Assembly: GCA_026413255.1 (NCBI GenBank)
Contig: JAOCZO010000025.1
Span: 91,795-155,794, forward strand
From: Fereydounia khargensis
Taxonomy: Eukaryota > Basidiomycota > Ustilaginomycetes > Urocystidales > Fereydouniaceae
Direction: 5' to 3'
Length of the DNA stretch: 64,000 nt
Positions 1 to 64,000 of the stretch are shown here, piece after piece. The notes under the pieces were generated by a model, which worked only from the letters and a program-made list of their open reading frames with translations, was not told the origin of the DNA and searched no databases. Every line of letters begins with the position of its first letter. The stretch's first letter is position 1. The translations under genes and the position numbers were made by a program.

Positions 1-1094
1 CCACCGTCCTCGTCGGATGAGTTGGTTTTGAGCGACCCCGAGGAATCGTCATCATCGAGGTCCGAGTCATCAAAGCCATAGTCTTCATCGCTCCATCCGC
101 CAGCACCTTCCTCTTCCTCGTCTTCATCATCAGGGCCTACATCGGACCTTGCGCCACGTGAAGAGGTAAAAGAACCTGAAGAGCGGCGCCTTGAGCCGAG
201 TAGCGGTCTGGATACTGATTTGCGGCTTCGGGCATCGTCATCCTGGTCCCTGTCACCGCGGAAGGAGGCGAGGATGGACCCAAGCATTCCCTTGGGCTGA
301 CTCGCAGGGCCGGCATCGTCTTCGTCATCGTGAGTGAGCCTTCGCCTCCTGCCAAAGCGGAAGGCACTGCCGCTGCGGACGCTGGCCGGCCGAGCACCAC
401 CGACAGCCGAGTCCGGAGATTGGCTCCTTTCGCTGGTGGCAGAGATAGCCTCACTCTGAGCTGAGGCACTGGACGGCTTTCGAGACCGGCGGGGAGAGCG
501 ACTTTCCATTGAGATTCTCCTGCGAGAACGGCCGGATGAGCGACGGCCAAGCTCTGGCCTAGCCATCTCGTGGCGCATGCTGTGTGGCGGAAAAGGAAGG
601 AAAGTTGGGAGATATGAGATGCATGTCTGGTGGATCCGAGCATTCAAGAGCGCTACTTACCTGGAGACGGAACTAGGGACGGCACCGGCAGTGGGGCCAT
701 CAAAGATACTACCGTGCTCATCGTAGCTGCCGACCTGGCTGTCTCTCCTTCTTCGTGTTGAGATCCCTACACCACCGGCATGTTCACCCGCCTCTGGGAG
801 ATGGTCGATTGCAGCAGCCTGCTGGGACCGAGCCCACTCGATAGCTTCACGAGACTCTTGCTCGTCAAAGTAGGGGGAGGATGGGATTGGGGGCGAGCCA
901 GAGTCGAAGGCAGTGTCATCAGCAGTGTCGTTAGCCTGCTTCTTGGAAGGGAGCTGAAAGGGAGCTTGGTATTGATCCTCTGCAATCTGGAAGGGCTGCT
1001 TCTTGTCGTGCTTCTGCCTGTGGTTTGTAGCAGATGCTGAAGAAGAGGATGCCCCGTTGCCCTGTGGGGCACTGTTTTCGTCTCCAGAGGTCAT
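1..1094 (-). CDS. Acidic low-complexity protein, 3' end outside the window
   Basis: Two exons are visible: 1094-661 and 579-1. The intron (660-580) has GTAAGT and CACACAG borders and splits a serine codon. The first 337 residues are a hydrophilic, Ser/Arg-rich tail with no membrane segment so far. It starts MTSGDENSAPQGNG, then has an Arg/Ser-rich part (about residues 150-230) and a very acidic stretch (runs of D and E) near the window edge. The frame is still open at base 1, so the main domain lies outside. I chose the ATG at 1094; an in-frame ATG at 1148 is possible. Such tails occur on fungal transporters, kinases and regulators. I do not recognise the family and give no function. Confidence 0.7.
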
Positions 1095-4000
1095 GGTGGA
1101 TGCTGGGGCTCGGGTCTGATGCGAAGGTGAAAGCGAATGCGGGTGCAAAAGATGGCGTGATCAGAGCAGATGGATAAGTGGTGTAAGTTGCAAGTGCTCA
1201 GTTGGTTGTGAGCGTGAATAGCGCAGCAGCAGAGCCGCAAAGGCGTGCAAGGTAGCAGCCAAGGCAGAAAAATGGTTGGTGGGAAAGAAGGCAAGATGGA
1301 TGCGGGCAGAGCCCCCGGTCTCTGAGCCTGGTGGTTGACAAGCGCTGCTCGGCTGGCTAGTTGGTGAGCTGCTGAGTCGACCGGCCCAGGTTGTCTTGTC
1401 GGATCGTGTCGGATCGAGACGGGGCGACTAAAGCGACGAGATGAAACCTAGGTGATATCACAAAGTAGGAGTGACAAATAGGTTGGGCTCCGATCCGATG
1501 CCTGCGAACTGGCCCCTGTAGCCTTCCCGTTCCCTTTGGGGGCTTTTTCAAAAATCGACACGCGCTGATTTCGCCAATCGGCTCCGTCTTTGGCGCACCG
1601 CCAAGTGGAGAGCGAGTGAGGATGGGCGCGCCACTCTGCACCTTTTTTCCCTTCCTATCCATGCTACAGTCACATACTGTACTCACCATCCCATGAATCG
1701 AAGACACCAACAACTTGGACGACAATCCTAGCTTGAAGTATTCCACAGAGGTTGAGAATTCGTTTCGATATTTCGTTCATTTTTAAAACCTTGTGAGCGA
1801 TGAGTAGGCAAGGTAAAGTATAAAAAAAACAGAGCGGCTCAGCAGTAACGGAGATGAAGCTAAACCAGAGTCTGTCTCGAAAAAAGTGCCAAAACCAATC
1901 AAGTTCGAAGAGAAAAACTTAAACAAGTGATTCGGCCTGGCATCAATGACAAGAAGGGAACGCCTGCAACCTTATTGCGCTCTACAGCACTGTACTGTAC
2001 TATACTGTGACTCCGTTCGAATGTCACCAAAGCCGCCTTTTCTCAAACGTAGGGAAGAGATACGGCCTGTTCGCAGAAACTCGATGTGATACCGCGGCTG
2101 TGTCTTGGAACGCCCTTTGGTCTTAAGCTGAGCACTGTATCATAAGCTCGACAATGACGCATGCTCGAAAATGAAGGAAGAAGATTTCCTGACGATATCG
2201 TCAGAGTATCTTTTGAGACTGACAAGAACCAGGACGATCACGGTACAGTACAGTACCATCATGCAACAGCACCAAAGGCCTCATGAACAGCTGAAACTAG
2301 AATCTCGCTGTACAAGCGCCATGCTCTTCTAATCGTGAGAGGGTAGAAGGGTCCACAAGATATGGATGCCTGTTCGAAAGGAGGGATTACGGTAACGACT
2401 GTCGAGTCTCCCTGTCGGGTTCAACTTTTTTCTCATCAACACAAGGCTTCTCCCAAGCTCATACGATCAAAGGCAATTCCCTCAAGATCATGCTGTAGTA
2501 ATGATTGCGTCGAGTCGCAGCTCTCGGCAGGCATGAAAGGAGTCTCGGTATAGGGTACAAAGCAATACGCTTTACCCTAACAGGAGTGGAAGAAGGCCTT
2601 ATCTGTAAAAAGTCATGAAGCCGTTCCCTGCAAGTCGACCTCAAAACGAAATCCTTACTAAATCAATCCCAAGAGAAACAGGCGTTAACTACGGTACTTG
2701 ACTTACTCTGCAGGACCGTTGTCCTCGGACGTCTTGTACAGCGCTGCTAGCCTGTTTGTGGTGCTGCTCTACTCGCAGAAACCGAGTAAGTAGTTCATTG
2801 AGAGGGCGACTGAAGTGTAATCAGCTGTCACCTGTACATACAGTATTGTGCTGTACTGTCCTGTACTGTCCAGTACAGTACTGTGCGCAACTCAGGCTAG
2901 TTTGTCCCTCGACAGTGAACTTTACCCAGCTAGTATCAAAATGAAGTGAGCTCCAGGAGGAAGCAGCGGGTCGAAGAGCAGTGCGAAGAAGCGTGCTGGC
3001 GTAAGGGACTGTGACAAGATATTCACGGCCTTGTTCACGCCCAAAGATCACTATGCATCGTGCTCTGTCACGGTCTCGAGTCGCACAAGTCCAAACACCG
3101 TCTAGCAACGAACAGTCTAGCGTTCATTTGGAATGTGCGAGCTACAGTATTCATCTTCAATCGGGAATCACCTGTGACGATGGTACCCCACAGCCGTTGC
3201 AGGATCTGAAGTACCTTGTGACGAGAGGCGAGGAGAAACTGGGCTCGCTGTTCTCACATCCATTTTCTCCTCCCTTCAAATCCTTCCTGCCAAATTGTCT
3301 GCCTTAGTTCTGTGTAAAAAAGCAGCCTTCGCGGTACCATTTGCGATCCAGACAAACATGGAAACAGTTGGGTGCAGTACGTCAACCATAGCCACCAGAG
3401 ATCATTGAAAGCGCTTCTCAGTAAGTTCGCAAGTCCCAAGGCAAGCCACAGCCATAGCCCGAGCCTCGACCGGATCGGGCGCGGTACAACTTGTAGCGAC
3501 TGAGCTGCTCGCCCCACGATTCCCTTTGTTCTGCTACAGCACTGTACAGAACTACTGTATACTGCACAATAGGATGGTCTCCTATTTTGAGGACCATCCG
3601 CCGTTCGCCCGAATAGATCCTATCGCCCGCCATCACCAACTCCTGCTGCTTCCGGCAGCATGGGCAACAAAGGGGAGATAGAGTTTTTCGCTGTCCTACA
3701 GCATACACACTACGAGTCACATTCTGTAACTTCTCGCTCTATTGTTCGATGTTCTGTTGCCGGGTTAGAGCGCAGGCGCGTGCGAAAGGGGTGACGGGCT
3801 GTGCTTAGCGTGTCATGTCGTTGATCGCTTCAAGACAATCAATCAGTCATGCGAGGGCATACAAGATGAGGCTTGCTGTACTGCGCGAGCTGTGTCGTTA
3901 GGATAGAGGTTGCATGGGAGCAAGGGTGAGGGGTTGGCTTCCGAGATACAGTACCCAGAATTCCCGGCCAAGTATCGGCTCCGAGGAGGCCAAGTCGCAA

Positions 4001-4608
4001 AACGGAACGGCATCTCAGATGCATACTGAGCTCGCTGCTCACGTTTTCCAAGACTGGCTGCAGCTGAATCCGACACATACCTTGCAAGAAACTCGGCTCG
4101 GGTAGAGCAGGTTGCCGCCATCACATGCAAGACGTTCCTGTAGACGCGGTTCCGTCGTTCAAACTGGACGCCTTCATCTTGGTGGTGTTGATTATGCCGG
4201 GGACGCAAACTGAAAGCATGCTCCCATGATACGAGGTGGATTGGACCCGGGACTGAAAGACGAACCAGGCGAGGGCAAGGCGCAATTGCACTGTACAGAG
4301 CAAGCACAGATCACGGGTGCTCGGGAGCCCATCTGATCACCTCCCCCGCCCTTTGCCTACAATTTTGCATGAAATCGGAACAGACACGAGCGCGAAACAA
4401 GTTTGAACAGGAGCATCCAGGACGCTGATGACTCGCTAAGCTGGAATAGCGTGTGTCCAGGCATACCCGCGTACCTGCAGCCCCTCTTGGGAACTGGAAA
4501 CGAACGTGGGGGAGGATGGTGATCGGCTGCATCTCCAAGCCATGCACCATTGCGCAGCCCTCCATGGCCAACACAGTGCTGTCGAGAGAGCAGTTGCAGT
4601 ACTGTTGT

Positions 4609-4640
<32 letters not shown>

Positions 4641-7600
4641 AAGCGTGCATACTTCTGAATGACTCGTACGCATCCAAGTGCAGTACGTACTGCCTCAACA
4701 GTCGTGCCATCGTACCGATCCAAGCCCCAATGTTGGCTGGTTGGGCGCAGCATTCGCTAAATGCCTGTCGCCGGTACGCCGTCGTCCACCTCAATACGAA
4801 ACAGAAAGTTGCGGTAACCCTGTCGGTCTCTCTGTTCAAACTTCTCCCAATTGCTCCCCTTGTCACTTGGTGCCTTCCTGATGAGAACAGAAGCAACGAT
4901 CTTGAGGACGGAGGGGAAAGTGAGTGCAGCAATTCACCGAGACGGTCACATGCGCAGGCTGGTCGGGCATGTGTACAGTATTATTTTTGCCCATCGGGGA
5001 AAGACAGAGCGCTCCGCAATGGGTCCACAATACTGTACAGTAATGCCGATACGGAAACGCAGGGAAGGGGATTTCTAGCAAATTGCCAGGAAAGATTGAC
5101 TCTTCCGCCAGGAATCAACAGTGGGTATCTCACAGTGCGCACTTTGACCCTCTGTTGGTTTCATGGACCCCATGTGAGCGTTTGCCGCAGACCTAAAAAT
5201 GGATCTAGGGCTGTCATCAAGCAAAAGGAAGGAGAGAGAGTGTGTGTCTAGGCTTGCTCGTGTGGACCGTTAACGTGGTGCAAGCAACACTGTACATTAC
5301 AGGTACAAGTACTGCACAGTCTTGCATCCACCGATTCATGCCATCGCACGAGTACGGTACAAGTTTAGCCTGTTCAAAGCAGAGGCTCCCGTCCGTATTC
5401 CCTCCTTGTTTTGAAGGATTCGCTTCAATGCAATTGATCTCGCTTGGCCTGGCTTTTACAGTACAGTACAGTACAGTACTTGAGGGTTGCTCTCGAACTT
5501 GATCTATCTGGACCTTAACGTGCATGCTCCAGTGTGCAAGTATGTACAGTGCAAATATGCACAGTATGTAATATCGTTGCCGGTGCCGCCTTGGCCAAAC
5601 GGAACAGGTGATGAGCACGCGACAAGGTTGTTTCTATCTCTTTGTTCTATTGCCTGCTATGTAGCAAAAAGACAGGGCTGATAGTGTGAAACGTACGTAA
5701 AACAGACCTTTTCCACCTAATTGCAATGAGGGGGTGCAGCCTGAGAGGAAGAAGAATCAGCTTTCTTGCTCTGGGGGAAAGGCGGCCAAACTAGCTTGTG
5801 GCCCGATTGACAGGCCTGCGTCGTAGGGAGCAAGGCGCAACCAATAGAGGCCGGGGCATCGAGTTGACAAAATCACACTGTGGAAAAAAAAGCTATCCGA
5901 GACAGTTGAATGCGGTAGCCGAGCGCAACTAAAGTACGAGGCTGGCGTGTCGGATCTGGCCTCTGAGTGGTCTATGGATTGTTGCGAGGTGACCTTGCTG
6001 AAGGTACTGGGAGACCTCGTTTCGTTGTCAAGCCATATTGTTGGAGTAGCCTGCTTTCTTTCCGCGGGGTCCAAGCATGCACTGCGCTGTTGCGCGTGCG
6101 TGTCAATCAATAGTTGATGCAATGCGAGTGTCCCGTCCCGTCCAGCTGCTGCCAAAGGTCCAAAAATGGCAGCTGAGTCGCAAGGCTCCACAGACAGACA
6201 CTTTGGTACTCGACCTCCGTTTCAGTTTGTACTGGACGCTACTCTATCATGCTTGCTCAACAGAACACATGACGATTTCGAATTGTGAAATGCAGGAGCT
6301 GCTGGTCATTTTGCAGCGGCGATCTCTGTTGATGCTCTCAAGGGCGAGAGAGAGCCTGTGGGGACAAGGAGGAGGGCGGGTTACTAGCCAGACAGGCAGC
6401 CTGCCAAGCCCAGAGGGCCGGCAGAGCACATGCCGAGGCGCACTACTGTATGTAGTCGTAGTCGAAGCCGCGTGCCCTCTCAATTGACTCGTGACAAATG
6501 TCGGCGTCGGTGTCGGTAGGTGAGAGCCCAAAGCGGCTGTTGTATGGTTGCCGACGGCCCATGATTTTCTTGGCCCAACTGGGCAACCATCCTTCCCTTG
6601 CCCTTTTTCTTCCCCTCAAGTCCGTTCCGTGAATGTGCCCTATAAGTTAAGCCAAAGTGAGCTTACGACAGATGCGTGCAGTGGTGCTCTGTATGTGCGT
6701 GACAGTTGGGTGCGTGGGCGGGCAGGCGCAGGTGTGCCTGGTCTGTCATGGTCAGGTCATTGTTGCTGTCGGTGTAGCGTTGCTGCTTCTGCTGCTCAAG
6801 TGCCTCTCTGCACGCCAGGCTTGAGCGTGGGAAGCTGCGCCTGCTTTGTGCCTTCCAGATTGCCGTAACCTGCCACGGCCGCAAGCGAGAGACGCCATCG
6901 ACCCAAAGCCGAAAAACACGCGTGTTAGCGGGCGTGCGTGGCCAGCAAGCCAGCCCGTCCCAGTACTGGACGTGTGTTTGCCCGATTTCCAGATGAGACG
7001 CCCTCCCTTTCCCAGATGAAATTCCAGATGCAAGAGGGTGAAGGGTCGAGTGACGGCTTCATCCGTTCCGAACCCGACCTTTGAAAACGATTGGACGACT
7101 TCGTGTCTTTGCAGCATTCAGCTTTCGCTTTTGCACTGGATCCTTCCCACATACAAGACGCTTTTCGGAGGCGTCTTTGAAGAGAACATATAGTACTGTA
7201 TTACGTAGGCCAGTCGGCGGCTGAACGAAAAGAGTCTCTACGGCACAGGGCCGTTCCCGTTGCCTGTGGTTTTGCCGTTGCAGCGACGAATTGGATGCCT
7301 GTGACACTATGTCCCCTGTTCGCTTGGCGGACATGGTCGGAGCTGAGTTCCAATTCAAGTCGACTGAGCACACTGCGGTACAGCTAGCTCCCTCTCTTTA
7401 GCTCGTGCTTACGTTTTCAATCAATCGACTGTTCGCTCATCACAGTACCGTTTGAAATGTGTACGTATCAACAGCAACTCTTCGGTGGTGATGGGCCTGT
7501 CATCCATCTTGCCCGCCAAAGCCATCCCTTTGAGCAGCCATACAGCCTGGACTCCGATCTACTTGCCGCGCTGCGGATTGGCTCATTCTCTCACTTGGGT

Positions 7601-10600
7601 TGAACACTGACGTCTGGCATGCGAACCTGCCTCCTCGGTCTCATCGTGTCGGAGAGAAAGGGACTGTGTCTTGTGTCTCACCTGATCCAAAATTGAATCA
7701 CTGAGATGCATACTGTGCAGCGCCTTTGTTCGTGTTGAGACGGTCAAGAGGGAGAGGGCCGAGATGTTCGAACAGTACAGTACGGTAGTCTGCTTGGCTG
7801 GGGCGAGCTCGGCTAGGACCCATGCCTTGCTCACGCCCTCTCTATTTCGCACGTCGCTGCATGGAAGCACCTCGCAGAATCGTCGGCAGCTGAAAGTCGC
7901 CAATCAATGAAAGACCTGCATTTTGACCTGAACCGTTGAAAAATTCGAGCTGCGTTCCGGCTTTCCTTCTTCTCACAGTTAGTTCTTAGTACTGTGAAGT
8001 GTAGCACAGTACATATCCAGAAAGCGGGTGGACGGCGTCTTGAGCACTGAAGATTGCAGGGTTGCGAGTGCAACTGCATATCGCATGCCCTGATCCGCAC
8101 TGGCCACTCTGAGTCGAGGCTCGCTGTTAGCCTTCGAGCAGGGCTCGTGAGCCAGGCTGTGAACTTGTCGTCGGCCATGTGATCAACGTACCAAGTCGCG
8201 ATTTTGACATTTGCGGCACCCCGTTTGGACTGTTCTGGCACTGGTTTTGGGGTCTGTCTTACTGTGCTATACTACTGTATGTTGTGCAGCGGGTGGACGA
8301 TCCTGAGATTCATCTTGGACATGGCTCGTAACCAGCAAGGTCTCCCGACAGAGTGTCGTGACGTAGCACCATGTGAAAACAAAACACCAGCGAGAGAAGG
8401 AGAGTCTCGTTTGCACCAATGCCGTAGTCACACATTTGAAACTGACCCCTTGTCTTGCTGCTCAAGACATGGTCCTTGGGTGAGAGGGCTCTCCACGGTG
8501 CATCGTGCCTGAAAGGGGCTGTGTCTACCCGATACGTGTACCAGGTATGGCTGACAGGGGCTGCGAGCAGGATTCTGTCTGCTCCCCTCTGCGGATGGCG
8601 GTGTCCCATGCAAGACGTATGCACAAAAAGTCTAGGACCATCCCAACCTGTTGCAATCCGTGCAACGCCTGCATTCCCTGCAATCCCTATATTACCGAGG
8701 CGACTCACTCTATGGTGTTTCTGTTGGAATGGCCAGCAAGGTCAGAGGCATCCGCGGAAGTCGGGCCATGTAGTGTGACTGACTCGAGTTGCGAGACCCA
8801 GATCATAGATGCCGTGATTTGAGTGGCTCGAATCGGGCACAGGACGCTGCAAGAGAGCAGAGAGGGAGGAGAGGGCGCGCAAGCTGGATTGCGTAAAAAG
8901 GAAATTGGAGTTTTCGGGCATGAGTTGTAACATCGGTGTTGCCTGCCCAAGTGGCTTTCGAATGGGAGCAAGAGCGTGGAGCGTCTGACAGCGATATGTA
9001 CTGTATGTGAGAGGGAAAGGCTGGGAAAAGAGAAACCCTCTAACCGAGAAACATGGCTCACGCTCTCCGCAGGTCGAGGTGGTGTACGTGCATTTCTCGG
9101 TTTGAATCCGAGTGAATGAGAAGTGGAGCGTGTGAGCCAGAGGCAGGCAGGCAGGCAAGCAGACTGGCGGTTTTTCCCTGCACCAGCACACAGCACAGCC
9201 CTCAGCCCCTCTCCCCCTTTCCATTCTTTCTCTCACAGGACGCGTCCATGTCTCGTGTCGAGTCGAGTCGCGGGATGTGGGTCGGCGTGGGCATGTGAGA
9301 GAATACCGTACCGTTCTGCTTCGAGACGGTCAGGCAGACACACAAAGCCGCCCTCCGCCCGCTTCCCGACGCGCAACACAGGCAGGGCGCCACTCGCCAA
9401 AGGGAGAACATGCAGAAGCGAAGCCGCTGGCATCGTATTTCCGATCCAGAAAGCAGTCCCGACAAGAATGTCGGAGATTGAGAGCAACAGCGACCAACGA
9501 GCCAGTAACTGTAACCTATGAATTAGGCGCTTGGACCCGATCATCCACAATCAGCGTTTGTTGCCCGGTAAGAAAGGGTCAAGGGATAGCAGAACCCCTT
9601 TGTTCATTTGTCTCCCTGGTCTTTGTGCAGGTGACATGCTGTAGCTGCAAGAGCAGAGAGGAAGGGGGAGGAGGCGGGAAGACGCATCGTGAGCGGATGC
9701 TCCCGAAAGCAGAGAGAGTCTCAGTCAGGCAGTCATCTACGGGCACTGCACGTCACTGCAGTTCCGCTGCTGCATCCCGGCGAGGGATGCGATCTCTTGT
9801 TTCTTTCCTCTTGTCCCTTGCCCTCAACGTGACCTAACGCCGGACGCCCTTGTCTTCGAGCACAGCTATAACCCAAGCTGTTAAGCCGGCTCTGGTTTTC
9901 GTGCTCGCTTGACTGGCTCATGCGGGTGCGTGCCGTTTATCTTTGTGTGTTGCCCACCGTGACGGTTATCGCCGGAGGGTTAGTCTCGGTAGGAGAAAGC
10001 AGGGGAGGGGAGTGTGGCCTCGCTAGGAGGTTGAGGGAGGGGAGGGCGTGAGCCTTGCTTGCGAGACCCGTGTGTGTCGACAGGCTGTCTCTGCTGCGCC
10101 CCCAGCCGCTGGTGCTGCTGCTGCACGGCAGGCATCGACAGGCAGACAGGGAGGCAGACGGACAGACAGGACCGGCAGACCGACGACACCCAGTGTCGAA
10201 AACCGTGTCCGTACCCGATTTCCTCGCTTGCTTGGACACTCGTTCCTCCCTCACATTGCGCTCTCACTCGCATTCTCACTTGCACTCTCACTTGCCTATC
10301 TCTGAGGTGTTGCAGCCGCATCTCCTGGATGTCGTTGCTTCTCCTGCTGCTTCTGCTTCTGCTGCTTCCGCTGCTTCTGCAGCTGTTGGCTGTCTACTCT
10401 CCCTGCCGGGTGCCTGCCTACCGAGAGTGCCTGCGCCTGCTTTGCCTCCATGGGATCTGGATAGAGCTTTGTTTGATTCCGTCATGCCAGGGCATCCCGC
10501 CCACCTCGCTCTCATCTCGTCCCCGCCCTCTTCTGCCATCCCACCCGCCGCTCTTCTGCGGCGATGTGAATCAACACCCAAACCACTGCAGAGCACCTCC

Positions 10601-11327
10601 CAAAAAAAACTCTCCGTGTCGAGCTGAACAACTCTCTCGGTCTCTCACATACTGTTTTGCTTGCCTGCTTTCTGCCTGCTGCTGCTGTTGCTGCCTATCC
10701 AATACTTCCGGGCTCCAAAGCCACGAGCTCAGTTCAGGTCCAGGTTGCGAGATCGTTTAAAGCCTTCTCAAGATACACTCGCTCCCCCCTCCCCGACTTG
10801 GACCCCTCCTTCCCAAGCACGACTACCTTCTCATATCAGCAACACCAAGGTCTCCCTTACCTCTACGCCTGCGCCTGCCCTTTGTCTTCGCCGCATTCCC
10901 TTCTACATTTTCTTTTCGTTTCTGCGCCGCCCATCCCTCTGACCTCATCTTCATTTCCCCCAACTGGTCCGATCGGCCGCCTGTCCGCCTCAAACCGCCG
11001 GCCCATCTACCAGTCCCGCGGAACAGACGGGACCTAACCCAATCTGAGCTTTCGCAAAGTCGCCTTGAGAGCTGAGCTTATTGCCTCGGTGACACATAAC
11101 TCGGTGTGACACATCAATCTCAGGATTTGCATTTCAAGCCGGCTGCCACTCGCGGTTCCTATCGTCTCTAGCCAGCAGTGTCACTAGCCTCGTCCTGCCC
11201 CGCCACGCCGCCGCCCTTGCCCTTGCATCCTCCAACAAACGGAACGGCTTTTCTCTCTCGAGCGTGACTGCGCCGCGGCTGATGGGCACCTGAGAGGAGG
11301 ACTTTCGCAACAATCGAGCCCCTCATT
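1095..11327. other. 10.2-kb intergenic stretch without recognisable genes
   Basis: No open frame here has the composition of a protein or matches a family I know; the longest (for example 4550-5251 and 10055-10760) are translations of simple repeats. From 1.6 to 9.0 kb the stretch carries 21 copies of TACTGTA/TACAGTA. It also has CAGC repeats (about 4609-4634) and GGCA repeats (about 9140-9160). From about 9.9 kb to 11.3 kb the plus strand becomes pyrimidine-rich (CT and CTG runs), as expected of the promoter and 5' untranslated region of the regulator gene starting at 11328. Long regulatory DNA or noncoding transcripts are possible but not shown. Confidence 0.7.
5457..5479. repeat. (TACAG)n short tandem repeat
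   Basis: Four perfect TACAG units followed by TAC. This is the longest local run of the TACAGTA motif that is scattered over 1.6-9.0 kb. Single or double copies of the same motif stand at 1993, 2244, 2839, 2874 and 5031. Confidence 0.85.
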
Positions 11328-13289
11328 ATGCATAGAGATCTGAGCAACGCCAACCACTCTTCACTTCCACAATTTGGGAGACCTGCAAGATACACTTTTA
11401 ATCCTGCTCATTCTTTCGGACGTCCCACATCTCCCGACACAAGTCCATCTCTCACCTTCACCTCCCGCAGCAGCAGTCCTGAGGCACCGAGTCCCATCTC
11501 CATGTCGACTGAATTTATCGCTTACACCAGCGCAAACGAGGCTCTCAATGAGACATCCTTGACGACCAACACCTTCGAGTCAACCATGAACGTAAATCCG
11601 ACCCCATCTCAGGTCCACGTTGACACCAACGCAACTTCTCGTTTTGAAGATGGGTCCAACCTTTGGAGCGAAGGCATGAAGAACGTCATGTCAAGTCTCA
11701 TCGGTGCACCTCAGCCCAAGGGGAGGCCCAATCTCTCTTACCTGAACGCCGCCGATGCCAAGGCATCCAATGACGAGCCCCTCCGACCCAACGATGTCGA
11801 GGCCATCACGTCCATCTGGGACATCCCCCGTGAGACCATCGCCATGGCTGCCAACTTTTCGGACGGTTATGAAGAGCAGTCCTTCGCCCAGCCCCTGTGG
11901 CCTTCGACCTACTCAAACGAGCACCACCACCAGAGCTCTGGATTTGCGCCCTCCTATGCTCCTCAGCAGTCCGTCTCTGCCTCAGGCCTGCCGATCGCTG
12001 ATGCACCCAGGTCCCGACCGGGCACGGAGCTTCCCATGCTCAATGAGCCTCGCGATTTTTCTCGTCGCCAGCTTTACCCTCACTCTCGCAACATGGACGT
12101 ATCCACTGGCTCGTACTGGTCCTCACTTCCTGAGCAAGGTAGCTTGTCCAGCGAGTCAGGCCCACTGCAAGACCCACGCGGACACACGCTGAGCAGCTCC
12201 AGTACTCGCCGCTCAAATGGACCTCCCACGCTACCCGAGACACGTGGTTCCCGCAGCTGGTCCAATGCGTCGATGGACAACGGAGCGTACGAGTTCCCTT
12301 CGTCTTCGCTGGGCAAGCGCGGCTATGAGGAGGAGATGACGGTCAACGAGCAGGATGCTGCCTTCCGCCGATACTCGCTCGCGCCAAACATGGTTCTGTC
12401 TCGCCCCTCGTCCAACATGATGCCTTACCGCCCTGTGGTGCCGATGGACCCTCGACGATCGTCACTGCCTGCTGAAGAGGCGTCCTACCCGGGCGTGATG
12501 CCAATGCAGCCGCCTTCGTCGCGACCGTATGCGAGTCCGTCCTGGTCCAGCTGGAACGGATCGAACCCTGCTCTGGCGTCTCCTGGTCTGGGAGCTGGGC
12601 AACACTCTCGAATCCCAACTGCAGAAGCCTCTCCAGGGAGCAACAAGCGACACCGGCGCCAGAGCTCTGTTGCTGGCGGCAATGCAACAAATACAGCCAG
12701 CGTGCTTGCCAATACGCCGTTCCATATCACCACCGACATTGTACTGCGCGCACCGGCGGGTTCCAAATTGGAGGATGTGTACTACGACGAGCACTGCGAG
12801 ATCCAGACGGGTATTCCTGATCCGCCAGCCTCTGACTTTGAGGTGGCAAACGAGGACGACAAGCCCAAGCTACAGACGGACAAGCTGCGATTCCCCGGTG
12901 ACTTGTACACACCACGCTGGGTTCGAGGAACTGGTAACGCCCGTGAAGCGTGGTGCGACCGATGCGAGCAGGGCAACTGGTTGCAACTGAAGAACTCACA
13001 ATACTGGTACGACCAAGTGCACAAGCATGGCATCAGCTCTGTCTCTGGTCTTCGCTTCACACCGCCCACGCACCTGAAGATCTACTCGGATGCAGCGGGC
13101 ACGGTAGAGGCCAAGTGTCACCAATGCAAAGAGTGGGTACTCATCTGCACCGCCAAGCGACGCCGTAACTTTGCGGCCTTCTTCAAGCATGCCCACGCCT
13201 GCCACTCATACAGGAAAGCATCGGCCGTAGGCAATGGCCCGATCGTAGAGCACAACCCAGGCCACAAGAAGAAGCACCTCTCTGCCTAG
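11328..13289 (+). CDS. Transcription regulator with Rua1-type C-terminal zinc-binding domain
   Basis: Single exon, 653 residues. The first 460 residues are low-complexity, rich in Ser, Pro, Asn and Gln, as in fungal activators. Residues about 465-650 resemble the C-terminal domain of Ustilago maydis Rua1, the regulator of the ustilagic acid cluster (family Rua1_C). Diagnostic pieces are the PRWVRGTGNAREAWCDRC segment around residue 530-545, the WYDQVHKHGIS segment, and a second Cys/His group, CHQC near 596 followed by HAHACH about 25 residues later. This gives a probable C2H2-like zinc site. The protein is probably nuclear and DNA-binding; its targets are unknown. It is not Rua1 itself as far as can be told, because no ustilagic acid genes are nearby. 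The upstream intergenic space of 10 kb is unusually long. Confidence 0.85.
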   Translation: MHRDLSNANHSSLPQFGRPARYTFNPAHSFGRPTSPDTSPSLTFTSRSSSPEAPSPISMSTEFIAYTSANEALNETSLTTNTFESTMNVNPTPSQVHVDTNATSRFEDGSNLWSEGMKNVMSSLIGAPQPKGRPNLSYLNAADAKASNDEPLRPNDVEAITSIWDIPRETIAMAANFSDGYEEQSFAQPLWPSTYSNEHHHQSSGFAPSYAPQQSVSASGLPIADAPRSRPGTELPMLNEPRDFSRRQLYPHSRNMDVSTGSYWSSLPEQGSLSSESGPLQDPRGHTLSSSSTRRSNGPPTLPETRGSRSWSNASMDNGAYEFPSSSLGKRGYEEEMTVNEQDAAFRRYSLAPNMVLSRPSSNMMPYRPVVPMDPRRSSLPAEEASYPGVMPMQPPSSRPYASPSWSSWNGSNPALASPGLGAGQHSRIPTAEASPGSNKRHRRQSSVAGGNATNTASVLANTPFHITTDIVLRAPAGSKLEDVYYDEHCEIQTGIPDPPASDFEVANEDDKPKLQTDKLRFPGDLYTPRWVRGTGNAREAWCDRCEQGNWLQLKNSQYWYDQVHKHGISSVSGLRFTPPTHLKIYSDAAGTVEAKCHQCKEWVLICTAKRRRNFAAFFKHAHACHSYRKASAVGNGPIVEHNPGHKKKHLSA

Positions 13290-13563
13290 ACCCGGCCTAG
13301 CATTTCTCTCCCACTTGCTTTCGCCATCCGCCTGCATACCACCATTCCACCACACTTTACTCGCCACCCCTCATATACCACCGAGTTACGCTGTACGCTA
13401 CTCGTATCCGAAATGTGCTATTTGTTTCTATGCTTTGTACTTCGTATTCACAAGGAATTCAGATACCGACTACAGTGTCATAGACCATGCTGAGTGAGGG
13501 ATACGAATGTTGCGCCTTTGATGCTAGGCGGGGGGGGGGTATACAGATGGTGACAGGGAGGGA
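13290..13563. other. Convergent 3' spacer with a G run
   Basis: Spacer between the 3' ends of two convergent genes. It contains a run of 10 G at about 13530-13539. No gene is seen. Confidence 0.6.
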
Positions 13564-15034
13564 TTAGAGTGTAAGATCGATCAGCATTTCGTCAGATGTG
13601 ATGACGTCGGTTGTTTGACTAGCTGGTCTTGTTTCAATGAGGACACAATCGAGCGTCTCGCGTGGACCGCTGCCCAGACTGAGTGGGCCGATGGGTTCGT
13701 ACTGCGAAGGAGGATCAGGTTGTCGTACGACTCTAAAACGGGGCAGGAATGGCTGGAGTGTCTTGCGAGCAAACTTGAACTTGAGTACGTTGTCTTGCAC
13801 CCAGCTCTTCTGCTCTCGGGAGGTCAGAGCTAGTGAGGCGAGGAACAAAGTACGAGCGACTCGACTTACCTCAATGCGGTAAAGACCACAATAGACATAG
13901 CCAGAGGGTGGAGCGAACACGTTGTCGGGTTGATATTTACGTATAACGCGAACCGAGCGACGAGAGTGTGAGGATCTACGAAGGATGGCTGCTTTGTTGC
14001 CGTACGACTTGGACAGTGCACTGGACCTCGTGCTAATCATGCGACCTTGGGTCGGGCCAATACTGGCTTCCTCTGTCGTCGAATAGACAAACGTGTGTCC
14101 TTTACGCAGCCAATGTGAGTTCATTTGCTCGACTTGGGAGCGAAGGACAGAGGATAAGGCAACGTACCGAGATCTTCAACGCTAGCATCCAGACACAGAC
14201 TCCATAAGCCGACTTCTTCGTTTCCTGCCATGTCTTCGTTCGAATCATGTACTCCGTGTTTGGCGCACTCGGCCAGCGTGGCAAACCAGCTGCCAACGTC
14301 AACGTTCGGATCCTTGGGTGGACCAAAGAGTTGCAGGCTGTTTTTGAATCGCAGACGCCGCAACTCCTCTTCCACGGATAGTTTGGGCGGCGCAGGTGCA
14401 GGCTTGGGCGTGGGTGTGGGTGTGGGCGTGCTTGTACCTGTGCGTGAGCCTGTGCTTTGGGCGACTCGCGTTGAGCGTCGAGTCGGCGTCATGGTGACCT
14501 TGGTCGGTGAGGCGGGCCTTGATGCCGGTGTTGTCTTCTTCTTTTCGGTCTGCGAGGACTGGTAGATCCCAAGCGACATGAGTAGCTCTGGAGGGAATGC
14601 ATCAGTGACAGTGTCCAGCTGACAGAGAGGGTCAAGAGAGGCAACAGCAACGCACCCATGTTTGCGCGAATATTCTCGGCTCGTTGTCGCTCGTATTCGG
14701 CCTGCTGAGCGGCGGCCTCGTCGATATCCTCATCATCCTGCTTTTCCTTGTCGCCGTCGCGTTTCACGTTACGGTTCTCCTTGTCTTCATCTTGGTCATC
14801 GCTGGTCTCAAGACTTGTCAACGAGTCGGTATCTGAGTCATGCTGGGTCCGCATGGCAGCCGGTGCCGATGCTCTTCGCTTCACGCTGGCCCTCATCTGG
14901 GTCTTGGTCGTGGTCTGGATGAGTGCCTTACTTTTGGTTCTGCGAGGACCAGCGTACTTGTTCGGCTTGTAGTACATGGTGCCCGGCAGAGGCTTGGCTT
15001 TGCGTGGGCTTCCACGACGTAGCGTGTCCGCCAT
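13564..15034 (-). CDS. SRA-YDG domain protein
   Basis: Four exons: 15034-14656, 14587-14168, 14099-13870 and 13809-13564. Introns are 68, 68 and 60 nt, all GT..AG, and the joined frame gives 424 residues. The N-terminal 210 residues are basic and acidic low-complexity (an acidic stretch with DDQDEDKEN, then a TPTPTPTPKP linker). Residues about 214-370 follow the SRA-YDG fold in order: FGPPKDPNVDVGSWF, ECAKHGVHD, a shortened VEDLGHTFVY strand, LSKSYGNKA, SVRVIRK, and GYVYCGLYRIEKSW followed by FKFAR. SRA domains bind modified or hemimethylated DNA. Here the usual SGGYEDD and TGSGGRD motifs, which form part of the binding pocket, are changed, and the YDG signature reads YCG. No RING, PHD or SET domain is present. 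Role inferred: a chromatin or DNA-binding reader, possibly with altered specificity. Confidence 0.82.
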
Positions 15035-15396
15035 GGTGATGGTGAGGATGAGCGCTGGAAGTGAGATGGAGCAGGAGGCAACCTTTACTTTGCGCTTTCT
15101 TTGAACCCTTTTAGTGTTTCTTCTCTGCACTGCTCTGCACTCTCTCTGCACGGTTCACACATCGAGTTGGTTCGGACAAAGGCGCTCAGGGTCCGGTCCT
15201 CCTTTCTTCCTTTGCTCCTTCTCTTTGTAGCCCCACCAGTCTCCTCCTCCTCTCCTCTGCTCGTCTGCCTCCCAGTGTCTGCTGGTGCCTTTGTGACGTG
15301 GGCCGACTTTTCTTGCACCGTGTGTCGTTAGTTAAATCACGCGTCTGCTTTCTTTTCGACGCGTGGGTTGCCCTTTCACGGCGCAAATGACCACAA

Positions 15397-15432
<36 letters not shown>

Positions 15433-15594
15433 AGAGGTGATTTTGCTCCTTTGTTCGCACGCTCCGCTCATGACTTTGGCTGCTACGGTACTGTACGGTA
15501 GTCAGTGCGTCGCTCGCTATACGCATTCTCAAGCTCCATTCTACAGATACCGTTCTGTAATCTACATTTGACTTTGACTTTGCTCGCCTTTCTT
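15035..15594. other. Intergenic region, promoter of the SRA gene
   Basis: No gene seen. It holds the 5' region of the SRA-domain gene (minus strand), a GGCT microsatellite at 15397-15430, one TACTGTA motif near 15488, and the 3' side of the prolyl oligopeptidase gene. Confidence 0.6.
15397..15430. repeat. (GGCT)8 microsatellite
   Basis: Eight and a half perfect tandem GGCT units. The complementary CAGC repeat also occurs near 4609-4634. Confidence 0.95.
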
Positions 15595-18168
15595 TCAAAG
15601 CTTGCCGCCGTCTTCATTGATCAGCTTGAGGCCCAGCGCGCGGCTCACAATCGAGAACTTTTCTGCCGACTCCTGGATGCGCTTCTGTGTCGACTTGCCC
15701 GCGCCGTGTCCAGCGTCCAGCTCAACACGCAGCAGCAGCGGGTTGGGGTTCTCGGCGAGCTTGTGCTGCATCTCGGCCATCAGCTTGAACGAGTGCGCCG
15801 GCACCACCCTATCGTCGTGGTCAGCGCACGCGAGCACCGTCGTCGGGTACACCTTATCCCCGTTGACATTGTGCAGCGGCGAGTAGGCGTAGTTGTAGTC
15901 AAACATCTTGGGGTCCTCGATCGGGTTGCCGTAGTCTGCCACCCACGCTCGTCCGATTGTCCACGTCGAGAACTTGAGCATGTCCATCACGCCCACATCA
16001 GCGATGCCGGCTCCCACGCCGTGCTCCTCCGCGCACTGGTTGATGCATGCCGCAACGCCAAGGCCACCGTTGCTGCCGCCGTTCAGGATGATCTTGCCCT
16101 TGGCCGCGTACTGCGACTCGTGCAGGTACTTGGCCGCACTCAGCGCATCGTCAAACACGTTCTGCTTGTTGAATAGCGAGCCAGCCTCATGCCACTCGTC
16201 TCCGTACTCGCCGCCACCACGGCAGTTGACGAACGCGAGCACGCCATTGTACGAAGAGATCCATGTCATGAACGAAGGCGCGAACGTAGGTCCAATCGGA
16301 ATGTTAAAGCCGCCGTAAAAGTAGAGCAATGCCGGGCTCGAACCGTCCCTCTTCACCGTCTTGGGATACGTGAGGAACATGGGCACCTTGGTACCGTCCT
16401 TGGACGTGATAAACACCTGCTCGCTCACAAAGTCCTCGGCTCGGATTCCCTCCACTTTGGTGCTCGAGTAGAGCGTCTGTCCCGCGTGCTTCTCGCTTCC
16501 CTCCGATCCCGCCTTCCAGTCAAAGCGAAGCACCTGACCAGGATTGACGAACGAGACAAACGATACATAGGCGGTGTGATCTTCCCTTCGACAAGAGATC
16601 TGGCCAATGGTGCCCACCAAGTCCGGCATCAGTCGCTCCACCTGCTTTCCCGTCTTGAGGTCGTACTGGTACAGCTCGTCCTTGACATCGCGCGAGTAAA
16701 CAACCAGCAGCTTGTTGTCCGAGATGGGCGAAACGGAGGACAGGCGTGCCTTCTTGTCTTCGGGGATGAGATCATGCACCTCCACGTCTGTGCCCTCCAG
16801 CTCCCAGACTTGCTTGCCCGACTGAGCCTTGGTAAAGTCAAGGTCGGCATAAACAACACGTTGGTTGGGGGCATCCTTGTTCGTGACAAAGTAGAAACGG
16901 TTGCCGTCGTTTGTCAAATAGCTGAGGTCGTACTTGAAATCGAGTGCCAGCGGAAGCCACTTCATCTGCCCGCTGATCTCCTGATCTTCGAGCGAGGCGA
17001 TAAACGCACGCGACTTTGTGTCCGTGTCACGCGAGTTGCCCACCATGAGATACTTGCCATCATCCGAGATGGACGTGCCCCACATGGATGCAGGAATCTT
17101 GATGTCCTTGGAGATGACGAGAATGTCCTCGGACTGCGGTGTGCCGAGCTTGTGGTACCAAAGCTGAGCATCGTTGTTGGCGTCTGTCTCAGTGCCCTTG
17201 TCCGTGACGTTGACCGAGGGGAAGGTCTGGTAAAAGACACCCTTGTCGTCATGAGTCCACGTAGCACCGCTAAACTTGATGTTCTCCAGCACGTCGTTCA
17301 GGCGATCCTTGCCACCTGTGGCGTCAACGTAGGGGGCGAGCTCGTCCTTGGAGAGCTTTGGGGTGCCGTCCGAGTTGTATCCATTCTCAGGGAGTCGGAA
17401 GGGCTTGTCAGTCGAGCGGAAGTAGAATGTGTTCCAATCCGAGCCGCTCTTGGAGATGGAGTAGGCCAAGAGCTTGCCTGACTTGGAGAACGAGGTCGAT
17501 GAGAGGGCAACAGTGCCATCAGCGCTGAGTAGGTTCATGTCGAAGAAGATCTCGCCAGTAGGATCGCGCTGGTCTTTGCCTGCACGCTCCTCGACCTGCT
17601 GCTGTGTGGCACGGTAGATGAGTCCCTGCGGGCTGAGTCCCGAATTGAACGAGTAGTAGTAGTTACCGTCGCCCTTGATGGAAGGGTTGCTGGCGCGGGC
17701 AAAGTTGTAGTTCTCCTCGATGCGACCCTTGAGAATATCAAGATCAGGCTGGCAGCCCTTGAGATAGGACTGGGTGAGGTCTGCCTGAGCATGGACCCAT
17801 TCTTTTGTCTCTTCCGACTGGCTTGGAGGCGTCTCGAGCCAGGCGTAAGGTTCCGGAACGGTGACTTTGCCCTTGGCAGCCGAGTTGTAGGTGGTCGAGG
17901 CATCCGCATCACGTCGGGCCTTGGGATAGGTGTTGGGACCAGGCTGCCATCCAGGCGCGTTGGAGGGCTTGGCGGCGGAAGACATGGTGCTCCGGGATAG
18001 AATGAGCGACTTGAATGCGGGCAAGGGCTGATGCTTGTGCTGCTGCGAGTAGAGGAGACGAGTGGAGGAGGAGTAGGGGCTGGTTGCGGAGCGAAGGATG
18101 GCACGGGAAGGGGAAGGGAAGGAAGACGATGTTGATCTGGCGGCGTTATAAGCAGCAGAGGAGAACAT
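15595..18168 (-). CDS. Prolyl oligopeptidase (serine peptidase family S9A)
   Basis: Single exon, 857 residues from the ATG at 18168. It cleaves short peptides after proline. The N-terminal beta-propeller comes first and the C-terminal alpha/beta-hydrolase domain carries the catalytic triad: Ser in GGSNGG (about residue 696), Asp in ADHDDRVVP (about 785) and His in DAGHGAG (about 819), with near-normal spacing. Known enzymes are about 710-730 residues long. The extra 60 residues from 18168 to an internal ATG at 17985 (MSSAAKPS) are rich in Ser, Arg and Ala with no acidic residue, like a mitochondrial presequence. Two starts could therefore give mitochondrial and cytosolic forms. The frame stays open further upstream to 18417, but those residues look unlike protein. 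The gene is divergent from cdk1. Confidence 0.93.
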   Translation of the reverse strand: MFSSAAYNAARSTSSSFPSPSRAILRSATSPYSSSTRLLYSQQHKHQPLPAFKSLILSRSTMSSAAKPSNAPGWQPGPNTYPKARRDADASTTYNSAAKGKVTVPEPYAWLETPPSQSEETKEWVHAQADLTQSYLKGCQPDLDILKGRIEENYNFARASNPSIKGDGNYYYSFNSGLSPQGLIYRATQQQVEERAGKDQRDPTGEIFFDMNLLSADGTVALSSTSFSKSGKLLAYSISKSGSDWNTFYFRSTDKPFRLPENGYNSDGTPKLSKDELAPYVDATGGKDRLNDVLENIKFSGATWTHDDKGVFYQTFPSVNVTDKGTETDANNDAQLWYHKLGTPQSEDILVISKDIKIPASMWGTSISDDGKYLMVGNSRDTDTKSRAFIASLEDQEISGQMKWLPLALDFKYDLSYLTNDGNRFYFVTNKDAPNQRVVYADLDFTKAQSGKQVWELEGTDVEVHDLIPEDKKARLSSVSPISDNKLLVVYSRDVKDELYQYDLKTGKQVERLMPDLVGTIGQISCRREDHTAYVSFVSFVNPGQVLRFDWKAGSEGSEKHAGQTLYSSTKVEGIRAEDFVSEQVFITSKDGTKVPMFLTYPKTVKRDGSSPALLYFYGGFNIPIGPTFAPSFMTWISSYNGVLAFVNCRGGGEYGDEWHEAGSLFNKQNVFDDALSAAKYLHESQYAAKGKIILNGGSNGGLGVAACINQCAEEHGVGAGIADVGVMDMLKFSTWTIGRAWVADYGNPIEDPKMFDYNYAYSPLHNVNGDKVYPTTVLACADHDDRVVPAHSFKLMAEMQHKLAENPNPLLLRVELDAGHGAGKSTQKRIQESAEKFSIVSRALGLKLINEDGGKL

Positions 18169-19891
18169 GGATGGACGTAGGTTGATGAGGTGCGGATAGG
18201 TGTTCTCCGCACGACAGACAGACAGACAGTACGAGCGACTGAGGAAGAGAGGATGATGAGATTGCGAAGGCCCGTTCACAGACGGGTTGGGTTCGGCAAC
18301 TACGGTGCGGTTCGGCAGCAACTCACAATTTGTGTTTGCTGCTGCGCCTTTTCCAGAAGGAGTCGCGCAAGCTCCAACGAAATGAATGCACCGGCTGCCC
18401 TCGAGCCGCGCTTGCATAAACTTCAGGGAGGGCCTGGCATGTGTGTGGCGCGTGCGCGCGTGTCTGAGTGGAGGGGAAAGGAGAGTACCCTAGCAGCCTA
18501 CCTCGCGGGCGAGCGGGCGAGTGAGCCAACCCGGCCGACTGGGCTGGCCAGCGTGGGACTGCCTGACTCTCGATCGCTCCAACTCGATAGATATCGTAGG
18601 GCTGGCCCTGTCTCATTTCCGTGCCGTATGAAGACTGTAACATGACATGTTGGTGGGCAGTTGCTCAAGCTCTTTTGAGTTTTGCTTCGCTTTCCTCCAG
18701 TGGTGAACGGCCATGGGTCCAGTCTCTTCAATGCCTTTTTTTCGCCTGTGTCGCGCGCCGTTGCTAGGAGGAAGCCGCGAAAGAGCAAGAAACTCCGTCG
18801 TCGTCACCTGCCGTGACGCGTCAAGGACCCCGCGGACCTACTTGTGACTGACTAGTAATTCCAAGCTAGGGACGGCGTGTGCCGAGACCAAAACTTGGCC
18901 ACTTTTCCCACTCAGGACGGGGACTCCGTGTGCGCGACCGTGACTCTGGTAGAGACGCGCCTGTTGCATGGGTGTTGGCAAGTGAGATGACTTGGGAACA
19001 TAGAAAGAGTAGACAACAGACGGCCAGGCAGCAGAGCAAGCCCCCAAACAATGAGATTCGAGCTGATCTCGTCAAGAGGGTGAAAGAAAGACCATGGGAT
19101 GGCGATCCTTTGCTGCATGTAGGGCGAAGCAACCCGATCAGAATGGCAACAACCAAGGCCAGGCCAGGCGAATCAAGGGATACCGTAATGCGGCCTCTCT
19201 CCAGCCAAGGGAAGAGTGAGCCAGAACAGGCGAGGAGAGATAGAAAGAGAGAGAGAGAGACGCGATCAGACTGATACACCCTCCCCCGAGCTGACTGCAC
19301 TCTCCTTGCAGCCAACAGGCAAGCAGGGCCAGCAGACACGCAAAGCAAATCAACTCAATCCAACTTGAACCCCGAGCTCGAGAGAGCCAGACGCGAGCGC
19401 GGAGCGAGAACAACACTTTTTTGATTTTTCCTCGCAACCAAGGCTCAGGCTCAGGAGCAGGCGCAGGCCCAGAGAGAGAGAGACTGGCCCTGCTGCGCCC
19501 GCACGTCCCTTTTCCAGCTCCGTGTTGGTGCTGTTGCTGTCTCTGTTGCTCTTGCTGGTTCGCGTCGTTGGCCACACAAACCGCGCGACAGTCATCCAGT
19601 CAGGCAGCCAGTCGGCAGTCTTTTTGCGCCAGAGCTTGCCTCACGCTCCTCCTCTTCCATACAATCTTCTCTTCTTGCAACTGACGACCATTGTTCATCC
19701 ATCCTTCTTCATCGGCAGCTCTTCGAATCTCTCCAGCTTTACGAATTCAACCTCTCCAGGCAACGTCCCAGTATCAACAGCAACGCGACAACACCACCAC
19801 AGCGCACACAAAGTCCAACCCGCGTACAGCAAAACATTTTAGGGACATAGTCGAAGCGGGCATTGACACGGCCTGATACTGCTCACTAACG
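18169..19891. other. Divergent promoter region between POP and cdk1
   Basis: No gene recognised in 1.7 kb. It contains a CAGA run near 18217-18230, one CGGTTCGG at 18308, a GA repeat near 19242-19260 and a CT-rich leader before cdk1. It probably holds the promoters of both flanking genes. Confidence 0.6.
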
Positions 19892-20940
19892 ATGGAAAAC
19901 TACCAAAAGATTGACAAGGTTGGAGAGGGTGAGTATCCTCCACCCCCAGCCAAGCCTATCCCGACCCTGCCAAGCTGACTCATGCAAACGCCTCGTCTCT
20001 TCTGCCCCTAAGGAACATATGGTGTCGTATACAAGGCTAGGGACCTGACACCAGGTGCCAACGGGCGAATTGTCGCCCTCAAGAAGATTCGCCTTGAAGC
20101 CGAGGACGAAGGTGTGCCTTCCACGGCTATCCGTGAGATCTCCCTCCTCAAGGAGCTTCGGGACGACAACATTGTCAGGTGTGCACCGCTTCTTCCTCCA
20201 CCGGTCTCGATTTGATCGCCACTGACCACTTCTTCCTTCCTCCAACTGACAGGCTTCTCGATATTATCCACCAGGAATCCAAACTTTACCTCGTATTCGA
20301 GTTCCTCGACCTCGACCTTCGCAAGTATATGGACAATGTCCCCTCTAACTCGGACGGCATGGGTCCCGAGATTGTCAAAAAGTTCACCTACCAGCTTATC
20401 CGCGGCATCTACTACTGCCACGCCCATCGCATCCTTCACCGTGATCTCAAGCCTCAGAACCTGCTCATCGACAAGGAGGGCAACCTCAAGCTGGCCGACT
20501 TTGGTCTTGCACGTGCCTTCGGTATCCCCCTGCGTACATATACCCATGAGGTTGTCACACTTTGGTACCGAGCTCCCGAGGTACTCCTTGGGTCACGCCA
20601 CTACAGCACCGCAATTGACATGTGGTCGGTCGGCTGCATTTTCGCAGAGATGGCCATGCGCTCACCACTCTTCCCCGGTGACTCGGAGATTGACGAAATC
20701 TTCAAGATCTTCCGCACTCTCGGAACACCGACCGACGAGCTTTGGCCTGGTGTCAAGTCGTTACCGGACTACAAGACTTCGTTCCCGCAGTGGAAGGGTG
20801 TGCCGTTGGAAAAGGCGGTGCCCAAGCTGGACGCGAATGGCATTGACCTGCTGGCGGGCATGCTGGTCTATGATCCTGCGGGCCGAGTCAGTGCCAAGAG
20901 GAGCTTGTCCCATCCTTATTTTGCCGACCTGCTCGCATAG
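19892..20940 (+). CDS. cdk1: Cyclin-dependent kinase Cdk1 (PSTAIRE type)
   Basis: Three exons: 19892-19928, 20013-20178 and 20253-20940, with introns of 84 and 74 nt. They join to a 296-residue kinase, the usual length for Cdk1/Cdc28/Cdc2. Visible marks are the glycine loop GEGTYG holding the Thr-Tyr pair that Wee1-type kinases phosphorylate, the cyclin-binding helix PSTAIRE, the catalytic loop HRDLKPQN, the DFG metal motif, and the T-loop threonine in [14 protein letters not shown]. The exact PSTAIRE distinguishes it from the Cdk5/Pho85 group. It drives cell-cycle transitions together with cyclins. The first exon is only 37 nt, so the start depends on the splice, but the sequence [13 protein letters not shown] is typical of the family. 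Confidence 0.97.
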
Positions 20941-21150
20941 AGAGATGCCGTCACTCGACTCGCTCCTGGCTGCTCCATCTCTCATGACAGTAGCCTCGAC
21001 ACTCTGACTCGGACTTTTCTGCAACAATGTATCATTCTGCTATCCAACTCTCCTTCCCGAACATCACCGCCCAACCCCGTCTCTCCGACTCTTTTCTCGG
21101 TTCCCATTCCTCTCTTTCTCCCCCCCCCTGTCGCCTACTTCCTGACACCC

Positions 21151-21175
21151 CGTCACGTCACGTCACGTCACGTCA
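21151..21175. repeat. (CGTCA)5 tandem repeat
   Basis: Five perfect 5-base units in the spacer downstream of cdk1. Confidence 0.95.
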
Positions 21176-21198
21176 CACTTACATCCACACACTCATAG

Positions 21199-21242
21199 GC
21201 TTTTCGTATAGCTTTTCGTATATTCAATAGGCTTTTCGTATA
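21199..21242. repeat. Three copies of GCTTTTCGTATA
   Basis: Two adjacent copies and a third after an 8-base gap, in an AT-rich 3' region. The repeat may serve 3'-end formation; that is a guess. Confidence 0.85.
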
Positions 21243-21333
21243 TCAAGGTGTAATTCCTGTTTCCCATCAACACATGGTGATAAAAAAGGCCGGGTATGAT
21301 CTCGTGACGCAAGGATTACGAGTGTCTGATGCT

Positions 21334-22752
21334 TCAGATTGCAGAGAGAAGCTCGATGGACGCCTGCCCGACTTCCCAGAGCGAGATACCGCCGCCAGCG
21401 CCAGAGGCGGCATCGTCGTCCGATTCATCCGACCTAGCGTGTTGGACAAGGTGCAGGATTTCCTCAGTCGCCTGACGAGTAGGGGTGTAGACGCGATAGT
21501 AGACCTCTTGCCCATCTGTTTCGTCGAGATAGTCGAAAAAGATCTGATCTTGCGCGTCTGTTTCGAGGCTTGGGTCATACTTGCGAAGGAGTGCAAGCAC
21601 ATCAGGCATGGTGAGGGGTTTTGCAGGGCCACGAATGATGGGGAGCGCTTGGGTTGACTCGGCTGGCTCGTGCGCGACTCCTCTGCCTGTGGCCTTGTCG
21701 ATCCAGAAGATTGGGTATGCATATGCGTAGAGGGGAAGTCCCATCAGGAACTGACGGGACATGACGCTTTCCGGCGAGTCGAACAAATCAGCCGCATCGA
21801 GTGCCAGCTGGATCGGTTTGTCGCCTACCTTTGTGACACTGTGCTTGAGTGCAGCAACGAGGTTTTCGCGCACCCAGTCTGGGTGTGTGTTAGGACCAGG
21901 CTGGCGAAGGCTGCCCTTGTTTGCCTTGCGAAGCGGACTGTCCTTGGGAACATCCGAGGCGGCGAGGTCAAGTTCCCGACCTAGGGGGCCAGCCATGTCG
22001 TAGGTCATGATGCTAAAGTAGTCCACCAGTTTGCTGAGTGCGGGCAATGACTGTAGAATCATAGTGTTCTGGGCACCGTACTCGCGCTGGATCTTAGTGG
22101 TGTGGAGCGAGGTGCGGGTGCGGATGGGAGGCATGACGAGGACGAGCGTGCGTGGTGTAGAGGAAGAGCGGAGGGTACGAGAGAGGAGCGCGATGGGTTC
22201 GTGGAGGAGGTAGGAGGCAGACGACTCGAGTGTCAGGCCGTGGTAGTCATGCTGGAGTACTTTAGCCATGACTGAGCTGACGAGAGATGACCAATGGCTG
22301 CTTGAAGAGAGCAGATCGACATAGTCCTGTTGCGACCAGCTTTCGAATGTGAAACGCGGAACGATGCGAATCTTCCCGGATGTGCGCCGGAGACGAGCGA
22401 GCCACTCTTCATCGTCTTTGGTTGGTGGCCCGCCTCGAACCGTGTAGGGCGAGCCGGACTTTGGGTCCTTCTCCGGATGGACGGTGTACCATACAGGAGA
22501 GACGAGGTCAAACTTGTCCACAAATTGCTCAACCAGGTCCTTTCCCCGTGCGTTCCATGGCGTCACATAGCCGAGCACGGGAAGGTCCGGGTGTAGCTTG
22601 GCTGTGATGGAGGCATCTTGGGCATCGGCCAAGTTGGCTTGAAGGATGTCGGAGGCAGCCGGTGGCGCGGCGCGAGACAGCGACACCAGCAGTAGAAGGC
22701 TAGCCAGTGCGGCTATCAAGCAGCTGGAGAGGGCTGCCGCCTGCATCCGCAT
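21334..22752 (-). CDS. Secreted GH18-like protein of the CHID1 (SI-CLP) family
   Basis: Single exon, 472 residues from the ATG at 22752; an in-frame ATG at 22812 adds 20 unlikely residues. A signal peptide of about 30 residues (hydrophobic LIAALASLLLLVSL) precedes AAPPAAS. The body follows chitinase domain-containing protein 1 in order: VLGYVTPWN, SPVWYTVHP, IVPRFTFESW, a VMPPI strand, FSIMTYD, QPGPNTHPDWVRENL, FFDYLDETDG and the ending ISLWEVGQ. The canonical GH18 DxxDxDxE catalytic motif is absent in the stretch HDYHGLTLES, as in animal CHID1, so it probably binds glycans rather than cuts them. It has a Ser/Asp-rich insert near the C-terminus. It is expected in the secretory pathway or outside the cell. 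Confidence 0.87.
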   Translation of the reverse strand: MRMQAAALSSCLIAALASLLLLVSLSRAAPPAASDILQANLADAQDASITAKLHPDLPVLGYVTPWNARGKDLVEQFVDKFDLVSPVWYTVHPEKDPKSGSPYTVRGGPPTKDDEEWLARLRRTSGKIRIVPRFTFESWSQQDYVDLLSSSSHWSSLVSSVMAKVLQHDYHGLTLESSASYLLHEPIALLSRTLRSSSTPRTLVLVMPPIRTRTSLHTTKIQREYGAQNTMILQSLPALSKLVDYFSIMTYDMAGPLGRELDLAASDVPKDSPLRKANKGSLRQPGPNTHPDWVRENLVAALKHSVTKVGDKPIQLALDAADLFDSPESVMSRQFLMGLPLYAYAYPIFWIDKATGRGVAHEPAESTQALPIIRGPAKPLTMPDVLALLRKYDPSLETDAQDQIFFDYLDETDGQEVYYRVYTPTRQATEEILHLVQHARSDESDDDAASGAGGGISLWEVGQASIELLSAI

Positions 22753-24171
22753 TGTGGAAGGATCCAGTTCTTGGTTTAAAGTTGGGCTGTTAGAGTAAAG
22801 GAAGGCAGGCAACCAAAGCTAGTCGAGGCGTGATTTATGGAAGATGGACTGGATTCTTGCCCGCGGCGTGTGGAGGAAGAAGACAGCGCGTCGGGCGACC
22901 GCCCACTGGCTTGACTGTTTGTGACCTCTGACTTGACCTTTATGTGACAGACGCTGGGGGCCCTCTGTCTCAATCGCAACATCACAAGTTGTGACCAACT
23001 CGAGTCTGCTCTCCATCTTGTCACGCACTGATCGTGTCTGAGTTCTGTAGCTTGCATTGCCATATCGATCTCAAACCTTTTGGCTATTCATCCATCACTC
23101 TCGCAGCTACCTTTTCCTTGCCGCTCTTCATCTGCCAATCTCACCATGAAGATGAAGCCTCTGTTCAGAAGACAAATCGAGGCCAGGAGGCTGACGCAGA
23201 AACCTTTCAGGCTCACATAGGATTCCAGGGCTTCAATGTGCAAGTCGATCCTTGCTCACAGTCGCTGGACTTGATGACACCTGAAGACTTTTTTGCATCC
23301 GTCCTACTTCCACACAAATTCAGGAACGAAGAAGACCTTGAGGATTGTCTTTGCGCCAAACGTTTGCTACATGCGAACAGTGAGACTCCGAAGCTTGCCC
23401 GATTAGCTTTCCTGTTGAGCACAATCCCTGACTCTAAAGCCGCCATACAGATTCATCAATGGCTCCGGAAAAGCCCAGCCAACTCGTATGCGACCTTTGG
23501 GCCCTCGCACATGGAGCTTTGTCTCTCACCTGGTCAATTCCTGGCAATCCTTCGCCCTTTCGGGTGAACGGACAACTGCACGGTACTTCTAAGCAATACG
23601 TTGCACTAGCAGAGTGCGTGTTCAAGCTGCTCCGGCGGCGGCGCCGGTTGTAAGACCGCGAGGCTCGCTTATGCGGCGCCGTTACAAGTGAGCCTCTACC
23701 TAATTCGCCGGTCTGCACGCACACCTTCCCCGCAAAACCCCACAAACAGAAGAGGAGTGATTCTCGTCCACTCCGGAACCACGTTTTCCTATTTTAGGAG
23801 TCAACCACAAGGCAAGCAGCACAGTCAGAGAACCTTCGTTTGCATTCCCCTTCAGTGCCTACTGCACCGTGTTGAGGTACGGCATCGTGGTCCCACTGTC
23901 GTTATGGTGGTAGGAATCTTGCTCGCTTACACTTCCCATGCAAGAGCCATCCTAGCATACCGAGACGCCAGCTTTTACATCTCGCCTCTCTTATCCGAGA
24001 TCTTCAACCGAGGCGCCGGTCAGGATCCGGTTCGGTACACTATGCTGCGGTGTGGTATCCACCTCGGGATTTGTACTCCCTTCTCAACAGGCCCACAGCG
24101 ACCAAAATCAATAAAATACCATCAAGAGCGACCAGTTTCCTCTGCAAGACTCTGTCACACCCTTTTCAAGT
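22753..24171. other. Intergenic region between the GH18-like and glycosidase genes
   Basis: It holds the promoters of both flanking genes, one CGGTTCGG at 24028, and the doubtful frame at 23034-23567 listed separately. Nothing else is recognised. Confidence 0.5.
23034..23567 (+). CDS. Doubtful hypothetical protein, 177 residues
   Basis: An open frame with mixed, non-repetitive composition, unlike the low-complexity frames around it. It contains LMTPEDFFASVLLPHKF followed by an acidic, helix-prone stretch. I recognise no family, and no splice pattern extends it. It lies between a minus-strand gene and a plus-strand gene, so it may be chance or an old relic. Confidence 0.25.
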   Translation: MSEFCSLHCHIDLKPFGYSSITLAATFSLPLFICQSHHEDEASVQKTNRGQEADAETFQAHIGFQGFNVQVDPCSQSLDLMTPEDFFASVLLPHKFRNEEDLEDCLCAKRLLHANSETPKLARLAFLLSTIPDSKAAIQIHQWLRKSPANSYATFGPSHMELCLSPGQFLAILRPFG

Positions 24172-25764
24172 ATGATTATCACCAAGACGATTGCTCTTGT
24201 CACCTCCTCCGCTTCTCTTGTAAGCCTCGCAAGAGCTGCTCCGGTTGATAATGTAGAAGCCTCCTCAGCGTCTGCCTGCCGCTTTGCGCCCAGGTACACG
24301 CAGCAACAGATCCTCGACGACCCCCAGCCTTTCCTCAACGACCTCATGACCTGGGAAGGAAAGTTCCACGCAAACGATGTTGGGTACAACACAGCAAACG
24401 GAATGTCGTACGACGGCACGCTGCTTGATCTTAAATCAGGTGAACGCACAGAGCTCCATCAGTTCAGCGCAGCGTCTAAAGAGTCGCTCCAATTCATGAT
24501 CTACGCTCAGGCGATTGCGGGTAACCAGGATGCAGCTCGCTTCCTATCCCCCGATAATGTTTCTGCAGCGCCCGGCATCGCACATGACATTGCTGCAAAG
24601 AAGCTCCAGACGTATCTCGAATTCAACACGACCTTCCCCGGATTTGGAGGATGGCTCCCCTGGTTCCTCCAGAATGGTACGGCCCCCCTTACACCCACTG
24701 CTGACTGGAACAATCGCGTCCCCGCGCTGGACAACGGCGAGAATGTTTGGGCAATCTACGGGCTTGTCCAAGCCCTGCTCGACTCGGGCAACGAGGCTTA
24801 TGTTCAGCTTGCAAAGGGCTGGCAGGGATACCTCGACTATGTCAAGACGACTGCAAGCCGCGTCTTTTATGCGGGCAATGGAGTTGTGTGCGCCGTATCA
24901 ACGCTCAATCAGTCTCTGCCTGTCAACGACCCAGCGCAAAAGTACTCTTGCGAAGGCAATGGAACGCTCAACGATCCCTACGAGGGTGAGACATTCACAT
25001 GGTGGCTCGATCTCTTCGGCGGTCTTGGTGAAGCCGACAAGGAGGCGCTGTGGCAAGTCAAACGCCCAAAGCTTGTGCGCATCGACTATGAGGGCGATGG
25101 CTCCTTGCCTCCCATTACGGTTCAGAAGGGCTATTGGTTCTCCGGCCATGAGAACTGGAAGTTCCTCGAGCTGCCTTACTTTGACGTTCCTCTGATGAAG
25201 CGTATTTACGACAACAACGAGCGGGCTCGCACGTGCAACTCGCGCATCGAGGCCAATCCCGGAATGTTTGCCTCAATCAACAACGTGACCGACGCCAGTG
25301 GTCAGATCATTGGCTACATCTCCAACGCTGGTATTCCGTCGATTGCAAACCAGACAGTTCAGGAGCGTGACGTGATCACTCCGTACTCGACCATGCCTGT
25401 CATGCTCTCTGACAAGAAGGTTGGCCTTGCGTGGTGGAAGAACATGGTGGATGGCAAGGGTATGCAGAATCCCTATGGCAGTACCGAGGCAACTCGCGTT
25501 GATGGCACTGCCATCTCTTCATTTGTATCCTGGGACAGCAAGATTACGACCGTGGTGGCACTCCTGGACGGAGTTCACCAACTGGTTGCCAGAAAGATGA
25601 AGAGCGATGGTATCTACGACGAGTTCATCAAGCGCACATCTGATGAGCAAGAGCGAGTCTTTGGACAGGAGCCTCTACTCGGGGAGGATGTCGAGTTTTG
25701 TCTTCCCAACGCGGCTGTTCCAGTCGCTGGTGTCGAGGACTATGAGCTCTGCAGGGAGGCATGA
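24172..25764 (+). CDS. Secreted glycoside hydrolase, endo-beta-1,2-glucanase-like (GH162/GH144 type)
   Basis: Single exon, 530 residues. The signal peptide is residues 1-22 (MIITKTIALVTSSASLVSLA), ending before APVDN. The mature protein has several N-glycosylation sequons (NNT-, NGT- and NQS-like). The segments DNGENVWAIYGLVQAL, TFTWWLDLFGG, KGYWFSGHENWKFLELPYFDVP and GLAWWKNMVDGKGMQNPYGSTEA, rich in Trp, Glu and aromatic residues, fit an (alpha/alpha)6-barrel glycosidase. From memory of the families it is closest to fungal endo-beta-1,2-glucanases. It would act outside the cell on glucan. The family call is an inference; secretion is clear. A CGGTTCGG lies 144 bp upstream. Confidence 0.65.
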   Translation: MIITKTIALVTSSASLVSLARAAPVDNVEASSASACRFAPRYTQQQILDDPQPFLNDLMTWEGKFHANDVGYNTANGMSYDGTLLDLKSGERTELHQFSAASKESLQFMIYAQAIAGNQDAARFLSPDNVSAAPGIAHDIAAKKLQTYLEFNTTFPGFGGWLPWFLQNGTAPLTPTADWNNRVPALDNGENVWAIYGLVQALLDSGNEAYVQLAKGWQGYLDYVKTTASRVFYAGNGVVCAVSTLNQSLPVNDPAQKYSCEGNGTLNDPYEGETFTWWLDLFGGLGEADKEALWQVKRPKLVRIDYEGDGSLPPITVQKGYWFSGHENWKFLELPYFDVPLMKRIYDNNERARTCNSRIEANPGMFASINNVTDASGQIIGYISNAGIPSIANQTVQERDVITPYSTMPVMLSDKKVGLAWWKNMVDGKGMQNPYGSTEATRVDGTAISSFVSWDSKITTVVALLDGVHQLVARKMKSDGIYDEFIKRTSDEQERVFGQEPLLGEDVEFCLPNAAVPVAGVEDYELCREA

Positions 25765-26836
25765 TGCAGCTTGGGCTGCTATTGTAAACTCAGCCAGTTC
25801 TGATGCATTGGAAAGGGACCGAATTGAGCCAGCCTCGCTCTTTGGAATGCTGTCAAAGGGCTTTGATATCGATCTGCTCCCCTCCTTCAAGCTGCTAAAT
25901 TGTTTATTGACTGCATCTTCAAACGCTGCCAGACAGGGAGATGAGAGTGAAGACCCTTTCGTTCGCCTGGCGAACTACTGCCATAGCTTTGCAGACACCG
26001 CGTCCTACCGATCAATTCAAGTTCATTTACAGTACTTAGGTCGCTTGAGAGTGTGCATGATCAGGGCAGTGCTGCTGACTATCCGAGGCGGCGGTTCATG
26101 AAGCACCGAACGGCTTTATGCGGATGGGACCACGGATGGCGATTCACTTTCATGCTGCCTCCTTCATGCGTCATGTACTGTAGCTCCTGCTCACTGCTTG
26201 TCGCCCCAATCCCTTCAGCCTAGTCGCTGGAGGAGTTCCTTTCCGGAGAAGCCCTTGAAAATCAGGGTCGATTCGCTGCGCTGCGCTGGCGCCCATACTA
26301 ACGCCTACGCGCAGTTTTTCAGGAACACTGCAGGGCTAGCGGACTTCCAGCGACCTCCCTGTCCCTCCACAAGCTCGCTTAGTGAGGGGGATCGACAACA
26401 GTGTCCTGAACAGTCAGCGGCTTTCCAACGCCCAACCGGCTGTCCGGAAGGCATAGCAAGCTTGATATCATGTTGGGGCCGCTCATACAATTGCACAGTC
26501 TGTTGAGTCGGAAGGTGTATGGACTGTACGTACTCGACAGCATTGCCACAAGCTGGCTTGATCCCCTCCAGCTGCCGTCGGCTCAAGCAATGACCCGCTG
26601 CTATGCCGCCGGGAGGGAAACTTCGACTCACCCCGCCCGCCCTCTCGACACCCTTAGGCGTACAGTATGTATGGTCAAGCTTGGGCCTTGTCAGCCATAA
26701 ATACTGGCAAACAAGCACACCTCTTTGAGCATTCCTCACCCAACAGACTCTCTTCAAACACGCGCTCTTACTCGACCAGCTCGCTCATACTACCACAAAG
26801 CCCACGCATTGCTCCTTTCTACAGTACCTAGCAATC
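25765..26836. other. Intergenic region upstream of a secreted-protein gene
   Basis: No gene seen. Four TACAGTA/TACTGTA motifs are present (about 26026, 26174, 26663 and 26820). A TATA-like ATAAATAC at about 26697 lies some 140 bp before the next start codon. Confidence 0.55.
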
Positions 26837-27529
26837 ATGGTGTACGCTACCTCCGCTGCTGTTGCTTCTCTCGCCGCCCTGGCCCTTCTGTCTGCTTCCA
26901 CCAGCGAGGCTGCTCCTCTTGAGGCTCGAGCTGGATCTTGCGACCGTAAGACCCTCTTCAATGTCGCTATCGGCTTTAATGGAACGGCAACAGACATCTA
27001 CGTGGCCCCCAAGCCGGCCCAGTACTTAACTTTTGACAATGCTGCCTACGATACCAACGGCCTGCCCGTGCTCTCTTACCGTGAAACAAACACCGTCTCC
27101 AACCCAGAGACGTTTGAATTTGTGTCGTGCAAGTTCTTCCCGGCTGAGTTCCAGGGCAAGGGCGCTATCAACAAATGGCAGGGATACATCAAGACTAACG
27201 ACGGACAGTGCCTACACGCCAAGGAGCTCGGTCAGACAACTCATCTGGAGAAGAAGCCGTGTCTTCTCGATAACAACACCCCCACAGGCGTTGCTTACCA
27301 CCAGAGCTTTCAGTTTGCCTCTGACACATTCTTTGACTACTACGACATTCAGTTCCTGGGCAAGGACCAGTCGCCTGTGTCCTCACTCTTCGAGGGTGCT
27401 TACCACCCATACTCGTTCTCGCTTCGTTCCAACAGCCTCGGTGACAACCTCCAGCTGAGCTTTGGTCAGCGATCGGAAGGCGGTTCGCGCGACCACCAGC
27501 TCATGGCTCTCACGGGAACTACATACTAA
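26837..27529 (+). CDS. Small secreted protein, candidate effector
   Basis: Single exon, 230 residues. The signal peptide is residues 1-25 (SAAVASLAALALLSAS core), followed by APLEARAG, which could be a Kex2-like processing site. The mature part has four cysteines (GSCD, VSCK, GQCLH, KPCLL), enough for two disulfides. The segment WQGYIKTNDGQCLHA with a later C has a faint beta-trefoil (ricin-lectin-like) look, but the family is not recognised. Fungal secreted proteins of this size are often host-interaction or cell-wall factors; the role here is not known. A TACAGTA motif lies 17 bp before the ATG and a TATA-like element about 140 bp upstream. Confidence 0.8.
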   Translation: MVYATSAAVASLAALALLSASTSEAAPLEARAGSCDRKTLFNVAIGFNGTATDIYVAPKPAQYLTFDNAAYDTNGLPVLSYRETNTVSNPETFEFVSCKFFPAEFQGKGAINKWQGYIKTNDGQCLHAKELGQTTHLEKKPCLLDNNTPTGVAYHQSFQFASDTFFDYYDIQFLGKDQSPVSSLFEGAYHPYSFSLRSNSLGDNLQLSFGQRSEGGSRDHQLMALTGTTY

Positions 27530-28283
27530 ACCCAGCTTTGACTCCATGCCTGGACCACTAGTCCCTTTTCCTGTAAACTACGCTACAGAGCATGTCTCTG
27601 TACTTGCATTTGCATCGGACAATTCCTTCCGTCTCGCGAGATGAACTCTGACCTCAGGCAAAATACCCTGTGTGTGTGGAGCGAACTGGCTGGCTTGCTG
27701 GGCAAACTCCCCGGCGAGTTGAGTCCTCTTCCGGAAAAACAGCACTCGGACGTGGTCGCTGGCTGTCATTTGTAAATCGCAGGCAGCTGGAGGCGCACTG
27801 GACACGGGCATGTGCTCCTCGCTTGCATGCATCTCATTTCGAGTGCTTCGGCCCTTGCTAGCCATCCACAGCTGCTGATTTGACCTGCACAGCCCCATTT
27901 GCAGTGCACCATGCAAGCATCTCACCGATACTACCACCACCGCTAGCACCGCGTCCTTACCCATACTTCATACCTGCATGCCACATCCTCAAAATAGAGA
28001 ACCGTAATTTGAAATTGTCTTTTGTGCCCATACATGACCCTGGACCTTCAGTTTCACCTGCGCTGTGCCATATCCATCAGTTGCCAAGCATATGCGATAC
28101 AGGATCGGATCTGTCAAATCCGTCCCCAGATCCGAGGAGGCGGTTAGCGCCACTTGAGAAGAGCGCTTGGACCACGCATTCTTGGCAGCCCTTGACGACT
28201 AGAAATACAGCAATCATGATGGCTGTCAAGCCTGCTTTCCTACCTCGCCTTCAGCTTGTTCTATTACATTGCATCACATCGTC
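27530..28283. other. Intergenic region
   Basis: No gene recognised in 750 bp. It contains the 3' side of the secreted-protein gene and the promoter of the AAA ATPase gene. Confidence 0.55.
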
Positions 28284-30260
28284 ATGTCCGCCGCACCACC
28301 TCCCCCGCCCCCGCCTCCTCCGCCCAAGAAGGACACGCCAGCCAAGCTCGTAGAGGAGAACAGCGATGCCCCCTTCCAAGTCTTTGAGAAGGACGGTGTC
28401 AACCGTGTCTCATTTTCCTCTTATGAGCAGGGCAAGGCGCAGCTGACCCTCAAGACCCTCATTCAGGCGCTCCACCCTTCTCTTTCCCTGGGACGAAGCA
28501 TTCCGGTCACTCAGCTCTGGCTCAACCTCGGCCGCCTGAAAAGCGCCGCTCTTGTTCTCAGCCAGTACAATGCATCTCTGGCTAAACAGGACAGCTTCGC
28601 CGACTCTGCCAGGTACCACGCACTTCAGCTTTTCTCCACAGTTGGTTACCAGCCCCAAGGCGATCAACTGCCAGTCGAGGTTGCAGGCTTGGACGATCTC
28701 ATTGAGACTCTGTACTCCCTCCATGCTACTGAGCATGCCCTTTACCAAAAGCAGGTTGAAGCTGGTATTGTGTCCTTTGATGGGCTTGCCGATCTCTTCC
28801 CGCCCGGTTCATTCGTCGTTGCACCCACGTCTCTGGCATCGGGTGCAGTGCAGGCTACCTATCGCGTCAGCTCTTGTTTCTTTGAAGAGCGACGTACCAT
28901 GCTTGGTGGATTTGAGCGTTCATTCCATCTTGAGCTCGAGACCCTTGTACCCCTTGGACCTCACTACGGTCTAGTTTCATTCACCGAGATATTCTCCGGT
29001 TGGACAGGAGCCAAAGAAAAGAACATCCGCGATCTACCCGTTCGACCTGCCAGTTCAGCTGACCTGAGCGCCATGCAGGACCGCGCCAACATGACACTCA
29101 CTTTGCTTTCGCAGGCAAAGCAGCCCTTTGCTTTCCTGCAGTATCGCAACGGTGCATTCTTTGCACATAAGCAAAAGCGGGCTGGTAATTTGGCTCCTGC
29201 CTCTGGGCCGGGGCGTATCGTGCTGGATGGCGCGAAAGGTATGGAGCTTGGTCATCATCCCTCTCAAGGGTCTTCCGAAGCCGATCTTGCCCTCATCAAC
29301 GCATGTGGACGATACAGACGATCATTCTTGCATAACGAAAGCGCCTCCAAGCTGTCGGTCGCAAGAGCTAGCGCAGAAGGAATGCTTCTTTTTGATCATG
29401 CTGACATTCCAGCCGAGCTTCAAGCTCTCTTGTGGCCAGCTTTGGTTGGCTTCAGTCTTGCGACCAAGTCGTGGGGCCGTGTTCTGATCGAGTCGCTCCA
29501 GCCCATCCAGTTTGACGATTCCGCCTTCGACCAGTTGGTCCTACCTGAGGCTCGAAAGCGCCTAATCCGTGCGCTCGTCCGTTTTGGTGGCAAGGCAACC
29601 CAATCGCGCTTCCGCGATATCATCTCGTCCAAGACTGGAGGTGCAGTCTTCCTCCTGCACGGGCCCCCTGGAGTAGGCAAGACCTTGACAGCCGAAGCAA
29701 TTGCTGAGCTTCTTCATCGGCCGCTCTACTATGTCACCATGGGTGAGCTAGGAACCTCACCCGAGCAGATGGAGGCCACGCTAGGTGAAGTCCTGGACCT
29801 GTGTCAGGGATGGGATGCTCTGGCAATCATTGACGAGGCAGACGTTTTCTTGGAGAAGCGCAGTACGAGCGAGGTGGTGCGAAACGCCATGGTTTGCGTG
29901 ATGCTACGGCTTATCGAATATCACCCTGGTATCCTCTTCTTGACCACCAATCGGGTTCTGACTCTTGATCCCGCTTTTGAGAGCCGGGTCACCATTGCGC
30001 TTCGTTACGAGCCTTTGGCCGCCGAAGCACGAAAGGAGATCTGGATCAACCTCACCAGTCACCTTGTCGACATCTCAACGCTCGACTTGGATGCCCTTTC
30101 CTCCTATCAGCTCAACGGGCGACAGATCAAAACCGCAGTCAGGCTGGCACTTGCTCTTGCGGATGAAAGCGACCTTGATCTGTCCCAGGATCTTCTCATG
30201 GAGGCCCTCCATTGTGCTGACCTAGGTCGTCTTGAGATGCAAGGCGCCTCCGCTTTTTGA
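28284..30260 (+). CDS. AAA+ ATPase with N-terminal DUF7025-like region
   Basis: Single exon, 658 residues from MSAAPPPP; a start at 28269 adds five residues. The N-terminus is a run of about 11 prolines. Residues about 130-330 resemble the DUF7025 region common before AAA modules in fungal proteins (LFPPGSFVVAPT, TYRVSSCFFEER). The AAA module follows: Walker A GPPGVGKT near residue 460, Walker B ALAIIDEAD near 514, a sensor TTNR near 552, and an arginine-finger candidate in FESRVTIALRY. Such proteins are thought to remodel proteins or complexes, but their substrates are unknown. The usual extra C-terminal helical tail is short here. Confidence 0.85.
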   Translation: MSAAPPPPPPPPPPKKDTPAKLVEENSDAPFQVFEKDGVNRVSFSSYEQGKAQLTLKTLIQALHPSLSLGRSIPVTQLWLNLGRLKSAALVLSQYNASLAKQDSFADSARYHALQLFSTVGYQPQGDQLPVEVAGLDDLIETLYSLHATEHALYQKQVEAGIVSFDGLADLFPPGSFVVAPTSLASGAVQATYRVSSCFFEERRTMLGGFERSFHLELETLVPLGPHYGLVSFTEIFSGWTGAKEKNIRDLPVRPASSADLSAMQDRANMTLTLLSQAKQPFAFLQYRNGAFFAHKQKRAGNLAPASGPGRIVLDGAKGMELGHHPSQGSSEADLALINACGRYRRSFLHNESASKLSVARASAEGMLLFDHADIPAELQALLWPALVGFSLATKSWGRVLIESLQPIQFDDSAFDQLVLPEARKRLIRALVRFGGKATQSRFRDIISSKTGGAVFLLHGPPGVGKTLTAEAIAELLHRPLYYVTMGELGTSPEQMEATLGEVLDLCQGWDALAIIDEADVFLEKRSTSEVVRNAMVCVMLRLIEYHPGILFLTTNRVLTLDPAFESRVTIALRYEPLAAEARKEIWINLTSHLVDISTLDLDALSSYQLNGRQIKTAVRLALALADESDLDLSQDLLMEALHCADLGRLEMQGASAF

Positions 30261-30989
30261 GTACCACTGTTAAAAGTGCTCTCTTCTTGTCTGTGCTCTC
30301 CAATATACCGTACAAATTGAGAACGTACTCTCTGCCAGTCTAAGATCGAATGGCGCCAATATAGAACCTATTGTCCACTTGTCCGCTTCGTGCCTGGGCT
30401 GAGGGCGTAATTTTGCACATAAAAAGAGAAAAAAGCCGAGGCCCTCAGGTTGAGCAGGTGAGCATGCCGAACCGCCGTAACTGAATGGTAATTCATGTAG
30501 AGTGGATGAAGGTTCTATGCAGTGGGAACGGGTCAACTGCCGCAAGAAAGCGCTCGTGATGCAGCCGGCCTTTTGAGGAGCACGACGCAACCCCCCCTTC
30601 CAAGGTTACGCTGCTGCTCGAAAACTACAGCAGATGATTTGTACCGTCTAAAATCACTTAGTTGCACCCGAGCCACCCCCACCCAGCGATCGGCAATATA
30701 GGACCAGGTGTGGTATACGGTCGATTAAGGCCAGGACCAGTCGGAGATAGAAAGAGAGGTCAAGTCCACAAATGCGCTGGGTGCTGAGCAGCGCGCTCAT
30801 GCTCCACACGGGGAGCGGGTGGGAGGCTTGATAGCCTATCGTAAAGCACACAGCCATACAAGACAGGAAACGGTGTTCAGATTCAAGCAAAAGTGCCAAA
30901 ATTCGATTGAATGCAGCGATTCCCCTCCAGCATCACTGTCATGGCTTCATAGGATCTTATTTGAGCACTCAGCGAACACTTGTCAAGCC
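30261..30989. other. Intergenic region with a dispersed repeat
   Basis: No gene seen. It includes an 80-base element at 30479-30560 that recurs at 53442-53524. Confidence 0.55.
30479..30560 (+). repeat. Dispersed repeat copy A
   Basis: About 80 bases that align by eye with 53442-53524 at roughly 70 percent identity. They share the cores GGGAACGG, ATCAA/GTCAA and GCCGCAAGAAAGCG. It is probably a relic of a transposon or a duplicated intergenic segment. Confidence 0.6.
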
Positions 30990-31424
30990 GCTACATCGCA
31001 ACCCTGAGTCTTGTCCTCGCCGCCAACTCGTCCTTCTTCCACGCCAACCTTGGTGCCAGCATCTTCGGCGTATAGCCTCCGCTACGCCTCGCCGACTCGG
31101 CCACCGCTCTGCGACTCAATACTTGGTTCTGCGACAGAGCCAAAGGTCCCCTTTTCGGCACAGTGCTTCTGACCTCATTTAGCTACTTTGCCGCTGCTAT
31201 CTGCAATCCGGAGGTCCGCACACCACTGATTGTAGCCGACATCGTCATGTTTGTGATCGGTCTCTACACCAAGGTTGCAATGATGCCTGTCAACAACACT
31301 ATCAAAGACAAGGTGGATGTACACGCGACGGAAATAATTACGCCTGGACTGCTAGGCACATTTCTCGCATCGTGATGGGGGCATCAGTCTCGGTGTTGCT
31401 TCGGCAGTGCTTCTTGCATCATGA
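30990..31424 (+). pseudogene. Relic of a DUF1772 (anthrone-oxygenase-like) membrane protein
   Basis: The frame reads ATLSLVLAANSSFFHANLGA, then a TAG at about 31072, then continues in the same frame as LADSATALRLNTWF, GTVLLTSFSYFAAA and VIGLYTKVAMMPVNNTI. The MMPVNN motif and the hydrophobic pattern are typical of DUF1772 proteins, a family that includes small oxygenases of polyketide pathways. Near 31363 the frame must shift to continue as HRDGGISLGVASAVLLAS before a stop at 31422-31424. No start codon is evident at the 5' end. One in-frame stop, one frameshift and a missing 5' end make it a broken gene. Sequencing error could explain one of these lesions, hardly all three. Confidence 0.72.
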
Positions 31425-31643
31425 ATCTCCAACCTCACCTTGGTTCCTGATTTAAATCTTAGCGTTCGATGGAAAATCCTACTTGAGGAACCCGTAGAAC
31501 GGCGCTTTTGAATGCTAATGTGGGCGAGAGGTCTCCTCGCAAGAATTTCCTAGAGATCGCCAACAGATGGATCTCTTTCGTGATTACAATGACGTGGGGA
31601 GTCCCAGGCGAAGGCTCATATAGGTCGGCATCGTTCGATGCTA

Positions 31644-32618
31644 TCACTCTGTCCTCGATTGTGTGTGAAGGGTATGAACGAACTCCTCGCCTTCTCTTGT
31701 GACAGCTTCTTTCTCTGTATCAATTCTGACGCTAGTTTGCGCGGTGCTGCCTGACTTTGGAAGTTTGCAAAGCTGCTTGAAAGCCCATCCAGGATGACCA
31801 ACTGTTAGCGCGATCATTGAGATGAGCACCATCGCGCCATCAAGGACGAGGAAGCTCGGCTCGTCTCTCTGAATGGGACCTCCCCATCCACCAGCCATCT
31901 CAGGAATGCGATAGATGCATCGTATAAGAATGCCGGTGAATGCGATACCCGTCGTCCACGTGAATAGCTTGAAACGCGGGTCAGCAAGACGATTCCGAGC
32001 TCCAATCGAAAGCGATCCCTTTGGCAATTTGCGTGTGCGGTGAATGTACTCTAGCGTGACGGACGCAAATGCAATCAGCTGAGCGACTTGCATGGCGATG
32101 CCAACCAATATCACGTCATTACCAGCGTTCAAGAGCGGGACGTTGGTCCTGTCCGTGGAGGCTGCCGAGGCCGCCAGCGCACCGCCGATTGCTTGCGTTA
32201 CGATGGAGACAAGATCAAGGCTGATAAAAAGCCACGTGTACCAAGCCGGTCGGAGACGACTTTGCTTTGCACCAAAGACGAGGACAATGTGCTTGAGCGT
32301 CAAATTAACACATGCCGAGGCGAAGGACGGCGCCAAGATCAACATGATAATCTGCAGACGATACGCGGGCTGGCTCCAAGGATTGCTGTTCATCAGAACT
32401 CGACCAACATACCCCGCTGTCTCCATACCGCTTCCGAGAAAAATGAAGCCCAACCAGCTCCATGTCCGATACTTGAGGCCGAATCCCACCTGCAACAGCG
32501 CGATGATGCCGAAGGCGATGGTGAAAAAGATGTTGGCTCCTAAATTCGGGAAATACCCGTAGGTGGTAGCGCCCACAGGACATGCTGGAGTTACTTGCTT
32601 GCAAACGCTGTGGTCCAT
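31644..32618 (-). CDS. RTA1-like seven-TM membrane protein
   Basis: Single exon, 324 residues from MDHSVCKQV; an upstream ATG at 32714 adds 32 residues without clear character. It has about seven hydrophobic helices, beginning YGYFPNLGANIFFTIAFGII. Family marks are GSGMETAGYVGR, QIIMLILAPSFASACVNLTLKHIV, IQAIGGALAAS-like (VTQAIGGAL) and the IRCIYRIPEMAGG motif with LDGAMVLIS. These are typical of the RTA1/RSB1 family, plasma-membrane proteins linked to sphingoid-base export and drug or lipid stress in yeasts. The C-terminal tail is polar. Transported substrate unknown. Confidence 0.9.
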   Translation of the reverse strand: MDHSVCKQVTPACPVGATTYGYFPNLGANIFFTIAFGIIALLQVGFGLKYRTWSWLGFIFLGSGMETAGYVGRVLMNSNPWSQPAYRLQIIMLILAPSFASACVNLTLKHIVLVFGAKQSRLRPAWYTWLFISLDLVSIVTQAIGGALAASAASTDRTNVPLLNAGNDVILVGIAMQVAQLIAFASVTLEYIHRTRKLPKGSLSIGARNRLADPRFKLFTWTTGIAFTGILIRCIYRIPEMAGGWGGPIQRDEPSFLVLDGAMVLISMIALTVGHPGWAFKQLCKLPKSGSTAQTSVRIDTEKEAVTREGEEFVHTLHTQSRTE

Positions 32619-34758
32619 CTTCTTCCTAAGGAGGGCGAAACAAGCTTGACGAACAGATGATGAAGGAGCAAGGAAAGAGCAATTTGGGAAAGCAGTGACT
32701 ACTAAAAGTACCACGGTGCGAACTGCCTATCCACGTCTCTCCCGCCCCGGGATACGACTTCTCTGGACCTGCATCGGCAAAATTGAGCAAGCGAGATTAC
32801 AGTTGTGCCCATCAACTCCTTAAAGTGAAAGGGGGAAAGTTTGTCATGCTGGCGGAATTTGATCCCTGAATGGCGCGGAGTTAAAATTCCGAAGTTATAC
32901 TCACCCGTCTCTGGCACTCGGCTGGGTGAGAAGGCCAATCGGGCTCGAGTAGAGAAGTGACATGGTGGACCACGAACAACGAAATGCATCGCGGGACAGC
33001 TGGTGGCTGGTCGCAAATGGGACCAGGTCGGTCATACTATGTGGTAGAAGTCGGTCTTACCACGGCATTCACCACTACTCGACTTGGCAAGCGCAGACCG
33101 CAAACCAGTGGCACCAGATGATGCTCATTTCAAGTCCTTCGCTTCATCTCGACTCAACTTTGCGCATGATTCGAAAGGGATCCATGCAAGGCATGTCGGC
33201 GTTGCAACCCTTTGTTTAAAAGGTCCTGGCATGCTCACTGGTCAACCTCGCCTCATCCAAACGAAATCTTAGGGTGGCACTAGGAAAGTTCGATCCCATG
33301 ACGGAGATTCTGGATCAAGCGTCGCATCTGCAGTATGCCAAGTTGCTATTACATGGTGTCCGCCTGAGAAATCAGGTCGAGTTCAAGAAATTGCAGATTA
33401 TCTCTGGCCGCAGTGGGTACGCGGAGGGCAAGATGCTTTCAGATCAATGGATAGCCTCAATACGCGATAAGCCAAAGGTGATAGAAGAGATCGTTCTTCA
33501 TTCAAGCGCCATTTTCTCGTGCTCGTCCGAGGCATCATCCCAGCCGCTCCTACTGTTCTATTCAGCTGTCTGCCTATGTGCTCGGTCTCGCAGTGGTCTT
33601 GTTCCTGATGGAAAATTTCTCTCCCATGTTGGCATGCTTTTGCATCGATTGGCACCCTCTCGTCTCGTTCAAGTTGTTGGCGACACTTTGCGAACTGGAA
33701 CTTGGCCTGATGGAGGCGCTTTGGCTCCGCATCCCACGCTCTTGGAACCAGAGTTTTCAAGCGACGGACACGACCTGATCTGAAAGCCAGATCAGTTGTG
33801 TTGCCTTACGAACTGTAGACACGCACTGACCGGTGTTAGTTTTCCCCCTTTTTTTTTACTGATATTTTTTTCTTCTTCCTCCGAATCACACAAAGCACGG
33901 TGTCACGATGTATTAGACCTATGGTGTCCGAGCTACTTTATGATGGATTTCTGCGTACCAGGGCTACGGTTAGGGCTTACACAGCCACTATTGGACCAAT
34001 AATACACGCCGCATTGCTGCTAGGACCTCAACAGGCTGATTCTTTCGCAGCGTGACTGGCGTCATCGCTGCCTTCATCTGTAACGGAATGAAGACTCGGT
34101 CATGGCTTTCCCTTTGCCGAATGATGGAATCCGAAGTCCAGCACCTGTCGAGGCACTTCACCCTGACCAGGTCACCAGTTCCGACGTCACTGATTCATAT
34201 TCTTCTTGTACGTTAGCTGTAATGCTGTCGCAAGCTGGCGTGTACGCCCGATCGTTTGAAATTCTTCGCAGCTCCTTTCTAAGCACTCGCCCTGTAACTT
34301 TAACACTCAATTACCAAGGGGCACAGCAGGCTGTCAATTTACCAAACCAATACATGCAATCCTTATCACCTCCAGTTACGGAATTCAGCCTGATCAAGAT
34401 TCTTTTTGATGCTTCACATAATCACGCCCGGCATGTCTCGTCCATTGTTGACGTACTCGGTGATTCCTTCCGTGCGCGCGAAGAAGCTTCTCAAAGTGGC
34501 AGTGCCCGGCGACAAATGCAGCCCTGAATTGGATGACCTTCGCGTCGTTGGAGCAAAATATTCTCCATCGAATCCATCTCTGGACCAGGCAAGCAAAGCC
34601 ATACGGGAGACAGGAAGTGGAGAAAAAGATGCGGCTGACATAGTATATGCGGCACAGAAAGGAGACTGTATTCAAAAAGCTAGACAAGTCTGAGTCAAAC
34701 TACAGTATGTACAAGAAGTAGAAGTAAGGATACCGGAAAGAATGAGGCATGGGATCGA
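32619..34758. other. 2.1-kb intergenic region
   Basis: No gene that I can support. Frames at 33274-33783 and 34102-34527 were considered and are not recognisable. One TACAGTA lies near 34700. Degraded gene remains are possible. Confidence 0.45.
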
Positions 34759-35886
34759 CTACTTGGGATTAGAATCGGCCGATACAGGGATGGTGTGACC
34801 CTCAGGTACTGGGTCAAAGATAGAAAGGGAGAAGTCGACATTGGAGTCTCCGCTCTCGACACGGTCGCGCAAGGTGCCAAAGGCCCAGTCCCAGAAGAGA
34901 GACTGCTTGCCATAGTTTGCGGCCTTACGCCAGCCCTCGCGGTGATGAAGGTCGTGGTCCTCGACGGTGAGTGTAGCCTGGGGCAGTACCCAGTTGAAGA
35001 TGAAGCCGGTGCTGAAGAACTCAATGCGTGCTCGGATGCCGGTGTGGCCGAGAGCCTCCGTGATGCCAACCATCGTCATGATCACTACCCAGTCGAAAAA
35101 GTTGAAGCCGGGGAAGATGGCCTTGGTCACCAGCGTTGCAAGGCCTGGGCAGATGACGGTCTCGATGATTTCTTGGGCATCGTCAGCGAGGATCGTGAGC
35201 GAGACGCTAGGATGCTTCGTCAGGTGGTGCGTCTTGTGAATGTTCCAGGCGTCAAAGTTAAAGATCGGAATCGTCCCAAGCTCATGAGTTGCACGGTGAT
35301 AGGCGTAGAAGAAGAAGTCAAGTGCAAGGGTGAGCGTAAAGAGTTGAAGAGGGAACCAAAGAGACAATGTCACTGGCGCGCTTGCGTCATAGAGGTATAG
35401 TGCGCCCAGCCCGACTCGAGCGATTACGCCGTAAATGAACTCAGCAGCAAGCCGGTCCAACTTGTAGTCAGGCACCTTGTCGCGTGGTTTGTCGCCGTCT
35501 AGATATCCCCACTTGTAACCCAGGCGGACAAACATAGTTGTAGCCCAGTCAGAAACGACCTCCTGAACCACGAACCAGTAAAGGGTAGTTGCCCAAAGAG
35601 GCAGCGGTCGCCAATAAGTATGGCAGAGGTACTGAAGCACGACTCCGACCAAAGTTGGCGGGATGAACCGAATCAAGAGAGACCAGGAGCTTCCTACGGG
35701 AAGCTTACCGTAATGCCTTTCGATGACTGGAGCGTTGGTGTGTGCCTGAACTCCGTTGATGAACTTCATGGACCAGGTTTGATCGGATGCGTTACGAAGG
35801 TACCAAGTAGACTTCATCTTACCGCTCGTCTGGTGTTGTACACCTCCAGCCTCGCTGGAAACTGCCGTTGTGGTGATTGTCGACAT
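34759..35886 (-). CDS. Membrane fatty-acid hydroxylase / sterol desaturase family enzyme
   Basis: Single exon, 375 residues from MSTITTTAV; an in-frame ATG at 35916 adds ten residues. It has several transmembrane helices and the full set of histidine boxes of the diiron superfamily: HRATHE (about 197-202), HKTHH (about 217-221), an isolated H in GHTGIR (281) and HDLHH (311-315). It would hydroxylate or desaturate a lipid in the ER membrane using O2 and electrons from cytochrome b5 or a similar donor. Smut glycolipid clusters contain fatty-acid hydroxylases, but no acyltransferase, P450 or glycosyltransferase of such a cluster is intact here. The substrate is unknown. One CGGTTC half motif is near 36015. 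Confidence 0.88.
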   Translation of the reverse strand: MSTITTTAVSSEAGGVQHQTSGKMKSTWYLRNASDQTWSMKFINGVQAHTNAPVIERHYGKLPVGSSWSLLIRFIPPTLVGVVLQYLCHTYWRPLPLWATTLYWFVVQEVVSDWATTMFVRLGYKWGYLDGDKPRDKVPDYKLDRLAAEFIYGVIARVGLGALYLYDASAPVTLSLWFPLQLFTLTLALDFFFYAYHRATHELGTIPIFNFDAWNIHKTHHLTKHPSVSLTILADDAQEIIETVICPGLATLVTKAIFPGFNFFDWVVIMTMVGITEALGHTGIRARIEFFSTGFIFNWVLPQATLTVEDHDLHHREGWRKAANYGKQSLFWDWAFGTLRDRVESGDSNVDFSLSIFDPVPEGHTIPVSADSNPK

Positions 35887-36810
35887 CTTTGTAGGCTTGA
35901 GGAAAGAGAGAGGCACTTTGAAGATTGTGGAAAGAAGTTGGGTTGATGAGTAGCAATGGATGAAGTTTGGGCTCCGCTTGCCTCCTTTAATACTTTCTGA
36001 TGGTGGTGTCCACTCGGTTCTAATGCCGTATGGATATCGCCCTGCCGCTCAACAACAGCGCTTTGGACGTGCTGCACAAAGGCGATACTGTACATGTCGT
36101 CGTGCTTGGTAAGATCTGCCTTTCTCGGTTGAGCAGGCCCAGACCGGTCTAGTGGGCATGGTCAACTCCCATATCGACGCTTGCGAGAGCCATATTCCTT
36201 GAGTCAGAAAGACAGGGTACCCAACGCTGTTATTCGGACCGAGTGGAATGTGGGTTGAGAAGCGGCCTGACTGACGTATTGTCGCCTGGCCTGGCGTTAC
36301 GCCAACCAGAACGTTCCTATTCTGGGATAGTCCGATATTATGTTACCGTTTGTCTGGATTGTAGTTTCAATACAAAACGCGCGTTACGCGCGTTTCGATG
36401 AAATCTGTCTTTCTGCATCTGGCGCCACTTGGCTGCATTTCACTGTACTAGCCAGTATAGTACAGTACAGTACTTTAGATAGGCACACATGAACCCTAAG
36501 CCGCCGTAAATGGTCGGCAGCCCGTGTCGTTATTTGTCGCAAATGACATGAGGCCAGCTGTCCAGCATCCTCCATGTGCCTTAGTTATGGACCAAGACAC
36601 GATGCCTGATTCCGATAACACCAATCCGATCCAAGCATCGTTGTTACCTTTGCATCGCCTCACATTTCGTCGTCATCTACTATACGCGCTAGGAGCAGAT
36701 GAGATGCACTTCCCTTCAAGCGACTCTCCTGGCTTGATCACGTGGAAATCATCCTTCTCCAAAACCCGTTTCGCCCTTGCATAGCGTTGATGAACTTCCG
36801 CGCTCCTACC
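35887..36810. other. Intergenic region
   Basis: No gene. TACTGTA/TACAGTA motifs occur at about 36085 and as a double copy near 36460. Confidence 0.5.
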
Positions 36811-36942
36811 ACGGTCGGATGTTTTCCAACTTTCCAACCGTCTTGTTGGTGTTTGGCAATCCTCGTAGCTATGGGGTTGCGCCTTCGATAAGGCAGTTGC
36901 CATCGCAAAGCATGTCAAGGTCCCGAGCATCGATGCTGTTGA
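36811..36942 (-). pseudogene. Relic of a phytanoyl-CoA dioxygenase (PhyH) gene
   Basis: Read on the minus strand, the segment gives SIDARDLDMLCDGNCLIEGATP, a TAG at 36871-36869, then LRGLPNTNKTVGKLENIRP. This aligns with residues about 40-82 of the intact PhyH protein at 60899-61948 (LDAWHRDLLRDGYCVVKGAIP and on). The two DNAs also match by eye (36880-36940 with 61780-61830). The in-frame stop and the absence of the iron-binding part show a decayed partial copy. Confidence 0.7.
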
Positions 36943-38526
36943 GAAGATTGTGAATGAAATTGGTGTCTTTGGGTTGAGTCTGCTTGCGTGTGTATCTTGA
37001 GAGGCGAAAGGGTCAGATAAGACGGGGGAGACTGTGAAGAGGTCTGAACAAGCATCATTATAGCAGAGTGTAATGCTCTGGTGGTAATTCGTCTCTTGTC
37101 TCAGGTTAGTGGGGAACAGGGCTGGAGGAATCAGAGCAATGTTCGGACTGGGCTGTGTGGATAGTCCCGGCCTGCAATGTTTCTAGGTTGTCAACAACTT
37201 GGACTTTGGCCTCGTCGTTTATTCGTCATGCGTACAACCCTGAGTCATACTGGACGGACTGGGCCTTGCAAGCTTCGGTTCGCGCGAATGTCGGGCGAAC
37301 GTTCTCGGTTCAAGGTAGTGGTTTGATTTCCCCATGCTTGAGGTCACGAGCCCTAGTTCTGGGCAAATGAACGCAACTGGGTTGGGACCAGTAAGACCCA
37401 TGCGCGCTGCTTCGGACAGTCCTTCCTACCCGCAAAACCCCGCCTCCACCACGTTGCACAGGTGAGATCAGATGTTGATCCTGTCACCTACTTTCCATGT
37501 CACTTCATCGGGCGATGACATCGTAGCAACAGCTGCGTTGAGTGCTGCTCGAAGTCACCTACAACACGCTTTGATATCAGCACACTTTTATCTCATTATT
37601 ACCCTGAAGGGGGAGCTCGTCGCTTGCAAAGAGTTCTAGGCTCGTTATTTTCTTCCATCATACTAGCGTAGATACTTTCGACACTCTCGGCCTTGGGGGA
37701 TTCTAGAAGGCAAATGAAGCGTTTGTTCGCGTGAAGACAAAGTAGACTCCAAGAATCGGTCCCTAGATGTGGGGCCCCGCTCATTCGCAAACCTTTCTTG
37801 GAACATGGCAGCGGTCGATTGACTCTTGAGAGGTCAGATGAGTTCAAATCCATGCCTACTGCCTTCACGACTCGTGTCAGTTTGAGCAATTCCCGCGCTG
37901 CTGGTAAAGAGCGTATCGTAGCAACGAACGGTTGGGCTGCGCGCCATGGATCCCGCGAATGGCGGAGGTTGAATTTCCTTCGGTTCGGCTGCATTAAGCA
38001 CAACTGATGCATGCAGACTCTCTCCGAACCGAACGAATCGGAGGGGGCTGCTCAGGATTCCCCACCCAACCCGAACCGTGGAAGTGTCTCCGGAAAGGCT
38101 CACGGGGACGGGCAATATTACAGAATACCAAGATTAGGGTCTGACAATTCGAATATCTAAGCGCGGGACGTTCAATCATGAGAGGAAGAAGAACAAGCAA
38201 ACGTACCAGTACATATTCCCCCATTTTGTCTCTCACCGTCCACTTCCCCAACCTAAGCTCAATACATCGAACGGTGATATCCTTCAAGATAACTTCTCCT
38301 CTTCAGGGTGTCGGAGTTCCGTGAGAAGCTTCCTAACAAGACCTTTGCATAAGCTTCTTAAACATTGCATCCAGGCTTAACGATAAACACGATAAATCCT
38401 TCAGCAGAAATCGAGGTTTGCCTTGAAGCCGAACTTATTATAAGGTCCTGTCCATCTCGACAAGAAACGGGGAACGAGAAGCAAGAAGCGAAAAGCGAGG
38501 AACAATCAAGACCGTCCTTTTTGAAT
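36943..38526. other. Intergenic region, promoter of the 14-TM transporter
   Basis: No gene recognised. Three CCGAACCG/CGGTTCGG motifs at 37981, 38024 and 38071 lie 450-550 bp before the transporter start. Confidence 0.55.
37981..38078. promoter_or_regulatory. Cluster of three CCGAACCG motifs
   Basis: CGGTTCGG at 37981 and CCGAACCG at 38024 and 38071, within 100 bp. The inverted CGG triplets resemble targets of Zn2Cys6 regulators, one of which is encoded at 43909-46585. Function is inferred only. Confidence 0.45.
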
Positions 38527-40225
38527 ATGGAGGGAAAAAACCAGAACAACTCAACCCACGTCGATCTCGCACCTGTGGAGACTCGAATGAGTGATTACGT
38601 CCCACCGGTCATGTCAGATTGGCAGCGGCGACTCACCATGTTGACGCTTTGCCTCACCCTGTTTCTCAGTGCTCTCGACGTAACTATCATCTCGACCGCG
38701 TTACCTACAATTGCCCGAGAGCTTGGCGCGACAGGACAGCAATACGCTTGGATCAGTAGTGGATTTACTCTGTCCAGCACCGCTTCGACCCCCGTATGGG
38801 GCAAAGCATCCGATATATTCGGTCGGCGTTCTACCGTCATCACAAGTGCTGCAACGTTCATGGCAGGTAGCCTGGTCTGTGCCTTGGCCTCCGATGGCTC
38901 TATGCTTATCGCCGGCCGTGTAGTGCAAGGTCTCGGCGCTGGCGGCTCTCTTGTGATGGTCACCATCATCATTGGAGATCTCTTTTCTTTGAAGGATCGC
39001 CCCAAGTATTATGGCTATACGGGAATGGTTTGGGGGATTTCCAGTGCCCTAGGTCCGGCGCTTGGAGGAGTTTTTGTCGAGACGATCGGATGGCGATGGT
39101 GCTGTGGGTGACCAAACTAAGCTTATATCGCACTAGTCTGTCTGCTAAACGGTCAACTTTTTATCTTTTCTGACAGTCTACATAAACCTTCCTTTCGACG
39201 GTCTTGCCATCATCATTTTGTTTTTCGTGCTCAAGGTGGAAATCCAACGTGAATCGATCAGGGAAGGTCTGCGAACACTCGACTGGGCTGGTTTTGCCCT
39301 CATCATTGGTGGTACGATCCTCTTTCTCTATGGGCTAGAGATGGGAGCGACTAAGACACAGCCGTGGTCCGCTCCCATGGTCGTCTGCATGATGGTCTTT
39401 GGCATCCTACTTCTTACTTCTTTCATGGTGTGGGAGGCACGATTCGCGGCCAAGCCAATCATCCCGGGCCGCATATTTTCCAAGTCCACCAATATGGCCG
39501 CGTTCGTGCTTGCATGTCTGCATGCATTCACGGTAATCTCGTACGACTTTTTCTTGCCGCTATACTCGCAGATCATTCTCGGCCTGACACCTTTGATTTC
39601 TGGTGTGACACTCTTCGCCTTAGTCCTGCCAATGTCGTTCATGCCTATCGTAGGGGCGTTTGTCATTCGCAGGACAGGCAACTACGTCTATCCTTGTTAC
39701 GTTGGAGCCATCTTCATGACGCTAGGTAGCGGGCTCTTCATTAGCTTCAAGACAGAAAGGGAATGGGCCAAGGTCATCTCATTCCAGATCATCGCTGGCT
39801 TTGGAGCAGGTCTTCTCTTCCAGAGTCCCATGATTGCTCTGCAAAACTTTCTACACCAGAGTGACATGGCCGCAGCGATGTCAGCGTTCAGCTTTTTGCG
39901 AAGTCTCTGCACATCGATATCCGTCGTGATTGGGTCTGTGCTGATCCAGCACTCGTTGGACGGTGGAAGCATCACATCTCTCCACGGTAACGGAGAAGCG
40001 GCACAAGACACGTCTGAACATGCGTACATGACCGGGCTACGCAACATGTGGACATTTTATTGTGCCGTCTGTGGGCTTATGCTCGCATCCACTGCATTCA
40101 TCAAGCAGAAGCGAAAGACAACGACTATCACAAACGAAAAGAAACCTCAGCCGACTCAAAGTACAACTTGCAAAGCGAGTCCCCATGAAACGTCTTCCGC
40201 CAGCGACGTAAAGGAGATTCCATAA
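38527..40225 (+). CDS. MFS transporter of the 14-TM drug:H+ antiporter type (DHA14)
   Basis: Two exons, 38527-39103 and 39177-40225, with a 73-nt intron (GTGGGT..GACAG). The splice restores the family motif GWRWCFYINLPFDGLA. The product has 541 residues with a polar N-terminus. Other MFS marks are LFLSALDVTIISTALPTIA (TM1, motif D1), WGKASDIFGRR (motif A), QGLGAGGSLVM (motif B) and GISSALGPALGGVFVETIGWRW (motif C, antiporter signature). Exporters of this group expel toxic compounds or secondary metabolites from the plasma membrane. The C-terminus is a polar tail. I chose the start at MEGKNQN; an ATG at 38365 extends a non-family tail. Three CCGAACCG motifs lie upstream. Confidence 0.93.
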
Positions 40226-41151
40226 AGAAGTATGGAGAACCGTTGTAGTGGTGGTGTCTCTAGTAGACATTTCAAATATTTCCATAGACGCTTTGATCCA
40301 GATCCAGAGTGCACGTACTTGAAGAAGCGATCGGCAGGTTGCAACGATGGCAAATATAGATAACTCAATCGTCTGTGCTTGGCAGCTATGGGGTCTGTGC
40401 GGGTATCGTATCGTACTCGTGGTCTTGATTGGTTCCGAAGATTCGGGAGATCTGGCACTCAACAATTACACGCACCACTTGATTCTGGACCAAACGAACC
40501 AAGAAGGCTCGCATCTCCCCAATGCCCACAGGTTCTTACTCCTTATTCAAAGTTTAAGTGCACACTGTAAATGGTTTGAAACCCACCCGCTGCGATCGCC
40601 GGAAAAGAAAACACAGATTTACATTTCATGCTGGAGAACGCTTCAAAGTGCACGAAGGACGTACAGTACTGTAACTTTCAAATAGCGGGTCGTACACTGA
40701 TGTTTTCATTTGAGCAGAGCAACCGAAGGTACAGTATGTCACTGTGGTTCAAATTGGCAATTACAGCAACAAGACATTCCTGACAATGTTAGCCCAGGAA
40801 ATCCACTTCATACTCTCTGATTCCATGTATCTCAAACCAGGTTTTCAAAGGCAATGTGAAGCAGCGAAGGTTCGCATCTTGCAGCACGATCGAACGGTTC
40901 AGAATGAGCAAGAGATCGACACTGGATCATGATGGTGTTTTCAAAACGTACTGAATTCCCGCTGCTTATGCCGACCAGCGCGGGATTTCGCGGGACGGCA
41001 GCACGGCACCACAAGTGGTAGTCAGACCTACGGAACACATGCTTCTGCGAGTCAGTGACACATTACTTCGAGGCTCTTCTTTGCACTAAACGATGAATTC
41101 CCTGTACTGAAGCTTTGCGACTGACGGTAACCAATCAAATTTCCAATTTGT
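40226..41151. other. Convergent spacer
   Basis: Lies between the 3' ends of the two MFS genes. No gene is seen. TACAGTA/TACTGTA motifs occur near 40663, 40668 and 40731. Confidence 0.55.
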
Positions 41152-42952
41152 TCAAGCTTTATCCTTGGTAGCGACCCAGCGCCCAGTGAAGATGCGGATG
41201 CGTTTACCGAAGAAGTAAAGGAGTATGGCAAAGGCACCCATGACAGCAGTGAGGCCAGCAAACATGTTGAACGCTCCATCGTATCCCATCGAGTCAATCA
41301 TGTCCCATACGCGGAAGCTGACTCCAAAGGAGAGCAATCCTCGATGGGCGCAAATGATGATGAGTAGCGAGCTAGCTCGCTGAGGGTACGAGTCAAGCAG
41401 GTAGGTAATCGCGACAATGTTGGCGCCGATGAATGTGAAGAAGTAGGCGGCAAGGGCCCATACGTAGGTGAACCAGTGGTACTTGTCCGGGTGCGTTGCG
41501 CCCTGTCCATAGAGGACGGAGGTGATCACTCCAACGATAATGGGCAGAATGAGAGGAATCAGTCGAGTCTCGGGCTCATGAATGCCTCCACGTCGCTTGG
41601 CAAACCACTTGATGATCCAGTCACTACCGAACCCGTAGATGGGCAGAGCCACAAGCGAAGTGATGATCTGGCCGGTGTTGGCATAGCTTGTCGAAGAATG
41701 AGGCCAATTATAGGGGGCACCCTCAACAATGCTTCCGTACTGTAGGAAAAGATTTAAATCAGACACTTTGCGAGCAAGGTAGTGACGGAAAAAGGGGCTA
41801 CTGACTGTCATTCCAATGGCGATGTTGCAGCCCAAAGTGACGCCGTTGATGGCCAGAGCCCAGAAGACGTTAGGGAAGAGAATCAGCGTCCAGGCATCCT
41901 TGAACACGATCCAGGCCTTGTCCCATTCGGGTTTGCCCACCCAAAGACGCATGCTCGAGCGCAACGTACGCGGCTCGTACCGTTCATAGTCGAGGGAAGG
42001 ACGCTCCGTATGGATACGAAAGCCCTGGTCGGAGTGCAACGATCCACTGCCTTCGGTAGCATTGGTACTCTCCTGATACGAGGATTGGGGTCGGTAGTAC
42101 TTGGTCTCGGGGAGGAGGAAGAAGGCTGCAACAAAGCAAAGGCCACATAAACAGCAGCCAATTCCGTACCACCACTGCGGACCGATTGCAGCCGCGATAG
42201 GTGAGGCAAAGAGAACGAAGATGGCGACGGCGATCACCTGAATTGTCTGCTGAATCATAAGGAAGCGTGCACGTTCGTGCAAAAAGACGATCTCCTGCGT
42301 AATCATGGGCACCAAAGCTTCGCTCTGTCCAGCTGCAATCCCGAGGAGCAGGCGTGAGCCAAGATGCCAGTTGTAGTTGTGTGCCGCGGTTCCTGCACCT
42401 GCGCATAGGCCGATGGCAACGCACATGATGGCTGTTGCAACGAGGAACACACTTCGACGGCCCACGGCGACAGCAATTGGCATGCCAATCAAGTTTCCAA
42501 TGCCCATGGTCAGGTTTGGCAGACTGAGCATGTAGCTGATCTCCTGGTACCCCTTTCCAATAGAAGCATACTCAGGAATGTAGAAGCTGAGAATGCCTCC
42601 AAAGCCGCTGACGATACCAAGGCCGATCACCGAGAACAGCGAAAGGCAAACGATGATGACAATTTTTTGCCACACAGGCAAGTTGAGAGGGTCTGTGGTC
42701 CGGTGCACACACGATATTAGTTGTGGTCGCCATATCTCAATTTCTTTTGTCCGATTGCTTTATTTGTAGCTCACCCTGAGGATCGGCAGTTGGCGCTGGG
42801 ACGTAGACAATCTTGCCTGCCGTCAGCTGGACGGTGCCGCTCACGTTGACTCGGGATTTGTCAACCTCAAGCTTGAGTTCGTCTTCATTATCGTAGGTGG
42901 TCACCTCGACGTCGAGGCCGTTGGCATTCTTAATCTTGTCTTCGTCATCCAT
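41152..42952 (-). CDS. MFS transporter, 12-TM type
   Basis: Exons 42952-42775, 42692-41806 and 41739-41152 give 550 residues. Intron 1 (42774-42693, 82 nt, GTGAGC..CACAG) is certain because the frame breaks. Intron 2 (41805-41740, 66 nt, GTCAGT..CTACAG) is in frame and without stop codons, but removing it joins IGMT to YGSIVEGAPYNW, the usual loop of this MFS group, and deletes 22 residues that fit no helix. The N-terminus is acidic. Marks include GMPIAVAVGRR, RLLLGIAAGQSEALVPMI and PETKYYRP, and a long polar central loop. It is likely a plasma-membrane symporter or exporter; substrate unknown. It shares a promoter region with the divergent Zn2Cys6 gene. Confidence 0.88.
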
Positions 42953-43908
42953 GATCTGTTGGAGAAGCTGGGTTGAGTTTGCAAAGAAGGGCAGGCGCGG
43001 GATAAGTGCGCTGGAGTACAGGCTAGAGTGACGCTATGAATGATCCCTTTTATTTTAGAGACCATCTCCTGATGGATCTGTCCAAGACATAATCTTTCAG
43101 TGATGGAGCAAGTGGGTTAGTCGACAGTCAAGGGCAGGAACAGGGCTGCAGCGACTTGTTGCAGCTAAGAGCGGGTTAATGCTTGTATTCGGAAGACAAG
43201 GAAGCGCATATCCACGTAATGATGAAGGCGCGCTCTCTCGAGATGTCCATGCTGAATGTGCCATGTGGCTATGCGTTTGAACCGAGAAGGGACTTGACAC
43301 GTCGTGAGAGTCTCTGTTCTCGACTGCCAATTAACATGTCGGGGAAGTGGGGAGACGGGGGATGAACCTTTGAAGCCAGAAGGACGAACTCGGCTACGGA
43401 GGTGCGAGTGTAACTCAGAGTTCCCCGCGCGCGACCTTTGCATGCAGCCACAAGGATTCCCCGCGTGGAGCCCCGCATTTGTTGGGCTTCCAAGTTACTG
43501 TGTCTCTCAATTGTTGCTTGAAGCTGCAGATCGAGGTCCATCTGCCCTTTGGTGCGGTGGAGCGTTGGTCGTCCCCCACGCTTTTCTCGTTTTGATCCTG
43601 CAGCCAATCCAAGCGCCCTGATTACCTCCTGAACCGAACGCCAAGCTCGCCACCCCAAACAAGTAACTTAATCTTCAACCTCTTGTCCTTGACCCTCAAA
43701 TACCCCCGAACCGATCGGATTACCTATCTCGTCGTCTGAACCGCTCAACCCATTGCTTTTTTCTGAAACGCTTGTCTTAACCCACGCCAGCAGCAACGGT
43801 CCAGTCACCACCAAGCCGGACCCCGTTTGTCCCTCGCTCAACCGAATTAACTCTGGCGTGCCTTCCTCAATCGAGCCTGTCAACGAAGTTGCCCAGTGTC
43901 TCGTGGCC
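42953..43908. promoter_or_regulatory. Divergent promoter between MFS transporter and Zn2Cys6 regulator
   Basis: A 956-bp region with one full CCGAACCG at 43706 and GAACCG half motifs near 43274, 43631 and 43738. Most lie near the regulator start, so the regulator may control itself. A frame at 43753 could extend the regulator N-terminus. Confidence 0.5.
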
Positions 43909-46585
43909 ATGTCCTTGATAGGCCGTGGAAGCGACAACAGCAGCAAGTATGCCGGTGCGTCCACCGAAGTGGAAGCAGTAGCTTCTTCTTCTCGCGCTCC
44001 TCGCAGTAAACCAGACCGTCTGTTGCTGGCATGTAACCCTTGTCGAAAACGAAAAGTCCGCTGCGACGCATCCCAGCCGCAATGCAACAACTGCGCACTT
44101 CGAGGGGATCACTGTATCACCATCGACCCACGCCGCCCCAATGCGCCACCCGTGACTGCCCGCCGCCGGACCACTTCAAGGCCTAGTCACAGTTCTGCTG
44201 GTCAGCGGCAGCGTCTGGACGACAATGTAAACATCAAGAAAGATCGACGCAAGTACACGCAGACTCAGGCACCAATGCAGTTACCCCAACAAGAGGAGCA
44301 GAGTATGGATGCGTTTGCTGTCACTCAAGACGCCGCTCATGATACGATTCCTCAGCCGCATGCATCTCGATCTACTGTGCTCGATCAGGGTCTCGGCCTT
44401 TCTTTCACGCCATCGAGTCCCAATGAACGTACAGTCAGCCGACCCAATAAGCGTACCCGATCTCAATCCCAGACTCAACATTCGGCGACCGACAGCAGGG
44501 CTGCTGCCAATCACCCATCGTCGGGCTCGACCAGATCACATGAGGGGAGCATGCCAGAACTGCCCACATGGATGTCACGGGCATATCAGGAGGTTTCAGC
44601 GGAACAAATGCCGGGCTGTCCAAGTTCTGAGCCCAAGGACCCCTCCGTGGCAGCTCTAGACATCGTTGTCAATACCGATGGCTCGCCACATCGGCTCAAG
44701 GTCAGTTCCAGCCTTGTCTTCAATCAAAGAACCTGATTTACTTAACAAACAAGCTGTCTGTGAAAAAAGGTACACGGCGGCAGTAGCTTGCAATGCCTCT
44801 TCAAATTCGTGGACGTCGGCCTGGCAACCTATGGCTTTGATGCCACGGCACCGCTTTTCCGGCATGGTATGACGCAGAGTGACGAATTTGAGATCCCACT
44901 GCTGCTGTCTTTACCTGATCTTCCCGAACGTTCTTTGGTCTGGCGATGTATCGACGCCTTCTTCGATCGCATCTGGCCTTTATTTCCGGTAGTGGATCGG
45001 GAGGCTGTGCAAGCGGATGCGGATTTTTTGCTCGGCGTGCAAAACGAAGAGGCAGGAGGAACTTCTGGACGTCTGCAAGGCAAAGTCAACGCAAGTCGTA
45101 TTGCCAGTCTCTCCGCTATTTACGCAATCCTCTATATTGGCATCAATGAACTCCGCTCCGGACCCGCAACCTTTTCCGTCTCGTCATTGACAACGTCATC
45201 CAAATATCTCACGGCTTGCTACAGCCTTCATGCTCACTTGACGGCTTTGCCGTATCACTCGAGCGTACAAGCACTGCTTCTCCTCGCCCTCAGTCTCCGA
45301 GGCTCGGGCAAGGACGGACAAGCTTGGAATATAGTGGGGATTGCGACCCGAATCGCCGTCTCGCTCGGTCTGCACAAAAGCGTGGGCGTGCAAAAAGTGA
45401 CCAGTGCTGACGATAGCTTTGACAGGCGATTATGGTGGTCATGCCTAAGTCTGGAGCGGTTGCTGCAGCTCGAGTGCGGTCGCCCTTCCAGTACAGACTG
45501 GATGAGTCACTGCGATGATCAAAATGACGATCAAGACATTGGAAACAGTGAAGATCCGCCGGAAGGTTCAGAGGAGAATCGAGACCTGCTCAACGCATGG
45601 GTCTCGCTCTCTGGTGTTATGCGCCAGATCTTTGACAAGTTCTATACGCACCGATTTGGCAATGCAACCGAGATGCTGAGTCAGGCAGCATGGCTGGCGC
45701 AACGGCTGACCACCTGGGAAGCGGGACTACCAGAAGACCTGAAGCCGTCCAGCAGCTCGTTCAATACGGCGCCGGGGCATGAACAAGTCTCGACCGTGTT
45801 TCTCGCTCAACAGCTCTACCATGTGCGTTCTCAGCGCGATCCTGTGCTGGCATCTTTCTGCAGACAAGCTGACTAGACGCTTGACTCTTGAACAGGCTCA
45901 GATTGCAGTGCTACGCGTAGCCATCCTATTTCCACCTAAGGGATTCCAGTATGAGGTGCAAAAGTGTAGCCTGGAAGACGCAGCAATTCAACGTCTGGCT
46001 GGCGCCGCATCGCAATGTGTCAGCGCAGCCCGAAACCTGATCACGCTCACACTCCAGCTCGCGGATGCTGGTGTGCATTCCATGCTTATCAGTGTGCCAC
46101 AGACCCTGCTTGCAAGCGTCGTGATCTCGCTCAGCATCCTGCGCAGCCCGGAAAGTCGTCTTGCTCGCTCTGATGTCGAGCTGCTCACCTCGGCTACAAC
46201 CTTTGTCGAAGCTTGTTATCAAGCATGGGGATACCCAGCCACTTTTCTTGACATCTTGGTCAGGCTAAGAGAAAGAACGGCCGCGATATCTCGCGGAGAA
46301 GCAAGGCGGCTCACGCCGGCTCCCCAGGGCAGCAATCACAGCGAGAGCACTCATACAGACCACCGTAACCTTGGTCTGAGTCGCGGTAATCACCAAGATT
46401 ATGACCAAGTCTACTCGGAAATCGCACCAACTGTCGGAACAGCTGCGGGACAGAATGCAAACCACACGATCACAGAAGATGGTAGACAGATTAGTTTTGG
46501 ACAGCTGACAGGGATGGGGATCGAGGATTTCTGGGACATGCTCAAGGCAGATATGTTCATGTACGAGGATTGGAACCTGGCTTGA
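43909..46585 (+). CDS. Zn2Cys6 fungal transcription factor
   Basis: Three exons, 43909-44700, 44770-45822 and 45896-46585, with introns of 69 and 73 nt, both in phase 0. The product has 844 residues; an in-frame ATG at 43753 would add 52. The binuclear zinc cluster is near residues 41-68 (ACNPCRKRKVRCDASQPQC and on, with the last Cys in RGDHC). A basic linker and Ser/Gln-rich region follow. The fungal_trans middle homology domain begins around residue 300, with FFDRIWPLFPVVDRE and RLWWSCLSLERLLQLECGRPSS. The C-terminus is acidic (MGIEDFWDMLKADMFMYEDW), fit for activation. It is probably the local regulator of the metabolic genes around it, several of which carry CCGAACCG in their promoters. 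Confidence 0.93.
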
Positions 46586-46674
46586 TTCATCCTCATGCTC
46601 GGACAGTCGAACAAATGTAATTTAAACCAACCTATTCATTCAAGATCATGCATGCTATGATCACCACTATCCAG

Positions 46675-47839
46675 TCAGTAGTCCAACACGCCAGCAAGGC
46701 GCAAAACCTGGTCTGTGAGCTCAGGCTTCTCGAACGGCTCGGCGCGGTACTTGGGACAGACTTTGCCGTCACGCATGGGCTTTTTCTCGGCGGGGCGAAT
46801 GTTGCAGTGGGGCCAGTGTGTGGTACCGATCCAGTTCTCGAAGCACTCTTTCTTGGCAGCGAGAGCCTCCTCATTGGCGTATCGTTTGGGAGTCATGCAG
46901 ATGTACTGGACGTGCCTGATCTGGTTACCTTCGGGCATACGGGCGTAATGCATGGTGCGCGAGTCCCAGAGAACAAAGTCACCAGGTTCCATATTGACCT
47001 TGAACATCTCGCAACCACGCTCCTCAAACCATTTGATGTCCTTCTCGCTGAAGAGGAATAGGTCCATGAACTTGAGCTCAGGCGGCGGTGCATCTTCATG
47101 GTCGGCTGACTCCCGCTTGTGTGCGAAGAATTCGTTGAAGAGCTTGGCCGAGCCACGCATGAGCATGAGGCCACCGTCCTTCGGGCCGTTGGGGGCAAAG
47201 TTGAGCAGGCCTTGGACAGCTTGCATTCTGCATGTTCGGAATGGATTGAATTGTCAGTCTCACGAAACTCTGAAGGCTGGAAGAGTTACTAGAAGTTTAA
47301 GGATGGAAGAAACCGACGTACCCCTTACGCTCCGGGTTCTGGTCGCAATGGGGCCAAGGGCTCCAGTTGAGATCCTTGCGATTCGGAAGAGAGATGTTCA
47401 AGCCATCGAAGGAGCAAAGCAGCTCCTTGGTTCCCCAGAGCTTCTCAAAGATCTCGATAATCTTAGGCTCTGTTCGGGCTTCCCAGGCCATCTTCTCATG
47501 AGTGGCGGCATAAGCGTGATACATGCCACCCTTGAAGCTGACGGGAAGGTGATCAGCAGTCCACGTCTCCGGGTCGTTTTCATCGAAGCCGAGTTCGAAG
47601 CTCTTGAGCCATCGGATCTGCTTGTCAACGTAGTACTGTGCACGCTCCGGAGAGATGGCACCCTTGATGAGGACGCATCCGTTCTTGTGGAACTCGTCGC
47701 GCCAGTCGCCGTAGACAGTGTTCTCGTCAAACTCGATCAGATCCCTGGTCTCGAATTGGGCGCCGAAAGTCTTCTTCTCCTCGGCCTCAGCAGGCGATGT
47801 GAGAGTGACAGTGTTGGTCGTGATAGTGGTTGTGGACAT
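46675..47839 (-). CDS. Phytanoyl-CoA dioxygenase (PhyH) family protein, copy 1
   Basis: Two exons, 47839-47322 and 47227-46675, with a 94-nt intron (GTACGT..GCAG); 356 residues. The non-haem iron site of the 2-oxoglutarate dioxygenase fold is visible: H164 and D166 in WPHCDQ, and the distal H266 in WDSRTMHY. NFAPNGPKDGGLMLMRGSA is the usual PhyH core, and Arg in IRHVQYICM could hold 2-oxoglutarate. It would hydroxylate a small or acyl substrate with O2 and 2-oxoglutarate. It has no peroxisomal PTS1 tail (ends GVLDY). It is a paralogue of the protein at 60899-61948; both share GTTHWP near the end. It is divergent from the CocE-type hydrolase, and the shared promoter carries CGGTTCGG repeats. 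Confidence 0.92.
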
Positions 47840-47905
47840 TGTAGTTGGCAGGCTTGGGTGGATAATTGCTGTTGAGAATCAATAGTCGTAAACAGGGAAG
47901 AAGGC

Positions 47906-47914
47906 AAAATATAT
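47906..47914 (-). promoter_or_regulatory. TATA-like element of PhyH copy 1
   Basis: TATATATTT on the minus strand, about 70 bp before the start codon at 47839. Confidence 0.4.
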
Positions 47915-48049
47915 ACGATCTGTGAATCATTCGACGAAAGTGCAAAGTGAAGTACCATGTCGCTTCACCACCACAAAAGCTTAATCCGGTCGAGCAACGG
48001 CGAAAACGACATAGTTTGTTGCCATGTTACTCATTCTCACTAGTTCTTT

Positions 48050-48222
48050 CGGTTCGGTTCAATGACACAACACCATACGCGATCCGGTTCGGTTCGGTTC
48101 GGTTCGATTCTGGTGCAATGCGTACGGTGTTTCGCGTGCACACAGTACGTGTGGGGTGACGCCGCCCCTGGTTTACGTTTAGGTCAACCATCTGGGAAGT
48201 GGGATTTCGTTGAACCGAACCG
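48050..48222. promoter_or_regulatory. CGGTTCGG array in a divergent promoter
   Basis: CGGTTCGG at 48050, three overlapping copies at 48085-48102 (a GGTTC pentamer run) and CCGAACCG at 48215. It lies between PhyH copy 1 (start 47839) and the hydrolase (start 48407). It could be a binding array for the local Zn2Cys6 regulator, or only a microsatellite. A second such array lies at 62117-62209 in a similar divergent promoter. Confidence 0.5.
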
Positions 48223-48406
48223 CAACACTAAGACGGTCGGCCATGGGGTGCAGCATGACTACATCAATTTCCATCAAAGGGTGCTGTTGGATACCTGTTC
48301 CACACAGTAAGGCTGGTACGCAGCATGTAGTATTTAGTGAAACTTGTTTCCTTTCCAAAAACCTGCCACAACATCCTCACTGCCCTCCGTAGTGCGCTAA
48401 ACAACC

Positions 48407-50259
48407 ATGCCCATTCCTTGCCAGATCGCTTACAAACCACTGACCCCGCCACAAGTGGGTGAGAATGGCTACGTCGAGCCTACGCCGGGCAAGTCCGAGG
48501 TCCTCAAGAAAGGCTCGGCTCCCTTTGGATGCCGAAAGCTCGACTCGGACGTGCGTATCGATCACGATGTCGAGATCGTAGTACGTGATGGCTGCCGCCT
48601 GTATGCAGACATTTACCGTCCTGCGACAGAGGACGAAAAGGTTCCAATCATCATCTCCTGGTCACCCTATGGAAAGAAGTACTCGGCGATCGACATGATC
48701 TTCAACGTATGTGTGTGGCGCTGTTGCCTCCAAGATGGTGATGTAAGCGGCCTTGAGAAGTTTGAGGGTCTAGATCCTGCGTGGTGGGTAGCGCGCGGGT
48801 ATGCTATTGCTAGCGTCGATTCTCGCGGTGCCGGGAACAGCGACGGCGATACACCTTGTATGGGGCTACAGGAGGCTGAAGATGCCCACGATGCAATTGA
48901 AGAGCTCGCCAAGCTCGACTGGTGCAACGGCAACATTGGCATGGCAGGCAATTCGTACCTCGCCATCTCGCAATGGCACGCAGCTGCACAGAACCCACCA
49001 TCCTTGAAGGCCATTGCACCATGGGAGGGCTCGGGCGACATTTTCCGCGAGCAATTCTGTCGTGGAGGATGGTTCAACATGAGCAACTTTGATCTTATCA
49101 CCAAGCTCGTTATCAAGGGACACCGCGGTGTCGAGGATTTTGAGGAAATGCACCGCAGACAACCCCTCGCCAGCGTCTACTGGAACGACAAACGCGTGGA
49201 CATGACCAAGATCAATATCCCTTGCTTCATTACCGGCTCTGATTTCAGCCAGATCCACACAATGGGTGCGATCCGAGGCTGGATGGAGGTGAACTCTGAC
49301 AAGAAGTGGATCAAGTGGAGCGGATACCAGGAGTGGTATGAGCTGTATGGTTGCCCTGAAAGCTACGATGAGCTCAAGGTAAGTTTCGCCCCCTTGCAGC
49401 CACACCTACCTGTCACTAACAGCTGACCCTCAATGCACAATCTTACATTCTTTTTTAGCTCTTCTTTGACAAGTATCTGAAAAACGTGGACAACGACTGG
49501 GAGAAAACGCCAAAGGTGCGATGGGCGACGCTTCCCTTCGGCGATCGAGACGTCAAGCATGACATTGTACTCTCCGACTTTCCTGTTCCCAACACGGACT
49601 ACCGCACACTGTATCTCGCACCCAACGGTGCCTTGTCGGCCGAGCTTCCGGGCAAGGCAGGGACGTCGTCGTACAACTCGGAAGAGCGTCAGTCAATTGC
49701 CAAGTTTCGCCACACGTTCTCTCAGGCGTCGCGTCTCATCGGTTTGCCCAAGGCAGAGCTGTACATGAGCTGCGAGGAACTTGACGACATGGTTGTCTTT
49801 ATCCAGCTGCGAAAGCTAGACACAAAGGGGAATGAGCTCAGCCAACTTCAGTTCCCTTTCTCCCGCTCACCTGTACACAAGATCTCCGAGATGGAGGAGA
49901 AGGACCGTGCTAGTCTGACGCTTCACAACGGCTCGATGGGTATTCTGCGCGCATCCCAGCGCAAAATCGATCCTTCTCGTTCCCTCCACCCGCAATTCCC
50001 CTTCCACCCGCACGACGAGGTGCAAAAGGTGACGCCCGGCGAGGTGGTCAAGCTTGAAATTGGCATTTGGGCTATGGGTGTCGACTATGAGGCTGGCGAA
50101 TCGATCCAAGTCGACATTCTTGGCCAGTACCCAGGCTTCACTGAAGTTGCTGCCTTCTCCAAGCCTCGTCCGGAGTCGGAGAAGAACAAAGGTACACACG
50201 TGGTCCACTTCGGAGGAGAAACTCCCAGCAAGGTCATCCTTCCTTTCGTAACCATGTAA
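48407..50259 (+). CDS. CocE/NonD-type hydrolase (X-Pro dipeptidyl-peptidase S15 superfamily)
   Basis: Two exons, 48407-49378 and 49459-50259, with an 80-nt intron (GTAAGT..TTTTAG); 590 residues. The alpha/beta-hydrolase part has the nucleophile S183 in GMAGNSYLA, the preceding SRGAGNSDG loop and LEKFEGLDPAWW. The C-terminal part (about residues 330-590) is the jelly-roll domain of the superfamily. Such enzymes cleave esters or amides, cocaine esterase being the known example. Oddity: where relatives usually have the catalytic His (a Trp-Leu-x-x-His stretch before the second exon) this protein reads KWIKWSGYQEWYELYG with no His, so catalysis is uncertain. No signal peptide, so probably cytosolic. 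It shares its promoter with PhyH copy 1. Confidence 0.87.
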
Positions 50260-51242
50260 TGATGTGTAAACATGTACGTGATTATGTGCACCACAGGTCC
50301 TGGGCTCGGGCCGGCCATTCGATACCAATCGAAGATGTTCCCATAGTACACTATGTGCAATCAAATGATCATGATCCCGCACCGCGCCGCAAATGGGTGA
50401 GGCAGAACGTGGTATATCCCTCCATTGGGTGCGGGTCACGCCCGCAAGAATACTGTCAAACATCGTACCACCTTTCTCACCATTTTGTCGCACGCAGGTA
50501 AGTGGCTACGACAAAGTAAAGTAGAGATGCCCAATCACCAGAAATGCACAGTCGGGGATGCTTCAGCCTCGAAACTCTCTGCGGGCACCACGGCGGGGTC
50601 CATCTCGGGGTGTGCTACCGGTCCCAGAAAAAAAGCACGCGGGGTAGAGGAATAGGCCAGAATGTTCGGGCTCAGTTGGCCGAGTAAGTGACCGACTGTT
50701 CGCTTGCATCGTACCCTTGTTGTGCATGCCCCCATGCGAATCGCTGCGAGCGACAGCGACCGGTCAATTTCTAGGCAAATCGACCTCGCTTCAAAAGTGT
50801 CTTGCATGACATCTTCCCAAGGCGTTGCATCTGGTCAGCTCAGTGTTGAACACACGCACTAATTTTGGCCAACCCCACCTTGCCCGAAGGTCCACTAATG
50901 CGACTCACAATTAGCCGCGAGTTCCGTTCAGCTTCGTACCAGTCACGTTCTTCACTGTTTCCACCTACCACATTCCCTAGCGGTTTCCCTTCTCCGCCAA
51001 CATGGTTCCACCTTGAGGATTGTCAGCCGTGTTTGGTCCACCATAATGGATGAGGACTTCGGTTCGGATGCATGTGCCCAGATCGAGACCCCTAGTCCGA
51101 GGCTGCCAGCGGTCACAATGTGTGCACTCGCCCGGTTCGTGAACTGCACAAATAGAACGGAGAGCATCTTCCTTGTTTTGACTTTCTCATCCAAATATTC
51201 TGCCTGTCGTCAACCTGGAGTGATTGATCATTAACAACCTCA
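50260..51242. other. Intergenic region, promoter of the carboxylesterase
   Basis: No gene in 980 bp. CGGTTCGG at 51060 lies 183 bp before the next start, and a partial CCGGTTCG near 51137. Confidence 0.55.
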
Positions 51243-52991
51243 ATGTTGTCCCAATTCCTTCTTCTCCTGACAGCTACTTCGCTCTTTGGGGCCTCGGGGC
51301 AACCAGCCAGGCTCCCTCGAGATGCGGTCGCCAAGTCAGCGTTTCCCTCCGTCCAAATCGAACGAGGCAACGTGATCGGCAATGTAAGCAGTAACGGCAG
51401 CCTCGAGACGTTCTTTGGTATCCCGTTTGCCAAGCCACCCGTCGGAGACCTCCGTTTCGCCAAACCAGTCCCACTCGAGCAGGGAGATGACAAGGCCACA
51501 ATCATGGCCCAAACCAAGGCACCGAGCTGCCCGCAAATGACTTTCTCGCCTGAGATGCAAGTGAACGAGGACTGCCTCTACGTTGATGTGTACAGACCTA
51601 GAGGCATCAAGAAAGGTAGCAAAGTTCCAGTATTGCACTGGACGTACGGAGGGGCATTCCGTGGTGGTAGCACAGCGGGTGTCTCGCCCACAGAGATTGT
51701 CGAAAGGAGTGCTAAGCTCGGACAGCCGATTATTGTCACTGCTGCCAACTACCGTGTCGGTCCCTTTGGCTTCATCGGAGGCTCCAAGGTCTCTAGAGAC
51801 AAGACAGCGACAAGCAATGCTGGACTTTACGATCAGCGTCTTGCGCTTCATTGGCTTCAGGACAATATTGCCGCATTCGGAGGCGACCCTTCTCGGGTCA
51901 CTATTGGCGGTCAATCGGCAGGCTCCATCTCGGTGGCCCTCCAAACGACCGCCAACGGCGGCCATCAGGGACGTCTCTTCAGAGCCGCAATTCAGCAATC
52001 CGGTACCGTCCCTTTTGGGCCAGTCCTGCAAGTCGACTCACCGCTGAACGCTGCCAACTTTGACGCTCTTGCCACGGGTGTCGGCTGCAAGGATGCGACG
52101 CTCTCCTGCCTGCGCAAGGCAAACGTCTCTGACGTCATCAGGGTCGGAGCGGAAATCAGTGATCTCTACAACACTCCAGAGCCACCTGCGGGCTACCTGG
52201 CATGGGCGCCCTTTATTGATGACTTTTTCGTCATCGAGAGCGGCGCTAAGCTCATTCGTCGCGGAAAGTTTGCAGATGTGCCTTTGCTGATTGGCAATGC
52301 CTATGACGAAGGAACGCTTTTCGTCAACTATGGCGGCAAGGTGCTCAACACCACAAAAGACTTTGAGACTTTCGTTAGCAAGGGATCTGTTGTACGCAAT
52401 ACGACCAACTCTGGACAAGTGATTCAAAAGCTCTTCGAGATGTATCCAGACGTTCCAAGCCTGGGCAGCCCGTACCAGAATCCTTCGACCAAAGGCAGTC
52501 TGGCGAGTCCTGACGCCGACGACCGCCTCTACAGCCCTCTCGAGTCGAACCAGGCGAAGCGTATCTGTTCCTGGCAGGGAGACTTCCTTTTCATTGCTGC
52601 ACGTCGTCATCAGGTGGCCGCGGCTGTGTCGCCGAGCCGTAAAAATGCACACAAGGTGTGGGTCTACGATTTCCGTCAGATCGACCCATCTCCTCAGGGA
52701 AATCTCTTGGGAGCTACGCACGGGGCGGATCTTTCTTACATTCTCGATCAGAAGCAGGGGTATGAATCAGATCCCGAGCTCAAGAGACTGATGCAAACCG
52801 CCTGGATCTCGTTCGTCACTCACCTCGACCCGAATACGCTTGATACCGGTGTCAACTGGCCCGCATACCACCAGAAGCTTGAACTCCTCCAGCTTAAAGC
52901 GGACAATGTGACCACGATTCCTGACGATTTCCGAAAGAAGAACACCGACTTTATCTTTTCAAAGGATGCTGTCAAGGTCTTTTCCTTGTGA
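51243..52991 (+). CDS. Secreted type-B carboxylesterase / lipase
   Basis: Single exon, 582 residues. The signal peptide is residues 1-19 (FLLLLTATSLFGASG), ending before QPARLPR. The alpha/beta-hydrolase triad is visible: S225 in GGQSAGS, E356 in YDEGTLF and H493 in ATHGADL. Family signatures are FFGIPFAKPPVGDLRF, EDCLYVDVYRP and the oxyanion segment, which here reads HWTYGGAFRGGS, not the common GGGF. Several N-glycosylation sites are present. It would hydrolyse esters outside the cell and could supply substrate to the intracellular oxygenases and transporters of the region. It is single-copy here and ends in FSL with no retention signal. Confidence 0.93.
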   Translation: MLSQFLLLLTATSLFGASGQPARLPRDAVAKSAFPSVQIERGNVIGNVSSNGSLETFFGIPFAKPPVGDLRFAKPVPLEQGDDKATIMAQTKAPSCPQMTFSPEMQVNEDCLYVDVYRPRGIKKGSKVPVLHWTYGGAFRGGSTAGVSPTEIVERSAKLGQPIIVTAANYRVGPFGFIGGSKVSRDKTATSNAGLYDQRLALHWLQDNIAAFGGDPSRVTIGGQSAGSISVALQTTANGGHQGRLFRAAIQQSGTVPFGPVLQVDSPLNAANFDALATGVGCKDATLSCLRKANVSDVIRVGAEISDLYNTPEPPAGYLAWAPFIDDFFVIESGAKLIRRGKFADVPLLIGNAYDEGTLFVNYGGKVLNTTKDFETFVSKGSVVRNTTNSGQVIQKLFEMYPDVPSLGSPYQNPSTKGSLASPDADDRLYSPLESNQAKRICSWQGDFLFIAARRHQVAAAVSPSRKNAHKVWVYDFRQIDPSPQGNLLGATHGADLSYILDQKQGYESDPELKRLMQTAWISFVTHLDPNTLDTGVNWPAYHQKLELLQLKADNVTTIPDDFRKKNTDFIFSKDAVKVFSL

Positions 52992-53019
52992 GACCACCCG
53001 AGCTGCGATTTGCGATTCA

Positions 53020-53180
53020 CGTTGTAACGGCCGTAACGGCCCAGGAAAAGATGTCGAGGTGCTCATTCGAATGAGCAATTCCATCGCCACGGCGTGTTTT
53101 GATGAATCTATCAACGAAAAAATTTCTTCGTAGCTTGTGTCATGAAATCGTCAGATCTAGATCCGGGAGGATGGTGAGCA
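53020..53180 (+). repeat. Dispersed repeat, copy 1 of 2
   Basis: Similar by eye to 55385-55530: shared blocks include GTGCTCATTC, ATGAGC, CATCGCCAC and TCTAGATCCGG. It sits just downstream of the carboxylesterase gene. Origin unknown. Confidence 0.6.
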
Positions 53181-53224
53181 TGGATGGTGAGCATCCTGTA
53201 GGTCACTACCATGGAGCGACTTCT

Positions 53225-53280
53225 CGTAGCGGGCAAAAGTAATGACTGAGGTAGAGGAGTCCTCAACAAAGCCCGCTACG
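53225..53280. repeat. Inverted repeat, hairpin
   Basis: CGTAGCGGGC at 53225-53234 and its perfect complement GCCCGCTACG at 53271-53280, with an inner GAGGA/TCCTC pair. It could be a hairpin or short terminal inverted repeats of a tiny element. Confidence 0.7.
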
Positions 53281-53441
53281 ATCAGTTGAATTTTTTGCGA
53301 GTTCGCTGGCATGGACATGAGAATGAAATGCGCTCGAACTCAGAATGCTTTAGCTTAGAGATAGCGCGTAATTCTGCTCCTGAACAAAGGGAGAAAAAAC
53401 GAATGCTGGAATGTTAGCATTGAAAACGCCGGACCCCCTGA

Positions 53442-53524
53442 ACTGGATGGTAAAGAATGTGGAGTAGATGAATGCATTTCGCCTTGGGAACGGATCAAAC
53501 GCCGCAAGAAAGCGGTCGTAAGGA
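53442..53524 (+). repeat. Dispersed repeat copy B
   Basis: Partner of 30479-30560, with the shared core GCCGCAAGAAAGCG. It lies 23 kb away in the subtelomeric half. Confidence 0.6.
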
Positions 53525-54463
53525 ATCAATCATGTGCTGTGCTGTACAGTAGTCTTGCCAGGCCGTTGAATGGGAACATACATTGGCCATTCGAAGACAA
53601 GGGTGGTGTGTTCGGGCTTGGGCTACTGCATTGTCAATCAGGTGGGGTACCAGGGTCAAATGACGTCTATTGTGGCACCTGAGGCGGAATTCACGAAATA
53701 ATCGCTGCATGTACTGTAAGTTGCGGATGGTGAGCACCTAATCAATCGCAGTCGGAAGTGTAAGACTCCACAAGATGCTGGCCTTTGCAGACAATCGTAG
53801 AAAGTGTCACCCAGGAAAAGACTCAATTGCAGTCACCGGGCATCAACTCGAGTGTTCACTCGAATGGCTGCGGGGTCATCAAGAAGGGCCTCTGCTTTGC
53901 AGCCGCAAAGGAACTTTGGACCCATATTCTTGCAAGCGTTTAGCAACTTTATGGGTTTAAAACCTTTGTCCAGACTTATACGTTCTGTCAAGCCTCCGTT
54001 TGACAGAGTCAAAGTCCTTCCTTGAATTCAATCTTCTGCAGCTCACTGACGGGAGAAGGCGTACAGCATGAAATATCAATACGCCACGGCTTGGCTTAGC
54101 AAGTGGCCGAATCTGACGTGATTAAAGGACAAAAGTAACAGGCTTGTTGAGAGTCACAGCGGAGCTTCCTCCGCTATTTCCAGTCAGTGAGACTTTGGGT
54201 GCTTTGGGCCAAAATAGACTTGAAAGTGACCACTGTCTAGCTTCGGGCGCTAGAGATCTTGAACTCAGATGCTTTTTGAAACCGGGCGTTCGAGACATCA
54301 GTGCTGAACCCTGTCTTTGGCTCACATCTCGTTGCTGGTGGCCTTAGACTCGGATGATGTCTAGAGTCGGACGCTTTCTTGGCTTGGACACTGTCTCGGC
54401 TCCAGTCTTGGATTCCGGCCATACATTGTTTGGGTACTGGAGGGCCGAGATTAGCTCACTTGA

Positions 54464-54611
54464 TAGACCCGGACACTGAGCTGACTAGACTTGGGCACGG
54501 AGTCAGATTCGGACACAGAGTTAGACTCGGACTCAGAGTTTAGACTCGGACTCAGAGTTTAGACTCGGACTCAGTGTTTAGACTCGGACACAGAGCTAGA
54601 CTTGGACAAAG
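54464..54611. repeat. Minisatellite, unit about 19 bp, about 8 copies
   Basis: Tandem variants of TAGACTCGGACTCAGAGTT; three central units (54522-54578) are almost identical and the outer ones decayed. Related single units continue upstream to about 54345. Confidence 0.9.
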
Positions 54612-54929
54612 CTACGTTAGTCCCAGATAGGCCTGGAACTGGCTGCCATGAGACATATGCTGGACGCTGCAATTCTTCAAAGCACTAGCAATGCTATGTT
54701 TCTTGTTTTACCATAAGAGGAGCCCTTCTACCATAAGAGGAACCCATCAAGCACATTCCTCCCGTCCTGTCGTCATCAACGTGCTCTTCTCTTCTCGCCT
54801 TACTCCGTCCCATCCACAAATCCCTCTCTTTGCCTCTTTGCCTCTGCGCAGTCTATCCTCCACTCCCAGGTGAGCCATGCATCAATCCGTGTCTTTTCAT
54901 GATTTTCTTTGGCTGATATCTTCTGCCTT

Positions 54930-54936
54930 TATAAAA
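54930..54936 (+). promoter_or_regulatory. TATA box before the small secreted protein
   Basis: TATAAAA, 26 bp before the ATG at 54956. The spacing is short and suggests a very short leader. Confidence 0.45.
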
Positions 54937-54955
54937 TGGAATGCTCAGCAACATC

Positions 54956-55250
54956 ATGAAGTTCAGCTGCACTGTCCTTGTCATGGTTGCCTCCATGGCC
55001 GTGATTGATCCTTTGACCAAGGCTGCCCCTGCCCTTGAAGTTGGCAACATTGGAGATACCATTGCCAACATTGGTTCTTCTCTTTCTGAGACCTGGCAAG
55101 TTGATCATGATGGGATCACGTATATTTATGATGATGAGGACAACTTGATCACACAATATCCCACTGGTAAGTGGCGCATACTCTCCTCCAGAACCAAGTG
55201 GCAAGCTCACTTACATACCTCTCTCAGGCTCCTGGGCTGATGACATCTAA
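54956..55250 (+). CDS. Very small secreted protein, candidate effector (77 residues)
   Basis: Two exons, 54956-55166 and 55228-55250, with a 61-nt intron (GTAAGT..TCTCAG). The joint gives the ending QYPTGSWADDI and a stop at 55248-55250; without splicing the frame runs on into unlikely sequence. A signal peptide covers about residues 1-24 (FSCTVLVMVASMAVIDPL), then AAPALEVGN. The mature part is acidic (WQVDHDGITYIYDDEDN) and has no cysteine. A start at 54941 would add five residues. No family is recognised. TATA box and splice signals support a real gene. Confidence 0.65.
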
Positions 55251-55926
55251 GTCCAGGCATACATCAGATTTCCACAAGGATTGACGGGGAAATTATGGTT
55301 AGCGTTAGTGTTCCTGGGTTCTTTTCCCTAGAAGGTTTCCCAGCAGAATCGTAGCTAGCTTGAACCATTGCAGTGTGTCATTGTCATGCCTGAACCGTAA
55401 CAGGCTCTGTTACGGTTCAGGCAAAGATATAGAAGTGCTCATTCAAATGAGCCATTTCATCGCCACTGAACGTTGTGCTTAGATGACTTTTGGGCTAGCC
55501 CAAACCTGGTCAGGTCTAGATCCGGAAGGAAGGTGAGGTTCGATGTGCTGAGCAGTCATCGCCCCGGCCGTCATCGGAGATCGGTGACAACCAAGTTCAC
55601 CTGGTCACAGCGCGGGGCCCTGTTTGATGATGCTGCAGTAGATAGGACAGTTTGGCTTTCGATCGATTCAGTACACAGGATTCATTTGGGATTCCTCTTG
55701 AAAGCATAAGACACGTGCTAGGGGATTCCACGCTTCTCGGGAGGGACCTCACACTACTCTGGCCCCTGGCACGAATGTCAGAGGCCCACATGACTGGCTA
55801 TCGTGGCACTGAGCGATCTGAGCGATGTGTAATGGAACGTAGATCATTGACAACAGAAACTGATCGACGCCCTTTTGGTTCTGCTTTTATCCCTCCTGTC
55901 TAGAATGCTGAGAGGATGCAGTATCT
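55251..55926. other. Intergenic region with repeat copy
   Basis: No gene. It contains the dispersed repeat copy at 55385-55530 and a short inverted TAACAGGCTCTGTTA near 55398. Confidence 0.55.
55385..55530 (+). repeat. Dispersed repeat, copy 2 of 2
   Basis: Matches 53020-53180 (see there). It stands downstream of a small secreted-protein gene. Confidence 0.6.
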
Positions 55927-56420
55927 CTAAACTGAGGTGCCGTTGTCAGCTGGTTCAAATTCGTTGAGCAAATTGGGTAGCTTGGTCCATCCAGCTAGGT
56001 TGATGTTATCCAGAAGGACGTTCGCATCCGTGTCTTGCAAGAGTACAATGGACCAGTGAGCGCCACGGTCGTTGACAGCTTTGAGGTTGTTGATAAACTT
56101 GCTGCTGTCGATAGACCAGCAGTTCCTCTTGCAGCCTCCCGGAGCATTTGGGCGATTACTGAAAGCTGAGGCCTGGATAAGCGCGGACACAATTAGCGCA
56201 GCTGCCCATGCAAAAGACCTCAAGGAAAGAACATATCATGACAACTTACACCTTTGTTAGGGTCCGCCCGGACAAAGTTGTTGCCGTCAGGCATATTGTA
56301 GTCGCCTGCGCGCAGGTTCGGATATGCCTTCGAAGCGTTTCCCACCCGGAAGATGGTCGCTGCCGACGTCTGACAGACCGTCAGGGCAAGGCAAGCTAGG
56401 AACAAGCTGTACACGTTCAT
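55927..56420 (-). CDS. Small secreted protein, candidate effector (138 residues)
   Basis: Two exons, 56420-56250 and 56172-55927, with a 77-nt intron (GTAAGT..TCCAG, phase 0). The joint reads DPNKG-ASAFSNRPNAPGGC. Signal peptide about residues 1-20 (VYSLFLACLALTVCQTSA). The mature protein has two close cysteines (GGCKRNCW) and the segments SSKFINNLKAVNDRG and WSIVLLQDTDANVLLDNINLAGW. I do not recognise the family. A TATAAAG on the minus strand at 56569-56563 lies about 145 bp upstream. Not joined, the two halves look like unrelated frames, so it is easily missed. Confidence 0.72.
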
Positions 56421-57197
56421 CTTGATGCAACAACGAGCGTGTTATTAGGGGGGGGGGGGGGGCGGGGAAGGTAGGGAAAGGGATCTGGACTCAGCCTTGT
56501 CGGCGGCCTATCTGCTCCGTGTTTGACAAGAACACGACAAAGATAGATGGCCACAGCGCTGCCTTTATACGGGACGGTCTCTTCGCCAAAGGAGTGATGT
56601 GCCAGGATTGGCTGTTGCAGAGATTTGTTTGAGCAGTCTTTGCGATCGGCGGAGCTCGCATTGAACGAGCTCCATCTTGCGTACAGTGCATGACATTGAG
56701 AGTCAAATGGTTGGTCAACCCCAATACATCCAGCGCAGAATAGCCCAGCCGAAAAACTCTGTGAGCCTGCAGAACAAGGCGTTGTGGGGTCAGTGGCAGA
56801 GCAAGCAGGAAACAAGGCTGACAGAGCGGCATGTCAGCCTCCAGATTGCTTGGTATCCAGCCATGAATGGAGCGTGAGAACGATTGAACGGATCAAAGCA
56901 GCTTGCGATGGCAACAGTGGAGACACTGTCTGATGTAGTTCAGGTTTGGGATCGGGTGCATGAGGGCCGAGTGATGGCATAAATGCATAAAATGGTCGGC
57001 TAAGTGTATAAAGCGCGTTCTTGCTCTCGTATGCACACGTTCGTCTCTCGTCACTCTAAACACTCTATCATCACTAGACAAGTCTGATGGACTGGTTGCT
57101 AGCCCGGTTCACTACACTGAGCTGTCGGGATTTGGCGTCGTTACACAGCTAGGTATTCAGGGCTGCACTTGAACTTGAGACCCCTGCGACAAGGAGC
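56421..57197. other. Intergenic region with a long G run
   Basis: No gene. It holds 15 consecutive G (56448-56462), the TATAAAG of the minus-strand gene, and another TATAAAG at 57007 before the next plus-strand gene. Confidence 0.6.
56448..56462. repeat. Poly-G run of 15
   Basis: It begins as TTAGGG and continues as G, 28 bp upstream of the small secreted-protein start. The length should be treated with care because such runs are error-prone. Confidence 0.85.
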
Positions 57198-57821
57198 ATG
57201 TCGAGCAGTGCGTGGAGAGCCACAGCATTCGGCCTCTCTGTTGCTGCCCCCCGCCTTACCTCCACATTACCACTACCATTACCATTACCAATACCGCTAC
57301 CACTATCACTGCGACCCCAGCTGTTGAGACTCGTTCCCAAACGTGCCAAGATGCCTTTTTCAAATGATCTTCGAGTGGATATTCCGGGCTTTGCTCTGCT
57401 AGAGCTTGCCAGTGATGCTGTAGATGCGCTCAACCGCAAGATCATCGCGAAAGAAAACGAGAAGATTGCCGCTGGAGAGCAAGATGCAGCGCACGAACTG
57501 TACGAGCAGCGGGTCGATCTGAGCGTCACACAGAGCTGTATCGATCCGTACCGCTGGGCAATGGACAAGGCCGAACACGGTAGACAGATTCAATCACACG
57601 AGGAGAGCCCCGACATGCAAGCTCGTCTCGCCCAGCTCTTGGACCTCGGCAGTATCCCAAAGTCTGCCGTCGTCATGCCTCAAGCCATCGCACTGCGCCG
57701 GGAAACCCGACAGCTCAGCAAAGACGATGCCGAAGCCGAAGACGTTTTGCTTGACTTTCTCCAATTCCTTGCCTCTCATCGTCGATCGAAAGACTTTTTC
57801 CGAGTCGTGTCAGACAAGTGA
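57198..57821 (+). CDS. Hypothetical protein, 207 residues
   Basis: Single exon. The N-terminal 50 residues are unusual: MSSSAWRATAFGLSVAAPRL, then a Leu-Pro run (from a TACCAT/TACCAC microsatellite) and basic residues, similar to an organelle presequence. From MPFSNDLRVDIPGF (an internal start near 57351) the protein is normal, helix-rich and charged (LNRKIIAKENEKIAAGEQDAAHELYEQ), ending FFRVVSDK. No family is recognised. TATAAAG at 57007 could be its promoter, though rather far upstream. Confidence 0.5.
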   Translation: MSSSAWRATAFGLSVAAPRLTSTLPLPLPLPIPLPLSLRPQLLRLVPKRAKMPFSNDLRVDIPGFALLELASDAVDALNRKIIAKENEKIAAGEQDAAHELYEQRVDLSVTQSCIDPYRWAMDKAEHGRQIQSHEESPDMQARLAQLLDLGSIPKSAVVMPQAIALRRETRQLSKDDAEAEDVLLDFLQFLASHRRSKDFFRVVSDK

Positions 57822-57983
57822 AGTCAAGAGACCGCCCATGTCAGACAGACTTGCGATTCCGAACATCCCCCCGTTGTTCAAAGTTCATGTATCAATAGCA
57901 GACGAGTCCTCCCTCTTCGCAGATTCGTTCACTTCACAGGGGTGACATCTTACATTCGACGGCGAAAGTAGAGTTATACAGGG

Positions 57984-58018
57984 TGCTGATGCTGATACTG
58001 ATGCTGATGCTGATGATG
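57984..58018. repeat. (GCTGAT)n microsatellite
   Basis: About six imperfect GCTGAT hexamers directly abutting the end of the transketolase relic. Confidence 0.85.
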
Positions 58019-58255
58019 GCACCGACGTCGTGCGAGCCGCCCTGGTCGACCTCAATCACATTCCATGCCATAGAGCGGAGCTTGCCTATAGTGTCCTCAG
58101 AACAGCATGTGTCAACACTCCCGTCGACGGTGATCTTGTTGCAGTCATACATGAGGACAAGGTCGTCGAGGCGGACGTGGTCAGCGCGAGACAGAGAGCG
58201 CCTTTCGGCCAGCCCCCTCCTGGACGCAGCCGCCGCCGGTAAAGCAGCAGATATT
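58015..58255 (-). pseudogene. Relic of a transketolase / dihydroxyacetone synthase gene
   Basis: On the minus strand 58255-58184 reads NICCFTGGGCVQEGAGRKALSVSR in one frame. From 58182 in another frame it continues DHVRLDDLVLMYDCNKITVDG, CSEDTIGKLRSMAWNVIEVD and HDVGAI. Together this is the thiamine-diphosphate binding region of transketolases (normally GDGCLQEG, AGHLKLDNL, YDDNKITIDG, TEDV, GWHVIEV). The Asp of the GDG motif, which helps bind Mg, is Gly here. There is a frameshift near 58183, and the rest of the gene is absent; the 3' side stops at the microsatellite. Confidence 0.78.
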
Positions 58256-59069
58256 ACACTGACACTTACTTTTCCTGCTTCGCGCGCCAAGAACGGAAGC
58301 GGCTGATAAGTACAGTAAGTAGACTGGACTGTCCCTCCTCCGCCTTTGGCCTGACATCACCCTTGCCAGGCCCACGATAAGGATCAAAACAGTGCTCGAA
58401 TGGAGATTGGGGAGGGGAGAAGCCGTCCCTTTCTGAGAAACCCTTGAAGCACAGAGCTACGGTCTGGGGGATGACAAATGACATGGAAAAGTGTTCCTTC
58501 TTTCGAAACCCGTGTAAACGCTCCAGCTTTCTAAGCAGCTTCAAAGTCGGCCATGCAGACGATGTATCGACGTATTAATCGGTTCAAGTACGTGATCAAG
58601 CTGGTAATTGACCAAGAACGCTAGCTCCGGACGCTCAAGTGGCTTCGGATGACCATTGCCTAGAGGGCAACTTCGAAGTTTCTGTCATGCCACTGGATTG
58701 TCTGTGATCAATTATTGTGTGAGATGGGAGAAGGGCGTCCGAGGGTGGCTTTCCGAGCCCCGGAAGGATCAATGGCTCAAGCATCAAATGCATATCACCT
58801 ATTCAATTTGTCATGAATGATGTATACATATTTCGTGGCTTGTACGACACCGGAGCGGAAGAAGCGCCAAGGTTCAATGCCTTGAGGGCCAGTCCGAAGT
58901 CCCTGCACGGCCCCGATGGATTCTCGTTACTTGATGAGGTTCTCGAAAAATGGGTGGACTTTGGTAGCTTCGAAGCTCGGCCTTGAATGCCCTGCGGAAG
59001 TAGGGGGGTACATAATCTGTGCCGGATCGTCCGTACTTCGCTCTTTCTTACCTTGCAATTTGTGACAGC
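58256..59069. other. Intergenic region
   Basis: Nothing recognised apart from one TACAGTA near 58311; a more decayed remainder of the transketolase relic cannot be excluded. Confidence 0.45.
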
Positions 59070-59526
59070 ATGAGGATCTGTCTCATCTTGAGTGCGCCTA
59101 TTCTCCTGCTTGGGGTGGTCGAAGCAGCGTACAACAGCTTTCAGGACGTGACGTACGACATTGAGCTGACGCCGACTCTGCTGCAGGAGGCCAAACTTGC
59201 TTGCCAGGAGCTGAGGGGCCTGCTCCCATCTGAAAAGTTCCACCACCTGAAAGCATTTGATCTGGGAAGGTGAGTGGCCATGTTGCATCTAGATACGAGA
59301 CGGGTCAAGCTGACAAGCACACGACGGCAGCCTGTTTCTCACTCTCAACACGCTGCCGCGGGATAAAACAACCAACTACCGCGTGATGCTGGTGGGTCCC
59401 GAACATCGGATGTCAAGCAACGTCAAGGCATGGAAGGCGATCAACCAGTTTAAGGACGAGATGTTCTTAAAGCTGCGCGACCCGCACAAGTCGGCGCGTG
59501 CATCTCTACCTTTCCAGAAGGAGTGA
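59070..59526 (+). CDS. Small secreted protein, candidate effector (131 residues)
   Basis: Two exons, 59070-59269 and 59331-59526, with a 61-nt intron (GTGAGT..CGGCAG). The joint gives LKAFDLG-SLFLTLNTLP. Signal peptide about residues 1-19 (MRICLILSAPILLLGVVEA), then AYNSFQDV. The mature part is mixed alpha/beta with a single cysteine (KLACQEL) and a basic C-terminus (KLRDPHKSARASLPFQKE). I recognise no family. An in-frame ATG at 59019 would bury the signal peptide and is unlikely. Confidence 0.7.
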
Positions 59527-59968
59527 GCATATGTACGATATCAGCGGTATTCCACCCAGTAGAGAGAATCAAATGCTGAGTCAGAACCACAACAGAAGTG
59601 TCGCCCGACATATAAGGGAAGCATGGCCACGTGGTCTTTGGCCTAGCATTCAGGAAGATAGTAGCACATTGGAGGCGTAGCTGCTATCTTCCGAATCCCC
59701 ATACATAACGTTTCTCTCGGTCGCATGGCAAATGGTCCACTCACTGTGATACCATCGCGACCGTCGCCCTCACGGCCTTCACCGGGCCCCCTTGTTTGCC
59801 ACAATGTTGCGGACATTCCGAGTCTTGTCATTCTTTACCTCTACCTACTAGCTCCTCGTACGAGGCCGTACCTCTTGAAACACACTTTGCTTCGCGATGC
59901 GGCCACTCTGGGATTAGGCCGACCACTGCTTTCCCTCACAACCTGTCCCACACTACTGTAACTTACCT
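59527..59968. other. Intergenic region
   Basis: No gene seen; a Pro/Ser-rich frame at 59725-59961 is low complexity. Confidence 0.5.
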
Positions 59969-60783
59969 ATGGTCTCTCGAAAAAACAGACAAACGCCCGT
60001 CTTCGACACGGATGATCTCATCAATCAGACCGCACTCGGGCTGTGGATGCCATCATCAGTTCCACCGAACTAGATCTGCTGCAGCTTCGTCTCGCCACGC
60101 TTTACAACGTGGTCAGCACATTTGTGATCGTCGAGAGCGCTTTCACGTCCATGGGCAAGCCCAAGCCCCTCACTCTCCTGGAGAACCAAACCCACTTTGC
60201 GCCTTATATGTCAAAGATAACCTACCACCAGGTGCAAGCATGATCACTCTCACCAAGGGAAGTCCCGTCTGAGATCGAAGCGACCAACTCCGTTAAGGAC
60301 TGACACCCTGACGTTGCTCAATCTCAAATAAAATAACGTTGCTTCTACTGTATGTCGAAGGTGGATGAGACGCCTTGGGCCACAAGCGTCGCCTTGCTGG
60401 CCGTATGCGAAGCGCCATTCCCAATCCACCCTTGCCTTACAAGAGTACGTCTTTTAGCTCGAATTTCCCATGGGTGCACTTTCATGGTTAACTCTAATGG
60501 CGACCCTAACCCTGTAGGGTCTTGCGCTTCTTTTTAACAGAAAGGTCTAGTAGTTGCACTCGGCTTGTTTCGGGCTTAAGACCATCAGCGACTTTCAGTT
60601 CAAGATGCAAAGCTAACTCGCAGCAACAGACTATCTGGCAATCCCCACTGGCGCAAGCTGCTCGACCCCAATGCTATCTTCAAGACCAAAGCTTTTTCGA
60701 TGGCCAGGATATTTCTACAAGCTCCGCACATGTGGAGTGAGCTCCTTGAACGCTGGTCGGGCGAAGGTGCACACAGAGCGTAG
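59969..60783 (+). pseudogene. Relic of a family GT17 glycosyltransferase gene
   Basis: Conserved pieces stand in order but in different frames: MVSRKNRQTPVFDTDD (59969), then VDAIISSTELDLLQLRLATL, NVVSTFVIVES, MGKPKPLTL and THFAPYMSKITYH (60043-60240), then SKVDETPWATSVALL with CEAPFPIH (60355-60445). Last comes a tail HWRKLLDPNAIFKTK with MWSELLERWSG ending at a TAG (60781-60783). The motifs match GT17 proteins (beta-1,4-mannosyl-glycoprotein N-acetylglucosaminyltransferase-like), including the FVIVES strand and the DVDE-type metal motif, here KVDE. Stops at 60241 and about 60300 and several frameshifts rule out a working gene; introns cannot explain all the breaks. Confidence 0.78.
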
Positions 60784-60898
60784 CCAGCCTCCCCGCGTCG
60801 GTGCACCAGGAGACGCATACAGGTTGCCTTGAGCGCGATTCGATCAATCAAAGACATTCAATTGGCGCGACACGACACAAGACAGCGAGATACGGTGG

Positions 60899-61948
60899 CT
60901 ACTGGATGTACGGAATACCGGTCAGCTTCATGGCGCGTTCATTCAGCTGAGGCTCTTCCACAGGGCGCTCTCGGTTGTGAGGGTCCGGCTGGCCATCTCG
61001 TGTTGCTACGTTTGATCCAACATGGCGGGCGTTGGGCCAGTGAGTCGTGCCCACCCTCTTATCAAACGCTTCTTTCTTACGCCTGAGATCATCTTGGGAG
61101 GCTTCCGAAACGGGCATGAAGCAAGTATAGACGCAGAACCTCGGCTGGTCAGTTTCAGACGAGAGGTTGTAATGGGCGGTCCTTGAATCCCACAGGAGGA
61201 GATCACCAGGCTCTGCGCAGACCTTGGTCCACTCGCATCCGTGGTTCTTGAGCCATTCCAAACCCTTCTCCGTGAATCCGTACCACTCCGGGGTCCAAGC
61301 CGGGATCTTCTCCTCCCAGGCCATTTCACGATGGAACTGCTCCGAGAGTCGGTGCGAGCCCTTGCAGACGATAAGGCCACCGTCCCTAGGACCATTCGGG
61401 AGGAGATTCACTAGGCCTTGGAGACACCTAAATCCAGGCTTCAGAGGGTCTTGATCTTGGTGAGGCCATGGCTTGTTGGGGGGTAGATCCTTTCGTCCAG
61501 GGAAACCAAAGTTAACAGCGTCAAAGGATACGATCAGGTCAGGAGTACCGAGGAATTTGCTGAAGGTGTCCACTACTCCAGGCTCAGAACGAATCTTCCA
61601 GACCCAATCCTCGTGGGTTAGGCCGTAATGCAAGCACATTCCCTTCTCCGTAATCAGCGGAAGGTTGTCCTTGTGAACTGTCGATCGATTACCACGCTTG
61701 TATCCAAGCTGGAAGCCCTCGAGCCATTCGTGCATCTTATCGGCGTACTGCAGTGCCCTCTGCTGTGGGATAGCGCCTTTGACAACGCAGTAGCCATCGC
61801 GAAGCAGGTCACGGTGCCAAGCATCGAGATTTCCGTGGTCTTCAAGCTGGGGTTTACCTGGGATAACGTTGTTCTCGCTTACACTTGGTGGAGCAGCCGA
61901 GTCAAGCTTTGGAAGGGGGGCAGGCGTCGCAATTTGTACAGAAGTCAT
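60899..61948 (-). CDS. Phytanoyl-CoA dioxygenase (PhyH) family protein, copy 2
   Basis: Single exon, 349 residues. It has the iron triad of the 2-oxoglutarate dioxygenase fold: H163 and D165 in WPHQDQ, and H259 in WDSRTAHY. The core NLLPNGPRDGGLIVCKGSHR and the GTTHWPN segment near the end match copy 1 at 46675-47839, but copy 2 lacks the intron and is clearly diverged, so this is not a recent duplication. It has no PTS1 tail (ends GIPYIQ). Substrate unknown; probably a hydroxylase of a small molecule. A TATAAAG lies 53 bp upstream, and the shared promoter with the FAD monooxygenase carries five CCGAACCG motifs. A third, broken copy lies at 36811-36942. Confidence 0.92.
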   Translation of the reverse strand: MTSVQIATPAPLPKLDSAAPPSVSENNVIPGKPQLEDHGNLDAWHRDLLRDGYCVVKGAIPQQRALQYADKMHEWLEGFQLGYKRGNRSTVHKDNLPLITEKGMCLHYGLTHEDWVWKIRSEPGVVDTFSKFLGTPDLIVSFDAVNFGFPGRKDLPPNKPWPHQDQDPLKPGFRCLQGLVNLLPNGPRDGGLIVCKGSHRLSEQFHREMAWEEKIPAWTPEWYGFTEKGLEWLKNHGCEWTKVCAEPGDLLLWDSRTAHYNLSSETDQPRFCVYTCFMPVSEASQDDLRRKKEAFDKRVGTTHWPNARHVGSNVATRDGQPDPHNRERPVEEPQLNERAMKLTGIPYIQ

Positions 61949-62404
61949 GATGTTGTTCGTTGTGATTCTTGTCGATCCGATGAGAACACATGAAGTTACT
62001 CTTTATATGTTTCAAAGCAAGGATGGCAGACAACAGCAAGCCTGATGGAGGAGGGCCCAGACGGCTGAATTCATCGAACATGCGCACCGGTTCGACTCAT
62101 ACTCGTAGCACACTAACCGAACCGAAACGAACCGAACCGAATCGAACCTGTAAAGCCCAACCCAAACCGAACCGAACCGTACCAAACCGGGAAGGCCCAA
62201 CCCGAACCGAACCCTGCAATCTGTTTTCGCTGCTCTGTCTGCCCTGCCCATGCTTTCCGGGAGCAACGGTTGCGGACCGTGACAAGGTCCACCCCGACAT
62301 ACTACGCGGCATGATTTCAGGTCTTAAATGTTGCCGAATTCGCCCCTCCTTACAACCACCTGCTCCTCTTTGGCATTCACCCCTACTGAACTCAAGCCGT
62401 AATC
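61949..62404. promoter_or_regulatory. Divergent promoter between PhyH copy 2 and FAD monooxygenase
   Basis: A 456-bp region. It includes TATAAAG (minus strand, 62007-62001) for PhyH copy 2 and the CCGAACCG array at 62117-62209. The layout parallels the PhyH copy 1 / hydrolase promoter at 47840-48406. Confidence 0.6.
62117..62209. promoter_or_regulatory. CCGAACCG array
   Basis: Five CCGAACCG copies (62117, 62132, 62167, 62172, 62202) with CCCAACCC spacers and related AACCGAAAC variants. Candidate binding sites for the Zn2Cys6 regulator, or a degenerate pentamer repeat. Confidence 0.5.
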
Positions 62405-63737
62405 ATGAGCGCAGGCCTCAACATCATCATAGTCGGCGGTGGCATCGCCGGACTAGCCACAGTGAGTATGGTGCGGACGAATTTCGCTTTGAGTCGCTTC
62501 TCATCGCTCTCCACTAATTTCGCGTATGCAGGCGGCTTCGTTGGCGTCTCCAGGCAGAACGATCAGGGTACTTGAGCAATCCTCTCTTCACCGGGAGATT
62601 GGCGCAAACATCTCACTACAGCCCAACGCCATGCGTATGGCACGTAAGCTTGGCCTCGTTTCCTACCTCACTTCACGGACTAAGGGACGCGGTGTCTCCG
62701 ATCGCGCCTTTGTCATTTATGGAACCGACTCGAGTGTCCATGCAAGAATCGAGCTCGAACGGCAAGATTTTGGCGAAGACCGCATGTGTTTCCATCGTGT
62801 CGATCTGCATCGCGCTCTTAAAGAAGCCGCTGAAGACCGAGGCGTTGAGATGATCACATCGACTCGAGTCGACAGTGTCGATTGCCAAGAGGGCATCGTG
62901 ACGACCGAGTCAGGACAGACCTTTAAAGGAGACCTGATCATCGGCGCAGACGGAATTCACTCCGTCCTGCGCCGATTTGTGATTGGCGAGGAGGTTCAAG
63001 AGCACTTTCAGCCAAAGCCGACGGGCTTCTCAGCGTACAGGCTACTCCTAAACACTCAAGATGTCAGCCAAGTGCCCGGCTTGCCTTCCACTTTCCGGCC
63101 CGGAGCGAACGAAACCACCATGATGGTCGGAAAGGAATGTCGGGTGATCATGGGACCGTCACGGGATGGCTCCGTTACAGGTGTTGTGGCACTAGTTCCC
63201 GACTCCCATTTGCCAGTCATCCCCACGGATCAACAATGGAATCGGCCAGGTGATCAGCAAGCTATGTTGCGCTCCTTCAACGATTTTCCACGCTGGATCA
63301 AAGACATTCTTTCCCTTTCAGAAGAGCTCGGTCTCTATCAGCTCCGCGATATTGATGCACTGCCGCGTTGGAGCCGAGGAAAAGTGGTCCTGGTGGGAGA
63401 CGCTGCTCACGCCATGCTGCCTACCCAAGGTCAAGGTGCATCTCAGTCGATTGAGGATGCCGAAGCACTCCAACATTTCCTCACCGAAACGAACGCAGAA
63501 ACAATTCCGAAAGCTCTACAAAGCTTTTTCCATACTAGAGTCGAGCGGACGACTCTGATTCAAGCATACAGCCGTCAGCAAGCCAGGCAAGGTACTGACA
63601 AGTCTGGGCAAAAGGTTTTGCTGAATCCCCGTGAGTTTATGCAGTACAATTGTGACTACCACGGTGCTCAGGCTTGGCTGTTGAAACAGCCAACCAGCGC
63701 AGTGAAATCAAGTAAAGTAGCAATTAAATTGTGTTAA
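62405..63737 (+). CDS. FAD-dependent monooxygenase (salicylate hydroxylase-like)
   Basis: Two exons, 62405-62461 and 62532-63737, with a 70-nt intron (GTGAGT..ATGCAG, phase 0); 420 residues. The first exon carries the FAD dinucleotide motif VGGGIAGLAT (about residues 10-19), followed by VLEQSS. The DG motif GADGIHSVLRR lies near 157 and the second FAD motif GDAAHAMLPTQGQGASQSIED near 308. This is the class A flavoprotein hydroxylase pattern, which uses NAD(P)H and O2, often on aromatic acids such as salicylate or 6-hydroxynicotinate. No signal peptide or membrane segment. It is the last gene of the chromosome, with only about 190 bp to the telomere, so it may be silenced by position. It is divergent from PhyH copy 2. 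Confidence 0.93.
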
Positions 63738-63930
63738 GAGTTAGGGTTGCTGCTCTTTTCATGATCAGGAGAGTGTCAACATAGACGTTCTCTTTTGTTC
63801 TCTTGCCTCCGCATTTGCGGATTGTGACTTACGGCACTTAGATAAAATCCATGCGTGATTATGGCGTGTTTGTGGGATCGTTGAGATGAAGGGGTTACAG
63901 TTGAAGCGTGCAATTTTAGGGTTACAAGGG
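63738..63930. other. Subtelomeric junction
   Basis: About 190 bp between the last gene and the telomere. It contains one isolated TTAGGG right after the gene (near 63742) and degenerate TTAGGG/TTACAAGGG units from 63916. No subtelomeric helicase-type element is seen. Confidence 0.8.
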
Positions 63931-64000
63931 TTAGGGTTAGGGTTAGGGTTAGGGTTAGGGTTAGGGTTAGGGTTAGGGTTAGGGTTAGGGTTAGGGTTAG
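63931..64000 (+). repeat. Telomere, (TTAGGG)n
   Basis: Eleven complete perfect TTAGGG repeats plus four bases run to the end of the window. The G-rich strand points outward, so this is the right-hand chromosome terminus. Confidence 0.98.

Follow-up and report, generated by a model that had tools for sequence, protein, structure and literature searches.

The telomere-proximal part of contig JAOCZO010000025.1 of Fereydounia khargensis raises the question of whether a short word that recurs in its promoters, CCGAACCG, marks genes controlled together by a Zn2Cys6 protein encoded among them. In the window, the whole stretch of 64,000 nucleotides analysed here, CCGAACCG has 18 exact copies on both strands compared with 1.86 expected, a count that is inflated because copies overlap inside AACCG runs (12 of the 15 sites in the cluster are non-overlapping). 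None of 100 shuffles of the window reached 18 copies. The first-pass annotation had estimated about 17 copies where about two were expected by chance and had assigned fifteen to promoters, both of which agree well with our counts. All 15 copies from 37,981 to 62,209 are intergenic, in the five promoter regions that it named and at the coordinates it gave, and no further copy was found on either strand in 37.0-63.9 kb. The sites and genes are as follows.

37981..38078, three CCGAACCG sites (37981 on the minus strand, 38024 and 38071 on the plus strand), 449-539 bp upstream of the exporter ATG at 38527
38527..40225, plus strand, MFS exporter, DHA2-like, two exons (MFS_1, 4e-36)
41152..42952, minus strand, second MFS transporter, ATG at 42952 (MFS_1, 7.6e-21)
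43706..43713, plus strand, single CCGAACCG site, 196 bp upstream of the regulator ATG
43909..46585, plus strand, Zn2Cys6 regulator of 844 aa, exons 43909-44700, 44770-45822 and 45896-46585
46675..47839, minus strand, PhyH1, Fe/2-oxoglutarate dioxygenase family, exons 47839-47322 and 47227-46675
48050..48222, five CCGAACCG copies between the divergent PhyH1 and CocE genes, of which three overlap within a single AACCG run
48407..50259, plus strand, CocE/NonD hydrolase of 590 aa, exons 48407-49378 and 49459-50259
51060..51067, minus strand, single CCGAACCG site, 176 bp upstream of the carboxylesterase ATG
51243..52991, plus strand, carboxylesterase of the sterol-esterase/lipase type (COesterase, 6.8e-90)
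60902..61948, minus strand, PhyH2, Fe/2-oxoglutarate dioxygenase family, 349 aa, one exon (PhyH, 1.7e-10)
62117..62209, plus strand, five CCGAACCG copies, together with degenerate ones, between the divergent PhyH2 and monooxygenase genes
62405..63737, plus strand, FAD monooxygenase, salicylate-hydroxylase-like, 420 aa, exons 62405-62461 and 62532-63737
63927..64000, plus strand, telomere at the contig end, 12.3 copies of TTAGGG

Reading frames are open in PhyH1 after splicing (PhyH match on exon 2 at 3.4e-07, HxD at residue 164), in the CocE/NonD hydrolase (Peptidase_S15, 2.7e-40; TIGR00976 CocE_NonD, 2.3e-48) and in the FAD monooxygenase (FAD_binding_3, 3.5e-19), whose PDB matches are tropone 2-monooxygenase and salicylate hydroxylase. 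The carboxylesterase has sterol esterase 4be4 as its closest PDB match, and its hydrophobic N-terminal stretch, read by eye, is likely a secretion signal. PhyH1 and PhyH2, about 40% identical to each other, are the only two PhyH dioxygenases found in the genome; homologues of PhyH2 reach up to 77% identity, and searches of solved structures with both proteins gave no match at E 0.001. The exporter's best NCBIfam matches are drug-efflux MFS proteins, below the cut-offs. Membership of the second MFS gene in a regulon is weak, because the single site between it and the regulator gene is 754 bp from its start codon.

A search of the whole genome, as proposed in the first-pass annotation, found 368 copies of CCGAACCG, near the chance level of 325 given by a second-order Markov model of 152 kb. 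Because this amounts to about 2.25 copies per 64 kb, the motif is not equally common genome-wide, and it is no general promoter element. Its longer form, TTCGGTTCGG (CCGAACCGAA), has 41 copies genome-wide, 10 of which are in the cluster. The five promoters total 3,985 bp, in which 0.13 copies of CCGAACCG would be expected at the genome's rate and 15 were found. The probability of all five being hit by chance is 1e-8, or about 3e-4 after multiplication by the 32,896 possible words, for promoter regions that were selected with the finding already in hand. An unbiased count of words gave just three 8-mers that occur in every one of the five promoters, each a shifted form of the motif, and a single such 9-mer, CCGAACCGA. 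When the same five frames were slid along C25 to the left of the cluster, a shared 8-mer appeared in 0 of 104 placements. The cluster promoters share a CGG-containing element that is rare elsewhere, as expected for a pathway-specific Zn2Cys6 regulon. Among the literature matches listed for CCGAACCG, no title points to a binding site with this sequence, and the motif is absent among those listed for CGGTTCGG, Zn2Cys6 and binuclear.

Elsewhere in the genome, C10:353185-354175 contains the 9-mer three times in 1 kb and was rejected as a regulon member; these copies are explained by codon usage, because the DNA codes for an ATP synthase alpha/beta family protein (ATP-synt_ab, 6.9e-80). The copies at C1:300007, in low-complexity DNA inside a frame with a Pex2/Pex12 domain, were also set aside. 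Two copies at C12:335152 are located between DUF2256 and MatE genes and remain a lead.

The first-pass annotation considered the word palindrome-like, with CGG triplets in inverted arrangement, and here it has to be corrected. CCGAACCG is a direct repeat, CCG-AA-CCG, or CGG-TT-CGG on the opposite strand, and the repeats are partly extended into 5-bp TTCGG runs. In a scan of CGG spacings, direct N2 stands out (18 vs 2.0, z 11). The same scan gave no inverted spacing above z 2.2, as a GAL4-like inverted target would have, and direct N5, the spacing of a TerR-like repeat, is outside the 14 best. No oppositely oriented pair of CCGAACCG lies within 30 bp in the cluster, and the closest opposite-strand copies in the window (38024/37981) are 35 bp apart.

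By analogy, the direct CGG repeats appear comparable to those of TerR in Aspergillus terreus, a Zn2Cys6 regulator that is also encoded in its cluster and has direct CGG repeats in the terrein-cluster promoters, several of them in a divergent one, like here (PMC4360782). The available part of that paper reports that a T preceding CGG favours binding and that monomers can bind single half-sites (PMC4360782). However, the TerR spacer is 5 nt (TCGGHHWYHCGGH) rather than 2, the terrein cluster is biosynthetic, and TerR binding was measured, whereas binding at the sites described here is predicted (PMC4360782). In fission yeast, the Zn2Cys6 domain of Pho7 recognises a TCGG-type site that lacks inverted symmetry, and the pho1 promoter has two direct-repeat sites, but these are 20 nt apart, the Pho7 motif TCG(G/C)(A/T)xxTTxAA differs from the motif here, and the pathway is phosphate starvation, according to the sections available (PMC5559640). 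Rss1 of Ustilago maydis (UMAG_05966) is a Zn2Cys6 protein of 866 aa, similar in size to the one described here and likewise encoded at a chromosome end of a smut (PMC5082525). It controls genes for the breakdown of aromatic compounds, one of which is salicylate-hydroxylase-like; CGG repeats in both inverted and direct orientation were noted in its own and target promoters, and the authors state that they were unable to determine its binding motif (PMC5082525). Rss1 is divergent to srg1, whereas the regulator here is divergent to an MFS gene and not to an srg1-like monooxygenase, and the Rss1 targets named in the available part of the report are not PhyH or CocE, unlike in this cluster (PMC5082525).

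The Zn2Cys6 regulator predicted earlier in the middle of the cluster has both expected domains (Zn_clus, 3.2e-10; Fungal_trans, 4.9e-23), a frame that is open after splicing, and a site upstream of its own gene. No close paralogue was found in the genome, where the next match is 28% identical over residues 315-514. Its binding domain is 60-78% identical to those of 15 homologues, and the stretch behind it only 10-26%. The top PDB match of the binding domain is HAP1/CYP1 (E 2.9e-5), a weak lead; HAP1 binds a direct repeat.

Homologues of the regulator are linked to those of these enzymes in some other fungi, though not in every species. In Sarocladium strictum the regulator and PhyH homologues have neighbouring locus tags (NLU13_6911/6912), and in Fusarium nematophilum 7 tags lie between the regulator and CocE numbers. 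PhyH and CocE of Penicillium pulvis are separated by 286 tags, and the regulator and PhyH homologues of Lomentospora are on contigs of unequal length (equal lengths of megabase-size contigs are weak evidence of linkage). The comparison used 99 of the 120 listed PhyH rows, 26 of 33 for the regulator and 52 of 120 for CocE, and the resulting shares are not rates, because the CocE rows after P0183 were chosen toward species in the other lists. Given that regulator, CocE and PhyH homologues are linked in some ascomycetes, a cluster-specific regulator is supported. In trees, the smut versions are nested among ascomycetes, and no U. maydis protein is named among the 33 regulator homologues.

The element probably serves as a cis-acting site for a pathway-specific Zn2Cys6 regulon located at this chromosome end. 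The co-regulated set suggested by the first-pass annotation is supported in part, by the specificity of the motif, by the regulator's open frame and own site, and by the linkage of homologues, but without the inverted triplets.

The main rival explanation is that an AACCG microsatellite grew by slippage in soft subtelomeric intergenic DNA, without regulatory meaning. The stretch 62115-62213 is called as tandem repeats with periods of 5 and 40. AACCG runs with three overlapping copies also occur on C6 and C21, in the latter case about 570 bp upstream of a threonyl-tRNA synthetase ATG, and slippage may therefore account in part for the runs at 48085 and 62117. We consider this unlikely as a full account, since it leaves unexplained the isolated single sites at 37981, 38024, 38071, 43706, 48050, 48215 and 51060, as well as the restriction to enzyme and regulator promoters (no exact copy lies upstream of the fatty-acid hydroxylase or of three small ORFs).

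It is also quite unlikely that the element is genuinely regulatory but read by a factor other than the cluster's regulator, given that the regulator gene lies inside the cluster with its own site and has homologues linked to CocE or PhyH in some fungi. In favour of this reading, other Zn2Cys6-like proteins are encoded in the genome, and a CocE paralogue near the end of C7 carries the 9-mer 276 bp upstream of its ATG. At 118 copies per genome, the 9-mer has about a 1% chance of occurring in a 1-kb upstream region, and the paralogue is weak evidence because this chance applies across eight genes. Family searches outside the cluster gave three CocE-family and six carboxylesterase matches as control loci (nine loci, eight genes), and CCGAACCG is present in three of the nine. 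The copy at L040, upstream of the C7 CocE paralogue, is the only promoter-like one; L042 has one copy within the frame and one behind it, and that of L047 is within the frame.

Shared descent, in which promoters were duplicated along with a PhyH gene and the motif is a relic rather than a kept site, would fit the similar divergent arrangement of the two PhyH genes. A 66-bp piece at 36868-36933, left of the exporter, is 82% similar to PhyH2 DNA; a protein-level search for a third PhyH there gave nothing convincing, and the match therefore remains a fragment. However, self-comparison shows the promoters to be dissimilar to one another, the site is also present upstream of the esterase and regulator genes, and a neutral promoter copy would have decayed given the divergence of PhyH1 and PhyH2, which makes this explanation very improbable. 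Chance or composition, with a word picked after the fact from many, can practically be dismissed given the shuffles, the sliding placements and the corrected probability.

If the element belongs to a pathway-specific regulon, the Zn2Cys6 protein of 43909-46585 would bind tandem TTCGG half-sites with the core TTCGGTTCGG, arranged as direct CGG-TT-CGG. Besides the site in front of its own gene, it would occupy those upstream of the exporter and the carboxylesterase and those within the divergent PhyH1/CocE and PhyH2/monooxygenase promoters, and these genes would be co-expressed. We infer that the regulator acts as an activator, turning the genes on jointly when the substrate or an intermediate is present as inducer. 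The enzyme set, comprising an esterase with a likely secretion signal, an intracellular-type ester hydrolase, an aromatic-type FAD monooxygenase, two dioxygenases and transporters, may serve to take up an ester-linked and perhaps aromatic compound and to degrade or detoxify it. No such cluster is apparent by title among the literature matches listed for PhyH with cluster, cocaine esterase or Ustilago.

A regulator with homologues linked to CocE or PhyH in several fungi gains a testable candidate binding site, and with it there is a handle on a recurrent catabolic cluster of fungi. A bolder and rather doubtful possibility is that a smut ancestor acquired the whole regulon, comprising regulator, enzymes and control site, from an ascomycete and that it still works, with a factor that reads tandem TTCGG at 5-bp steps and an array length that tunes promoter strength; no description of such a reading mode for the Zn2Cys6 family was found in the literature compared. 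The proposed regulon, if real, would also bear on whether control sites travel with their regulons from one fungal phylum to another, and on the way smut fungi regulate genes at chromosome ends.

The window contains 18 copies of the 8-mer CCGAACCG against 1.86 expected, whereas the whole genome has 368 against the 325 predicted by a second-order Markov model trained on 152 kb, which bears out the regional enrichment noted in the first-pass annotation. On the same model, the 9-mer CCGAACCGA is found 118 times genome-wide (87 expected) and the 10-mer CCGAACCGAA 41 times (17.5 expected); 10 of these 41, one quarter of all genomic copies, lie in the cluster within 37,979-62,211. The cluster also holds six of the ten same-strand CCGAACCG pairs in the genome with a gap of 30 bp or less. 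Given that CCGAACCG is near its expected count genome-wide while its pairs are concentrated in the cluster, it is not a general promoter element. By raw count, two other strand-merged 8-mers outnumber CCGAACCG in the window, GTACTGTA (the commonest, 22 copies, e.g., 2243-2256, 5457-5479, 36460-36473 and 40661-40673) and GTACAGTA (second, 21 copies).

Family matches identify an MFS exporter, a second MFS transporter, a Zn2Cys6 regulator (43909-46585), PhyH1, a CocE/NonD hydrolase, a carboxylesterase, PhyH2 and an FAD monooxygenase, and open spliced frames could be assembled for the regulator, PhyH1, CocE and the monooxygenase. The two PhyH matches are the only ones in the genome. The monooxygenase is salicylate-hydroxylase-like, with tropone 2-monooxygenase as its top solved-structure match, and scores below NCBIfam equivalog cut-offs. 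CCGAACCG sites lie 169-539 bp upstream of the start codons of the exporter, regulator, PhyH1, CocE, esterase, PhyH2 and monooxygenase, and for the second MFS gene the distance from upstream site to start codon is 754 bp. Left of the exporter, a 66-bp piece (36868-36933) matches PhyH2 coding DNA at 61762-61827 with 82% identity; a protein-level search found no additional PhyH there.

Five regions totalling 3,985 bp were analysed: 37500-38523, about 1 kb upstream of the exporter, and 42954-43908, 47840-48406, 50260-51242 and 61949-62404, which are essentially entire intergenic regions. Together they contain 15 copies of CCGAACCG (12 non-overlapping) against 0.13 expected at the genome rate. By chance, all five would be hit with a probability of 1e-8, which becomes about 3e-4 once multiplied by the 32,896 possible strand-merged 8-mers; the regions were selected with the finding already known. 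In an unbiased tally of every word, with 229 kb of this genome as background, the only 8-mers common to all five were GAACCGAA, CGAACCGA and CCGAACCG, and the only such 9-mer was CCGAACCGA; this tally is conservative because four of the background loci had been chosen for carrying the motif. When the five frames were slid along the part of contig C25 left of the cluster, irrespective of whether the DNA was coding or intergenic, none of 104 positions gave a shared 8-mer or 9-mer. Within 37.0-63.9 kb, no exact CCGAACCG was found outside the five regions; it is absent upstream of the fatty-acid hydroxylase, where there is one 7-mer, GAACCGA, and of three small ORFs. The concentration of the motif is real and well beyond chance. 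Given that AACCG runs are present elsewhere in the genome, part of the two cluster arrays may be the product of slippage.

The first-pass annotation had read the word as CGG triplets in inverted arrangement, and this part of the reading is wrong. When CGG/CCG pairs were tallied in direct, inverted and everted orientation for every spacer from 0 to 20, direct N2 dominated (18 vs 2.0, z 11, present in all five regions), followed by direct N12 (z 3.3), everted N7 (z 3.0) and direct N7 (z 2.5), whereas no inverted spacing rose above z 2.2. The direct N7 and N12 signals arise from runs that repeat every 5 bp. Genome-wide, CGGTTCGG follows CCGAACCG at a distance of up to 30 bp only twice, on contigs C1 and C15 and never in the cluster, and the closest oppositely oriented copies in the window, in any order, are 35 bp apart. 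The element is TTCGGTTCGG, a tandem of TTCGG.

As a point against the regulon reading, control loci with paralogous esterases beyond the cluster carried the 8-mer in three of nine cases, one of them upstream. Two unlinked loci are as follows.

C7:15477-19316 (L040), a CocE-family gene with S15 and PepX_C domains; the start of contig C7, a telomere, is about 17 kb away.
C12:335152-335169 (5153-5170 of L032), a pair of CCGAACCG copies flanked by a divergent DUF2256 gene and a gene for a MatE transporter.

The L040 paralogue has CCGAACCGA 276 bp upstream of its ATG and may be an unlinked regulon member, although we regard this as only a lead.

The closest named homologues of the regulator are from Ustilaginales (Pseudozyma, Ustilago, Sporisorium; 45-52% identity), and no close paralogue was found in the same genome. 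Its DNA-binding domain is 60-78% identical to those of 15 homologues, against 10-26% for the stretch behind it, and thus DNA specificity is likely conserved among them. Among the matches listed, regulator and PhyH2 homologues have adjacent locus tags in Sarocladium strictum (NLU13_6911, NLU13_6912); the regulator and CocE tags differ by 7 in Fusarium nematophilum, and PhyH and CocE 3 tags apart in Coleophoma crateriformis and 2 in Aspergillus hancockii. Judged from equal contig sizes, in tallies covering part of the homologue-list rows, regulator and CocE share a contig in seven of the nine species present in both lists, and 12 pairs of PhyH and CocE do so too. Counter to linkage, the PhyH and CocE tags of Penicillium pulvis differ by 286, and regulator and PhyH homologues lie on contigs of differing size in Lomentospora. 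In maximum-likelihood trees of CocE (26 rows) and the regulator (20 rows), the smut sequences fall into a single clade that nests among Pezizomycotina: the window sequence with P. hubeiensis (support 100/97) within a 14-row group (100/99) for CocE, and five smut rows (100/98) within a group of seven rows that takes in Sarocladium and Fusarium flagelliforme (100/99) for the regulator. Given that midpoint rooting was used for both trees and that they sample top hits only, we can at most infer horizontal transfer of CocE and the regulator.

The window covers bases 91,795-155,794 of the 155,794 of C25 and terminates in a TTAGGG telomere. The assembly comprises 10.46 Mb in 40 contigs; among the matches listed (the first 100 of 210 places), telomere repeats stand at both ends of C3, C5, C6 and C7 and at one end of C4, C9 and C10. 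Also in the window is a domain match to a regulator of ustilagic-acid synthesis in smuts, Rua1.

11283-13289, protein with a Rua1_C (Rua1 C-terminal) domain. Together with the Ustilaginales affinity of the regulator, this domain marks the fungus as smut-like.

Short dispersed repeat pairs occur at 30466-30557 and 53428-53519 (76% identical), one copy having an isolated CCGAACCG at 30467 that the other lacks, and at 53033-53090 and 55409-55466 (83%). The gene-poor stretch between the carboxylesterase and PhyH2 has a tandem array of about six copies of a 19-bp unit (54486-54608). Short open frames at 54935-55240 and 55927-56441 resemble small secreted proteins by eye; neither of the two, when scanned, had a Pfam match, and the motif is absent upstream of both.

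Most likely, the cluster Zn2Cys6 regulator would bind the TTCGG tandems and activate the gene set, its own gene included. There are precedents. TerR is described as using direct TCGG-type half-sites in the promoters of its own (terrein) cluster, as proposed here, and its monomers as able to bind a single half-site (PMC4360782); Pho7 of fission yeast likewise recognises a TCGG-type site (PMC5559640). Rss1 of U. maydis is similarly a chromosome-end regulator, and it governs aromatic breakdown; its target promoters are reported with direct and inverted CGG repeats, and the same account states that its binding motif could not be mapped (PMC5082525). The co-regulated set proposed in the first-pass annotation is retained with corrected geometry, strengthened by the genome-wide specificity of the motif and by the linked homologues in some of the other fungi, and an interpretation as a cluster regulon, with putative binding and co-expression, is plausible. 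The enzyme set suggests that these genes may serve to break down a compound that is ester-linked and perhaps aromatic.
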